Below are positions 1 to 64,000 of a stretch of DNA of 64,000 nt, piece after piece. The DNA is from Acarospora socialis (taxonomy: Eukaryota; Ascomycota; Lecanoromycetes; Acarosporales; Acarosporaceae): positions 434,001 through 498,000 of the forward strand of contig JAMYGW020000008.1 of NCBI GenBank assembly GCA_025617375.2. The letters run 5' to 3'. The stretch's first letter is position 1. The number at the start of each line of letters is the position of its first letter. The position numbers and the translations under genes were made by a program. The notes under the pieces were generated by a model. It did no database searches, had not been told where the DNA came from, and saw nothing but the letters and a program-made list of their open reading frames with translations.

Positions 1-317
1 TTCACAGCTTGCTCATTGACAGCATTTAGATCAGTAAAGACTGAGTATATGATGCTGTATTCACAGTCAATCACAAATTGAGCAAGATTCATTTTTAATC
101 TTTATAAACTTGCATTCTGAGCTTGTGCCAGCTCATTATGATTCACTTATGATGTGTGACTGTTCATAATTATGACACAACAGAGAACAAAGAGTCAGAG
201 AGAGCAGTATGTCTTTCAATGCATCACAGAGCTAGAGCTTTCTACTTTAAAAGAGACAGATTGGTCAAAAAGCTTATTTATGAACTTGGTTTGTTCATTA
301 TGAATCAGGTTGAGCAA

Positions 318-640
318 TTAAAAGATTAAATAACTCAGATCAGAGAGAAGTATGTCTTTCAGTAACATTGAACATGACTTGAGACACTTCATGTTCTCAA
401 AGAATGTAGAAAAAGAAATTATAATGTATGAGACAACAGTGATATTTTTAAGAATCTGTGAACATTCAGAACATGATTCTACATCAGAATATATGTTGTT
501 TTCTTTCATTTGTGTCTCAATATATTGACAATCTTTGGTGAATTTAAATGAGCAGCAATCTTGAAGCACTTGTACAGTGTGAGTATCAACATGACAATTC
601 ACAGCACCAACTATAAGCTGTTAAGTAGCTCTGATTCACA
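318..640 (-). pseudogene. Unidentified protein fossil P1 (paralogue of P2)
   Basis: A minus-strand frame of about 100 codons that I cannot name. It is supported as former coding sequence because a second minus-strand frame at 3,719-4,110 aligns with it over about 80 residues. Shared landmarks are VLQD/ILQD, then K-D-C, then QM...NNI, and finally a hydrophobic stretch ending in FFEN/FLENxKxLxS. Both copies are in state 1. No catalytic motif is visible. The frame has no convincing natural start and is probably an internal piece of a larger gene. Confidence 0.4.
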
Positions 641-1595
641 AAAGATAACAAATTATCTTCTGTGAACAGTATCAGCAGTATTGAACTTTGAAACATTGAG
701 ATATGAGCTCATTTCTGAGCATCATTGTGCAAATAAGACAGACAAATCATCAACTTAAAAAGCTGATCAGAGCTCTCTGAAAGAGACTAATGCATTTAAT
801 TTGTCACTGAATGCTTCAAATGTATTATGTGTCACAACATCTCTTTTCAGGTTCAGAATGCATTCTTTGTTGTTTTTTGTCAACTTACTCAGTCATTTCT
901 GCTTGTTCAATGAATCATGTTGTAGATGAGTGATCTGAATGCAAAGAAAGATGTCATTATCACTCAGCAATCAAACATTCAGTATATTGTCTCAAAGTGC
1001 AGTTCTGAGTTCAAGGCTAAGATCTATTGTGACATTAATAAAGAATACAAGAATATCAAAGATGAATTCAACTGTCTCTGTATAGATTAATGACTCATTA
1101 CTCATCAGTTGAAATATAACATATCTTGACAGCTTCTAATTGATGTCTTTCTCTTAAACATGTGATATTATTGACTGAGTCAAACTCTGAAGAATCTTGC
1201 AGATCATCATTGATGTAATTGTACAAGTACTGAAGTAGAGTGTTTGGTGTTATCAAAGTCAGTATATGGTTTTGTGAATTCAGTTGGTCAAATGTCTTCA
1301 ATTTGAAGTGATTTATCAAGCTTGCTACTGTTCTCATGTGAATTGAGTGTGAGCTGTTGAAAGAAAGCTTTTCAATGAAAATCTTGACAGATATACAAAA
1401 TGCTCAATTCTGCTCACAAAGCAACACATCATTGCATACAGACTGCATTTAAATGGTAGTCTGAAAGAATTTTTGTGTATATTGATGATCTAAACATCAT
1501 CTATGAACCTAAGTCTGTACCTGTTGCTCTAGCTTCTTTTAAAATCAATTGACTAGTGTCTGAGCTAAGTATATGTTAGAAATGATGTCAGAAAG

Positions 1596-1695
1596 AAATG
1601 CTGAAAGAGTAATCAAAAGTGAATGCTTGAGATGAAGTTAAAAGTGAATACTTAAAGAAAGATCAGAAGAGAATGCTGAGAGAAGTGTCTGAAGT
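1596..1695. repeat. Tandem repeat, four 25-bp units
   Basis: Four consecutive units of exactly 25 bp begin at 1,596, 1,621, 1,646 and 1,671. Each starts with (g/a)aatgct or a close variant and most end in aaagt, gaaga or gaagt. The unit length is not a multiple of three, so it is unlikely to be protein-driven. The units differ by several substitutions, which fits the mutated surroundings. Confidence 0.75.
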
Positions 1696-1837
1696 AAATG
1701 TATGAAAAGATCAACAGAGAAATTACAGAAAATGAGTTGATTAAGAAAACTCTGTTCTTCAAACATACAGACATCTATCTTTATCAAATTTCAAACTGCA
1801 TAGAGACACTTAGCAATTTTGTCTTTAGAAGTTTAGC

Positions 1838-2308
1838 ATGGTAGATTTCAATAACTCAATGCATTCTCTCATACACTTAAAGTCTTGTCTGACAATGAAA
1901 ATTGACCTCAATGCAAGCAGACAACCAGCAAAATTCACAACAGAACATGAAGCTACACAGTCAGATTCTCAAAGCTATCAGAACACTCAGAAGAATGAAA
2001 TTCAAAAGCTACATTGTTAAAATATAGAGAAATGACAACAACAGCTTGACAAACTATCTGCTTTGAACTCAGAATATATTAAGAAGCTAGATCTGAAAGA
2101 ATGCATGCTGAAGATACAGACAGTATTGATAGAAAGACTTGCTGCTGAAGAGAATCATTTAAAAAGACTGATAGAGACATCTGAATCTTCTGACATAAAC
2201 TTCAACAAATGTGTGAAAGATGTAGAAGAGACAATACAAGTGTTGCAATATTGAGAGCAAAGCATCTTGTACTTCAGATCTGCAGATAGAGAAAGACAGC
2301 AAGAAAAA
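1838..2308 (+). pseudogene. Coiled-coil protein fossil
   Basis: One plus-strand frame runs about 155 codons, broken only by stops explainable by C-to-T change (TAA near 2,020, TGA near 2,034 and 2,252). The second half (2,063-2,300) is rich in Leu, Glu, Lys and Gln with heptad-like spacing, for example KKLDLKE, IERLAAEE and DVEETIQVLQ, so a coiled coil is likely. I do not recognise the family. The same-frame continuation across the stops is the main evidence that this was a gene rather than chance. It lies downstream of the 25-bp repeats with no visible link to them. Confidence 0.4.
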
Positions 2309-3718
2309 AAGTGAGAATAGTTATCTGCTACACTTTGTCAATTCTAGCAAAGACAAAAATAGAAAGTAACATGTCACATTATTGTTGTCTTTCTTATTGC
2401 ACATGTAGTCAGTGTTTTGCTCAGGTCCATAGCTTCTCATATTTTACAGCTTTTTCTCAGAATCTTCATAATTCTCAAATTGATGAATCATTTTCTGAAC
2501 ATTGTGTTGCAAGACTGCAATCATCATCTGAAGTTGCTTCAAACAGATCTTCTTGAGAATAGTAGAAGATGTTGTTATCTTCAGTCACTTGTCATTATTT
2601 TGTGCAATAAAGCAAGATTTAGACAGTAGTCATAGAGCAGTTATCATAAAAACTGTGTCACAAGAATCAGCATGACACTTGTGAAAGCTATCATTTCTGA
2701 TGGGTGAGAGCACTGCAAATGTACACTTCTTGACACTTGTTTGCTTGCTGAAGAGAAACTGTAAAGTCTGTGTCAAGAAAACAGATGTCTCTTCATCTTG
2801 CTGTTCAAACAAGCACATGAGCAGTCAGAGTTGATTGGCACCTGATGATGGTACACAAAGAATGAGAAATGTTTGTGTGCTTCTCATCAGTGAGACTGAC
2901 ACTGACAAGACTAACACAGTCAATGACAACATCAGTTCAACCACATTATCAGAATCAAGCTCATCATCAGAATCTTGTTGCTCTGAAACAATGTCTTTGT
3001 CTGCATTTGGCACATTCAATAAGAATGAAAGATGATGACTTGTGAACTGCACTTTAAAATCAGACATATTAACATCTTTCTTCAGATGCTCAGTGTGATT
3101 TTCTTGAGATGTTCTCAGTGATGAGTACTGATTCAGATCATCTTCTTCTGAACTGAAGAAAGCATGAAAGAAGTCTTGTTTGATGACAAAGAATGTCAGA
3201 TATTGCTTGAGAAGAATGCTGTAGAAATTTGAGTAGATATGATCAAGAAAAAGACTTTTCTTGTCTGCTTAAAAAGAATGCTTTCATGACCTGCCACATC
3301 AATCAAAGATATGCAATTCACAGTTGTCATGATCTGAAGTCAACTCTGAAGTCACTGTTACTCTTTTGAGATACAGAATGTTGCTGAGAAGTTGGCAATT
3401 GAGCTGAACTATTCAATGCATTCACTCAGAATTGATGATGTAGTACTTCAAAGATAGAATGCTATGCACACAATCATCAATTATCTTGGTGTTCACTTTT
3501 TTGCAATCACAGTACATATGATGAATTCATCAATACTCATTCTCTGATGTCAGCAAAGAGAGTTTACATCATCATTGTGACTGTCTTTCTGAGAACAAAA
3601 TACTCTGCTTGATTCTGACTCTTCAGAGTGACTGATCATTCATGATGAAAAAGTGATGAAGAGCAAAGAGTCAGAGTTGTCTGTAGAATAATCATGAAGA
3701 GTGACTTAAAGATGATGT

Positions 3719-4110
3719 TTAATTCTCAAAAGTGAACTCACTTGTCTGCACCTTCATCTTCACCTGTTCACCATGAAGAATATTGAAGTGTTGAGACATC
3801 AAGTCTTTACACTTATCTGGTAGAAGCTGCTTCAAAATTTTTGTGAAAGACTCAAGATATTTTGTGTTTTCAAGAAACATATGAATGAACAGAATCACAT
3901 GCTCTATCACACAGAAACAGTCAAAGATCTGTGATTGTTGATTGTCAGCTTTGACAGTGAGAAAGATATTGTTCACAAGCATTTGATTCTGAACATGCAC
4001 ACAGTCTTTCAACAACAGCATGAAATATCAGTCTTGCAGAATAGCAACAGTGTTGACATTAAGTTGAAGTTAATCTGTCTCTTTGTTCCTGATGACCTGT
4101 GTTCATGTTT
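3719..4110 (-). pseudogene. Unidentified protein fossil P2 (paralogue of P1)
   Basis: A minus-strand frame of about 100 uninterrupted codons, extendable upstream through one TGA (Trp-like) to about 4,110. It aligns with P1 at 318-640. The clearer part reads QNQM, NNIFLTVKAD, VIEHVILF, then FLENTKYLES and KILKQLLPDK. This suggests an alpha-helical protein, but I cannot assign a family. Two copies 3.4 kb apart on the same strand suggest an old local or segmental duplication, the kind of substrate a homology-dependent mutator would act on. Confidence 0.45.
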
Positions 4111-5389
4111 TGTTGATTCTACACAAGTAGTGAGTCATTTTCTGTTGTCATTTGTCAGAGAACAATATGACATAAAAACAAGACTCATATCTCAGAGCAG
4201 TGTAGATTCAGAAGTTGAGTGAAAGTTTTCAGCTGCAATGCTGATCACAGATCTGCAAACAGAATCAGAACATTCAAACTTTTCACAAACTTCTTCAGAA
4301 GTGTCTTCAGTTGCAGAAGACATTTCTGCATGCTTTTTGAAAGTTTGGTGAATCATTTCTGTCTTCTTGCAATATTGTTATGCAAAGTGAAGATGCAAAT
4401 TTGACAAACAATATCTTCATCATAGAGTTTTGTGAATTTTGCATCATGTTCTCACAGAACATTCTTCACCTGAGTGCTGAGATCTGATCTGTATCAACAA
4501 GCATATCTTTTACATAAAATGAAACTCTTTTATCTTCAGAATAAAGATTCACAACTCATCATCTGTTGTTGTTTTTCATGAGAAATTTTTGTGTCACTTT
4601 CAGACAATGTCTTCTGTGTAGACAGATCACAGAACACTCAAGATTAAAGTGCAGTGACTTCTCTTCTGAGCAAAGATTGTGAGATATAGCAGATCAAGAT
4701 ATCAGTGCAGAAATGTGATGTTTGAGATTCAGACACAAGCAACTCTCTGAGCAGAAGAAGTTCAGTAATATTGTGATGTTCTTCTTATTAAATTGGTGTG
4801 AGTTATTAAAAAGCTCTTCATGACAGATTTTGTCAAGAAGTATCTTGATCAAATCACAAAACATTCAGCTCTTCTCTCAAAATATCTGTAGATCATTAGT
4901 CAATAAGCTGTTCATGGTGAAACATGTGCACACTGTGAGATATCTTTCAGTTCAAAGGCACTACAAATGCCTATTAGTGAAATAACAAAGTGAGTCATAT
5001 CTGAATCTGATAGCATTCATAAGTGATGCACAAAAGATGCTGACAATATATTCTCTCACTTCTTCAATTTCTTTTCTTTATCACATCTCAGCTATCACTT
5101 TTCTGAGCTGGTTTTTCTTTCTTGTTCTTTCAAAACTACTGTCATTTTGATTTCTCTGCTTTCTTCACTCTACTCTTGGTTGTACTTTGAATTCTGCTCA
5201 TCTATTCTTAGTTTTGCATGATGAGCTTCAGAAATGACTGCTCTTCAGTATTGACTTTTCTCATCTAATACTGACTCTCTCTATTATTGACTTCTCTTTA
5301 TTCAATATTTGTTCTCTGTCTTCAGCACTGATTTCTACTGAAGAGAGATAGACAATAAAAATCAACAATGTGGTGATGGTTCTGAAGCA

Positions 5390-6071
5390 AACCCATTCAT
5401 TTCACACTCTTTTTGTCAGTATCTTTGACTTTCACAGACAGAAAATGAACACAACTCAGTTTTATATGATTGCTGCAGACAGCAGCATTGTTTTTCTGCT
5501 CATTATCAATTCTGTATTTTATCTGACTCAGTTTCTCAGATCTTTTTGAACACTGCTACAGAAGTATTTTCTGCTTTTTATGCTCATTGAATGACATCAC
5601 TTTGTTGAGTCATGAACATCTGCACAGATCTCATTTCAGTTAATCTATCTTGCAGTCAATGTCTTCTGTGTCAGTTTCAGAGTACACACTGCAGAAGAAG
5701 CAAGTCTTTGTGTAGGTCATTTATTGTTGATCAACATGATACTGATTTACTTTGAATTTCATCTCAGCTTCATTTGCAATATGTTGAAAGTCTCACTGAT
5801 CACATATCATCTGTTTTACATCTCAATGAAGATCATGTCTGTTCTTCTTGAGTTGCTTCATGTTCTGATTCATGTGACTTGCAAGTTAAGCTTCAATGTT
5901 GATGAGTTGTAACAGATGTTTGAACTGATCATGAATCACATTGTCTTCAAGAAGAATGTCTCTGCTAATCTTCTTTATAGATAACTGTCTGCATGATCTC
6001 ACTGCTTCTTTTGTTGTTGCATTTATTTTGTCTGCTGTTGTATGAAGTCTTTCTTCATTGTCATCAGACAA
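5390..6071 (-). pseudogene. Helical protein fossil, two frames
   Basis: A minus-strand frame from 6,071 to about 5,645 (about 140 codons, stops only of the TGA/TAA type) encodes a charged helical sequence with RLHTTADKINATTKEAV, ILLEDNVIHDQFKHLLQLIN and NQNMKQLKKNRHDLH. At about 5,640 the coding-like character moves to another minus-strand frame and continues to about 5,390. This could be an indel or an old intron. No family recognised. Support is the length of the frame and its amphipathic character. Confidence 0.35.
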
Positions 6072-7609
6072 TGATCATTGTTCTTACTTATGCTCTTTGA
6101 AGACACATTTCTTCTCACTCAAAGCTTTCTCACATTTATCTACTCATCTTCAGCTGCATCTTTGCAGCTATGTTCACTTTAGAGTGCTTTGTCATTCTGT
6201 ATCAAAATGTGACTATTTATTGTGACTGTTTGTGAGTCTTGATTGCAAGACAAAATCACATCATCAGAATGACCATCTTTCTCATCAGACCCTGAAAAGT
6301 CAAAGCTGATCAGTACATCAATGTGTGAATTTCATCTATCAATCTTTGATCTTCTCTGCAGAGTCATTCATTCATTATTGCATCATGAAGAGATAAACAG
6401 TCTGTCTTTCTCAAGATCTTGATAGAGTCACAGAACAGCTTTACACAAAAGCTTCTAAACTGTGTCAATGAGTATTAGAAAGATGATAGATCATGTGTGA
6501 AGCTGCAAGACAATTTTGAAAAAAGATCTTTTGACTTTGTCAGACACTATTCAAACAGCTTCAAGTCATTCAATTTCTGTACTGTGTTTGTTAGTGAATT
6601 ACATGACTCTATCATTTCTGCCAGCAAGTATAAAAAAGTAGTCATGATTATCAGCAGCTTCAGCATCACAGCACAGCTATTATTGTTGAAGAAGCTAATA
6701 CAGAGCTTTAACTGTGCTGAGATTCATACACATAGTATTCATTTGATGTGACAATTGCAGAATCTCAGTTTGTCTCTCTTTGCTTCTTTAGTGTCAATAG
6801 TCTCTAACTTTAATAGATAATGAATACTCAGCAAATGATCTGCTTGACAGAGCACTGAAGAAGGACACACTGAACTGTGACTATGTAAGTGAAAAGAAAA
6901 GAATCTTCAAGAAGTTGACTGACTAAGTCATGCTAGATGCTACATATCTCAGTCTTCTTTGCAAAAGTGCACTTAGATTCAAATCCTCAATATTTGAGAA
7001 AGCATCAATGTGTTGTCTACTGCAGTGAAGAGATGAATCTTTCAAGTCTAGTATGTGATCAAGCTGATTCAGGATCCAATAAGAGTAGAGAAAGAGTTTT
7101 GATTACAGGTTTGTGAGCAATTCTTTGAAAAAAAAACTCTCAAGCTAACATCTGTTGCAGTCTCTGCAAACAAAAATCTTCATGATAATGTGTGAAATCT
7201 GATCAGATCACATCTTCATGAGAGTACAGAATTGTTGAAACTCAAGTATTAGTCAGTGAAGAGACAGCAACATTTCTGATCTTTCATTTGAAGACTTAGA
7301 GAAATTTCATAGTATATGAGCTCAGTAAATAGAATCTCATTTAGATCACAATCTTTGTCTTGTCTCAAAAGCAATTGAACATCAATACCTTCATCTTCAT
7401 GAAATGACATTCATAAGTGATCTTCATCTTCTACATTCATAATTGAAGCTTGGTATCATGTTCACTCAGGGAAAAATGTGTCTAAAAATAAAGCATCTTC
7501 AATTTTGACTGCTCAAACATTCAGTTTTGACTTTCAGAGCTGAGAGCAAGACAATCATTGAATACTCACAGTCTCTTCTACCATCATCTTCAGTTTCACA
7601 TTTGCAAAC

Positions 7610-8157
7610 ATGTCTCAAAACAAAAGACCTGTTATCTGTCTCTTTGATTACAAGACAACAGTCAAGAATGATGAAGCTGCTGTCAAAGAAGTGATCAGAT
7701 ATTCTTACACTAATGATCTTATGACATCATCTCACTCTCAGCACTCAGAGAAAAACACATTGAAAAGTGCACCTGATCTCACAAAATTCATCAAACTCAA
7801 TCAGAACAGAAATGATGATGCAGTTTTAAGAAGACAGAGTGAGCAGCTTGTGAGAACATTACTTAAACAATTGTATCATCATCTCATGATCATTGAGCAG
7901 GCTGAATCTGCAGTCATTGAGGTGAACAACACTGACTATCAAAACAAGTGACCATTAAACAAATAAGAAAACCCAAAGATCCTGTTCATCAGATACTGCT
8001 CTTTACTTGTGATCAGATTGTCAATATTAAAGACATGTATGTCAACAATGATGACATTGTTTTCATTTATGAGCAAATAAATGTGTCACTGCAGCATATG
8101 ACCAACATTTGCCAGAATCATTTGTTGAAAGTCTTTCAGATTGTGACAATCTGCTGA
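7610..8157 (+). pseudogene. Unidentified ORF fossil, two overlapping frames
   Basis: An ATG-started frame of 113 codons (7,610-7,951) overlaps by a few bases a second plus-strand frame of 69 codons (7,948-8,157). A stretch near residues 12-36 (LFDYKTTVKNDEAAVKEVI, then RYSYTND) resembles the acidic/YxYTxD part of BTB/POZ domains, but the rest does not fit, so I do not make that call. The change of frame could be a decay indel or a lost intron. State 1 composition. Confidence 0.3.
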
Positions 8158-8980
8158 GAGATAAGTGTCAGCATAGATCACATTAAAAGCTGACATGCTC
8201 ACAAACAACCAGATCATGAGCAGTCTTCTCTATATACACAAAGAGCTTGATCTGACTCATAGCACACTCAGTTGCAGCATGATTCTTCTTGATCTCAACA
8301 GAAGAGTGAAGATTGGTAGGTTCTAAGAGAGAGAGACTGTGTGTTGATGACTGCTGATATGTTTCAGCAAATGTCAACAATTCTTTCATCAAAAACAGAT
8401 GACTGAATTTGAATAACAAGCACAATGACATTTGTAGCCTAGAAGCTGTTATGATGAAGCTGATGAAGTCTACAACCTATATTCTAAACACTCAATTCAT
8501 GAAGCTGAAGAATGTGAATAAGTGAAAAGATAATCTTGAAATAAAAGACTTTCTGACAGCAACACAACATAGGTTCTTGCAAGAGCTGAAAGAGATAAGT
8601 TTCTTTGATTGATCTAGATTCTGAAATATGTTCTGATGCAATAAGCATGACTTTCTACCTCAAGAATCTCTTGAAACATGTCTTGTGTCTCACATCTTTT
8701 GCACATTGAGAGCAGCTAGATTAGAAGATTAAAACATCTTGTTCATGCTGTAAAGGTTTCAGACCTGATATTGATTTGTGGGTAACAGAAAATTTTGTAG
8801 ATAGTTGATATTTATTATGAGTGCTCAGAATCTATCAATATTGTCTACTTATTGTATTTTCAAGATTTGTGCCTCTTGAAGCATCTTTTCATCTTTGAAT
8901 AAGTGTCTGACCTGAGCTTGAGAGCTCAAAGAATGAGTGATTATCATCAAGAACAGATCTTTGACCAAGAAAGTGAGCAC

Positions 8981-9203
8981 TGTGAAAGTCAGTACCATGA
9001 AAGTCAGTACTGTGAAAGTCAGTATCATGAAAGTCAGTACTGTGAAAGTCAGTACTGTGAAAGTCAGTACTGTGGAAGTCAGTACTGTGAAAGTCAGTAC
9101 TGTGAAAGTCAGTACTGTGAAAGTCAGTACTGTGAAAGTCTGTACTGTGAAAGTCAGTACTGTGAAAGTCAGTATTGTGAAAGTCTGTACTGTGAAAGTC
9201 AGT
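8981..9203. repeat. 15-bp minisatellite, about 15 units
   Basis: About fifteen head-to-tail copies of a 15-bp unit (tgtgaaagtcagtac and one-base variants such as catgaaagtcagtac). Because 15 is a multiple of three, several frames stay open through it: plus-strand frames read as CESQY or VKVST repeats and a minus-strand frame as STDFH repeats. These open frames are a by-product of the period, and I do not call a gene. The array is more homogeneous than the surrounding mutated DNA, suggesting expansion after, or homogenisation during, the mutation period. Confidence 0.9.
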
Positions 9204-12200
9204 CACTTGAGTAGATCTTGTGTGCAGTGACTGATTCTTCAAGTATTGACCAATCTGAAGTGTGATGTTCTGAGATGAGCATTTTCAATTCATGTCACAA
9301 GATAAGCTTTTGATTGATTTATCACCTGAAGTTATAGATCTGAACTTGAAAGTCACTACTGAACAATTGCTCATGAAATGCTCTTAAGTCATTGATATTT
9401 ATTATTTTCCATGAATTTTCTTTTCTTCTATAGTATTTAGTGAGTGAATGTATCATAAGTGACAACACAGTCAACCATACTATATCTGCATGCTAATCAA
9501 TGCAATATATGACTGATAAAACTAAGAAGAGCTAGATTCTTAAAAGTCTGTTATTGATCTTGATTTACTAACATTAAATATACAAATCTAATATCTGTGG
9601 TTGATAACTTCATATGCTGTCACTTATGATATGTTCAGTTACTAAATACTAGATCTCTTCATATCACATGCTTATTACTTGTGATTGACCAGTCTGAAAT
9701 TTGAGACAACCTAGAGTCACACAAAATGCACACTAAACAAGCAACACCAACATCAAAAGCATCTTCAACCAAAAACTTCACTCTCATCAAGAAGCATCAG
9801 AACTCTTCATATGACATGGCAGTCACTGTTCAAGATGTATGCTAAATTTCACTATTCTTCATTCTGTTTTGATCTTGAACCTAACTTTGAGCTAGTGAGA
9901 TTGCATTTTTCATCATTATCATTGTAGCTTCTTTCTCCCTGCTCAGTCAAATGAAAAACATCAGCATTCTTGAGATCTATTTTGTCTTCTCTGTTAGCAC
10001 TAATGTTTGTTTGTATGTTTGTTTGTTTTATTAACACTTCATTGTTGACAGAAAATGCTCAACCCTCACAGCAGATAATTGAATGTTTTGCAGAGAATGA
10101 CTGAAGTTAAAATGCTTCTCTCTTCAGTCATGTTTCAGTTGATGAGTTGAAATCTCTACACAGTTATCTTGATCAATCAATAGCTAATGGAAAATGTTCA
10201 CAGAAATTCTTTTGAAAAGTCAAACCACTTATAGCTTTCATTTCATTAGATATTTCAACAAATCTATTCAATGTCTTTCTGACTCTCAGCTGCATCACAT
10301 TCTGTAGAGCTGACATCTCAAGCTGTTACAACTTATGACTGCTCATCAACAATGTTTGATTGACATCTCTTTAAATATTGAGTCAAAGACATCTGAGATC
10401 AAGATCATATGATAAGAACTGTCTTCTGAAACATTGATTCTCAAGCTTCATTGCAGTCACAGTGTGCTGCTGCAGCAATCATTCATTTGAAGAAGATTTT
10501 TGAAATTCAGTCATCTTCTTTAATCATCATGCTTCAGAAAATACAGTCTGACATATTGAAGACAATTTTAGTTGATAGATGAATCAAGAGCATTTTCTCA
10601 TGTCTCATGCTGTCTCAGATGATCATCTCATCATAATGCTTGTGACTATAGAATATCTTCACACAACAGTGATTTCAGATCTTTCTTGAAGAAGATCTGG
10701 GCAGAAAAGCTCTTTTTGTAGATATTCTACTCACATCTTGCTCTGAAAATGAACTGAGAAAGAAAGTGTTGCAGCTTTGCATCACACACTTGATATCTCT
10801 GAAAAAGATGAGTCAGCTTGCATATCTTCATCAGCTATGTGTCTTTTCACAACTTAGAAAGTCACTCACAAATGATATCAGTATTCAAGAAAAATTGATC
10901 TGAAATCATCTGAATTTTGTCTTTTGATATGTGAGTGCTCAGAATATCAGCTTCTTCATTGTTTGAAACAACACTGACAGCACAACTGACATTGATCTAT
11001 CTTATCATTTTTGTGAATCATCAGATTCAGCTTTGCAAGCCTGCATCATCAAGTTAATTCAAAATAATGTCTCAGAGAGTGATTCAGAGCTATAACTTTT
11101 ATTCAAGAAAAGTCATAAGTTTATTGTCATGAAACAGCTTCAGCTATCATCACTTAAACAGATCAAAGATCAATCTGAAGATATAGACAGAATTGATGTT
11201 AGTCTTAAGATCAGAGTTAAAATTTGTGAATCATGAGATCTGATTGTGAAGCAGTATACTAGAAGTAAAAGAAATTCTACTGATGTTGACTATAAAAGAA
11301 AAGAGTTCAATGTTTTGACTCATTCTTGCTCTTGAGATTAAGACATTATGAAGAAGATTGTAGCAAGAAGATTGTTCTTTTTCAACAGTGAATGCTTGTT
11401 GATCATCAAGAAAATGATTTTCTTATCAGAGATAATAAGATGATAAAAGATGTGAGACATTTTTGATATTGAAGTTGTTTTGTGCTCACTTCATAAACTC
11501 TTAACAGCTCTTTTTCAGTTCTGTGAACTGACTAATCATATATAAATGTGTACAACTAATCAATGCAATTCTACATTTTACAATGAGTGAGTCATGTCTG
11601 TAAGAATCAGTTTCAGTATCTGACTGTTGTGTCTCATGTTATTAAATCTGTGCTTCACTCTCATGATGACTTTGCTCTCAGCTTTTCAGTATGATGAAAG
11701 TCACATGCATAATGAGTCAGTCTTGTTGAGTAGTGAAACAGGTAAGACATTCATGATGATGTGCATCTCAATCATGCATTCATTCTAGTTCATGAAATTG
11801 AACAATACACTTAATATTGTATAATTGTGATCTGTTCTTATCTGTAAGACAGATTGATAGACAATTGAGAACTTGCAAAGCAACTTATAGAAAATAAAAT
11901 TAAATTGTCATTTCATGCACTCTTGCACCATATGTGCAAGTTAATTCATCTGCTCAACTAGAAACAACATTTAATGATATCTGATGAGACTGATACAACT
12001 TTTAAGATTTCTTCATTCAACATTCTGTTGATCATCACTCTCTTTGATAACACTTTTCTTGTCTGTAAGATGAAGAGAGAATTGACTTAAATAGTCAGAC
12101 ACTACTTGCAGTCTTTCACATCTTCTGTGTTTTTCTCAACATCTGATCAAGCTGCTGATGCAGCTTCTGAATTACATAATTGACTTTGCATTAATATTAT

Positions 12201-12279
12201 ATCTGCACTTTCAATTAAGAATGCATGATATACTGTGTCTGTCACACAGAGTCATTGTGTGCAGATAAAGAGTTAACAT

Positions 12280-13045
12280 CTAGTTGAAAGTGACTGACTT
12301 CAACTTCAGAGCACAACACAGCTCACTTATATTCTGATAGTCTTTCTTTGTTCAACATTTTTGAATGATGAAGTCAAGTCAGATATTCTCTGTATTGAGT
12401 AAATTCTGCTTGCATAATCATGTAGAGATTATTTTGTCTTCATTTTGCTTCTTAAATAAATCAAAGTTATAGATCTTCAGAGTCACTATTTTATAGATAA
12501 CAGATTCAAATTGAGCAATGTCAGTCTGTATTGAGAAGTCAGAGTCTTCATTCTTCTCTATGTTCAAATCTGAGAACATAATCATAGACTCAGTGAAATT
12601 GCAGAGCTTTACAGACAGATTGTTGACAAGCAAGAAGTTTTTTGTGACAATATCAGCAATAATGACATGTTTCTTATGCATGTAGTCAATGATATGAGTC
12701 ATTTGTCAAATTCAATCAAGTTGAACACATTTCTCTGATCTTCATTCACAGAGATAATCTGCAAGATTTTCATTCATTATCAAGAACATTTCAATTTCAG
12801 CATTCAATATTTGAAAAACACAGACAATGCCATCATGTTCACTCAAATGTCAATAGATTGCTTTCTTGTGCTCAAGAAAATCATGAGTGATATCTGTTAA
12901 TGTATTCAAAACATTCTGATTCAATTCAGCACAGACTGTCATATCATTTCTTTGAGAAATTTTAAGAATTCTATCATCACACTTGACAATAATGTCAGTC
13001 TGATCAAACACTAGCAAATTTGCTTGCAGAGAACTATCATTGGGC
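12280..13045 (-). pseudogene. Protein kinase-like fossil, hypermutated
   Basis: A single minus-strand frame of about 250 codons ends at a TAG (12,280-12,282), with internal stops mainly TGA. Recognisable kinase landmarks in order: IIVKCDD near the N-lobe, the hinge-like NLADYL, a helix ending YMHKKHVI, a catalytic loop written ADIVTKNFLL (expected HADIxxRNFLL), KLCNF where DFG is expected (Asp to Asn), a QTDI...SVIYKIVT segment like the D-x-x-x-G-S-V-I-Y motif, and a C-terminal FIIQKCW block. The layout matches the small HET-associated kinase-like proteins common in ascomycetes. No indel was needed to keep the frame, so point mutation alone killed the gene. Confidence 0.7.
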
Positions 13046-15318
13046 AGTAGTCAGCTTAGAAATAATGATGATGATTTAATGTGACTAAGTAGTGATATCA
13101 TGTTCAGTTTGCTTAAAACAACTGCTGATTGAGTCTGACAGAGAACTATGACCATATTTTGCACAATGATATTCTCTGTAAACTGAAAAGAGTGTGATTT
13201 CAAAGTACTGTATGCAAAAGAGAGTATGTAGCTCAATGAAACATGAAAAGTGAACATCAAAAATCTCAATTCTTGTTCTAAATAGCAATGACAGTTACTG
13301 AGACATTTCTTCACATGCATCATCATCACACTATTCTTAAGTCATGATTTCAGTCAGTTGTGTCATCATAGAAGTCTCACTTTTTGCTTTTCTCTCTTTC
13401 TCATTATTCTCTTTCTTTGATGATGGCTTGTTTTGGTGGTCAAAACACTTCATATTACATTTGATCAAACTTGCTTTGCTGATCTCTTGTGAATTAGAGC
13501 AGATATTGTCAGTTTGAATCATTTTCTCACATCTATGCAGCATTCTTTCTGAAGACTTCAAAACTGTACAAGATCTGCAATTTGAGTATCTGATAGATGC
13601 TGAATTTTCTCATCAACACATACTGAAGAACTAGTGATCTAGTTGTTAGATGAATGAGAACTTAAAAAGAGAAAAATTGTACCAGATTATGTAGCTTGAA
13701 TTGTTTGTACAAGTAATTCTTCAGATCAAGAGAAAGTTCAAGAGTCATACAGCAAAGTCAATGATCAGTAATCATACATGAGTTACTGTACAGCTTTTAC
13801 TTTATTTAAGAGAAGAAGAGCAGGGGCAGATGACAATAGATACACTGAAAAGTGATAGATTGACTTGATAAGACATAGCATTATCATGTGATTTTCTATC
13901 TTAAAGACTGTTTATGATTGAGCAGTTGAAAGATGATGCACTTGTACTCAGAACTCAATGGTGTGCATTGATGCATGAAGCACTCAATATAATAAAAGAC
14001 TGTCTCAATCAGAATGAAGATCAAGATACAGAAATTCTAGTTTTCATCAGTCAACAGATCTCTCTCAAAAATTCTGCAAGTAGTCAACACATCTTTGTAT
14101 TAGTAGTTGAGCTTAACTCTCAAGACTGAGACTAGATGACACAGAAGATGGCACACTCAAGTTAAATCATTGCTGCAAAAGCTCTTGTTTACACTGAATT
14201 AAACACTATAATCTCAGACTCATAATATATCTATTGTTTGAAAAATTACAGATTCAGTCAAAGTTGTGCTGATTTAGCTGCCAAAAACAGTGAATCATTG
14301 TGCTACTTTTAGCTACAGACATGATAGCAGTCACATCATCAGTCAATATTGTTATCTCTATTCTGAAAACACAGTCTGATCATAGATAAACTGATAGTTC
14401 AGCTCTGATTCTTTGCAAGTATTGTTACACAGTCACTATAGTCTGTACATGAATATAATTAATCTATAGTTAAGATTGTCACTGTTTGAACTCAATATTT
14501 GTACTCACTGCAGAATGAAAGATACATATACTTACAATCACATCTACATCTACTGACTGCTAGCTGCTATATGTGTGTATTGTATGTTCTCTGACTCAGT
14601 TTCAAGTATTGCATGAAGTAGACTGACACTCAGACTCACTCATCTTCTGTATTTATTCAGTACATTGTTTGACTGTTTCTCTATAGATCTCAGCTGAATC
14701 TAGATATGAACAAACACTCTTGCAAGAATGTCTTGAACAGCTTGCAATCTTTTCACAAGATTGAGTCACAATGCTTTGCTTGTCAACTATCAACTGACTT
14801 TTTCAGGTGACACTCAAGACATTCATTGACAATATTATTATTTAGATTGTGAAACAGCATATTGTTTATGATCTAAAGAAACATCTTCTTTTTTGTTATG
14901 ATTTCATCATGAAATGAGAACAAGATATCTGTCATTGTCTCAGAACTGTCTTTCATCATAAGAAAAGAAAGTTTTATGAGAGAAGAAGATGCTCAAGCAA
15001 GAATAAACTGTCATTCAGATGATCTTCAGACACACAGTGAACTAAATCTGAAGATGATTACAGTGAGTTTCTACAGTGTCAGAGGGATCAGACTGATATG
15101 CACATTATTTTCTTGTGCAATGTCAACTAATTCATTGCAATTCTACAATGACTCTTGCATCACAGAATAACTATCAAGTGTTTTTTCTCAGCAAAGAAGA
15201 TCTGCAGCTTGCAGAACTGATAGTGATAAGATGTTTGACTTGATTGAGTGAGCTTTGAAATGCAGCATTGAGCAGTTTGAAATATTGAAGATGACAGAAT
15301 ATTCAAAAGTCTTTGTGT

Positions 15319-15456
15319 GCAAGCAGTATTGAGGTGTGAGCAGCACTGTTGACACTATATATATATCATCATTTATTAATAAAGTGATGCTCAAAAGTCC
15401 TGCTTTGCCAAGTTATATTAATAGAGATAATATAATTGAAAACAGTGTTATGACAG
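15319..15456. repeat. Dispersed repeat R1, copy 1
   Basis: About 138 bp matching 18,374-18,507 in the same orientation. Shared features are a CAGCACTGTTGACACTATAT core, a TTATTAATAAAGTGATGCTCAA block and a TATATTAATA(g/a)AGATAATATAAT block. Copy 2 ends in TGTAACA, the same bases seen at LTR ends elsewhere in the window, so R1 may be the end of an old LTR or a small non-autonomous element. Neither copy has a recognisable partner end. Confidence 0.65.
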
Positions 15457-15685
15457 TGATATCTTGATGAGCAGTACTGTCAGTCTTGTAATGCATCACA
15501 TAAGAATATGTTAATAGAGTTCAAAGTTTTGTTGCATATCACAGAAGATCTTTCACTCACAAATGTCAATTCATAGATTCTTTGTCTGAACACATCACCT
15601 ATCAGCTATGACTTACACATTCTTCTCAATCATTTGTAACAGTCAAAGACTCATCTCATACAAACACAATGCAAACTATTTTCTT

Positions 15686-17200
15686 TCAACCATTTTGCAA
15701 CTGAATCATAAGCTCATTCAAGTCATGCAGACAATTCAGTTGCAGCTCTGTAGTCATTGAAATATTCTTAACATTGATAATGAAATAGTTTCTGCTTTCT
15801 ATAATGACATCTTCTGCATGAGTGACTGATAGATGGTTTGATAGTACTTGAACAAAATTTAAGGTCACAAATAGTTTGTTAAGCTGCAAATGTAGTGATG
15901 ACATCATTGATGTGATCAATTGACTGTAAAAAAGATCATTGATTTCAATGTTGATCAGAGACACAATATTCAAAGATGATATATTGTCTGCACTAATATT
16001 CACAAGATCAATAGTTCTTGAAGCTGTTATAGTTTCTGTATTGCTGTTAACAGCATAACATGACTTTAGAAGTGTTCTTGATGAAGTGATGAACAAATTG
16101 ACACACAGTGACAATTGACTCTTCAGAATCTCTTGAATAGAAGAAGAGAATATTTAAACTGTCAACATTGAAGCTGAAGATCAAGATTGTTTAGAAAGAG
16201 TCAATGATGATGATTAATGTGCAAATGATAGCAAGACACTCTCATTCAAATGATAACACACATTCTTCTTTGATCTTATTGTTCTTCAAATTTCATCATC
16301 TAATGTTATCTTTAATCAGATCAAAATGATCACAAGATCTCAATGATGTTCAATGAAAATGTCTAGTCAATGCAGTAAGATTTATTTGTTGTAAAGTCTG
16401 TCATGTGTTTGAGATACATGAAAGTCATCATGAAAGTGAAAGAAGAGATTGCACAGATAACATGCACTCTTACTAAAGCAAATAACTCTTGATTGTGAAT
16501 GATCTGAGTGAAGCTCATAAAAGAAGAGAAACTGAATTTCAGCATAAATCTTATAGATTGCTTCTGAAATAGATAAAGACACTTGAATCTGAAAGAGCTT
16601 CATCTGAATGTTTTAAAATATTCAGCATTTTCTGTCTTTCACAATACAAACAAGATCAGAAGCAGCTGAGTAATATTGATTAAGCTTGTCAATTGCATCT
16701 GACAGATACTTCTTCAAGCTTGAATCATCTGAGAAATTTTGAAGAGCTGTGCTAAGATTAGCAGTCATGATGAGCTCATAAATCATCTTCACTATCTTCT
16801 CAACAATCTTCTGTACTTCAATCTTTTGAGTGAATAGATCTGATATGCTTTCAAGTCTAGTAAACAAGACTTGCAGAGCTTGTGCATCATCTCTCACAGT
16901 CTTTAAGTTGCTTTTTGTGAATTCTGATCTGATCTTTATGATCTTGTCATAAATAGCTTGATTTAAGTGAATAGTCAGAAATTGCTTTTCAGTGGTCTTC
17001 AGAGTTTTCTTTGCATGTTGTGATTGTAATTGTGATAAAATTCAATAGAGATCTAAGATAACCATCTGTCAAAATAGAACATTCTTGTTCTCAGCTTTAG
17101 AATTCTTTACTAAACAGATCAGTTGAGCTTTAGAAATGAGTTGAGTGTCTACTAATCTTGTTATACAGCTTGCTCTAAGATCTTAGCAAGCATTATGAGT
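15686..17200 (-). pseudogene. OTT_1508-like deaminase-fold protein fossil
   Basis: One minus-strand frame stays coherent from about 17,200 to 15,686 (about 500 codons) with only mutation-type stops. The upstream part is helical. The centre (16,603-16,320) carries IYKIYAEIQFLFFYELH, then SKSACYLCNLFFHFH, then HVSQTHDRLYN. This matches my recollection of the fungal family annotated as OTT_1508-like deaminase (PF14441, AID/APOBEC-like fold), which has H-A-E and C-x-x-C zinc-binding signatures. Here the His is Tyr (YAE) and the C-x-x-C is kept. The downstream Trp-rich LPDW-like region and a Ser/Thr-rich tail are in frame. Biochemical activity of this fungal family is not established, and this copy is certainly dead. 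Confidence 0.65.
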
Positions 17201-17886
17201 TCACTAGTGACTGCTGACAGATCTTTTGTGTTTGATGTGATTCAAATTGTGATTTCTTCTTCATTAAGATGTTCTTCAACACAAACAGTCATTATCTTAA
17301 AATTATTGTTCAAAGTAGTCAACAGAAATGTCAGGTTGCCAGCAATTTCATTTTCTTGCAAGATACTTAAACAATGAGTTGAGTTTAATTCAGAGACTAA
17401 AATATTCTCTTTGAATCACTCAAAAATCTCATTCAGCTTCTGAAGATGACTGATGCTGTTTTGCAATTGTTGATGAGTAATAGCACTTTTTCACATTGCT
17501 GATAGCAAATCATATTGTATGAGTTGAAGACTGCATCAATGAAGTTTAGATAGAATTCTCAATATCATCAGCTAAAACTCTGAATATCTTGTTCACATAG
17601 AAACAGAAAGTGATAATGATAGTATTTAAGAAGATAGTGTTAGTGTTGATGTTTTTGAGAGATTGAGAAACCTTAGTGCCATGATTTTAGTCACAAACAT
17701 CAGTTGCATTTTACCCCACAATTTTTAACCAGCTTTTCACATTGTCATTTGCAGAATGAAATCTTACAGCACTGAATTGATGACAGAATGTCTAACAACA
17801 CTGAATGAATGCAGTACTGAATTCTGCTTTTCTTCTGTGACATGTGGTGTGAGTGATTTTTGAAGTTACTTCATCACTCATAGTGT

Positions 17887-18034
17887 GAATCATATCTCAT
17901 GAGACAGATCACTTCTGGTGTATATCACAGCTGATGAGATGAATTATGTTTTATGAGATGAATCACTTCTGATATACATCATTACTGATGAAAGTAAATT
18001 ACATCTCTTGAGATGAACCACTTCTGATGTACAC
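17887..18034. repeat. Tandem repeat, about 55-bp unit, 2.7 copies
   Basis: Units start at 17,887, 17,941 and about 17,996. Each follows the pattern (g/a)aat(c/t)a..tct(c/t)(a/t)tgaga..(g/a)a(a/t)c(a/c)acttctg(a/g)t(g/a)ta(t/c)a(t/c). Copies differ mainly by C/T and G/A transitions, as expected if an exact repeat was hypermutated. Confidence 0.7.
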
Positions 18035-18373
18035 AGCATGATTTTATGGTGCTGATCAAACATAGTAAAATATAGACTGTTAAAATCAACATCTTTCTAT
18101 CAGAAATGAATGCTTTTGTGACAGATTGTTGTAATTCACAAAATTTCACTACTAATTAGATCTTGTTGTACCATTCATCTTTGTTCTACTGACATATCTA
18201 TATACTGTATTTCAAATGCACTCAGAGCATAATTCTGATTGCTAGTCACTGCTACTGTATCTTTGATCTGTTCTTGATGTGCACACTGTTATTGATGAAT
18301 TGTGAGATGAAGACATGAATCAGCAATGCAGCATGAACAGCACTGATGTGAGAGCTGACAGAGACAAGTGGTG

Positions 18374-18507
18374 TGCAAACAGCACTGAGGTGCAAACAGC
18401 ACTGTTGACACTATATATATCATAATTTATTAATAAAGTGATGCTCAACAGTACTGCTTGCTCAGTTATATTAATAAAGATAATATAATGAAAACAGTGC
18501 TGTAACA
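18374..18507. repeat. Dispersed repeat R1, copy 2
   Basis: Second copy of the repeat at 15,319-15,456. It also contains doubled GCAAACAGCACTG words just upstream of the shared core, and it ends with GTGCTGTAACA, an LTR-like terminus. A further AGCAGTACTGTT word at about 18,535 suggests neighbouring fragments of the same family. Confidence 0.65.
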
Positions 18508-20547
18508 ACAATATTCTAAGCAATTAATTGAGAGCAGTACTGTTCAGTTACAAGTCAGTGACACTCTATATACTTCAATGCACAGTACTGCTCAAGTGTA
18601 TTTTCAAAGTGAGCTTCTTTAAAATCTGTGACTTCATAGACTTCATAATCAATGAGATAACTTTAGTTTCAGAGACTGGTTTTTCTAGAAGAGATCTTTC
18701 AAGCACACTCTCTCAGAAGATCTAGTATTTCAGATACATTTTTGCACACAGAATATAAAGTAATGATGAGAGCATAGCTTAAGCTCTAATGTATGAGCAG
18801 AATAAACATAAATCATAACAATTCTGACTCATCTCAGCAATCTTTTTAATGCTTTTTCAAGAACAATCACCATATGAGATCAGTATTGTGATGATAAGTG
18901 CATCTGTTGAGCAATTTCATCATTTCATTCTGACTTGTTTGAAATGAAAGACTTTGTCTTGCAACACATTCTTATCATCATAGTTTGTATACTGTATTAT
19001 GTCTTTGAGTGCAGTACTTGAGAAAAGCACAAAGTGAAGAAGACAATTCAAGAAAGCAAAAATGCATTCTTGATCAGTCAATAAGATGATGTGTCAGTGA
19101 GACTGATGACTGAGAGACTTTCTTCATCATAGTAGACATTTCTTCAAAATTGAAGTGAGTTCTGTCTGAATTCTGTCTTGTAACTCTTTCATCTGTCTGT
19201 GAAAGCATTCATATGAGCTGAGAAAAGCTGAGTTTCAAGAAAATTACTCAGAACTTTGAGTAGCAGTCACAGTGCATGTGATCAATGTCTCTTCATATTG
19301 AGAAGCAGCTGCTGCATCAAATGTTTATTTTGTCTCTTGTGCTGAGCAACTTTGCTTTCACATCACTCTTTGTGACTCTGCAACCTCATCATTGAGTATG
19401 TTAAGATGAATAGCAAATGAGCTATTTTTGCTGTTCACAGCATTTACACAGTCACTTATATTCTGCAGATGATAGTCATTCTCATTATTGTCATATTCAC
19501 TGTTATTTTTCTTCTTTTCAAAGAATATTCTCAATCAGACACACTTCTGAATTGACTGTGCATTCTTATATGTGATTATTTCTACTCTTCAACTTATTTT
19601 CTGCATCATCTTTTGAGAATCAATAGCTCACTCATTATAGTTATTCTTCATCTCAGTACAACAACACAAGATTCTGTCTGCCTTCAGTTGCATAAGCAAT
19701 GCATATAGAGATCTGTCTGTTCATCAAACTCTTTTATGTGACAGCATCAATGAAGATCTCAATCTTATCTAAGAGTGTGTTGACACAGCAAGACACATTT
19801 TCCATACAGATCTAGTTCTACTTCATTTTCTGATGTTCAAAAACTTTGAAAGTATGACTGAAGATGAAGTAATTTGAGTTGATGATATTGCACACAATGA
19901 TTGAATGCTCAAGAAAAAGACTACAATCAACTTACTTTCACAAAAAGCTCATCTTTCATTGTTCTATGTCACACAAGCTTGCTGAAGTCAAGTACTCTGA
20001 CACAGTGAATAAAAGTTGAGCTCTGAGATGAGAACATATGCATGAATGCAACATCAATGCTCTGACACTCACATTTCACACTTGTACAGCTTCAGCTTCT
20101 CTGACCATCTCATGTAAGCTACTATATCTATTGCTTAATAGCTTTCATGCTGATCATGCTGCTGGTGTATAATTTATTTATGAGCAACAAAAATCTTTCT
20201 ACATCAGCTTTTGACACATGTTTCAACACTGTCTTCACAATCTTCTTTGATGCCATACTCCCTCACTCTATACTGCTCATTCAACAAGCCAACAACTTTC
20301 TACTGCATATATACTACTCAAGTATATTGGTTCTAATACAGGCCAGATGCTCTTTAGCACATGAAAAAAGCACTGAAATAACTCACTCTGAAGGCAGAAG
20401 CTCTTTCAAGACATGGCTTACTTGATGCTTTTCTTGATCAATATTTTCCAGCCTTGATTTTAACAACATAACTCTTAATCTTATTAGATAAACAAATTCA
20501 AAGAACAACAGTTCTATCATTCTCTGATCAAAACAGAGATCTGTTTC

Positions 20548-22284
20548 ATGACTATCAGATATTCAACAATCAAGCAAATTGATGAAGATTATCATCAGAT
20601 CATTCATATTTGCAGAGACTACAATACTAAAACAGAGAACATTGAATTCATGTTTAATCAAATTGAGTGTCAACTTAAATACACTTTGTTAGAAGATGGT
20701 CCAGAATTTGCAGTCTTGTCATATGTTTGAGATGATTCAAACAACACAGTCAAAATAATATTGAACAAAAAAGAGTTTTCAGTGATGAGAAATCTCTACA
20801 AGTCTCTGAAGTTTCTCACAAGCATTTATAATGATGGTGAAAAAATGCTTTACTGAATCAATGCCATGTGCATAAACCAGAATGATGTACAAGAGTGATC
20901 AGAACAGGTTTTGCAAATAAAGAATATTTATGAATCAGCAAAATTAGTTTTTGCATTTCTTGAAGATTTTAGTTCAGAACTGATTTCTTTCATTAATATA
21001 ATATCAATGTTGAGTGATCAGATAATCACAAATCTTGAGAAAAGACTTAATCTATTGAACAATTATTTCTTGCTGTATGAATCAGAAGAAGATTATTCTG
21101 CTTTATATGAAGTGATCACAGAAATACTCATGACATCATGATTTAGATGAGTCTGAGTTGTTTAAGAGACAGTAACATCTCTAATCAGTTCTTTTCTGAT
21201 TTTTGAACATCAGATACTATGACTTGAAGATTTGATGATCATTGAAACTGCACTTAATCAATCTTAAATCAGAAGTAAGCTGTTTTTAGATTCAGCATCA
21301 ATCATTCAAAAAAGATTAACAACAAATTTGATGAAGCTAAGAGATCTTTATTGTTCTGACACAAAGAATGTCTCTAGCAGCATTCAAATTATGAGCATAA
21401 ATTTCACCATCTTGAAACTCAGTCATCTCTTGAAAACTGTTGCAGTGCAAAAACAAGCTACTGATTTGCAAGATAAAGTTTTCAGCTTTATTGAGCTAGT
21501 TTCTTAACTGAAGTACTTCAGATTTCTGTGGTCAGACTACACTTCATTCTGCTCTAAAGTCTATCATTAGTACACACAATTTATACTTGAGATCACAGAA
21601 GATCTTGATATCTTGCTTACAAAAAGATATTAAGTTCTCAGAATGTCATCATGAATGTCAAACTTTGAGAATTCTCTAGAGAATGAAATGGTTTTCAACA
21701 AAAAAAAGAAAACACCTGTCAAAATATCAGTTGATGAAACTTGACTAAAAGTTCAGAGCACAACTCTGAAATTCTTGAATGATGTGTGACAATTCAGTCT
21801 TTTCAGCATTAAGACAAAGAGTTCTGAGAACTTAGCACAGTTTCATGAAATCATTGTACAAAAAGTCTCATATCTCAGAGACAACTCAAGTTCTGATCAG
21901 GTTTTAGATGAGTGATTGAAGTGAAACTATGAGAGTGATCAATTACAGCAGTTAAAATTCTGTTATTGTTGTATTTTAAGAGAGTTCATAGACTTCTTAC
22001 ACTCAATACTCACTATGAATGAAGAAGTTTTCAGACTCTTTGGCTCAATCTTGTTGCAGACTTATGTTGTACTCAAAGATGAGACAATTGACTATATAAT
22101 AGATGGTGAACTTTCAAGAACTGAAGATATGATGTGCATAGCACAAGAATTAAAAATTGACTTTGTTTTGCAGAAGAATAAAGATTACTGAAAGTATATC
22201 TGTGCATGTGATCTTTTGCACTGCTCACTGTCAGAACATCAATGATTGCTGAAGAATGTGCTGCAGAAGTTTACTATTATCTAG
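20548..22284 (+). pseudogene. HET-domain protein fossil, full length and single-frame
   Basis: From ATG 20,548 to TAG 22,282-22,284 one frame of 578 codons is kept without any indel. Internal stops are nearly all TGA at expected Trp positions, plus a few TAA/TAG. HET-domain (PF06985) landmarks: FAVLSYVW-DD near residue 55 (expected LSYVWGD), then W-I-N-A-M-C-I-N-Q (expected WIDAICINQ), IYESAKLVFAFLED, and WFRWVWVV-ET (expected WFRRVWVVQE) near residue 200. The C-terminus keeps an FVL....KYICACDLLH block like the FVLRP...YxGECYxHG tail of this family. HET proteins trigger cell death in fungal non-self recognition. This copy is inactivated by point mutation only. The first HET motif is almost fully readable, so reconstruction of ancestry by alignment should be possible. 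Confidence 0.85.
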
Positions 22285-22389
22285 CAATGTCATATTCATG
22301 CTTAAGTAGAGATCTATTGTCAATCTAGTCACTGATATACATTGTGAAATGAAGCTGCTGGTTGTGAAAGAAGGCAGTGCTGAAAAAAT

Positions 22390-22660
22390 GAGATTCAAAA
22401 ATGAAGACTGCAATCAAGAAAGAAAGATTTCAAAAATGATGCCAGTGATCAGAACCAAAGAAAGTTCAAAAATGATGCTTGTGATCAAGATTAAATGTGA
22501 GTTCAAAAATGAAGACTCTGCACAAGAAAGAAGAGAAGTTTGAAGATGATGCTGTGATCAGAGTTTAAGAAAGAAATCAAAAATGAAAACTGTGATCAAA
22601 AATGGCACCAGTGATCTGAGTTGAATGAGAAGTTCAAAAATGATGACTCTGAACATGAAA
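22390..22660. repeat. Degenerate tandem repeat, about 40-bp unit
   Basis: The word (g/t)ttcaaaaatga(a/t)g recurs about seven times at roughly 35-45-bp spacing, alternating with gtgatcaga or gatcaaga words. It looks like a minisatellite with indels. It directly follows the HET fossil. Confidence 0.6.
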
Positions 22661-22744
22661 TCCTGAAATGAGTGTTGATTTCAACATTCTTGATTTCAAT
22701 TTTTCTCAGTCAGTTCTTCAAACCTTTAACTTTTTTCTCAAATT

Positions 22745-23015
22745 GTGTGTAAATATCAAATCTGTCCTCAACTTAACACTACAGTACAAGATTTGCTGTC
22801 TTATCTAAGCATGCATATTAATTTGCAACAAAGACAACATGAAGAAGCAACAAGAAGAAGAGCTACTTTAATAAAGAAGATTCATGAGTATGAAAGACTA
22901 TATAATGCAGATGTAACATTAATTATCTGTCTTGATGAACAGTATTTTGCATACACATCTGTTGATAAGAATAATTCATGATCATCTATGAAGCAAATAG
23001 TAGAATAATCTTCTC
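22745..23015 (+). pseudogene. MADS-box-like protein fragment, hypermutated
   Basis: A plus-strand frame with TRRRATLIKKIHEYERLY, then NADVTLIICLDEQYFAYTS, and after a TGA a short SSMKQIVE. The pattern R-R-x-T-L-x-K-K-x-x-E-x-x-x-L-x-x-x-D-V-x-L-I-I resembles the SRF/MEF2-type MADS DNA-binding domain, and fungal genomes contain divergent single-domain proteins of this kind. About 60-80 residues are recognisable. The frame dissolves after about 23,015. What else it could be: a helical protein with a chance match. Confidence 0.5.
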
Positions 23016-23699
23016 AGATTATACAGAGAGATCAACTAAATCTGTCATAGATGCTCTTATATTCTATTTCTAAAATTCTGCTTTCACATCATGTTGATGC
23101 TCAACTTCAAAAGTGTTCACTGAGAAGTAATTGTAAGAATGAGTCTGCAATAGCTGAAGAATAAAGAAAAATCAAGATCATTACTTCAAGAGATATTTGC
23201 ATTTCAGTTAACTTATAATCATCTTCAAGAATGACAGAGTAACTTAGTTCTTTAACAAAGTTGGTTGGCATCAGTATCTTGTTCTTGGTATCTTCATTCA
23301 TAGCATTGTTGAACATACTTTCATCATCTCAACATAGATAGATTTCAGATTCAAGTTCTCTCTTCACAATATGCTCTCATGTGATTTAAGGATCAAGATT
23401 TGTATCACATAGATGAAGAAGTTTTAGATTCTATGAATCTAAGAATGAATTATTTGCATGTGAGACATTCACAAGATTTAAATGCCTGCAGACAAAGTTG
23501 AGCACAGTGATCACTAACTCAGTTAAACATGATGTTCAATTGAAGTTATACTGTAGAGATAAATGAATTCTTGAAGATGATAAAAAATAAAAGTCATCAT
23601 CAATAACATCATCACATCTACAGAAGATTGTATGTCATGTTCTTACTGTCAGATATCATTTGATTGATGATGAGCACAAGCAATTGTTTTGTTTCATAA

Positions 23700-24710
23700 T
23701 TGTGTTTGAGTTACAAATATAGCAAGATAGTAGTGATGATGAACATTGATGACTGTTGGTGCAGATATCTTATTTTGAGTTTGATATTCAAGACTGTGAA
23801 CAAGTCAGGTCATCAAGACTGTATTTTGTCAATAAGATTGTTTCTCAACAAGAAGAGAAAGATTGTTTCTCAAAGAGTTGAACTGTATCATTTGTCTGAT
23901 GAACATGCCATTTGTTGAGGTTGTTTGTCAAAGCTGTTACTGTATGATAGAGATAAAAATCAGATTCTAGTGAAAGCAGAATCAGAAACTCATTGCTTAA
24001 TGAATGCTGAATTGATTAGAATCAGACAGAAGTGAAAACCAGCATCTGAGTCTAAGTCTGAGTTTCTGGCAGAACAAAAAGAGCAAAAATTGAAGCTTGT
24101 GCATGAGTTGAAACTGCAAATTACATTTCTCATTTTGAGCAACATCAATGACTGCTTCAAGCAAGAGAGAATGAGATATATGCTGAAATTGAGATTGTCA
24201 CCACACAGCTAGAACTGTGATAGAAGAAAACTCATCACTGATACTCTTGAGACAAATTCACATCTTGCATGCATTCTCTGATACATTCTTTAGCAATACA
24301 TCTTTCTGTAGTTGTTTTGCTGCAACTATCTTCTTTACAGCTCAGATCAACTTCTTGAAGTTAAATCTGTTCTGAATATTATTCTTTATTGTGAGACAGA
24401 AGATGAAGAGATCACAGTCTTTATTTAAGAAGTCTATGACTGCATTACACTCACAATAGTAAAGATCTTAAGTGATGATGACAATATAAAGCTTCATCTG
24501 AAAATTCTAGAAGCAAACAAAGCTATAGAAAACTGGCAGAACAGCCACTTCAATAAAGTGAATATGGTTGACTCAATTGACATAAAGAGAATTGAGAACA
24601 TTATTGTAAAGACTCACTTTCAGATTGCAAAGTTTGAAGTACAAAAGCAAAAAAAACAGTTTCTCAGTAGAATGCAGAAGCTCATTGAGCTGGTTGAGAA
24701 GAGTTCTTAG
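23700..24710 (+). pseudogene. Unidentified protein fossil, about 336 codons in one frame
   Basis: A continuous plus-strand frame from about 23,700 to a TAG near 24,709, interrupted only by TGA/TAG/TAA at positions compatible with C-to-T or G-to-A change. Segments include ILSIRLFLNKKRKIVSQRVE, YDRDKNQILVKAESE, then a helical region (LKLVHELKLQITF) and a C-terminal FEVQKQKKQFLSRMQKLIE. I do not recognise the family. Length, frame continuity and charge pattern argue for a former gene. It lies between the MADS-like fragment and the DUF3435 fossil. Confidence 0.55.
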
Positions 24711-25023
24711 ATCAGTCTCAGAATTTTAAGATGAAGCTGAACAGATTCATATAAGAATACAGTCAAATTAGTTCTCAGCTAATCAATCTGCATCCTTTAT
24801 CAAGAAGTATCATAATCAGTGTTCTCTTATTATGTCATATTTTCTTCACTGTCTTGTCTGCAAATGTGTCTTGACTCTTTCTTTTGCAATCATTTTTCTT
24901 TTTCTTTTATCTTGATTGAAGAACTGATCTTGCAAATATTCACCATGTTCTAATGAAGTACAAGGCCCATAATGAAAAAGAAAGTTTAATATAGAAAGAA
25001 CAAAATATAAAACAGTATGAGAT

Positions 25024-26943
25024 CTAGAAACAAAGCATAATCTTATGCACCATTGCAATATGATTTTTGAAAGACTGTTTATTCAGTAAAACCTTAGTCA
25101 GTCATCTTGTCTTACACATTTCACAAAAAATCTTCTGACCAGGTGCAAGTATCTGAAGATGGTATTCAACATGATTTCTCATCTTATTGACATTGCACAA
25201 CCTTCTTGTTCATTCTCAGTAAGACTTGACTTTGTTATCTATGCAAATAGAGCACTGAGTTGACTCACAGATCTCAGAAAATGACTCTGTTCTGATCTTT
25301 GAGATATCTTCTACTTTGTTCTGCTTTGAGATGAATTTGTGTCTGTCTCAATGCTGGCTTTCTTGTTGATTGCACAGCACTGTTCTAGCTTTGATGACAT
25401 TAATTCATCAAGTGAGCTTTTCATGATTCATCAAGAGAGTCACAGAATTGCATGTTAGCTGAATGATGAGATTCTGTTCTGCAACTTTGTATACTTTTTG
25501 TTCTGAATGAGTGGCATTTTTGAAGAGCTCTTGAAAAGAAGAGTCAGCAAATTGAGCATTAAGCTTCAATGTATTGGTGTTTCTGAAGTGTCTCTTTTGA
25601 GTTTTCTTAATAAGTCTGACTTGAAGCTCTGTTCTGACACAGCTCAAGACAGTATTTGTCTGTCTTTTCTGCTTGTATAGTTTGATCTCTTGAGTCTTCT
25701 CAATGCTTGAATATTTTTGCATTCTGATTTTGACAGTTAGAGCTTTACTCTTTCTTTGCAGTCTGATGACTCTGAGATGATTCATAAGCTTTTGTGACTG
25801 TTCAGCAGACAACTTCATTGATGCAGTGAAATCAATCATCAAGTTCATGAGTCTGATCATCTTTTGCACAGTCTCATCAAACAGATGTCTCAGAAAAGCA
25901 ATCTGTGTGTTGAATTGAATTTTCTGATCAAGATAGTATTGCACTGTGTTCAAGTGATGATTCATGATCTGATCTTGTACTGAGATCAACATCTTGTCTG
26001 TTCATTACTTCAGAATAGTCTCTTCACTTTGATTAAAAAGAAAGAAGAAAAAGAGAAAAGAAGTTAAGAAAGAGAATAAAATACTGTTGACAGCATTGCA
26101 GAGATCACATTGAACTATGTATTGAGTGAAGAAATGCTCTAGATCTGATTTCAGTTCAAGTTGTTTGATGTAGTGAATTCATGTGCTGAAATGAAGAAAC
26201 TTCATGACTGACATTTCATACTCATTCAATAAGCTGATAGACTGACAGAAGATCAAAATATTCAGCATGCTGCTTTCTTATTTCAACATGATGCTCTTCT
26301 TGCTCATCAATATCTGAATTTAATATATATTATCAATGTTCTGCATGAACTTTGAAGCAAATGCATTGTTGTGACATGTCAAAAAAAAAATATGTTCAAG
26401 AAGACAAAGCAGAGAGTCATTCTCTTTCTCAATAACAAAACTCTTTCTAAACAGTCACTAGGTCAGTTTAGTAAAGACACTGTAAGACATCTCAGTTGCT
26501 TACATCTGAGATCAATTATCTTCTTCTTTAGTGTGAAGCAATGTGATCTTCATCAACACAATATTGACTTTCTCAGAAATGAAATTTCAGACAATAATGA
26601 TGCTGATATGTCTGTAGAGTATGGATTTTGTTTTGTTGATTTTTGTCTCACAGTCATCATCAGTACCACTGTCACTGTCATAATTCACATCAATATTGCT
26701 CTTTTCATCTATTTCACTATTCATATTGTTGTCACTGTTCATATCACTGTCTCTGTTGATGACAAAGTCACTATTCATGTTGCTGTCATTACTATCACTG
26801 CTACTGTCACTGTCTATAATGATGTCACTGTCAGTGTAGCTGTTGCAGTCATCATTGTCATCATTGTCAATATTGTTCTTGACATTGTTGTCTGTGATTT
26901 TGATGTCATCAGTGTCATTAAATTTCAATCTTGTATCAAACAA
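25024..26943 (-). pseudogene. DUF3435 (tyrosine-recombinase-like) protein fossil with C2H2 tail
   Basis: About 640 codons in one minus-strand frame, ending at TAG 25,024-25,026. In order: an acidic Asp/Ser/Asn-rich loop (26,590-26,943); MKITLLHTK; DNxxFASKF...NIDNIY; KKSIMLK and MLNILIFCQS (expected KSIxLKWKESMLDxPIFRQ); a CNAV block where RGxxNAV is expected; a possible intron at about 26,035-26,095; QIMNHHLNTVQYYLDQ, containing the position of the catalytic Tyr; KRHFRNTNTLKLNAQF; and a C2H2-like end (CSIC, HVEYH, CEMC, HIAMVH). This is the FluG/DUF3435 architecture (PF11917), the family that includes captains of Starship elements. The N-terminal part is missing: upstream coding is lost within about 100 bp of the Gypsy G1 remnant. 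The lambda-integrase-type Arg appears mutated (Gln). Confidence 0.8.
26640..26930. repeat. Low-complexity (t)cactgt(c) tract inside the DUF3435 fossil
   Basis: Repeated gtcactgt, gttcatat and catcattgtc words read on the minus strand as Ser/Asp/Asn runs. The related fossil near 50.3 kb has a similar shorter tract (atcactgtcactgtca), so it belongs to the protein and is not an independent satellite. Confidence 0.6.
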
Positions 26944-27079
26944 TGAGCATGATTAACAGTCAGTGAAGACAGCAAGAAGCAGTGCTGTGAATATTTAAAC
27001 CTGTTGATGCTCATCAGAAAACATCACATTGTTTTAAACTCAATGAGTAACAAGAATCAGGTAAAGATTGTCAATATAC

Positions 27080-30040
27080 ATTACTGGTTTTGCTTGTGAA
27101 AGTTGACAGTTATTTTACTAAAACTTTTTTTAATATATAAAATGCATTCTTCTGTTTCTGTTTTCAATGTTATTTTTTACTTTTGTGTGTCAAATATATA
27201 AAAGATTTTACAATTTCTGCATAATTCAGTACAAACTTTTGATAGTAGTTTATTAATTTTAAAAAGATTTGTACTTTCTTAATTTTGTACAGTGTAAATC
27301 AATCTTAAACTGTCTGTATCTTTACTGAGTTTTTCTTGATCTGTTTAGATTAAATAATATACTTTAAAAACTTAATTTTTTTAATTTTAAATTTGCTCTT
27401 TGACTTTTTCACATACAAAGCTCTTTTATTAAGCTTTTTAAATACTTTGTACACATGTTTGCAGTGTATTTCAAAATTATCTGAGTATATTAAAATATTA
27501 TTCAAGTATGTAATTACAAAATCATTGAAATACTCTCTTAACATGTCATTGATAAGTTATTGAAAGATTGTTGATGTATTTTTTAAATCTAAATAACATA
27601 ACAATATACTTATAATGTTTATATCTTATTCAGAACACTGTCTTTCATTCTTTATCTTTTTTTATATATATATAGTAATATGTTTTCTTCAAATTCAGAT
27701 TTATAAACTATTTAACTCTTACTAATCTGTCTTGTAGTTCTTTAATCAACAGTAAAAAATAATTATTTTAAACAGTGATTTCATTTAATCATTTATAGTC
27801 AACACACAGTCATTTGATATCATTTGATTTGAATATAAAAAGTATTGAATAATCAGTTAATGACTTTGATAATTATATAAATTCTTTTTTTAAATTTTCA
27901 TTAAAATAAATCTAAATTTTCTTGAGTTAATCTTCACTCATTAAGTATAAAGACATTTATTGAGAATTTCTGTTCTTTATAAATAATATTCTGTAATTTT
28001 ATAACTTATACTCTGATAAACTCATCTCTGATTGTTTAAAAATCTTATATATGTTTTTTATTATATACAATTGTTTATTAATTCAATTAATTCTAAAGTT
28101 CTTTTTGTGTAATCAAAGCATCTCTAGTATAATGCTATATTAATTAATTTTTAAAATATTAAATCTTATTTTCTGTAATTCATCAAGTATTATAACTTTA
28201 ATATAGATCTTATTGTGAATTTATTTACTATCTTTATTAATTATAAATACTTTTATAAGCTTTAATACTCATCATAATGTTAATTTATGTTATCTAATGA
28301 CTTCTGCTAAGATGTAATTATTAATTACTTTTAAATTTATTAAAGCTCTTAGTCTTTTTGCATTCTTAATATTGATGTTAATTCATTTTTTATGATCATT
28401 GCTGTCAACTTAAAATATTAAAAGCTTTTTTTTTTAATTTTGTTGAAAAAGCTTCAAGTTGTTTGAACTTATTATAGTCTCTTTCTCTTTAGATTATTTT
28501 GATTTTATGTAAAGCATTTTATATTTTTACAGCTTTGTAAATCATTGAGATTCTTATTCTCAGTTCATTAGATGTATGTATTCTTCATTATTTTTTTTGA
28601 TGATTCTTTCAAAATATAGTTGTAAATTATATTTCTTATATTCTTTTTAAAACATGTTTCAAAGTGCTTTCACTCTGTTTAGAAACTCAGGTGACAGATA
28701 GTTTTCTTTATATATTTATTGACTGTAATTTGAGATATTTTGTCTCACTGATATGCTTATTCTGACTTAATAGCATCTGTTTAATCTTTTATTTATTGTT
28801 GCTTTACAGATGTCTGTTGTGATTTTGTTAAGTGATTTCTTCATTTTTACAATGATTTTTTGCTAAAGTGCCTGCTTCTTAACTTGTTGTTGAGCATCTA
28901 GTGCTATTATCTGTACTTGTGAGTATTCTTTCTTTGATTTAAATTTTATGTTAAACTCTTATTCATTAACTTTGTTTGAGTTTGTGTCTGAATTCAGACT
29001 CATTCAGATACTATTACTGTAGTATTTTTCTTTTTGAGTACTGTAAGTATTAGTTTCTTTAATCTTGTCTTTGTTGTCAGTTCTAAGAACAACTTTATTA
29101 AGAATAGCTAATTTCTTCAGCTCTTTTTTATCTCATTTCATTATTTATAGAATTTCTGAGTTTTCTGAGTCAGTATATTTGTTACATTTCTTCTTAAGCT
29201 TTTGTGAGTACTATTTAGCTCTGTCTTTTAATAACATATACATCAGACAATTATTATCATAGTAAGTTATTTAAATTAGAGTGTCATGCACAACATTATA
29301 ATCTGTTGATGTGACTTTTTTTTTCTTATGTTGAGACTTCTTGCAGTTTTTTGCAAGATGTTCAGTTTATTTACAATTATAACATTTGTGACTCTTTAAT
29401 CATTAAATGTAAGACTTAGTAAACTAATCATCATGTTATTTATACTTCACTGATCTAACTTTTGATTTTTGATCACACTTCTTAATTATATTAAGATTCA
29501 TTGAATCTTCTTGTGATCTAGTGATGAAATGTCTTTCTCTTTACATTCTGAATATCACACATAATTTTATCTTCTTTATCTGTCATTTTCATTGTCAACT
29601 GTCAATGTTGATGAAGATATTTATTATATCTTGAAATTTCTCTGAACAATCTCTTCTTGCTATCTTGTCTTTGATAGTATTGCTCAGTTCTTAGTAATAT
29701 GCTGACACTAGAACATCATTGTCTCAATTGATTAGAGCTGCAATGCACTAAAACTTGATGACATACTTCACTGCTGATTTACTCATACATAAAATGTGCA
29801 GTCATTGTTCTGCTGCTCTTTTCTCATCAATTACTTCAAAAGTTCATCAAAGTTCTCTCTTAAATTTGCTGAAGTCATTAAAAATGCTGTCTTCATTGTG
29901 TGTCTGTTCTGTGAATGACTTCTCTAAAAACTTGTGCAGTTTTGAGTCAATTCAGTTGAACACTGCATTCTTCAGATATGTTGCTGTGTACAGATCTTTG
30001 TTCATGTCTGACAAGAACTTCTTTTGATTAAATTCTATAT
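27080..30040 (-). pseudogene. Hypermutated gag-pol remainder of G1
   Basis: Extremely AT-rich, with stop codons in every frame. The RT YxDD region at 27,350-27,544 and the sequence around 27,120-27,250 align with the equivalent part of G3 (60,110-60,550), and the gag end at 29,760-30,040 still aligns with the gag of G2 and G3. The degree of decay is greater than in G2 and G3. Confidence 0.75.
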
Positions 30041-30281
30041 ATAACTTGAGCTTTGCTAAGAAGCTTTGCAGCTTTCCTTGTTCTCCACTGAATGTGTCTG
30101 GTGGCGGTACATTTGGTATGTTGGTTGTTGCTTGAAGTGGCTCTAGTCCTGCTAGGTTGACTTGACTTGTTGAGGCTGCTTTCTGTGCGTTGTGCAAAGT
30201 CTGTTGCACTAGCTGTGGATGTGGTGCGCTGGCTGGAGCACTGGCTGGCCCAGCTGGGGTTGGTTTTGGAGTTGCCGACAT
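29952..30281 (-). CDS. gag: Gag N-terminal segment of G1 (unmutated start)
   Basis: An ATG-started minus-strand frame of 109 codons. Residues 1-60 are Pro/Ala/Gln/Ser-rich, as in many fungal Gypsy Gag proteins, followed by PPDTFSGEQGKLQSFL and LKLYIEFNQKKF, the start of the retrotransposon gag fold. The frame ends at a TGA where Trp (AFNW) is expected, so the stop is mutational and the natural protein was longer. The first about 75 codons contain CG, CC and GG and look unmutated. From about 30,060 downwards the DNA is progressively AT-shifted. The N-terminal 60 residues do not resemble the Gag starts of G2 and G3, whereas the mutated part does. Confidence 0.75.
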   Translation of the reverse strand: MSATPKPTPAGPASAPASAPHPQLVQQTLHNAQKAASTSQVNLAGLEPLQATTNIPNVPPPDTFSGEQGKLQSFLAKLKLYIEFNQKKFLSDMNKDLYTATYLKNAVFN

Positions 30282-30298
30282 CGTATCCTTATATTGTA

Positions 30299-30340
30299 AC
30301 GTATATCCCTGCTACCTGGCCACCCCGGCTACTTGGCCAC
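30299..30340 (+). repeat. Left terminal inverted repeat of the Fot1-like element
   Basis: 42 bp starting ACGTATATCCCTG, preceded by the TA duplication at 30,297-30,298. Four mismatches to the reverse complement of the right end, at element positions 6, 14, 17 and 35. Confidence 0.92.
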
Positions 30341-30370
30341 CCTACCTCTAACTAACCACCATTATTCAAA

Positions 30371-32275
30371 ATGGAATTGCGCAACAACGACGTGCAATTG
30401 GCTCTTGCAATTACAGATCTAGAGTCACAGGATACACCCAATTACAATGTAACCGCGAAGAAGTACGGAATCGCACGATCAACACTCCGCAGGCGGTTCA
30501 AAGGCGAAACCGTCTCGGTTCAGCAACACCACGCCGAGAGGCTCCAGTGCCTCAACACCATCCAAGAAGAGACTTTAATAAGTCAAATTAACAAGCTAAC
30601 TCACCTGGGATGCCCACCAACCCCCCAGATCATGAGAAACCTGGCCCAGGCGATCATAGGACGCACTGTTGGCAAGAACTGGCATTCAGCGTTTATCAAA
30701 CGTCATAAAAATAGGCTTAAAAGCCTTTATCTACACAACATAGACAATGATCGTCAGAAGGCCGAATACAGGCCTATGTTTGAGCATTATTTTGCACTAG
30801 TGAGTGCTTTTTAAAGTATGACTACTCCCTCATTACAGACTAACTATCTATGCTTCTAGCTGTCTCACACCATCGAGAACTACAACCTTACCGCCGAAAA
30901 CATATACAACTTCGACGAGAAGGGGTTCATGATTGGGGTAGGAAGCATAATGAAAAGAGATGTCACTGTGGAACAACTACAATCAGGGAAATTATCAGGA
31001 GCAAAGCAGGATGGCAATCGGGAGTTTATTTCCTTACTTGCCTGCATTTGTGCAGACGGCAGTTGCTGTCCGCCTGCTCTTGTCTATCAAGGAAAGTCCC
31101 ACGACTTACAAAGCTCCTGGATAGAGGATCTGCAGGAGAGCCAGCTGGCCTTTTTTGCGGCATCTGAGCGAGGATGGACAAACGATGCCCTTGGTCTTCA
31201 ATGGTTAGAGCAGCTGTTTGATCGATACACCAAGGATAAAGCAGGCAATCGACGCCGATTGCTTATCCTGGATGGACATTCCAGTCATGTTAACATGGCG
31301 TTCATTGACTCAGCTCACAACAAAAGAATTATTGTTATGATTCTACCTCCACATTCCACACACCGACTACAGCCATTGGATGTTGGGCTTTTTGGGCCAT
31401 TATCCACGGCATATTCACACCAGCTGAACACCCTGATTCACAACAGCATGGGCCTGGTATCCATGACAAAGAGATTGTTCTGGCCGCTCTTCTGGCAGGC
31501 CTGGACTGAGGCATTTACGCCGAAAAATGTCATGTCGGCTTTCAAAACTACAGGTATCTGGCCCCTTGACCCTGACGTGATCTTAACAAAAATGAAAAAG
31601 ATTACACCGCCGCCACCTGACCTCACAGAGTCAGTCAAGACACCTTCAACTTCGCGAGGACTCCGTCGGCTTCACCGCAAGATAAAACAGGAGCCAACGG
31701 ACGGCAATAACCTTGACAAGCTTCTCCGTGCCAGCGAAAGACTGGCTGCCCGGCAGGAGATCCTCGCTCATGAGGTAATGGGCCTTAGACAGGCCATTCA
31801 GCATGAAAAGGGGAAGAGGAATCGGGGCAAACGGCTCAACCTAGTTGGAGATAAGGCTGGTGGACCAATCCTGTTCAGTCCAGATCAGGTTTTACGGGCA
31901 AGGACGGTTCTGGAGCAGAAGGAGCAGGAGGAAGTGGACAGGAAGGCTAGGATAGAGGCAAGGAAGGTGGCAGCAATGGTTGCACGTGAGAAAAGAGCAC
32001 AAGAAAAGGTAGAGAAGGCAGAGGCAATGGCTTTACGACGCCAGGAGAGAGTGGCAGAAAAGGCCCAATTGGCGGAGGAACGCGCGGCGCAAAAGGAGGC
32101 AAAGAAGGCTTTTATGACATCACAGACTCTAGACAAGAGTCCAAAGAAGGCCGTTACAAAGCGCAAAAGGGCTACGACAATCCGGGATGAGGTGGTGGTG
32201 GTAGAGGAGGAGGAGGAGGTTAAAATAGGCCTACAGGGTAGATCGATTAAACTACCACGTCGTTATAAACATTAG
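30371..32275 (+). CDS. Fot1/Pogo-family DDE transposase, two exons
   Basis: Exons 30,371-30,799 and 30,860-32,275 join into 614 codons. N-terminus: a Psq-type helix-turn-helix (about residues 10-48, with AKKYGIARSTLRRR), then a CENP-B/Tc5-type DNA-binding domain (about 60-125, with GKNWHSAFIKRH). The catalytic DDE_1 core follows, with Asp162 in YNFDEKGF, Asp281 in LLILDGHSSH and Asp317 in LQPLDVGLF. That gives 35 residues between the last two, the DD35D spacing of Fot1/Pogo. The C-terminus (about 400-614) is a long Arg/Lys/Glu/Ala coiled coil with basic patches and an acidic run near the end. All catalytic residues are present and there is no mutational stop, so the protein looks functional. 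It acts in the nucleus by cut-and-paste at TA sites. Confidence 0.92.
30800..30859 (+). other. 60-bp spliceosomal intron in the transposase gene
   Basis: Starts GTGAGT, ends CTTCTAG, with a GACTAAC branch-point-like word at 30,838-30,844, about 16 bases before the acceptor. Without splicing the frame ends at a TAA four codons into the intron. Splicing joins ...EHYFAL to LSHTIENY..., the sequence expected in Fot1-type transposases, in frame. The size and signals are typical of filamentous ascomycetes. Confidence 0.9.
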
Positions 32276-32399
32276 AGTTTAATGAATTGATCATTGTTAC
32301 TACACTGAGACAGCTATTAACAGTGTTTATTTGAGCTTAAAAGCTTCTTGTTTGCGTGCGCAATAATCAATTGAATTTGGGTTGTTAATAATGTGTAAA

Positions 32400-32441
32400 G
32401 TGGCCATGTAGCCGGGGTGGCCAAGTAACAGGGATCTACGT
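32400..32441 (-). repeat. Right terminal inverted repeat of the Fot1-like element
   Basis: 42 bp ending ...CAGGGATCTACGT, followed by TA (32,442-32,443). It matches the left end inverted at 38 of 42 positions. Confidence 0.92.
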
Positions 32442-32456
32442 TAAGGGTGTTCAACG

Positions 32457-32774
32457 TGTTACGTCCCGATCTGAGCTTCCTCGGATATGTGGGTCTAGAG
32501 GTTTAGAGCTTGTGATATAAGGCGTTGGTCAGGCACTCGTCTCCTATGGGTAAACCAGTAGATAGTATAATACTAAGATTCAAGTTGAACACAATCGTTT
32601 CCATAAGGGAAACAATCCTACTATATAGGTGGGTTCTCACAGTGCCAAGCCCATGAGCTCACCTCCTCACCATTGTGAGCTGTGAGCCCTCACTTCCTCA
32701 CTCTGTGAGCAGGTGAGCGGCGAAAGAGATAATCCTCTACCCACACCTTGTCCTAATGAGGTGTGGCCGTAACA
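32457..32774 (-). repeat. Unmutated 318-bp LTR of Gypsy G1
   Basis: Begins TGTTACG and ends CGTAACA on the plus strand, so it has short inverted ends with TG...CA termini. Its reverse complement aligns with both LTRs of G2 (each 318 bp). Examples are CTATATAGTAGGATTG against the decayed ctatatagtagagtca, and ATTGTGTTCAACTTGAAT against attgtgttcaacttaaat. CpG, CpC and GpG are common here and absent in the G2 LTRs. Next to it, the leader words TTGAACACCC and TTACAATATAAGGATA resemble ttgaatattc and ttacaatataatgagta of G2, with the Fot1 element in between. Confidence 0.88.
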
Positions 32775-33143
32775 AAAATGATAAATCTTAAAACATTATT
32801 CTAAATAAATAAATAATAATCTTACTTATCTATAAGGTTAGTAAACAAAAAGAATAGTTTTAATTTAAAAATAAAAATAAAACTTATTTTAAGAGCTTTT
32901 GAAAATAGAGATTATAATAAGAGTTATAAAAAATTAATAAAAAAAGTAACGAAGTTTTGAAGGTCAAAGACAACAATTTTAGAACTGAAGCATCTGATTA
33001 ATGAGATGAGCTCACAGCCTGATGATTGTTCAGCTGTCTTGATACTTAGCGGTGGTGACAGCCTGGCTCCCTCCCAAAAAGATTTTCCTCTTCACAACTG
33101 TTCTCAAGCTCTACGCTACTCTCTGTGACCCAGTGCCGCAGCT
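32775..33143. other. AT-rich spacer and 5' flank of the HET gene
   Basis: 32,775-32,960 is A/T-rich with short homopolymers and no ORF. From about 33,000 composition returns to normal, with a pyrimidine-rich stretch (CCTCCCAAAAAGATTTTCCTCTTC) about 70 bases before the HET start, of the kind often seen upstream of fungal transcription starts. No clear TATA element. Confidence 0.5.
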
Positions 33144-35013
33144 ATGGTGACAGAGGACCGCATCTCTAATCACCCGGTCTTCAACTATGAACCCCTTCCG
33201 AGTGAAGAGTATATCCGCTTGGTCGATATACTCCCGGGAATGGGAGACGACATTATTGAGTGCAAGATTGAGATGGTACTTCGGGAGGGCTCAGGGCACA
33301 CCTACGAGCCGATCTCTTACTGTTGGGGCGACTCCCGGGAGACAGAAACCATAATCTGCGATGAGATGCAGCTCTCTGTTAAGGTCAATTTATCCACAGC
33401 TCTCCGGCGATTCCGTGATCCGCAGCATGTCCGACCCGTTTGGGCGGACGCCATCTGCATTGCTCAGCACGATCTCGAGGAAAAGAACCACACTGTCAAG
33501 CACATGGGCGAAATATACGAGCAAGGCAAGCGCACTTTGATATGGCTTGGCGAGGACACGAAAGGCATCGCTGTAGACGCCTTTAAGCTTGTCGAAGAGA
33601 CCGTGACTTTTCTGGACCAGAAGTATGATGAATATGGCGATTTGACATTCCCGAGGCTTCCAGCAGCAGATTCGGTCTGCAAGGAGAAATCGAAATGGGT
33701 TCAGGTGGGCGAACTGTATCGCACGTCTATGGTTCGACCGAGTATGGGTCATACAAGAAGCAGCGCTGTCAAAGAAATGCACAGTGCACTGGGGAGAGGG
33801 CCAGCTGGATATTGCCTACTTGATCGAGCTTGCGTGGTGGATGAGCTGGCGGGGTGACTTCTTCAGCTTTCGACCGGACATCCAAGAAGGTAAACTCTGC
33901 GACAACTTCGCCCAGATTCAAGTCGGCTATCCGTCAGCCAAGGGATGGCAAGAGAGCCTGCCACTTCTAAAGTATCTCGCTGGCGAGTACGGACCGAGAC
34001 GCTTGCTCGTGAGCATCCTGGACACCAGTCGTGAAGTCAAGGCGTCAGACCCACGAGACCATATCTACGCGTTCCTCGGACATCCTTGCGCGCAAAAGAA
34101 TGGAGAATTACTTATTGAGCCGGACTACACCAAAAGTCCTAAGCAGGTTGCCATCGACAGTACGGTGGCCTTGCTGCAAGACCCCCAGGAGGCGCAATGG
34201 GTTCTGGGTCGCGTTATTCACCACAACTCGCGCCAGATTGACGACCGGAGCTTCCCATCGTGGGTTCCTCGCTGGGATGGCGGATGGGTCCAGCATCCGG
34301 TTGGCGGCCCGTTATATACCTACTGTGCCGGGGGTCCGCCAACTGACTTTCAAAATCGATATCTTCCGGAAACGAGAGCCCTTGCAGTCACAGGCTTCAT
34401 CTTTGATAGCTTGACCTGGACCTCGATCCTGTTAGACCGGGACAACCTCCGGCTGGCACCGGAGAAGTGGACGTACGATGTGCAGAGCCTGCCCGCGCCT
34501 CCAATCGACATGCTGTGGAAGGACGTCCTCCGAGCCACCAACCCTTCTTCGCCGGAGGAACGCGAGAGCCTGGAGAACGCGTTCAGCTTGTCCGTGGCAT
34601 CGGGCTACTCGCGAATCACGAAACTCGATGTTGGCCAGCACCAAGCCTGCTACTCCGCTTTCCTCAACCTGTCCCGCGCCAACCTGCGATCCTTCCAGGG
34701 AAAGCCCGAAGCCGAAGAGGCAGCGAAACCGGAGGGTGATCCGTACGATTACTACATTCGCACGAGACACAGCCATAACCGGCGAGTCGCTTTCACAGAG
34801 AACCGACGCCTTGCTCACGTTGACGGTCTCAGCGAGCCAGACGACGTCTGCGCTGTCTTCTTAGGACTGCAGTCCCCATTCATCCTCCGGCCGGCAGGGA
34901 ACGGGCAGTACTTCCTTGTAGGAGCGTGCTTCATTCACAGGGCGATGCAGGGCGAGCTGCTGGACATGGTAACCAAAGGCACACACCAGCTCGACAAGAT
35001 TGTTCTGATTTGA
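33144..35013 (+). pseudogene. HET-domain protein gene with a +1 frameshift, not hypermutated
   Basis: Starts at ATG 33,144 and ends at TGA 35,011-35,013, about 622 codons if read across one shift. HET domain (PF06985): YEPISYCWGD at residues 54-63, VWADAICIAQ near 99-108, IYEQGKRTLIWLGED at 123-137. After YRT at about 33,725 the family motif WFDRVWVIQEAAL continues only in another frame starting at TGG 33,730. The same motif is in frame in the fossil HET gene at 20.5 kb. The C-terminal region has DPRDHIYAFLG, SFPSWVPRWDGGW and the usual tail FILRP...YFLVGACFIH. No intron fits the shift, so it is a one-base insertion (or two-base loss), an inactivated allele or a sequence error. Composition is normal with many CG. 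This is the only host-type gene in the window that escaped mutation. Confidence 0.85.
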
Positions 35014-35307
35014 ATCTGCATGACCTGGTCAGATGGGCGAAACTTGCAGATCCGTCTTGAGAACCCCTTCCACGGGATCTGTACACACCTGGGCCGTCCG
35101 CAGGCGTATACACAGGGGCTGCCGAGAGGGGTCTGCGGCGGTCATGGACAGGTAGGCGGCTCTGGAACTGCATCTTTCAGCATCAGTGTCTCAAAAGGTG
35201 TAGCGATTCTTGAGGGCAAAGATCTAGAAGGTGAGTGAAGTGCTTAGAAAGATACTTTCTATGTTATGAGACAGGTTGGGTCGGGTCAGAAGACCCAGGG
35301 TACCTGC
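35014..35307. other. 3' flank of the HET gene, unmutated
   Basis: Normal composition, no convincing gene. A 72-codon open frame at 35,020-35,238 has no recognisable motif and is probably chance. Near the end lies an imperfect inverted word (GGGTCGGGTCAGAAGACCC, 35,279-35,297) at the border with repeat A. Confidence 0.5.
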
Positions 35308-37060
35308 CAAAATAACCTACTGAGAAGTCTCCTGGGAGCTAAGGCAAGCCAAGACTTCTATGAGTAATGAGTTTCAAATCTACCTAGCTACTGTGACATC
35401 ACAGTCTATTCAATTTGTATAAGCAAAGAGATCCTGTGCACCATCACTGTATAATTCTTAAAAAGCATAGAGCACTAAACAGAATCAGCTCTGCATCTTT
35501 ACACATTGAATGTAAACACACTAAATGTTATGTTGAAAGTCTATCATCAACTGTACTTATCTACAAAGACTAAAAGAAAGAACTTCTTCAAGTTAAGTAC
35601 TTTCTTCATCAAATTAACTTAAACTCTAATTCATTAAGTAATCAACAGTCAGACAAAAAGATTCTGCAGTGAGCTGCAATTTCTCATTTAAGCTTTATTG
35701 TTCTTGTTAGTTTTGCAAAACATTTCTTTTTAGACAATTTATTTCTTTCTGAAAATCAACTACAGTTTTTTTTCTTTTCTTATTTAACTTTTTAAACTTC
35801 TTAAAATTCTGTATTATCTTTTTAGTTCTGTTCTTATACTTCATAAAGTTTTTCATAATTAATTTATATTTTTTAATTTAATTAAAAAGCTTCTGTACTG
35901 TTGAGCTGTTCTTTTTAATTACTTTTAAAGCTTATTTAATCTTTAATTTATGTTTTTTGAAAATCATAATATACTGTTTTGAACAAAATATGTACAGTTT
36001 ATAAATATAATTTGTGAAACTGACTCAACAATTTTAATAAAATAAATTTTTGTCACAACTCTGTTTCATTACACTGCAATGAATATAAGTCTGCTGAAAA
36101 TCTTAATTTTTGTTTTGAAAAATCAATAAAATTAATTATTTATCATAAATATTTTAATTTGTAGCTCTTTCATCAGAAACATCATTGAAGATTGAGAGAC
36201 TTAAGTTAAAAAATTTAAAAATAAGTTTACTTGAATTGTTGTTGTCTTATTTTTGTTGTTGTGTATAATATTTATTTATAATTTTTAATTTAATTAACTC
36301 AATTAGCAAAGCTTTTAAAATAATAATAGAAGCTGAAGAAAATCAGTGATGATGTATATTGATTGAAAAAAAAATTGATGTTATTATTTGAAGAAATTGA
36401 GATAGAAAGTACAGTAAGTAATTATTTAATATTAAAGTTTTTAACTCATTTATTACATATAATTCACATCTAACTTCTTTTACATTCTATATTAAATTTA
36501 CACTCTATATTTACATTCATCATAATGAATTCACACAAATACATCAAAAATCTTTAATCAGCAAAGTTTATTGACTGCTGAGACTTTCAAAAATTAAGAT
36601 TAATACAGTTACATATATTTTTTACAGACTGTGAAGATGCAACTATAAAAAATAAAATGTAGTGTATTTATGCAGAATGAGAAGAACTTTTTACAATAAA
36701 TGTAAAAATTAAAAATTTAAATATATTAAAAAATTTTAATCAGTCTTTTTCTCAAATAATTCTCTTTCAAAAATATCTCAGCAAAGATATTCACAAGATA
36801 GCATAAATATTAAGAATGATAGTTTGTCACTGTTGTTATTATTAGTTTAAAAAGTAATGAAATAAAAGCAAAAAAATTTACATTAAAATTTAAATTAATA
36901 TTTTTAATTAAAAAATTTATCATTCAGAATACTGCAGTAATCAATATGTTAATAAGAAGACAAATAATTAAGTGTGTTTTATAAATTATTTATTTTTATT
37001 AATCTTTTCTTTAAATTTCTCTTTGTTTTCAGATTGATCAGAAACAAAAAATTGTAATGT
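35290..37060. repeat. Repeat A, paralogue of repeat B, contains the empty site of G3
   Basis: Aligns collinearly with 55,300-57,477 plus 63,658-64,000 on the same strand, except that B has two extra segments. The first about 110 bp, next to the HET gene, is less mutated than B (for example CTCCTGGGAGC against cttctggaagc). From about 35,420 on A is more mutated than B (state 2), with most remaining CA/CT turned to TA/TT. At 36,672-36,684 A reads gcagaatgagaag, the uninterrupted version of the site where G3 sits in B. The homology continues to the right of the last base of B in this window, so the true end is unknown. Confidence 0.85.
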
Positions 37061-38887
37061 AAATATGTGTTATGATTATTTTTAGAACTATAAGTAAATA
37101 TTTTTAATTGTATTACTGATTTAGCATCAAAATGATTTCATTAATTTTTAAAATGAAAATAATAAACACAACACAGTAAAATAAAAATAAATATATCTGA
37201 AAAAGATATAATCACATAAGCTGCTGAAAATATCAGATTGATGTATATTAATTAAAATAAGTAATTTTTTTGAAATATAATAATTAAAGTTTATTATGCA
37301 CATTAATTTCAAACATAAATAAATTAAACTCAAGATTAATCATGCTGAAGTCAATATGATTATGATGTTGCAGTAAAAAATTGTTAAAATAAAAATAATA
37401 AGAAAAAAAACTAAACTGTAGATAGCTAAACATACAATGTAAAATTTATTAAATTTATAATTAGATAAATGATGTTTGTCAGCAGCAATGAAAGCAAGAA
37501 TTAAAAGAAAAACACTGAGAAAAAAAGACAAATATACTGAAAAAAACATTATATAAGTTTAATTAGACAATAAAAAAAATCTTTTAAATATCAGTCTTGT
37601 GTTGACAAAATTTATATATTGATTCAGTTTAACAAAAGTTAAAAGTAATACTACAAAATGAATTATAATGTTTATTATTATATAAATAAAGTAAAAAATA
37701 TAACATTAATACAGTAACATTTACTTGCAGTTGATGTTTATCATTGTCAGACTATAACATTGAAAAAGATGACTGAACAGTTAAATATAATATTGATGCT
37801 GTAGAATCTTATTGACTTTTGATATCATTAAATATATATTAAAAAAAGTTAATTAAACAGTTAAATATAACATTGATATGTAACATTTATTTATAGTTAA
37901 TTTTTGTTACAATTAAATGTATATTGACAAAAATTAGTTAAATAATTAAATATAATATTAATGTAGTAGTGTTAACTTGTGACTGACTTTTATTATCATT
38001 AAATATATATTTATTAAAGTCAGCTAAATAGTTAGACATAACACTGATATATAATATTTACTTATAATTAATTTTTATTATTGCTGAGCTTTACAGCACT
38101 ATTAAAAAAGCTAATATATAATTTAATTAATATTTATCTTTTAATTATCTTACAGTGTAGAAGCAAATAATTCACAATAAATAATTTTCTTTCATGTATT
38201 GTAGCTTATCTGAGTTCAAAAAAGCTGAAAAATTTCTTTAATGATGATGTTTAATCATTAATTTACATTATTGAGACACTTTAAAAACAAAAAAAGAATT
38301 TAATAATTTAAACTATGATAATAAAGATTTAAAAAGTTTTTTAATTTAGTTTTAAATGAAAATCATTTTTATATCTGATCAAGACAATCACAAAATGTAA
38401 GTGTAAAATTAATAAAGATATTTTTAATCTGCTGTATAAATGTAAAAATAATCTTTTTATCATTTTTAAAAGTCAAAAGTTAAACACTACATTCTGTACA
38501 GTTCATAATTTATTAAATTTATATTAATTTAGTACTTAACTTTTTAACAAACAGAATAATCTTCAGCATTATATTTTTTGTATTATTATTAGTGATGTTC
38601 ATAATATAATTAAAAAGTAAATACTTAACAGATTCAGTTATGTTATCATTTAATTAGTAAAGAATTTTGTAAAGAATAATAATAAAATATTTATAAAATA
38701 GCTTCAAAAAAATCTTTAATTATAAATAATTTATAAAGCAGATCATCAGCTAATTATAAAATTTTTAAATAATAATTATTTAATTATTTTTTTATCAAAT
38801 ATCATCAGAATATATTGTAAGCTGATGCTCATAATATTTATTTAAGAATCTTTTTTTAAAATAAAACAGATTAATAAAGTACAGTTA
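37060..38887. other. AT-rich state 2 DNA, no gene seen
   Basis: Very AT-rich, no CG. Contains loosely repeated words such as gttaaatataat, attgatatgtaacattta and ttataattaatttttatta at 37,690-38,060, suggesting a decayed tandem repeat of about 100-130 bp. Short minus-strand hydrophobic frames at 37,148-37,549 are composition artefacts. Confidence 0.5.
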
Positions 38888-39229
38888 TGTTACAATCATA
38901 TCTAGAAGAAACTAGAACAGAACTGTGAATGCACAGTATCTGTGTATGTTGTCTTTTGAAAAAACATCATCAAGATGCAGTGTTTTAAAACATCAGAACA
39001 CACAGATGTTCTGATGATCAGAAACATCAGAACATCTAGATGTTTCAGTGTCATCATAGTATATAGTAGAATTGATTTCTCTATGAAATCAATCATGTTC
39101 AAATTCATTAGTTACTCAATACAGCTACTGATTAACTAAGATGACAGTGTGTCTTCATATTCTTTATATCAACAAGCTCAAATCTCTAGTCCTAACATTA
39201 CTGAGAAATCTCAGTACTAGAACATAACA
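38888..39229 (+). mobile_element. Solo LTR of the Gypsy family, with target duplication
   Basis: 342 bp from TGTTACAATCATATC to ...GAACATAACA, flanked on both sides by the same five bases AGTTA (38,883-38,887 and 39,230-39,234). Internal words match the G1/G2 LTRs (tatatagtagaattg, atcatgttcaa, gaaatctcag), but the 5' half differs and contains extra cagaacatc words. It is in state 1 although the surrounding DNA is in state 2. Presumably left after recombination between the two LTRs of a full element. Confidence 0.88.
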
Positions 39230-39234
39230 AGTTA

Positions 39235-40707
39235 ACAGTTACAATGTTGTTAATTAAACATCAAATATTTAAAGATTTAAAATATATTTAAAGTTACTAA
39301 AAATTTAAATGCAAACAAAATCATTAAAAAAATTCATTAATACTATTAAGACTTCTTTTACATACATACACTTTAGCTCTCAGCATCAATTAAGATTTCA
39401 ATTATAAACAGCAATAAATTAAAACAAGAAACTGATAAGCAAAACAGTTTTTATCTTTCTGAAAATTATATGCACACAGAAATTAATAAAATATAGATTT
39501 AACAATTTAAAATAAACAAATAATTTTAATATTATTTAAAATTAAGCTGTTACATTTCTTCAAATCTTTATTATAACTTTTAAATAAACAATTCACTCAA
39601 AAACTAATTAGTTAAAATTCATCAATCACTGAACTATTTACATTTCAATTAACTTTTAGTTAAAACTCATCAACAATAATACAATTTTTTAACACAAGTT
39701 TCAGTCAAAATTTATCAACAAAATTATTTATCTTTTAATTAACTTTCAATTAAAATTCATCAATAATTAAATCAATCATCTTTAAACAAAATTTCAATCA
39801 CAATTCATTCATAATTAAGTCATTCAATCAGAGCTTTTAATAGTCATTAAATCTTAAATTTGTGCACACTTTGATACAGATAAATTTTTATAGCTGTTTA
39901 ATTATAATTTTACTTTATTTAATTTATTTAATCTATCAATTCATACAGTTATTGCTCATTTCATCAATTATTAGTTAGAGTTTATTTAAAGACTAAAAGC
40001 AGCATTAAATTTTCACTTTTTTCACAAAATTTTGCTTTTCATCATCAAAGAAACAGACATTTTCTCTTTACAATAACTTCTTTGAACATTTTTTTTAAGT
40101 TAATAAGTTATTATTTTTGTATAAATCTTTTAGAGCTAATAGAATCACAAGATTCTCAGAAAAAAAAGAGTTAATAATGTTAACTTAAATGAGATAATTA
40201 TACACTATAAGTAATACACTTTTTAGTTAATCTTTTAAGAATTTTAAAAAGATACTTTCAATTTTAACTTTAACTTAAAAAATGTTGACCAAATTCTGTA
40301 AGTTTTTAGTGATTTATTTAGTTATTTAATTTAACTAAATAAACTTTAAATCAGCACTCAATCACTACTTGTGTCTTAATTATTGACAGAAAAAATAAGC
40401 ATTAGTACATTTTTGAATTTCTTAAGTCTAGTATTAGTTTGTTATCATAAGTATCTCACTGTAACATTCACTATAACTTTGAAAATTATTGTTATTATTG
40501 TGTAAATTACAATTTAATTTCAGAAATAATAATTGTTAAGTGTAAATCATTATTAGTGCTTGATTCAAGCAAATATAAATTTATATAACTATAAGATAAA
40601 GCAACAAAGCACATCTTAGTTACAATAATATAAGTAATTTAAACTTTAAAAACTTCACAGCTTATCTATTTATCTTATTTACATCATTATATTTTATTTT
40701 ACTTTCT
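39235..40707. other. AT-rich state 2 DNA with loosely repeated words
   Basis: No gene recognised. Between about 39,590 and 39,830 the pattern (t)caattaa(c/a)tttt(a/c)a(g/a)tta, followed by aaaattcatcaa, recurs about five times at 55-60-bp spacing, a decayed tandem array. The remainder is featureless. Confidence 0.45.
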
Positions 40708-41025
40708 TGTTACAATCATACTCTAATGAGAAATAGCATGACAGAAGATACACCTGAAGAAGTGTGATCTCAGATGTGAAATAATGAAATACTGAGTGTT
40801 TTCTCATGAACATGTGTCAGAAACACATCAGAACATCAAAATGCTGAGCATGTCAGTGTGTTTATTTCTATATAGTAGAGTCATTTTTCTTATGAAAACA
40901 ATTGTGTTCAACTTAAATAACAATCTAAGAGTTAAAGACCAGAATCATTTCAGATCAGTTGTTATATCAATAAGCACAAACTCTTAGCTCTACATACTCA
41001 AGAAATCTCAGATTAGAACATTACA
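40708..41025 (+). repeat. 5' LTR of G2
   Basis: 318 bp, TGTTACAATC...GAACATTACA. Near-identical in layout to the 3' LTR, the differences seen being mainly C/T and G/A. Contains a tctatatagtagag block around 40,870, a possible TATA-type promoter in this LTR family, also present in the unmutated G1 LTR as CTATATAGTAGG. Confidence 0.92.
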
Positions 41026-41056
41026 TTTTGAATATTCTTACAATATAATGAGTATG

Positions 41057-42080
41057 ATGTCTGACATTCAGAAAAATGTCTTAATCTTGTTCTTAAAACA
41101 AGCTTAAGTGAACTCATCTCTATCATCTATTTCAGATAGAATGATGACACAATCAGTAATGTCAGTTCAGATAATACAGCTATCTATGAATGCATCAAAG
41201 ATTCAGATACTCAATATCTTTGATGAAGAATGAGAAAAGCTGTGAGTCTTTGTGACTAAGCTTGATCTGTATATTGAATTCAATCAATTAAAGTTTCAGA
41301 TCAATCAAGAGAAGATATTGTTTGCAACAATCTATCTAATGAACACAGTCTTTGATTGAGTTGATCTCAGACTACATGAATTTCTAGAGAAGAGTTATGA
41401 GAAGTGCAATGCTGATGTGAAGTTCATGTTCAATGACTTCAGCAAGTTCAAAAAGAAACTCAAAAAAGTCTTTGAGATAATTGATGAAGAAAGAGCAGCA
41501 GAGAGACAAATTCACATTTTGTGACAGAATGAATCAGTGACAGTATATGTCACAGAGTTTCAGTGATTAGCAGCACTTATTAGATGAAATAATAAAGCAC
41601 TCATCTATCAGTACTATTGTGAGTTGAGAAAGTTCATCAAAGACAAAATAGTCTGAGTAAAACAATCAGACAATCTTCAAAGAATGATTAATCTGAGCAT
41701 TAATATTGACAGTTGTCAATGAGAATGATAGATGAAACAAAAAGAATATTGAATGTCATGTATGATAGAAGATCAAGAAGAAAGCTTCTGATCATGAGTG
41801 AAGTGATATGTTTTATTGATAAGATATAGAAGAACAGATTCTATAAATCTCAATATGATTAAGAAGTGCTGTCAGAAGTCATGAAAAACTAGAAAAACAG
41901 AGTTTGAATGTCAGACAGAGTGATTCACTAAGTCTCAGATAACATCACAAAATGAGATGTAAATGTATTACAACTGTAAGAAATCTGAACATTTTGTCTG
42001 AGAGTGCAACAGATCTCAAATGAAAAGAAAGAATATTGCAGCAGTAATGATCAAAACAAAGATGAAGAAATCAAGCATAG
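41057..42080 (+). pseudogene. gag: gag of G2, hypermutated
   Basis: Starts at ATG 41,057 after the leader word ttacaatataa shared with G1. One frame reads through TGA positions as IFDEEWEKLW, then KLDLYIEFNQLKF (G1: KLKLYIEFNQKKF), YLMNTVFDWV and on to a zinc-knuckle remnant near 41,950 (YYNCKKSEHFVWECN, expected CxxCxxxxHxxxxC with the first Cys as Tyr). Stops are mainly TGA at Trp positions. Its first 50 residues match those of G3, not of G1. Confidence 0.85.
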
Positions 42081-42949
42081 TGCATGATGTTCTGAGTTGA
42101 ACAGTCTGTTATGATGATATGTGCTGAGCACATATGAATGCAAAGAACAAAGTCAGATGATACTCTCAGAGATTACACAAAGACACAAAGAATAGACACA
42201 ACATCATAAGTTGATCAATCTACAAGAAAGAATTAGCTATTCTTATCAAGAAAAGAGTTCTTGATGCTGAGAAAGAAAGAGATGTTCTTGAAGATGATAT
42301 TGAAGAAACTGATGATCATGAATTTCAAATTAATGAATCATGAATATTTTCTGACAGTGATGCACTTGTGAAAGAAAGTTTGAATAATGTTGAGACAGAG
42401 TTCTCAAGAAAGTATTAAACAAGAGTTGAGAAAGATCTAAGTGTACAAAGAGAAAAGATACTGAGAAAAAGACAAGAGACTCAAGATCAGAAAGCAAGAA
42501 TATGTGAGAAGTTTAATAAATTAATGAGAGATATCTGAATGATGATGCAAGAATTGATATCAAAATTTCTTGTGTAAAAAACAAAGAGTCACAAGATTGA
42601 GATATGCTTATCTGAAGAATATATCATGCAGAATGAAGACAGATGAATCTTCAGCAAAGAATATATGTCATCTGAATTTCTGCAAAGAATAAGAGTCATT
42701 GAGAGTCAATTGCAGATAAAGTATGATAAGTATGAATCTTGACTACACTCAGAAAGATACATTGAGTGACACAGTCTAGAGTATGTGAATTTTATGATTG
42801 AAAGAAAACTCAGATGATTTCAAGAACTTTGAAGATGAGCTGAACAATTAAGTGAGTCAAAAAATGAAAAGCTTTCTCAACAAAACTAGAGAATAAGAAG
42901 CTAGCAGTGTCTCAAAGACAAAACAATGATCATAGAATATGAATTAAGA

Positions 42950-45900
42950 TCATAATTAATGAATATCAGATTAATACATTGATGAATTCTGAAGCAGATG
43001 ATAACATCATGAGCTGATGAATAGTTGATATGTTGAAATTAGTGACACAGTGAGTGTGCTGTTCATTCAACATATGAATGATAAATGAAGTCATTGAAAG
43101 AATTGATGAGAAAATCTATGTGAAGATCTCAATTCTTGAAAATGTACAAGAGATTATGTTTGATGTCATGAAATTGATTGAATATGATGCAATGCTAAAG
43201 ATGTCTTAATTATGCAAAAAGAATTCACAGATTGATTGAGTCATGAAAGAGATATGTGCAGTCAAAGATGCATATGAGATTCTTAAACAATCAAAGATGA
43301 GTTTATCAGAACATAAGTCATGAAATCATGAAATATTGTTATTGAATGAAAGACAATTTAAGTGAATGTCATTATACTCAATGAGTGAGAATCAACTCAA
43401 GAAAGTAAGAACTTATCTTGACAAGAATCTAAAGTGAGAATTCATTAAATCATTAAAGTCATCAGCAGAATATTCAATTCTGTTTGTACTGAAAAAGAAT
43501 GACAAAAAATGATTATGTGTTGATTACAGACAACTCAACAAGATAATTCATTGAGACAGTTATTCACTACTCTTAATAGAAGAGTTGCAAGATCAGTTAG
43601 AAAAAACTAAGTAATTCATGAGCTTAAATCTTAAGAATGTCTACTATCAAGTTAGAATGAAAGAAGATGAAGAATGAAAGACAGCATTTCAAACAAGATA
43701 CAAACATTACAAGTATATCATTATGCTGTTTAAGCTGAAAAACACTCTGATCATCTTTCAGAGATTGATCAATGATATATTAAGAGAATATCTCAATGAC
43801 TTTATGATTACATATCTCAACAACATTCTAATATATTCAGAAGATCTTGAAGAGCATTGAAAACATATGTGAAAGATATTAGCAAAGCTCAATGAGAGAG
43901 CTCTGTATGTGAAAAAGTCAAAAAGCAGATTCAAGATCAAGAAAATTAAGTTTCTAGACTATGTGATTTGATCTGAACAAATTGAGAAGAATTCAAAAAA
44001 AATAAAAGTAGTCAGAAACTGATCAACACTGAAACAGATTAAGAAAGTACAAGTCTTTCTAGAATTGATGAACTATTATTGAAAGTTTGTATCAAACTAT
44101 GCAAGAATTGTGAAATCACTAATGCATTTGACACACAAAAACAAAAAATAACATTGAGATAAAGAGCAGAAGAATGCATTTCATGTATTAAAGAGAAGTT
44201 TTAGTAAAATGACACATCTAAGAATACTCAATTCAGCATGTGAAAAGACACTGAAAACTGATGCTTCAGATTTTGCAGTAAAAGCATGTCTATATTAGAT
44301 TGAGAATGAGCAACAGAGACTCATAGCATATCAATTTAGAAAATTATCAGAATTCAAGAAAAAATATGAAATTCATGACAAGAAACTTCTTGCAATAATA
44401 GAAGTACTACAAAATTGAAAATCTTATCTTGCAGAGACAAACAAGTCAATTCAGATCTACACAGATCACAAGAATCTGAGAAACTTCACAACAACAAAGC
44501 AACTCAATTAACAACAGATTCATTGAACAGAACAGTTAGCAGACTATGAATTTCAAATTCATTATAAGAAGAATAATGAGAATGAAAAAGCAGATGTCTT
44601 GAACAGATAATCTGATCATGAAGATGTACAGATGATATATGTCAAAATTCTAAGTGAAGACAACAACAAAATTCTCATGAAGAGCTTAGCAGCAATGTAC
44701 AAGATGAAGCAAGCTCTCTTGATGAACAAAGAACTTATTAAGATGTGTCACTACAACAAAATTGATGAACATCTAAAAGTTAAATACACAGAAGATCTAG
44801 TGCAGAGAAGATGCAATGTTAGCAATTTTAGAAATTGAATCATCAAAATGATTGCTGTATATAACTCATGTTAAAGAAACAGAATTAATTAAGATAAACA
44901 ATATAATAAAGTAACACAACTAAACACATTAAATGCATCATGAAAGTTAATTATCATGAACTTCATTATGAAGCTATCACTGTTAAAGAACTCAGCATGA
45001 AAAGTGAGATTCAATAGTATATTGATCATAGTAAATAGATTGATCAAGTACACAATGTTCATTTCATTCAAAGAAATCACAACAGCATCAATATTGACAT
45101 ATATAATACTAAGAAAATTGATTAACAATTATGAACTATCAAAAGAGTTTATCATCAACAGAGACAAACTGTTTACAAGCAAGTTTTGAAAAATGCTTAC
45201 AGCAGAACTCAGAATAAAACACAAAATGTCAACAGCATATCATTTACAGATGAATGAACAAAGCAAATAAATGAATTAGACAGTAAAAACATACTTGAGA
45301 CACTATATCAACAAGAGTCAAGATAACTGAGTATGACTGTTGCTGATGATACAATTTGTGTACAACAACACAAAAAATGAAATCATAAGAAAAATGTCTT
45401 TCTATATGAACTACAGCTACAACTCAAAGATATAACAAGATCTCAAAGAACATGAATCACAGAGTCAAAAAGTGATTTTAAATATCACACAGATGAAAAA
45501 ACTGCATCAAGATCTGACAGAATGAATTGAACAGCAGATGAAACAAATGACAGAGACAAAATCATTTGAAGAAGAAGAAAAGATATATTTACAAATAAAC
45601 AACATATGAACAAAGAAAAGAAGCAAGAAGCTAAAAAACAAGAGCATTGAATCATTCAAGATCATATGAAACATCAAGAGATTAAGTTATGAGTTAGACT
45701 TACTCAAGAAAATGAGAATACACTCAGTATTTTATGCATTCATGTTACAGCACTGTGATCAGTTCATATCACTTCAAATTAATGAAATATCTGTTAAATT
45801 CAACAAAGAATATAAAGTTGAGAACATTTTAGAGAAGAAAATGATTAGTGAGAAAGTTCATTATCTCATTAAATAAAAAGATTATGATATCTCAGAAAAT

Positions 45901-45976
45901 ATCTGAAAATCAAGAGAGAATCTCAAGAACTGTGCAAGAACACTTTGACATTTTGAGAAAAGAGATTGAGATTAGC
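42950..45976 (+). pseudogene. pol: pol of G2 (PR-RT-RH-IN-chromodomain), hypermutated
   Basis: Read with TGA as mutated Trp. Aspartic protease near 42,980 (MNSEADDNIM, expected DSGAD). Reverse transcriptase 43,380-44,000, with CVDYRQLNK, FMSLNLKNVYYQVRM and YLNNILIYS, where YLDDILIYS is expected; both Asp became Asn because GAC followed C. RNase H about 44,250-44,480 (KTDASDFAVKA, YEIHDKKLLAII). Integrase core about 45,000-45,330 (FNSILIIVNRLIKYTMF, then HLQMNEQSK). C-terminal chromodomain about 45,815-45,976 (VENILEKKM, YLIK-KDYDISENIW), ending at about 45,976. Between gag and RT the frame is disturbed. The chromodomain suggests targeting to methylated-histone chromatin. Confidence 0.88.
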
Positions 45977-46429
45977 TCAGAAGAATGAAGACATTGTGTT
46001 GACAAGTTGTGATAATGATTGAGAATTTTCATTCTCTGTTTCATCATTATCATCTGCAAGCTCTTCAGCAAGACACTTTGCTTTTGTGTCAATCTGAGCT
46101 TCAGACTGTTTCAAGATTTTTTACAATTTAGCAATTTTTGTCAAAAGTGCAGAGAGTTGCTCATTGAGAGTCTGAGAGAACTCATTTTCAATTTTTGAGC
46201 AAACAGACTCTAGAGAGTTCAGAGAGAGATTGACACAGAAACAATCTCAATATATACACTCAGTGCACTTTGCAGACTTCAAAAAATCAGACAACATCAA
46301 AGAATCAAAAGACATCACAATGCAAGAGAGACTGATGTCTAAACAACAATCACAAGAAACAAATGCAGAATTTTCTTTACAGAATATAGTATCAGCAAGA
46401 TGAAGTCAATTTTTGAATTTTGAATGCAT
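45869..46429 (-). pseudogene. Antisense Cys-rich/coiled-coil ORF of G2
   Basis: On the strand opposite to gag-pol, from ATG 46,429 to TAA 45,869, about 187 codons with mutation-type stops only. N-terminal part: a cysteine array (FVSCDCCLDISLSCIVM, then KCTECIYWDCFC), which looks like a decayed pair of C-x-x-C...C clusters where Arg/Gly/Pro were lost. Middle: a coiled coil (SKIENEFSQTLNEQLSAL, then KILKQSEAQIDTKAKCLAEE). End: acidic DDDNETENEN and a hydrophobic tail. G3 carries the same ORF in the same place and orientation. It overlaps the last about 108 bp of pol tail-to-tail. Similar small Cys-rich/coiled-coil hypothetical proteins are frequent in ascomycete genomes. Function unknown to me. 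Confidence 0.7.
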
Positions 46430-46497
46430 TGTTAAAAGATAAGAAACAAGTGCTGATATATACTCTTGCTTAAATAGACTCTAGAGAACTAGTGTCT

Positions 46498-46513
46498 GAG
46501 AAAAGAAAAATGA
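46498..46513 (+). other. Polypurine tract of G2
   Basis: gagaaaagaaaaatga lies immediately before the 3' LTR (46,514). A purine-only run next to the 3' LTR is the usual primer site for plus-strand DNA synthesis in LTR retrotransposons. Confidence 0.7.
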
Positions 46514-46831
46514 TGTTATAATCATATTCTGATGAGAAATAACATGATAGAAAATATGTTTGAAGAGATGTAATCTCAGATGTGAAACAACAGAATGCTG
46601 AGCATTCTCTTGTAAATATGTGTCAAAGACACATCAGAACATCAGAATGCTGAGTGTGTCAGTGTGTCTATTTCTATATAGTAGAGTTGTTTTTCTTATG
46701 AAAATGATCATGTTCAACTTAAATAACAATCTAAGAGTTAAAGATCAGAATCATTTCAGATCAGCTATTATATCAATAAGCACAAACTTTTAGTTCTACA
46801 TACCTGAGAAATCTCAGATTAGAACATTACA
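46514..46831 (+). repeat. 3' LTR of G2
   Basis: 318 bp, TGTTATAATC...GAACATTACA, directly preceded by the polypurine tract. The sixth base differs from the 5' LTR by a C/T change, as do many others. Confidence 0.92.
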
Positions 46832-49800
46832 TTTTTTTTAGATTGCTGTACAGTTCATAATGTAATAGTTTATATAACACTATTTATATCTGATTAAAAT
46901 AACTATCTTTTATTTTTTAATCTTAACTATTGATGAAATATTCACAAAATTTTAATTAATTGTTTATAATAGTTAAGATGTAATTTTTTCATTAAAGAAA
47001 CTGTATAAACTTCTTTACACATATATTTTTCAAGAAGAAACAAAATTAAGCATCTTATAAATTAATTAAAATATTTATCATCAAAAATATCTAAATCTAT
47101 ATAACTATAACTGTTCATTCTATTTTAATTAACAAATAATATTATTATTTAACTTTATCTTAAGAATTAATTAGATTATATTATCAATATTATTTATTGC
47201 TGTTAATTATCATAATATCATTATTGTTATAAATTTTTAAATCTCTCATTCTTTTATTACTTTTGCTCAGCTCTCTGTCTCTTTTTTTTTTATAAAACTT
47301 TAATAAAATTATTATTCTAATCTGTATTGTTCACTGAGAAGTAAAGAATTAAATTAAATAAATAATTTGTTTAAACAGAATTAACATTACAGAATAATTA
47401 AATAGTAAAATAATTATATTTATGATTTTTTTTGTCTTGATTGTATGTCTTTTAAGTGTTATTACATGAAAATTAAAATTAATTAACTGTTGATACTGAG
47501 CTAATGAAATTTAATTATTTATATATGTTAATAAAAAGATTTTTGTGACTACAGTAAATTTTTATAAAATAATTTTGATGATTTTTTATATTTATTTACT
47601 GTATATACATAAGATTTCATCAGATCTGTCTTTAAAAGATAGATATATTTTTGTTTTGTGACAAAAATTTTTATATATATACTTTATTTTACAATTTCAT
47701 TTCTCATTAAATCTTATCTCTACAGAGTTTCTTCTGACTGTCAATAAGAAGTTTAATTTCTTTTTTAAATAAAGTTTTATTTTTATTATTATATTTTATC
47801 ATTACTCTAATACATAAAATTCACAGTTTCACAATTGCACAAAATACATCAATATTTAACAACATTTTATTCAAAAAATCAAATTAAAAAAAATATTAAA
47901 CTAATCTATATCTTTATAGATCTAATGATTATCAACAGTCTTATTAAATCTTTGTTGATTTTTAAATTCAGATAATTCACTGAGTTAATAGATTTTTATA
48001 AAGAAGATAATAAAATGAAAGAAAAAAGAGTTATATTGAAGAATTAAATGTTTAGTTATATAAAAGTTACATAATAATTTAAAATCTATTATTTCTCTTG
48101 CTGTTGTTAAATGATCTGAGAAAATATATCAGTATTTAGATTTATTTGTACATAATAATTTTATGTATTTCTACATTTAATTAGATTTAGAGTCAATCTC
48201 TAAAATGTTTTTATTACATACTGTCTTTTATGTAATTATTAGAAATAAATAACAATACAAAAATAAAGTAATAAAGATTGTACACAACACAATAAAGTGT
48301 ATGTTTAACAATAAATTTTTATTTATACAAAAAAATTCTCAGTTTTTATACTGTACTGATCAGCTATAATAACTTTAAGTAACAACTTATAAATAATATA
48401 AGTTATACATACTTAGTGTTGTTTTAAAATTTCTGCTCAGCACTGACTGCTTAATATTAATATTTTTAAAATTTTAAGTAAATATAATAATATTTTCTCT
48501 TTTAAACTCAGCAGAATCTAAACATAATTATAATTCTATCATTAAATTAAATTTAATAATATAAATTAAGATTTGAACTTGTATTTGCAGACATACTATG
48601 TAAATTATATATATAAAATTGATGCAGTAAATAAACATAAGAAATATAAGTAGAGTTTATGTATACAAAGAGATTTGTACATTATTATTATATAATTTTT
48701 AAGAATTATAACACTGAGCAAAATTAACTCTGTGTTTTTACATATTGAATATAAACATAATATTTTATTTTTTGCAGTAAAACTTTTTAAATGTTTATTC
48801 ATCTCATTTATCATTTTGTAAGATGTAACATATTTAAATATTTACTTTAAATAAGACTTGTGTTTATTGCTGAGACAGAAAATGCATTGTATAAATTTAT
48901 ATATTAAGATAAAGTGATTTTTTTTGTTCTTTTTTGAAATTTTTAAAAATTTTATTAATATAATTATTAATTTCATCAATTAATGAATTAATAATAACTA
49001 AATGTAGTACTGACTCTTTTATTAGTTATATAATGTAATTTAAACTTAAAGAATCTCAAATCTTTAAATATACTTTCTGTGATTGATTTTGTTAGCAATG
49101 AGTTAATAAATTAATTAAATAATATTATCTTACTTAAAAATATTGTATACAAGAAAAGTCAAAGATTTAATATCTTCATTGAATGCAGTAATAGAAAAAT
49201 CAGTAAACTGAGTTTTAAATATATTTATATTAACATTTTAAAAATGTCTCTTTTAAGTCTTTTTGAACATTTAATTTCATCAATTAAATTTTTTATAATG
49301 TAATGCTGCATTCATCTGTTTCTTTATTTTAAGACATAAATTGTTTAAAAAAACACACTTAATAAATATATATTTTTTTTTAAATTTCTCAATAAACATC
49401 TTGCTTTCACAACTAAGCTGAACAACTTATTTACTGTTGAACAGCTTTTTTAATAGTTCAGAAAATAGTTTAATGAAAATATTTAAGTTAATAATTAATA
49501 TTATGAGTTTGATCAACTTTTAAACAATTTTATTAAAAGAATAATTTAAGAAGACAGCTACAGTGTTAAATTAAAATTTTTTAATTAAGATAATATTAAA
49601 TTATATTTAACTGATAATTAAAAATCTAATTTTGCACTGATGATGACATTTTGTCTGTAAAAATTCTTTATATTAATATTAATATTACTGAAAAAGATAA
49701 ACAGTCAGAACAGAAAAATTAATTTACTGTTAATAACATTTATTAAGTTATATTTTGTACAGTACTGAATGAAAATTTTTTTAGTTTAGAGTTGTAACTG
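46832..49800. other. AT-rich state 2 DNA, no gene seen
   Basis: Very AT-rich with no CG, stops in all frames, and many homopolymer runs. The words aattctcagtttttat, agaaaatgcattgtataaattta and others hint at decayed transposon sequence, but I can assign none of it. Confidence 0.5.
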
Positions 49801-50420
49801 TGTTGTGTGAGATACTGAAGTTATATACTGAAATGTAATGTCTTTATAGATAATGTATAAAATTTATTTATTGTGCATTTAAATTCACAGAAAATAAAAA
49901 TATTTAAAATACTGAGTTTTATCTTTTACTAAAGACATTTCTTTATCAAAAAAATCTTAACTCAAAAAATGTTGTTGACATTTTACAATGACTTTGTGAC
50001 AAACACATCATCATAAAGTACTAAAGAGAAAAGATAATTAAAAAAACATAAAAAAATTTTTTTTATTCAACAATAAATGTCTTTCTGCTCAAAAATAAAT
50101 CAGTAATAGTTTAAGAAAGAGCATTAAAATAAGAACAATGTTTGCTTTTAAGAACAGTTAATTTTTCTCTTTGTATAAATAAACAACACTTTGACAAACA
50201 AAAGATTGAGTTTCTCAAAGATTTTGTGAAAAACAATAATGAAAGTGATATGTTTTCAGAAAAAAAACTTTATTTCATTAAAAAATACATTAACATCATC
50301 ATCAGTATCACTGTCACTGTCAGTGTTGCTATTACTATCACTATATATATTAATATCATTATTATTATTCAGATTACTGTCAGAACTAATAAGTATCAAT
50401 TGCTTGTTGTTTTAATTTAG
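49800..50420 (-). pseudogene. Second DUF3435 fossil, state 2
   Basis: On the minus strand I read KLNLLFVKVLFIYTKRK (compare KVNIVLMKITLLHTKEE in the 26.9-25.0 kb fossil), preceded by an acidic tract from repeated (a)tcactgtca. It is followed after a decayed stretch by LYDDVFVTKSL, NVNNIF and VKIFLIKK (compare NNAFASKF, NIDNIY, IQILMSKK). Order and spacing are those of the same protein family. The remainder towards 49,500 is too decayed to follow. It has lost far more CA/CT than the first fossil, so it belongs to the older mutational layer. Confidence 0.6.
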
Positions 50421-51659
50421 AACATTCAATGTATTTTAATTCTTATAATTGTTATTATGATCTTTTTAATTATCAATAATTATAAAATAATTAACAAATT
50501 TATAAAAACTATCTTTATCATTAAATTTAATTCCAATATTAAACATTAAAACTAATTAACAATCATAATATAAAATTGTGAATATATCTGTAACAATATA
50601 GTTTTGTTGTTATTTATCTTAATACATGATATTATTATACACTTAGTGATAAAAGAAAATGTAATATAAATTATTAATATTATTAATGTTTTATTTTTTT
50701 GAAAGTCTACAAAGCTAATATTTTTTCACAAAAACTTTCTTGTACTATTGACAACAAAAACATTGATTAAATTTATTTGTTGTGACAGAGTCTTTTACAT
50801 TGATTATATTTCTTTTGATGTTGTTATTCAGCTTGTAATTACTTTAATTAAGAATATATATGTTTAAAATCTGTCAATAATTGTTTAAACTCTTGCTGAC
50901 TCATACTCTGAAGTAGTGATTTAAAATTTATTGTAAAAATGTTTCAAAATTTTTTACAACAATAATTTGAAGAAAGTTTTCAAAAAATTTATCAATCTTA
51001 AAGCAGAATCTAATTATGCATAATTAATTTTTCAGTCATTTATATATAATTAAAAAGCAACATTCAGTGTCACTAATCTGTTTTACTTCTTGAAAAGTAA
51101 TGTTGTGCTTTTTTTAATGTTAATGTGTGCTTTAAAGCAGTCTAACTCTTTATTGCAAAATTTTAATAAAGATTTTTGTAGTAACTTAATGATTTTTTAA
51201 CATTTTCACAATATGTTTACATTACTTTTTTGATCATTATGAAACATCATTGCTGCAAAAGAGAAAAGTGCACACAGCACTGCAATTAAGAATAAAATGT
51301 GAACAACAATGATGCAGAGAATGTATAAGTAAAGTTTATTTTATTTAAAACTAACTGTACAATCAATGTTAATATACAAAGTAAGTAATGAAAGTTTGCT
51401 GTATCTGTGCAGTGAGAAGAAAATGTAAAATAATATGATAAAGAAAGTCATAACTTTATTTATGTTCATTGCTTATAAAAAGAAATCAAAAAGAGCAGCT
51501 CTGATGCAATTAATTAGATTTATGTTTGATTCAATTTCTTATTTAATAATAAATTACAGAATTCTTCAGTGCTCTCACAGCTAAAAGTAACTCTCAATTT
51601 ATCTGTATCTGATCATTCAAACATCAGAAAGTAGATACTGTGTGTAATTTCAAATATTT
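50421..51659. other. AT-rich state 2 DNA, no gene seen
   Basis: No ORF or repeat I can support. Texture shifts gradually from state 2 towards more CA-rich DNA after about 51,240. Confidence 0.45.
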
Positions 51660-52085
51660 TTAATATGTCACACACATCATCATTGAACAATCACACTAGC
51701 TATTAAAAATTTAGTTAAAGCAAGTAAAAAAGCTCATTCACATCATTATATCTTTCAAAGCTTTTATCTTCATCATTAATATCAATGATAATGAAATTTA
51801 ATTATTAAGAACATAGAATTTTCATCATTACATCACTGAAGCAACTTCTTTTCACATATATTTAACTATACACAGTATTCACAATTAACATATCACATCT
51901 AAACAATCACATTAGCTATCAGAAATTCAGTTAAAGCAAGTAAAAGAGTTTATTCACATCATTATATCTTTTAAAGCTTTTATCTTCATCATCAATATTA
52001 ATAATGATAAAGCTCAATTATCAAAAACATAGAATTTTTACTGTCACATCTTTTAAGCAATCTCTTTTTACATATATTCATCATT
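51660..52085. repeat. Tandem duplication, 216-bp period, two copies
   Basis: 51,685 onwards (gaacaatcacactagctatta...) and 51,901 onwards (aaacaatcacattagctatca...) match over about 185 bp, including aaagcttttatcttcatcat and aacatagaattttt/c. The differences are almost all C/T or G/A. The second copy runs out at the rare CG in ttcacgcaatg (52,087). Confidence 0.8.
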
Positions 52086-52605
52086 CACGCAATGAGCATA
52101 GCAACTAACATCAAATAGACTTTGTAGATCTCTCAGTTTTTGATTTATTTATATTTTATACATTTTTTTCTCATCATCATATTTATCACACTTTTGTACA
52201 TTCAATTGCAAAGTCTCTTGCATATCAGTTTGATTTTGATGTTTCTGAAATCTCACTTATTTTCACATTAAAAACAACTTAAACACATTCACAACATCAG
52301 ATCATTAAACAGCATCAGAACTTTATAAAAAAATCAACTTCTTGTGTGTATATTAATCATTAACAAAGATATCAAAAATTCAAAAACATCAAATTTTTTA
52401 CATCATCAAAGCATCAGTGCCATGAAGAGCACCAGTGGCACATATGTATTAAAGTGCAGATCACAAGAAACTGAATTGCTGAGAGAAGAATAGAATTCAA
52501 GGTGGGTTTCTTGAGGCAGGCATGCGCAGGTCTCACAACTAATTATAGTCAGTCATTGCAATCTTGACACAAATAAAAGAAATAAATCACTGCTTAGAGG
52601 GACTA

Positions 52606-52800
52606 GGAAGGTGTGAGTGCTTGAAAGGTGTGCACATTTGGAAGGTGTGAGCACTTAGAAGATATGCACACTAGAAAGATGTGTACACTTAGAAGGTATG
52701 CACACTAGGAAGGTGTGAGTGCTTGGAAGGTGTGCACATTTGAAAGGTGTGAGTGCTTGAAGGTGTGCATGTTTGAAAGGTGTGCACACTTGAAAGGCAT
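52606..52800. repeat. 17-bp minisatellite, about 11.5 units
   Basis: Units such as ggaaggtgtgagtgctt and gaaaggtgtgcacattt follow each other without gaps (one unit is a base short, near 52,759). Types ending in gagtgctt or cacactt alternate with types ending in cacattt or cacacta, giving a 34-bp higher-order pattern. GG and one nearby CG (tgcgc, 52,525) survive here, so this stretch is less mutated than its neighbours. Confidence 0.88.
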
Positions 52801-52994
52801 CAATTTCTGGCTGAGAATAAATTTAGCTAGCTATTTGCCAGAATTGAAGCTAGAACAAAGTGAAAAAGTCAGAACTGAAGATTGAAGAAATTCTTTAATA
52901 ATAAGCAACAATAGAAAGCAGTGCATTTAAAATCATTGTACCCTACATCAATCACTCTGACCAGTGTCAAACAAAGATGAACCACTTAAATATG

Positions 52995-53687
52995 ATGAAC
53001 CCTAAGAGAGAACTTCCTGACTTGCACTTGCAATCTTCAAACCTCAATTTCATCTATAAACATCATGAAGAAAACTGTTCAGATACACTTTATCTCATGT
53101 TAACAACTGAGTGAAAATGTTTTGCTTCATTCATTGAGCAAGATGATGCTTCAAAGAAAGAAGAGATCAAGAAATGCAAGATCACAAATCATTCTCTAGT
53201 CAGCTTTTCTTCACTCAATTTCAAACATTCTCTCAGCAACATTTTGTCAATGAAGCTGATGCAAGCCTTGAGATCAATTCTCAACCAAGTTGACTGGTCA
53301 GAAGTTGCACTGAATGTAGTGAGAAATGAGAAACTCACTATATATTGAAATACATTCAAAAAGGTCATTCAGACTCACATTGAGAAAGTTATGAAACAAG
53401 ATGAATACAGAGAAGATGAATCTATTGAAAAAGATGAAAAAGACAAAGAATATATATCAGAAATGAAGTATATGAAGAGTGTCAATATCAACAGCAAGAA
53501 TGACAACAGCAACAGCAGAACTAGAAATGAATCTAAGGGTCTTGATGATAGATCTTTTGTGGTAATTGATGAAGAGAATGAATATGAAAGTGATGAGTAT
53601 GAGAATAATGAGAAGAAAAATGCAGATGATGAAGATCAGAATGATGAAGATGAGAATGATGACTATCAGAATGAAATCTCAGTCTAA
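52995..53687 (+). pseudogene. Acidic-tailed hypothetical protein, lightly mutated
   Basis: From ATG 52,995 one frame of 230 codons runs to TAA 53,685-53,687 with only two internal TGA (Trp-like, in TTEWKCF and TIYWNTF). The middle reads LRSILNQVDWSEVALNVV...IYWNTFKKVIQTHIEKV, a helix-rich segment with spaced Trp resembling SANT/Myb-like repeats, though not convincingly so. The C-terminal 95 residues are strongly acidic (Glu/Asp/Asn). CC and GG survive in several places. Not recognised. It follows the 17-bp minisatellite. Confidence 0.5.
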
Positions 53688-53689
53688 GT

Positions 53690-55300
53690 TTGAGAATGCT
53701 TAGCTTTAAAGCATTCAGATCTCAACAATAATATGTCTGATGTGTGTCAACAATCTGTATCAGTCAATCAATTGTGCAACTGCCACTCATCAATGAGCAG
53801 TGAGAATCAAGAATCACTTTTCTCATACTTTGCATACTTCATGTTTATTCACTTTCACATTTGAACATCATGAGCACTGAAATACTCTGTTCAAAGTCTC
53901 AGAGATTTTACAAACAAGCTTTTGCAGATATTGATTTGATGCTTTGTCTGTGAGCAAGCACAGTCACCACATAAACTTGAATATTTCTCTTCTAACATAC
54001 ATAAAGTAATGTTGGTGTGCTCAAATTTTCTCTTTTGAGATTGCATCTCTGTTTGAACTTAGTGTCACTTTGTCACTCTCACTCATCAATCTTTCTCCTT
54101 CCCCATTACTGTCAAATGAATAGTTCAGAGCATTAAGAAGAAGAAAAGAATCAGCTCAGTGCAGCACTGTGTCTGCACTGTGATCTCATTTGATATGATT
54201 ATAGAAGCTGAAAAACTGAAACAACATCTGCTGCAGACATTTCAACATACTCTGTATCATCAGTATCAGCATAATTGATGTAGCACACATCTTGTGAAAT
54301 CAACATCAGATGAATGCTATGAAAGTGATGAGCTTTGAAGAATACAACATACAGTCATTATGTCTGATAGACTGAAGATGTCTCTCAACAAGTGCAGTGA
54401 TATCAATATCTATGTAACTTTTCATAGATCTTCAACTCTGTCTGAACAAGTCAACATTTCTGTCTAGAGATTAAATCTTTCATCATCTACTTTAATCTGT
54501 TTCACTCTTCATGATGTTTCTTCAACACACTATTGATAAGATTAGATCATTCTTATTGAAGAACTAAAAACATTATCATGAATCTTGAATTTGATGATCA
54601 TTTTCACTCAGACAATCACAGAAATATGCAATCTCTGTTATTATATCTAAGTGTGATCTGAAATAATATGATCACAAAATCTGTCACTTGTGTCTTGTTC
54701 TTGACACCACAACATTGTTTGTTAACTGCAGAAGAAGTTAGTGATATGAATGACTGACAGTGAATTATAGTAGAGAAGCTTGAAGCACTAATGAATTTCT
54801 TGTAATCTTGATCTCTTACTGATGTGTTTAATTGAGTCTTTGTGTTCAGAGATACAATGACATTTATTTATATGTAATCAGTATACAAAAGATCTAGAAT
54901 CATGATAAGAAGTTGCTCATACAGCTTGACTGTGCAATTTTGATTTGATGATCTATTGCTGAGCTTTCATATTGATTTGAAAAAGAACAGAAATTTCAGT
55001 GTGGTTTTATATCTTGAGCAGCTGATTTTCAACATAAGATATGTGAAGTAGCAAAACTAGGATGAGCAGCTAGATAGAAGTCTGCTATTAAGAATTAATC
55101 ATGAAGATTTTGATTTTTCTGATCAGTCACCTGCATTCTTAAAAAGATTACAGTCTATGACAAGAAGTGAATCTCATACATATACACTCAATTTTGACAT
55201 GTCACTCTTATTCAATTACTCAAACCAGCTTCAGTTTTGATATCTTCAGAATCAGTGAGATCTGATTCTTCTAGATGAGATCTTCTGAGCTTACTTTCTC
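53690..55300. other. State 1 DNA, no gene recognised
   Basis: Same CpG-free, CA/TG-rich texture as 1-27 kb. Short open frames only, none with a recognisable motif. A word at about 55,260-55,310 (ctagatgagatcttctgagcttac...ctcagaagatctag) resembles 18,685-18,722, just before repeat B begins. Confidence 0.45.
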
Positions 55301-55722
55301 AGAAGATCTAGAGTATCTCTTAAAATAATTTACTGAGAAGTCTTCTGGAAGCTAAGGCAAGTCAAGACTTTTATGAGTAATGAATTTCAAATCTATCAAG
55401 TTACTGTGACATCACAGTCTATTCAATTTGTAAGATAAGCAAAGAGATTCTGTGCACTGTCACTGTATGATTCTTGAAAATCATATAACATTGAGCAGAA
55501 CCAGCTCTGCATCTTTACATATTGAATGTGAACACACTAGATGTTATGTTGAGAGTCTGTTGTCAACTGTGCTTGTCTACAAAGACTAAGAGAAAGAACT
55601 TCTTCAAGCTAAGCACTTTCTTCATCAAATTGACTTAGACTTTAACTCATCAAGTGATCAGCAATTGAGTAAGAAGATTTTGCAGTGAGCTGCAATCTCT
55701 TATTCAAGCTTCATTGTTCTTG

Positions 55723-55998
55723 TTAGTTCTGCAAGACATTTTCATTTAGATCATTTATTTCTTTCTGAAGATCAACTATGATTTTTGTCAATTTCTCATT
55801 CAACTTCTTGAGATTCTGTATCATCTTCTTGATTCTGTTCTTATACTTCATAAAGTTCTTCATGAGCAGCTTGCATTTCTTAATTTGATTGACAAGCTTC
55901 TGTACCATCAAGCTGTTCTTTTTAATTACTTTCAGAGTCTGTTCAGTCTCTAGCTTATGCTTCTTGAGAGTCACAATATACTGCTTCAAACAGAGCAT
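55723..55998 (-). pseudogene. Coiled-coil ORF fossil inside repeat B
   Basis: A 91-codon minus-strand frame consisting almost wholly of heptad-like Leu/Lys/Glu sequence (LKQYIVTLKKHKLETEQ, VQKLVNQIKKCKLLMKNF, MIQNLKKLNEKLTKIIVDL). In repeat A the same segment (35,710-35,985) aligns but is broken. No family assigned. It may be the coiled-coil part of a transposon-borne protein encoded by the A/B element. Confidence 0.5.
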
Positions 55999-56529
55999 GT
56001 ATGATTTATAAATGCAATCAGTGAAACTGACTCAGCAATTTTGACAAGACAGATTTCTGTCACAACTCTGTTTCATTGCACTGCAACAAATACAAGTCTG
56101 CTGAAGATCTTAGTTCTTGTTTTGAAGAATCAGCAAGACTAGTCACTCATTACAGATACTCTGACTTGTAGTTCTTTTGTCAGAGATGTCACTGAAGATT
56201 GAGAAACTTGAGTTGAGAAATTGAGAAGAAACTTGCTTGAACTGCTGTTGTCTTGTTCTTGTTGTTGTGTATAGTATTCATTCATAATTTTCAATCTGAT
56301 CAACTCAATGAGCAAAGCTCTTAAGATGGTAGTAGAAGCTGAAGAGAATCAGTGATGATGCACATTGATTGAAAAGAAAATCAATGTTATCATCTGAAGA
56401 AATTGAGATAGAAAATACAGTGAGTGATTATTTGATATTAAAGTCCCTAATTCATCTATTGCATATAATTCACACCTAGATTCTTCTACATTCTACATCA
56501 AATTCACACTCTACATCTACATTCATCAT

Positions 56530-57309
56530 GACTTTCTAATCTTATTTGTTCTGTTAAAGCACAAGTATTCTTTGTGTAAACTTCTCAATACAGTACTATG
56601 AGTACTACAGCATCAAAGATGTCCATTTGGTTTCAGCTGCTTGCAATGTGATGATTCTCAACATACTTCTCTATCATACTCATCATTGATTACAAGCTGC
56701 ATCTCTTGAAGAGAATCACAACATCAAGAATATTATACTTCAACATTCTTCATTCTCAGATGTCAAGTTGGTTCTTTGAATCTTGACTTCAAGCAAACTG
56801 TTCATCTTGCCAATCTGACTCTGATTAATCTCAGGTTGCAGTCAAAAGATTTAACACTGTATTTAAATAGTCACATTTCTTCTACTTGATATGGAAAGAG
56901 AGAAGTGAAGTGAATTACTTCATCATTTAAAAAAGAATAATCTTGAGAGAAAGAATTAGTTATCTTTCTATGAAAGAATGTGACAGATTTAGTTGAGTAC
57001 TTATGATCAGAACTGTATGCTTAATATATACATTCATACTTCACAGTTCTTTCTCTGATGACTGTATCAAGTGTGATTGTGCTGCTGCTGAAGTCATCAC
57101 TATTGCTGTAACTGAAGTTGAAAGTACACTGTATAGAAGCAAGAGTGAGTGAATTGACTGATGTTGCAGATACTGATTCTGTGAATATTGTGAAGATCAT
57201 GAATGTCAAGACTGAAGAGATTGTATAAATGAAGATATCTGCATTCAGAAAACTGCATGTGAATATTGAGTGTGACTCAGAGTGACTGACTTATAGCTCA
57301 ATGCAGCAC
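56530..57309. other. Segment present in repeat B, absent from A
   Basis: A reads cattcatcataatgaattcacac where B reads cattcatcatgact...atagattcacac with about 780 bp between. I see no inverted ends and no clear target duplication. A short minus-strand frame (57,021-57,209) is Ser/Thr-rich and unrecognised. It could be an insertion in B or a deletion in A. Confidence 0.6.
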
Positions 57310-57477
57310 ATATAGATTCACACAGATGCATCAAGAATCTTTAATCAGCAAAGTTTGTTGACTGCTGAGACTTTCAAGAACCAAGATCAGCACAGCTACA
57401 TACACTTTTCACAGACTGTGAAGATGCAACTATAGAAAACAAAATGCAGCACACTCATGCAGAATGATGTAACATTT

Positions 57478-57817
57478 TAATCTGAGATTTCTTGAGTATG
57501 TAGAACTAAGAGTTTGTACTTATTAATATAACAGCTGATCTGAAACAGTTCTGAACTTTAACTCTTAGATGATTACTGAAGTTGAACACAATTCTTTTCA
57601 TAAGAAAAATGACTGTGACTATATACTGAGTCTGCTTGCTGACCTCACTGTTAAGTCTGTTGAGACAGCTCATTTATGCAATTCATTAAGCTTGCTCATC
57701 AAGCTCATCATCAAGCATGTTAAGATGTCACATAACTGCTGTAAACATTCTCTGAACATATATCTTCTGTGTATACACATCAGTTTGTTTTAAGTTCATT
57801 CTGACTTGATCATAACA
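57478..57817 (-). repeat. 3' LTR of G3
   Basis: TGTAACATTTTAATC...TGATCATAACA on the plus strand. About the left 110 bp correspond to the right part of the G2 LTR reversed (cagattaaaatgtta, taagagttaaag). The remaining part differs, including a block of cttgctcatcaagctcat repeats. Confidence 0.9.
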
Positions 57818-57895
57818 CTATTTTTTCTTTCTCAGGTGCTAGTTCTCTAGAGTCTATATAAGTGAGAATATTTACATCATTTGTTGTCAGTGACA

Positions 57896-58444
57896 ATGCT
57901 TTCTAAAAATTTAAATTGTCTAAGAATCACAAAGAAAATTCAGATTGATGATGTTCTTGTTCTGTTTTCTTGTGACTATTGTGTCTGCTGCAGCATCAAT
58001 TGTTTTGTAATGAAATCTTGATCAAAATGCAATAAGTGCATTTGTCATGATTGTTCATGTGTCAGTATGTTGTGAGAGTCTCTTGATAGAACTTGCTTTT
58101 TGCTTCAAAAGAAAATAAGTAAAGCAAACAGCAAATTGACAGTCAAACATGCTGAGCTTGCTGCACTTTTCTCAAAAGTCATATATCTTCAGAAAATACT
58201 GAATCAAACAGATCATCATGCTTCACAAAAAATTGACTGTCTTGCTGCTGAACTTAATAGTGATAATGATGAGACTGAGAATGAAGATTCTCAAACAATG
58301 TCATAACTTGTTGACTTGATGTTGTCATTCTTCTGAACTAATATCAACTTTTTTTTTTAAAATGTTGAAGTGTTCTTGCACAGTTCTTGAGATTCTCTTT
58401 GAGTTTTCAGATATTTTCTGAGATACTGTAATCTTTTTACTTGA
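57896..58444 (+). pseudogene. Antisense Cys-rich/coiled-coil ORF of G3
   Basis: Opposite to the G3 gag-pol strand, from ATG 57,896. It reads LFSCDYCVCCSINCFVM, SWSKCNKCICHDCSCVSM, WESLDRTCFLLQKKISKA, then a coiled coil (VKHAELAALFSKVIYLQKIL) and the acidic NSDNDETENEDSQ. A TAA at 58,304-58,306 is mutational, because the frame continues with LMLSFFWTNIN and VFLHSSWDSL exactly as in G2. The cysteine clusters, probably C-x2-C-x6-C type before decay, suggest zinc binding. Same location and orientation as the G2 ORF. Confidence 0.7.
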
Positions 58445-61390
58445 TGAAATAGTGAGTTTTCTCATTAATCATTCTTTTTTCTAAAATATTCTCAACTTCA
58501 TATTCTTTGTTGAATTTGACAGACATTTCAGTGATTTGAAGTGATATGAACTGATTGCAGTGCTGTAGCATAAATGCATGAAATATCAGATGTATTCTTA
58601 TCTTCTTGAGTAAGTTTAACTTATAGCTTAATCTCTTGATATTTCATATAATCTTGAATGATTCAATGCTCTTGTTTTCTAGCTTCTTGCTTCTTTTCTT
58701 TGTTCATATGTTGTTCATTTGTAAATATATCTTCTCTTCTTCTTCAAATGATTTTGTCTCTGTTGTTCATTCTGTCTGCTGTTTAATTCATTTTGTTAGA
58801 TCTCAGTGCAGTTTCTTCATCTGTGCAATATTCAGAATTATTTTTTGACTCTGTAATCTGTGTTCTTTGAGATCTTGTTATATCTTCAGATTATAGTCAT
58901 AGCTCATATAGAAAGATATTTCTTCTGTGATTTTGTTCTTTGCATTGTTGTATGCAAACTGTGCTGTTGACAATAGTCATACTCAATCATCTTGACTCTT
59001 GTTGACATAGTGTCTTAAGTATGTTTTTATCATCTGATTTATTCACTTGCTTTGTTCATCTGTCTGTGAATGATATGCTGTTGATATTTTGTGTTTTATT
59101 TCAAGTTCTGCTGTGAGTGTTTCTTAAAACTTGCTTGTAAACAGCTTGTCTCTATTGATGATAAATTTCTTTAATAGTCTGTGATTGCTAATCAATTCTC
59201 TTAGTATCATGTATGTCAATATTGATGCTGTCACAGTTTCTTTGAATGAAATGAACATTGTATATTTAGTCAATCTGTTCACTATGATTAATATACTGTT
59301 GAATTTCATTTCTCATGTTGAGTTCTTGAACAGTGATAGCTTTGTAATGAAGTTCATGATAACTGACTTTCATGATGCATCTAATGTGTTCAGTTATGTT
59401 ACTTCATTGTATTTTCTATCTCAGTTGATCTTATTTCTTCAACATGAATTGCACACAGCAATCATCTTGATGATTTGATTTCTAAAATCACTAATGTTGC
59501 ATTTTCTTCACACTAGATCTTCAGTGTGTTTAACTCTCAGATGTTCTTCAGTTCTGCTGTAGTGATATATCTTGATGAGTTCTTTGTTTGTTAAGAAAGC
59601 TTGCTTCATCTTGTACATTGTTGCTAAGTTCTTTATGAGAATTTTGTTGTCATCTTTGCTCAGAATTTTGACATGTATTGTTTGTACATCTTCATAATTG
59701 AGTCATCTACTCAAGACATCTGCTTTATTATTCTCATTATTCTTTCTGTAATGAATCTGAAATTCATAATCTGTCAACTGCTCTGTTCAACAAATCTGTT
59801 GTTGATTGAGTTGTTTTGTTATTGTAAAGTTTCTCAGATTTCTGTGATCTGTGTAGATCTGAATTGACTTGTTGATTTTCATAAAATAAAATCTTCAATC
59901 TTGCAGTGCTTTCACTATCACAAGAAGTTTCTTGTCATGAATCTCATATCTTTTCTTGAGTTCTGATAATTTTCTAGATCAGTACACTATGAGTCTCTGT
60001 TGTTCATTTTCAATCTGATACAGACATGTTTTTACTGCAAAATCTAAAGCATCAGTTTTCAGTGTCTTCTTACATGCTGAATTGAATATTCTCAGATGTG
60101 TCATTTCACTAAAACTTTTCTTTAATATGTGAAACACATTCTTCTGCTCTTTATCTCAATGTTATTTTTTGCTTTTGTGTGTCAAATGCATTAGTGATTT
60201 CACAATTCTCACATAATTTGATACAAACTTTCAATAATAGTTTATCAATTCTAGAAAGATCTGTACTTTCTTGATTTGTTTTGATGTTGATCAGTTTCTG
60301 ACTGCTTTCATCTTCTTTGAATTTTTCTTGATCTATTCAGATTGAATCACATAGTTTAAAAACTCAACTTCTTTAATTTTAAATCTGCTTTTTGACTTTT
60401 TCATGTACAGAACTCTCTTGTTGAGTCTTGCTAATATTTTTTGCATGTGCTTGCAGTGCTCTTCAAGATCTTCTGAATATATTAGAATGTTGTTGAGATA
60501 TGTGATCACAAAATCATTGAGATATTCTCTCAATATGTCATTGATCAATCTCTAAAAGATGACTGAAGTGTTCTTCAGTTCAAATGACATAATGATATAT
60601 TCATAATGTCTGTATCTTGTTTGAAATGCTGTCTTTCACTCTTTGTCTTCTTTCATTCTTACTCAGTAGTAGATATTCTTAAGATCTAAGTTCATGAATC
60701 ACTTAGTCTTGTCTAACTGATCTTGCAACTCTTCTATTAATGATAGCAAATAACTGTCTTGATGAGTTATCTTGTTGAGTTGTCTATAATCAACACATAG
60801 TCATTTTCTGTCATTTCTCTTTGATATGAACAGAATTAAATATTCTGCTGATGACTTTGATGATTTGATGAATTCTTTCTTTAAATTCTCATCAAGATAA
60901 GTTCTTACTTTCTTGAGTTAATTCTCACTCATTGAATATAATAACATTCACTTAAATTGCTCTTCATTCAATAGCAGTATCTTGTAATCTCATGACTTGT
61001 GTTCTGATAAGCTCATTTCTGATTGTTTGAGAATCTTATATGTGTCTTTGACTGCACATATTTCTTTTGTAACTCAATTGATTCTCAAATTCTTTCTGTG
61101 CAATCAGAGCATCTCTAGTACTGCATTATATCTGATTAATTTCATAATATTGAACATTATCTCTTGTGAGTTTTCAAGAATCAAGACTTTCACACAGATT
61201 TTCTCATTGATTCTTTCAATGACTTCATTTATCATTCATATGTTGAATGAACAGCACACTCATTGTGTCACTAATTCTAATCTATCAACTATCTGTTAAC
61301 TCATAATGTTACTGTTTGCTTCAGAATTCATCAATGCATTAATTTGATGTTCATTGATCATGATTTTAATTCATATTCTATGATCATTGT
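58340..61390 (-). pseudogene. pol: pol of G3, hypermutated
   Basis: Minus strand. Reverse transcriptase with YLNNILIYSEDLEEH at 60,333-60,548 (expected YLDD), RNase H around 59,900-60,070, and integrase core at 59,124-59,309 (FNSILIIVNRLTKYTMF, FIINRDKLFTSKF). It closely follows G2 residue by residue. Stops are of the TGG-to-TGA type. State 1, with less loss of CA/CT than G1. Confidence 0.85.
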
Positions 61391-62199
61391 CTTGTCTTTG
61401 AGACATCACTAGCTTCTTGTTCTCTAGTCTTGTTGAGAAAGCTTTTCATTTTTTGACTCACTTAATTGTTTAACTCATCTTCAAAGTTCTTAAAACCATC
61501 TGAGTTTTCTTCTGACCATAAGATTTACATACTTTAGACTGTGCTGCTCAACACATCTTTTTAAGTGTAGTCAGAGTTCATACTGATTGTACTTTATCTG
61601 CAACTGACTCTTAAAGACTCTTACTCTTTGCAGAAATTCAAGTGATATATATTCTTCACTGAAGATTCATCTGTCTCTATTCTGCATGATATATTCTTCA
61701 GATAAGCATATCTCAATCTTGTAACTCTTGATTTTTTACACAAGAGATTTTGACATCAGTTCTCTCATGACTGTTTATACATCTCTCATTAAATCATTAA
61801 ATTCTTTGCATATCTCTGCTTTCTGATTTCAAGTTTCTTGCTTTTTCTTTTACATTGTATTGCAGTCTGATGTCATTTCTCTCTGAGCACTCAGATCTTT
61901 TTTAATCTTTGTTTGATACTCTTTTGAGAGCTCTGTCTCAACATTGTTCAAACTTTCTTCTGTGAGTGTATTGTTATCAAAAAATATTCATGATTCATTA
62001 ATCTGAGATTCATAATTATCTGTCTCTTCAATGTCATCTTTGAGAGCATTTTTTTCTTTCTCAGCATCAAGAACTCTTTTCTTGATAAGAATAGCTAATT
62101 TTTCTTTGTAAATTGATTGACTCATTATGTCATATTCATTTTTCATGTCTTTGTGTGATTTCTGAGAGTATCATCTGACTCTGTCTTTTGTGCTCATAT

Positions 62200-63274
62200 G
62201 TGCTCAGCACATATTGTCATAACAGACTGTTCAACTCAGAATATCATGCACTATGCTTGATTTCTTTATCTTCATTTTGATCATTATCACTGCAATATTC
62301 TTTCTTTTCATTCAAGATCTGTTGCACTCTTGAGCAAGATGTTCAGATTTCTCACAGTTGTAATACATTCACATCTCATTTTGTAATGTTATCTGAGACT
62401 TATTGAATTGCTCTGTTTAACATTCAGACTTTATTTATCTAGTTTTTCATGACTTTTGACAGCACTTCTCAATCATATTGAGATTCATAGAATCTGTCTC
62501 TCTATATCTTATCAGTGAAATATATCACTTCATTCACAATCAGAAGCTTTCTTCTTGATCTTTTATCATAAATAGTATTCAATATTCTTTTTGTTTCATC
62601 TGTCATTCTCATTGACAACTATCAATGTTGATACTCAGATTAATCATTCTCTGAAGATTGTCTGATTGTTCTGTTCAGACTATCTTGTTTTTGATGAACT
62701 TTCTCAACTTACAATAGTACTGATAGATGAGTGCTTTATTATTTTATCTGATAAGTGTTGCTAATTGCTGAAACTCTGTGATATATATTGCTGCTGATTC
62801 ACTCTGTTACAAGATATAAACTTGTCTCTCTGCTGCTCTTTCTTCATTAATTACTCTGAAGACTTTCTTGAGTTTTTTTTTGAACTTGCTGAAGTCATTG
62901 AACATGAACTTCATGTCAGCATTGCACTCATTGTAATTCTTTTCTAGAAATTTGTGTAATCTGAGATTAACTCAGTCAAAGACTGCATTCACTAGATAGA
63001 TTGTTGCAAACAATGTCTTTTCTTGATTGATTTGAAACTTTAATTGATTGAATTCAATATACAGATTGAGTTTAGTCACAAAGACTCACAGCTTTTCTCA
63101 TTCTTCATCAAAGATATTGAGTATCTGTATCTTTGATGCATTCACAGATAGTTGTATCATCTGAGCTGACATCACTGATTGTGCTGCTGTTCTATCTGAA
63201 GTAGATGATAGAGATGAGTTTACTTAATTTTGCTTCAAGAACAAGATTGAGATGTTCTTCTGTGTATCAGACAT
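62200..63274 (-). pseudogene. gag: gag of G3, hypermutated
   Basis: Starts at ATG 63,274 (MSDTQKNISILFLKQ; G2: MSDIQKNVLILFLKQ). A zinc-knuckle remnant lies near 62,320-62,365 (YYNCEKSEHLAQECN), with the first Cys as Tyr exactly as in G2. That suggests the Tyr is ancestral to both copies or a shared hot spot. Gag core words LYIEFNQ are readable near 63,050. Confidence 0.8.
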
Positions 63275-63305
63275 CATACTTGTTATATTGTAAGAATATT
63301 TAAAG

Positions 63306-63657
63306 TGTAACATTTTAATCTGAGATTTCTTGAGTATGTAGAACTAAGAGTTTGTGCTTATTAATATAACAGTTGATCTGAAACAGTTCTGAACTTTAAC
63401 TCTTAGATGATTACTGAAGTTGAACATGATTCTTTTTATAAGAAAAATGACTGTGACTATATACTGAGTTCACTTGCTGACCTTGTCATCAAGTCTGTTG
63501 AAATGACTCACTTATGCAATCTGTTGAGCTTGCTCATCAAGCTCATTATTAAGCATGTTGAGATGTCACATGACTGCTGTCTAAACATTCTCTGAACATA
63601 CACTTTCTGTGTGTATGCATCAGTTTGCTTTAAGCTTGCTCTGACTTGATCATAACA
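63306..63657 (-). repeat. 5' LTR of G3
   Basis: 352 bp, TGTAACATTTTAATC...CATAACA on the plus strand, matching the other LTR with substitutions of the C/T and G/A kind and a few small indels. The leader between it and gag contains ttatattgtaagaatatt, the reverse complement of the leader word in G2. Confidence 0.9.
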
Positions 63658-64000
63658 GATGAGAAAAGCTTTCTATAATGAATGTGAAAGTCAGAAGTTC
63701 AAATATGCTAGAGAATTTCAATTGATCTCTTTTTTGATTAGCTCTCTTTTGAAAGTATCTCAGCAAAGATAGTCACAAGATAGCACAAATATCAAGAATG
63801 ATAGCTTGTCACTGTTGTCATCATTAATCTAAAGAATTGACAAAATAAGAGCAAGAACACTCACATCAAGATTTCAGTCAATGTCTTCAATCAAAGAATT
63901 TATTGTTCAGAATACTGCAGTAGTCAATATGTTGATGAGAAGACAGATGATCAAGTATGTTTTATGAGTCATTTGTCTTCATCAATCTTTTCTTCAAATC
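63658..64000. repeat. Repeat B, right part
   Basis: Continues repeat B after the G3 insertion and aligns with 36,679-37,020 of repeat A (for example atctcagcaaagata(g/t)tcacaagatagca and ttcagaatactgcagta(g/a)tcaatatgtt). Runs off the end of the window. Confidence 0.85.

Follow-up and report, generated by a model that had tools for sequence, protein, structure and literature searches.

Decay of CpG, then CpC, in mobile DNA of Acarospora socialis

Described systems of cytosine decay in fungal repeats

RIP, which leaks into flanking DNA and has a recognition threshold for identity between copies, is commonly scored by indices built on CpA and TpA. Published thresholds for RIP-positive DNA are a product index >1.1, a substrate index <0.75 and a composite index >0 (PMC6714961). 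Hypermutated DNA in a 64,000-nucleotide stretch of the Acarospora socialis genome (hereafter the window, i.e., the whole stretch analysed) resembles the products of Neurospora RIP in that C-to-T/G-to-A transitions are found in transposons and adjoining DNA and that a RID-like gene is encoded; by contrast, its target order is nearly reversed, with CpA last, TpA is depleted rather than enriched, RIP indices are negative, and neighbouring sites are nearly strand-independent, whereas one Neurospora round gives strand-exclusive clusters.

Sharpton is said to have described, in 2009, CpG-free repeats in Coccidioides. In Tuber melanosporum, in Microbotryum and, to a weak degree, in rusts, decay biased to CpG has been ascribed to methylation followed by deamination (Amselem 2015, PMC4352252); as in the window, the main change is from CpG to TpG/CpA, but the second signature is CpA in Tuber or none, whereas here it is CpC, of which hardly any remains in the copies eroded furthest. 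Uncinocarpus reesii, likewise an ascomycete with CpA/TpG-rich repeats, shows a rise in CA/TG, and no CpC preference was found reported for it (PMC7862722). RIP of Aspergillus nidulans MATE elements has a dual preference, with CpG first, as here, and CpA second (cited in PMC2621366), while Stagonospora nodorum repeats are also depleted in CpC, CpG and their complements, but with CpA to TpA as the dominant change and TpA raised, where we find CpA up and TpA down (PMC2621366). The Zymoseptoria tritici mutator also makes C-to-T changes in repeats, in a genus with Dim2, Rid and Dnmt5 classes, but it prefers CpA and, unlike the process described here, does not target CpG (PMC8016269). As to CpC, heterozygous CpC changes were the most frequent class, unnormalised to CpC content, in the basidiomycete Rhizoctonia solani AG8 (PMC4014442), and CpC-to-TpT double changes occur alongside CpA changes in Monilinia (PMC8959702); CpC was not found named as a preferred RIP target in the limited open-access literature. 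CpG-first decay is known in some fungi; CpC as the second preferred target was not found in that literature.

Composition and content of the window

Positions 1-30,104 form a hypermutated block with strongly depleted CpC/GpG and 0 CpG, against 796 expected from base counts, which rules out chance as the cause. The first CpG of the window, at position 30,105, opens an unmutated island (30,105-35,282; GC about 50%) that holds 253 CpG and has sharp edges, a few hundred bases wide at most; beyond it, a second hypermutated block (35,283-64,000) carries just 2 CpG in 28.7 kb, at 52,088 and 52,525. Since CpG counts there are 0 and 2, respectively, 27,050-30,104 and 35,283-64,000 also carry the depletion pattern seen in 1-27,050 (GC 33.4%), where observed/expected ratios on both strands are 0.00 for CpG (0 found), 0.15 for CpC/GpG, 1.63 for CpA/TpG, 1.30 for CpT/ApG, 1.44 for TpC/GpA and 0.51 for TpA. 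These counts agree with the first-pass annotation, which had described CpG as near-absent, CpC/GpG as rare and CpA/TpG as abundant; loss of CpG and CpC exceeds loss of CpA, and the island is near normal (30,300-35,000: GC 49.6%; CpG 0.81, CpC 1.01, CpA 1.08). The most eroded class is represented by 36,300-40,700 (GC 19.6%, CpG 0, CpC 0.02, GpC enriched at 1.51) and 47,000-51,600 (GC 19.2%, CpG 0, CpC 0.01, GpC enriched at 1.35), and pooled CpG and CpC recover across roughly 1-2 kb away from eroded cores.

For 1-27,050, the RIP product, substrate and composite indices are 0.55, 1.74 and -1.19, and none of the 30 one-kilobase windows of 1-30,000 passes the classical indices, as had been predicted from the letters alone. 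The usual indices miss such DNA because its target order is nearly the reverse of that of the Neurospora process; a 30-kb stretch with no CpG passes for intact under them, so the extent of such decay may be underestimated.

The island contains a Fot1/pogo-type DNA transposon (30,297-32,443, plus strand, two frames; Pfam DDE_1, 1.5e-25, and HTH_Tnp_Tc5, 5.7e-6) with 87-bp terminal inverted repeats (78%) and no further copy among the matches listed (best 40 of 69 candidates scored), as well as a HET-domain frame of the heterokaryon incompatibility family (33,129-33,857, plus strand; Pfam HET, 6.4e-24). Between them lies a dispersed repeat (32,442-32,629) that is present in both members of a direct-repeat pair on contig C14 (319 bp each, 5.8 kb apart, 99.06% identical), which we interpret as LTRs belonging to a young retrotransposon. 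The hypermutated DNA includes an LTR-type element (40,708-46,813, plus strand) with at least 29 genome matches including itself (best 13 of 432 candidates scored), a second, inverted copy (57,468-63,657, minus strand) that is outside the 13-copy alignment used below, and a related multicopy repeat fragment (27,109-28,244), where 36 of the 40 listed matches to 15,001-30,000 fall and of which 27,120-27,583 is 75% complementary to 43,738-44,201 inside the LTR element.

Of 27 frames in 1-27,050 that reach 85 aa or more, 16 were scanned with Pfam, which found two DUF3723 gene remnants on the minus strand, at 318-620 (PF12520, E 3.3e-14) and 3,719-4,027 (PF12520, E 1.2e-11). A broken DUF3435 gene, also on the minus strand (25,462-26,619), faces into the block; its PF11917 match spans 25,408-26,001 in one scan (E 4.1e-12) and falls into two pieces in a second (25,462-25,980 and 26,083-26,619), the latter crossing 8 stops. 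We take DUF3723 to be an accessory-gene family of Starship elements and DUF3435 to be the family of Starship 'captain' recombinases; the DUF3435 recombinase, though broken, faces the cargo. These remnants are what the 27-kb block shares with Starship giant transposons, and the broken or partial state of those examined is the difference. Positions 1-15,000 appear to be part of a Starship-like relic, the left end of which may lie outside the window. The HET and DUF3435 families and the methylase set of the genome point to Pezizomycotina.

Direction, target order and strand of the changes

The genome loci compared here were chosen for their resemblance either to the window or to a methylase family and are a non-random sample of the genome. 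When 13 copies of the LTR element are aligned and compared in pairs, transitions make up 51,629 of the 55,071 mismatches, i.e., C:G to T:A changes in repeats. Direction comes from an unmutated relative on another contig (0.9 kb), against which T stands in place of C at 67% of CpC, 26% of CpT and 21% of CpA sites, with the reverse reading, C in place of T, at 6-12%; the expected bias to C-to-T/G-to-A was thus borne out. From the 13 copies and the unmutated relative, the target order is CpG >> CpC >> CpT >= CpA. CpC drops far only once hardly any CpG is left; none of 512 sampled 500-bp windows combines CpC <0.5 with CpG >0.15. The proposal that C changes to T if the next base is G or C holds for the dinucleotide counts, the 13 copies, the outgroup and a forward simulation on this genome's normal DNA, which came near the GC and dinucleotides of 1-27,050, but CpG and CpC are not equal targets, CpG being first. 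Nor are CpA and CpT spared, as the first-pass annotation had it; both are mutated more slowly (CpA at 4.9-11.4% and CpT at 7.5-13.2% of sites under a strict column filter; 15% and 23%, respectively, under a loose one). In the LTR copies, CpC is mutated at 68% of sites after A and 77% after T, a weak trend; a preceding pyrimidine seems to favour mutation, as the surviving CpC of 1-27,050 mostly follow A (61%, vs 24% in normal DNA). The copies span a gradient from no mutation down to a GC of 19% and might be usable as a time series.

Simpler rules were rejected. Simulated CpG-only mutation leaves CpC at 1.09, so that CpC loss is not a by-product of CpG loss, and it is not confined to CCG, given mutated CCA at 110/142 and CCT at 167/243. 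A classical CpA rule, simulated with 80% CpA, 30% CpG, 10% CpT and 5% CpC, gives CpA 0.39 and TpA 1.49.

Across the 13 copies, 255 ancestral CpG sites now read TG 1,436, CA 1,581, TA 238 and CG 2 times; strand choice is even, with TpG or CpA produced at random. Neighbours at 2-25 bp are no more correlated in strand choice than under the null, and those more than 50 bp apart are correlated to a negligible extent; at 25-50 bp there is one small excess, 0.054 against a null mean of -0.009 (sd 0.013). At 94 CpC sites in the seven less eroded copies, same- and opposite-strand neighbours show no clear departure from the null. Most LTR copies decayed on their own, since they are about equally distant (identity mostly 0.80-0.84).

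Cytosine methyltransferases and explanations of the decay

The genome encodes a DIM-2 homologue (methylase domain, with a BAH match just below the Pfam cut-off), a RID-like methylase on contig C2 without a BAH match, named as such from domain make-up, exclusion and known motifs, and a DNMT5 homologue. The latter matches 7r76 (PDB label Rad8; E 2.5e-67), which we take to be Cryptococcus DNMT5, and has an SNF2 match at C8:617,422; with two SRA-domain matches over the cut-off, CpG maintenance machinery is encoded. Rad8 of this kind has been equated with DNMT5 (PMC7862722). As a quantitative fingerprint, the order of targets could be matched to one of these three cytosine methyltransferases, which would open to experiment the question of how the sequence preference of RID and DIM-2 is determined.

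We favour, with a probability of about 0.5, a slow methylation-coupled decay of silenced mobile DNA, site by site and on either strand. Mobile DNA would turn heterochromatic and methylated, with CpG methylation on both strands kept by DNMT5 and SRA-domain helpers; methylated CpG would be the first to change, with nearly all of it becoming TpG or CpA, and a weaker second activity (DIM-2 or the RID-like enzyme) would mark CpC and, less so, CpT and CpA, which would be lost later, with some help from a pyrimidine before the target. CpG as first target, changed to TpG or CpA at random, is what 5-methylcytosine deamination predicts. What is observed is that the changes are transitions, that targets follow this order, that both strands are chosen evenly and neighbours act almost independently, and that the genes are present; methylation itself, the acting enzyme and the timing are inferred. 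The recovery of CpG and CpC away from eroded cores and the seven short matches of 1-15,000 also speak for this reading. Some observations run against methylation-coupled decay. In the reports consulted, Neurospora DIM-2 acts at CpT, Zymoseptoria Dim2 at CpA when CpG is set aside, and DNMT5 at CpG, none of which predicts CpC second; spreading silencing need not give the sharp edges of the island; and the Zymoseptoria mitotic mutator, as far as described there, hit CpA and not CpG, though CpG is the main methylated site. Tentatively, and at somewhat less than even odds, a genome-defence mutator with a cytosine preference reversed from that of Neurospora (CpG, CpC, and CpA last, with a pyrimidine favoured before the target), using an enzyme of the RID or DIM-2 class with altered specificity, may erase giant single-copy mobile elements as well as repeats while staying invisible to the RIP indices on which surveys rely.

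RIP proper, i.e., a RID-dependent, premeiotic process on duplicated DNA whose preference shifted from CpA to CpG and then CpC and which acted in many light rounds, is less favoured than methylation-coupled decay but a serious contender. A RID-like gene is encoded and the clearest targets are transposon copies, but CpA is the least-hit context and TpA shows no excess. Neighbours are nearly strand-independent, against 91.9% strand-exclusive mutation clusters reported in N. crassa (PMC7296669); the sites compared here are relics pooling any number of rounds, and many light rounds could likewise yield uncorrelated strands. The C14 element, unmutated in the parts analysed, is 57-75% identical to its mutated relatives in aligned stretches, and so likely falls below the RIP recognition threshold. 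As to copy number, 15,001-27,050 has at least three larger partners (best 39 of 555 candidates scored), including a second copy of 15,595-17,822 on contig C22 (78% identity), but for 1-15,000 the DNA search returned seven short matches elsewhere in the genome and no others, while LTR-element copies that decayed independently can be aligned even now, at about 82%. The unpaired stretch might once have had a partner that was lost, a DNA search can miss some copies, and RIP leaks into flanks.

A DIM-2-dependent vegetative mutator, with CpG/CpC replacing the CpA preference, is improbable; a DIM-2 homologue is encoded and Z. tritici has a mutator that acts in mitosis and depends on dim2, but the latter targets CpA (PMC8016269). 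That no mutation occurred, the DNA being foreign, inherently CpG-free or an assembly or base-calling artefact, is very improbable, extreme as it is for 30 kb to lack CpG altogether: the relics carry fungal families, TA would tend to result if methylated C were miscalled on both strands, and foreign DNA or base-calling artefact is excluded for the LTR family, in which ancestral CpG reads as TG at some of the 13 loci and as CA at others.

Composition of the window

The genome searched comprised 31.1 Mb in 38 contigs, with the window at bases 434,001-498,000 of contig C8 (JAMYGW020000008.1). The first-pass annotation had proposed C-to-T hypermutation preferring CpG and CpC, as opposed to the CpA target of Neurospora-type RIP. 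The window has 0 CpG in 1-30,104, against 796 expected from base counts, 253 in 30,105-35,282, and 2 in the remaining 28.7 kb; dinucleotide counts over 1-27,050 placed CpC/GpG at 0.15, CpA/TpG at 1.63, CpT/ApG at 1.30 and TpA at 0.51 of expectation. The island between the hypermutated blocks is ordinary (30,300-35,000: CpG 0.81 and CpC 1.01 of expectation, GC 49.6%), contains a Fot1/pogo transposon, a dispersed LTR-like repeat and a HET-domain frame, and has sharp edges, with the change occurring within a few hundred bases.

Forward simulation on normal DNA of the same genome, in which five hand-set rules were compared, came close to the composition observed when CpG mutated at 100%, CpC at 85%, and CpA and CpT at 10% (simulated GC 0.327, CpA 1.58, GpA 1.46, TpA 0.56 and ApG 1.29; observed 0.334, 1.63, 1.44, 0.51 and 1.30, respectively); mutation of CpG only and a CpA rule each yielded compositions unlike that observed. 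Separately, GC content is 19-20% in 36,300-40,700 and 47,000-51,600, which are probably an end state of decay; the C that persists there is over-represented behind G (GpC 1.35-1.51), as though a 5' G shielded the cytosine. The CpG-free block also carries a 15-bp tandem repeat (8,969-9,203; 15.7 copies, 90% matches).

Direction and order of change

A search with the LTR-type element at 40,708-46,813 (+) gave at least 29 genomic matches, counting the element itself, with 13 of 432 candidates scored; 13 long copies (L007-L019) were aligned over 4.16 kb. Transitions accounted for 51,629 of 55,071 pairwise mismatches; within the aligned 4.16 kb, CpG was absent from 12 of the 13 copies, with two CpG in the remaining one, and CpC plus GpG ranged from 0 to 89 per copy. 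At the 255 ancestral CpG sites, defined by TG in at least two copies and CA in at least two, the current state was TG in 1,436 cases, CA in 1,581, TA in 238 and CG in 2. Copies that decayed independently are still approximately 82% alike and detectable by search. L013, L014, L016 and L019, as well as L015/L018, are closer than the rest (maximum 91%, L014/L019), as if they stemmed from duplication of an eroded or partly eroded copy.

A related element at C14:275,914-281,911, on another contig, has normal CpC as well as CpG at 0.86-0.99 of expectation and GC of 0.49-0.52 in two 3-kb stretches (L037, L038), while relatives elsewhere are heavily eroded. This retrotransposon looks young because its direct repeats (319 bp, 5.8 kb apart) are 99.06% identical, and it would have escaped either as too new or as too unlike its relatives for recognition. 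With 0.9 kb of it scored as a reference against the 13 copies, C had become T at 50% of CpG (the ceiling when one strand per CpG is mutated), 67% of CpC, 26% of CpT and 21% of CpA; in the reverse reading, 6-12% of reference T were C in the copies.

Under a loose column filter (constant 3' base, C in at least two copies), by which some CpT and CpA columns may originally have been T, the mutated fractions were 283/394 for CpC, 1,470/6,331 for CpT and 802/5,336 for CpA. A strict filter (C in at least eight copies), which biases rates downward, gave 125/2,539 for CpA and 202/2,687 for CpT in the less eroded L013-L019, and 245/2,141 and 298/2,255, respectively, in L007-L012; no CpC column passed it. 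Per copy, the mutated CpC fraction was 0.42-0.68 in L013-L019 and 0.81-1.00 in L007-L012. CpC therefore mutates some 2- to 20-fold faster than CpA and CpT, the factor varying with the filter, and CpG is faster still.

We also compared 512 non-redundant windows of 500 bp, taken from the whole stretch and from further loci that were collected by similarity and are not a random genome sample. CpG was absent from 370, in which CpC ranged from 0 to above 0.7, and none of the 512 combined CpC below 0.5 with CpG above 0.15. The two losses overlap slightly, since 12 windows keep residual CpG (below 0.15) with CpC already below 0.7, and one has CpG 0.15-0.3 and CpC 0.5-0.7. Away from eroded cores, CpG and CpC recover over approximately 1-2 kb in the pooled loci, the far bins holding few windows and dipping again. 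The 226 CpC surviving in 1-27,050 are preceded by A in 61% of cases (24% in normal DNA), some of which may originally have been G, and by T in 10% (28% in normal DNA); the LTR copies show this tendency less strongly.

Mode of decay and candidate enzymes

Strand choice at the ancestral CpG sites was even between strands, and its correlation between neighbours was 0.005 at 2-10 bp (null sd 0.024) and 0.018 at 10-25 bp (sd 0.018), with a lone small excess of 0.054 at 25-50 bp (sd 0.013); at 94 CpC sites in seven less eroded copies, no clear same-strand correlation was found (maximum 0.077 at 50-150 bp, null sd 0.037). Individual sites here seem to have mutated largely independently of one another; for Neurospora, PMC7296669 reports that strand-exclusive clusters make up 91.9% of mutation clusters. 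Similarity search found only seven short matches to 1-15,000 elsewhere in the genome, although an absent match is not proof of rarity, and at least three larger partners of 15,001-27,050 at 78-84% (39 of 555 candidates scored). The near-uncorrelated strand choice and the scarcity of matches to 1-15,000 fit slow decay of DNA under silencing and methylation better than a burst linked to duplication, but neither point is decisive, because many light RIP rounds and a lost partner copy would produce the same picture.

The genome encodes a DIM-2 homologue, with a BAH match just below the Pfam cut-off, whose best solved match is 9bap, a 1,456-residue methyltransferase that we take to be Neurospora DIM-2 (E 1.3e-191). 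Also encoded are a DNMT5 homologue (7r76, E 2.5e-67; SNF2 match 2.5 kb further on) and a third methylase that lacks a BAH match and appears RID-like from its make-up and motifs; two SRA-domain matches exceed the cut-off. DNMT5 with SRA helpers would fit the CpG step. The CpC step, the most interesting loose end, fits none of the enzymes for which we found a reported context: CpT is the preferred context of Neurospora DIM-2, and CpA, among non-CpG sites, that of Zymoseptoria Dim2 (PMC13297926 and PMC8016269), and PMC13297926 reports no detected RID catalysis in vitro.

Coccidioides repeats are reportedly without CpG. Among published systems, CpG-biased decay attributed to methylation and deamination is described in Tuber, Microbotryum and, weakly, rusts (PMC4352252); A. 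nidulans MATE elements lose CpG, then CpA, and in Stagonospora repeats CpA loss dominates, with CpC and CpG depleted alongside (PMC2621366). According to a review (PMC7862722), CA/TG is raised in Uncinocarpus reesii, and CG methylation is high in both Pseudogymnoascus destructans and Tuber, in which DNMT1 or DNMT5 occurs alongside RID and Dim-2. CpC as a named preferred target was not found in the passages covered by a limited literature search, outside which lay the surveys by Clutterbuck, Sharpton and Neafsey. We therefore describe a variant of a known decay type, distinguished by its reversed order, its near-completeness and the CpC step.

A Starship-like relic

The block at 1-27 kb is a mobile-DNA relic rather than plain intergenic sequence, since it contains a broken DUF3435 gene (25,462-26,619) whose orientation points inward, along with two DUF3723 remnants, which together match the composition of a Starship element. 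Another broken DUF3435 lies outside the window at C8:503,790-504,681, 5.8 kb beyond its end; among the genome's 10 listed DUF3435 matches, eight run across stops and the other two represent part of the family only. A 95-aa frame at 12,418-12,705 gives a weak protein-kinase match (E 9.4e-4, under the Pfam cut-off) and is perhaps a kinase relic within the block.
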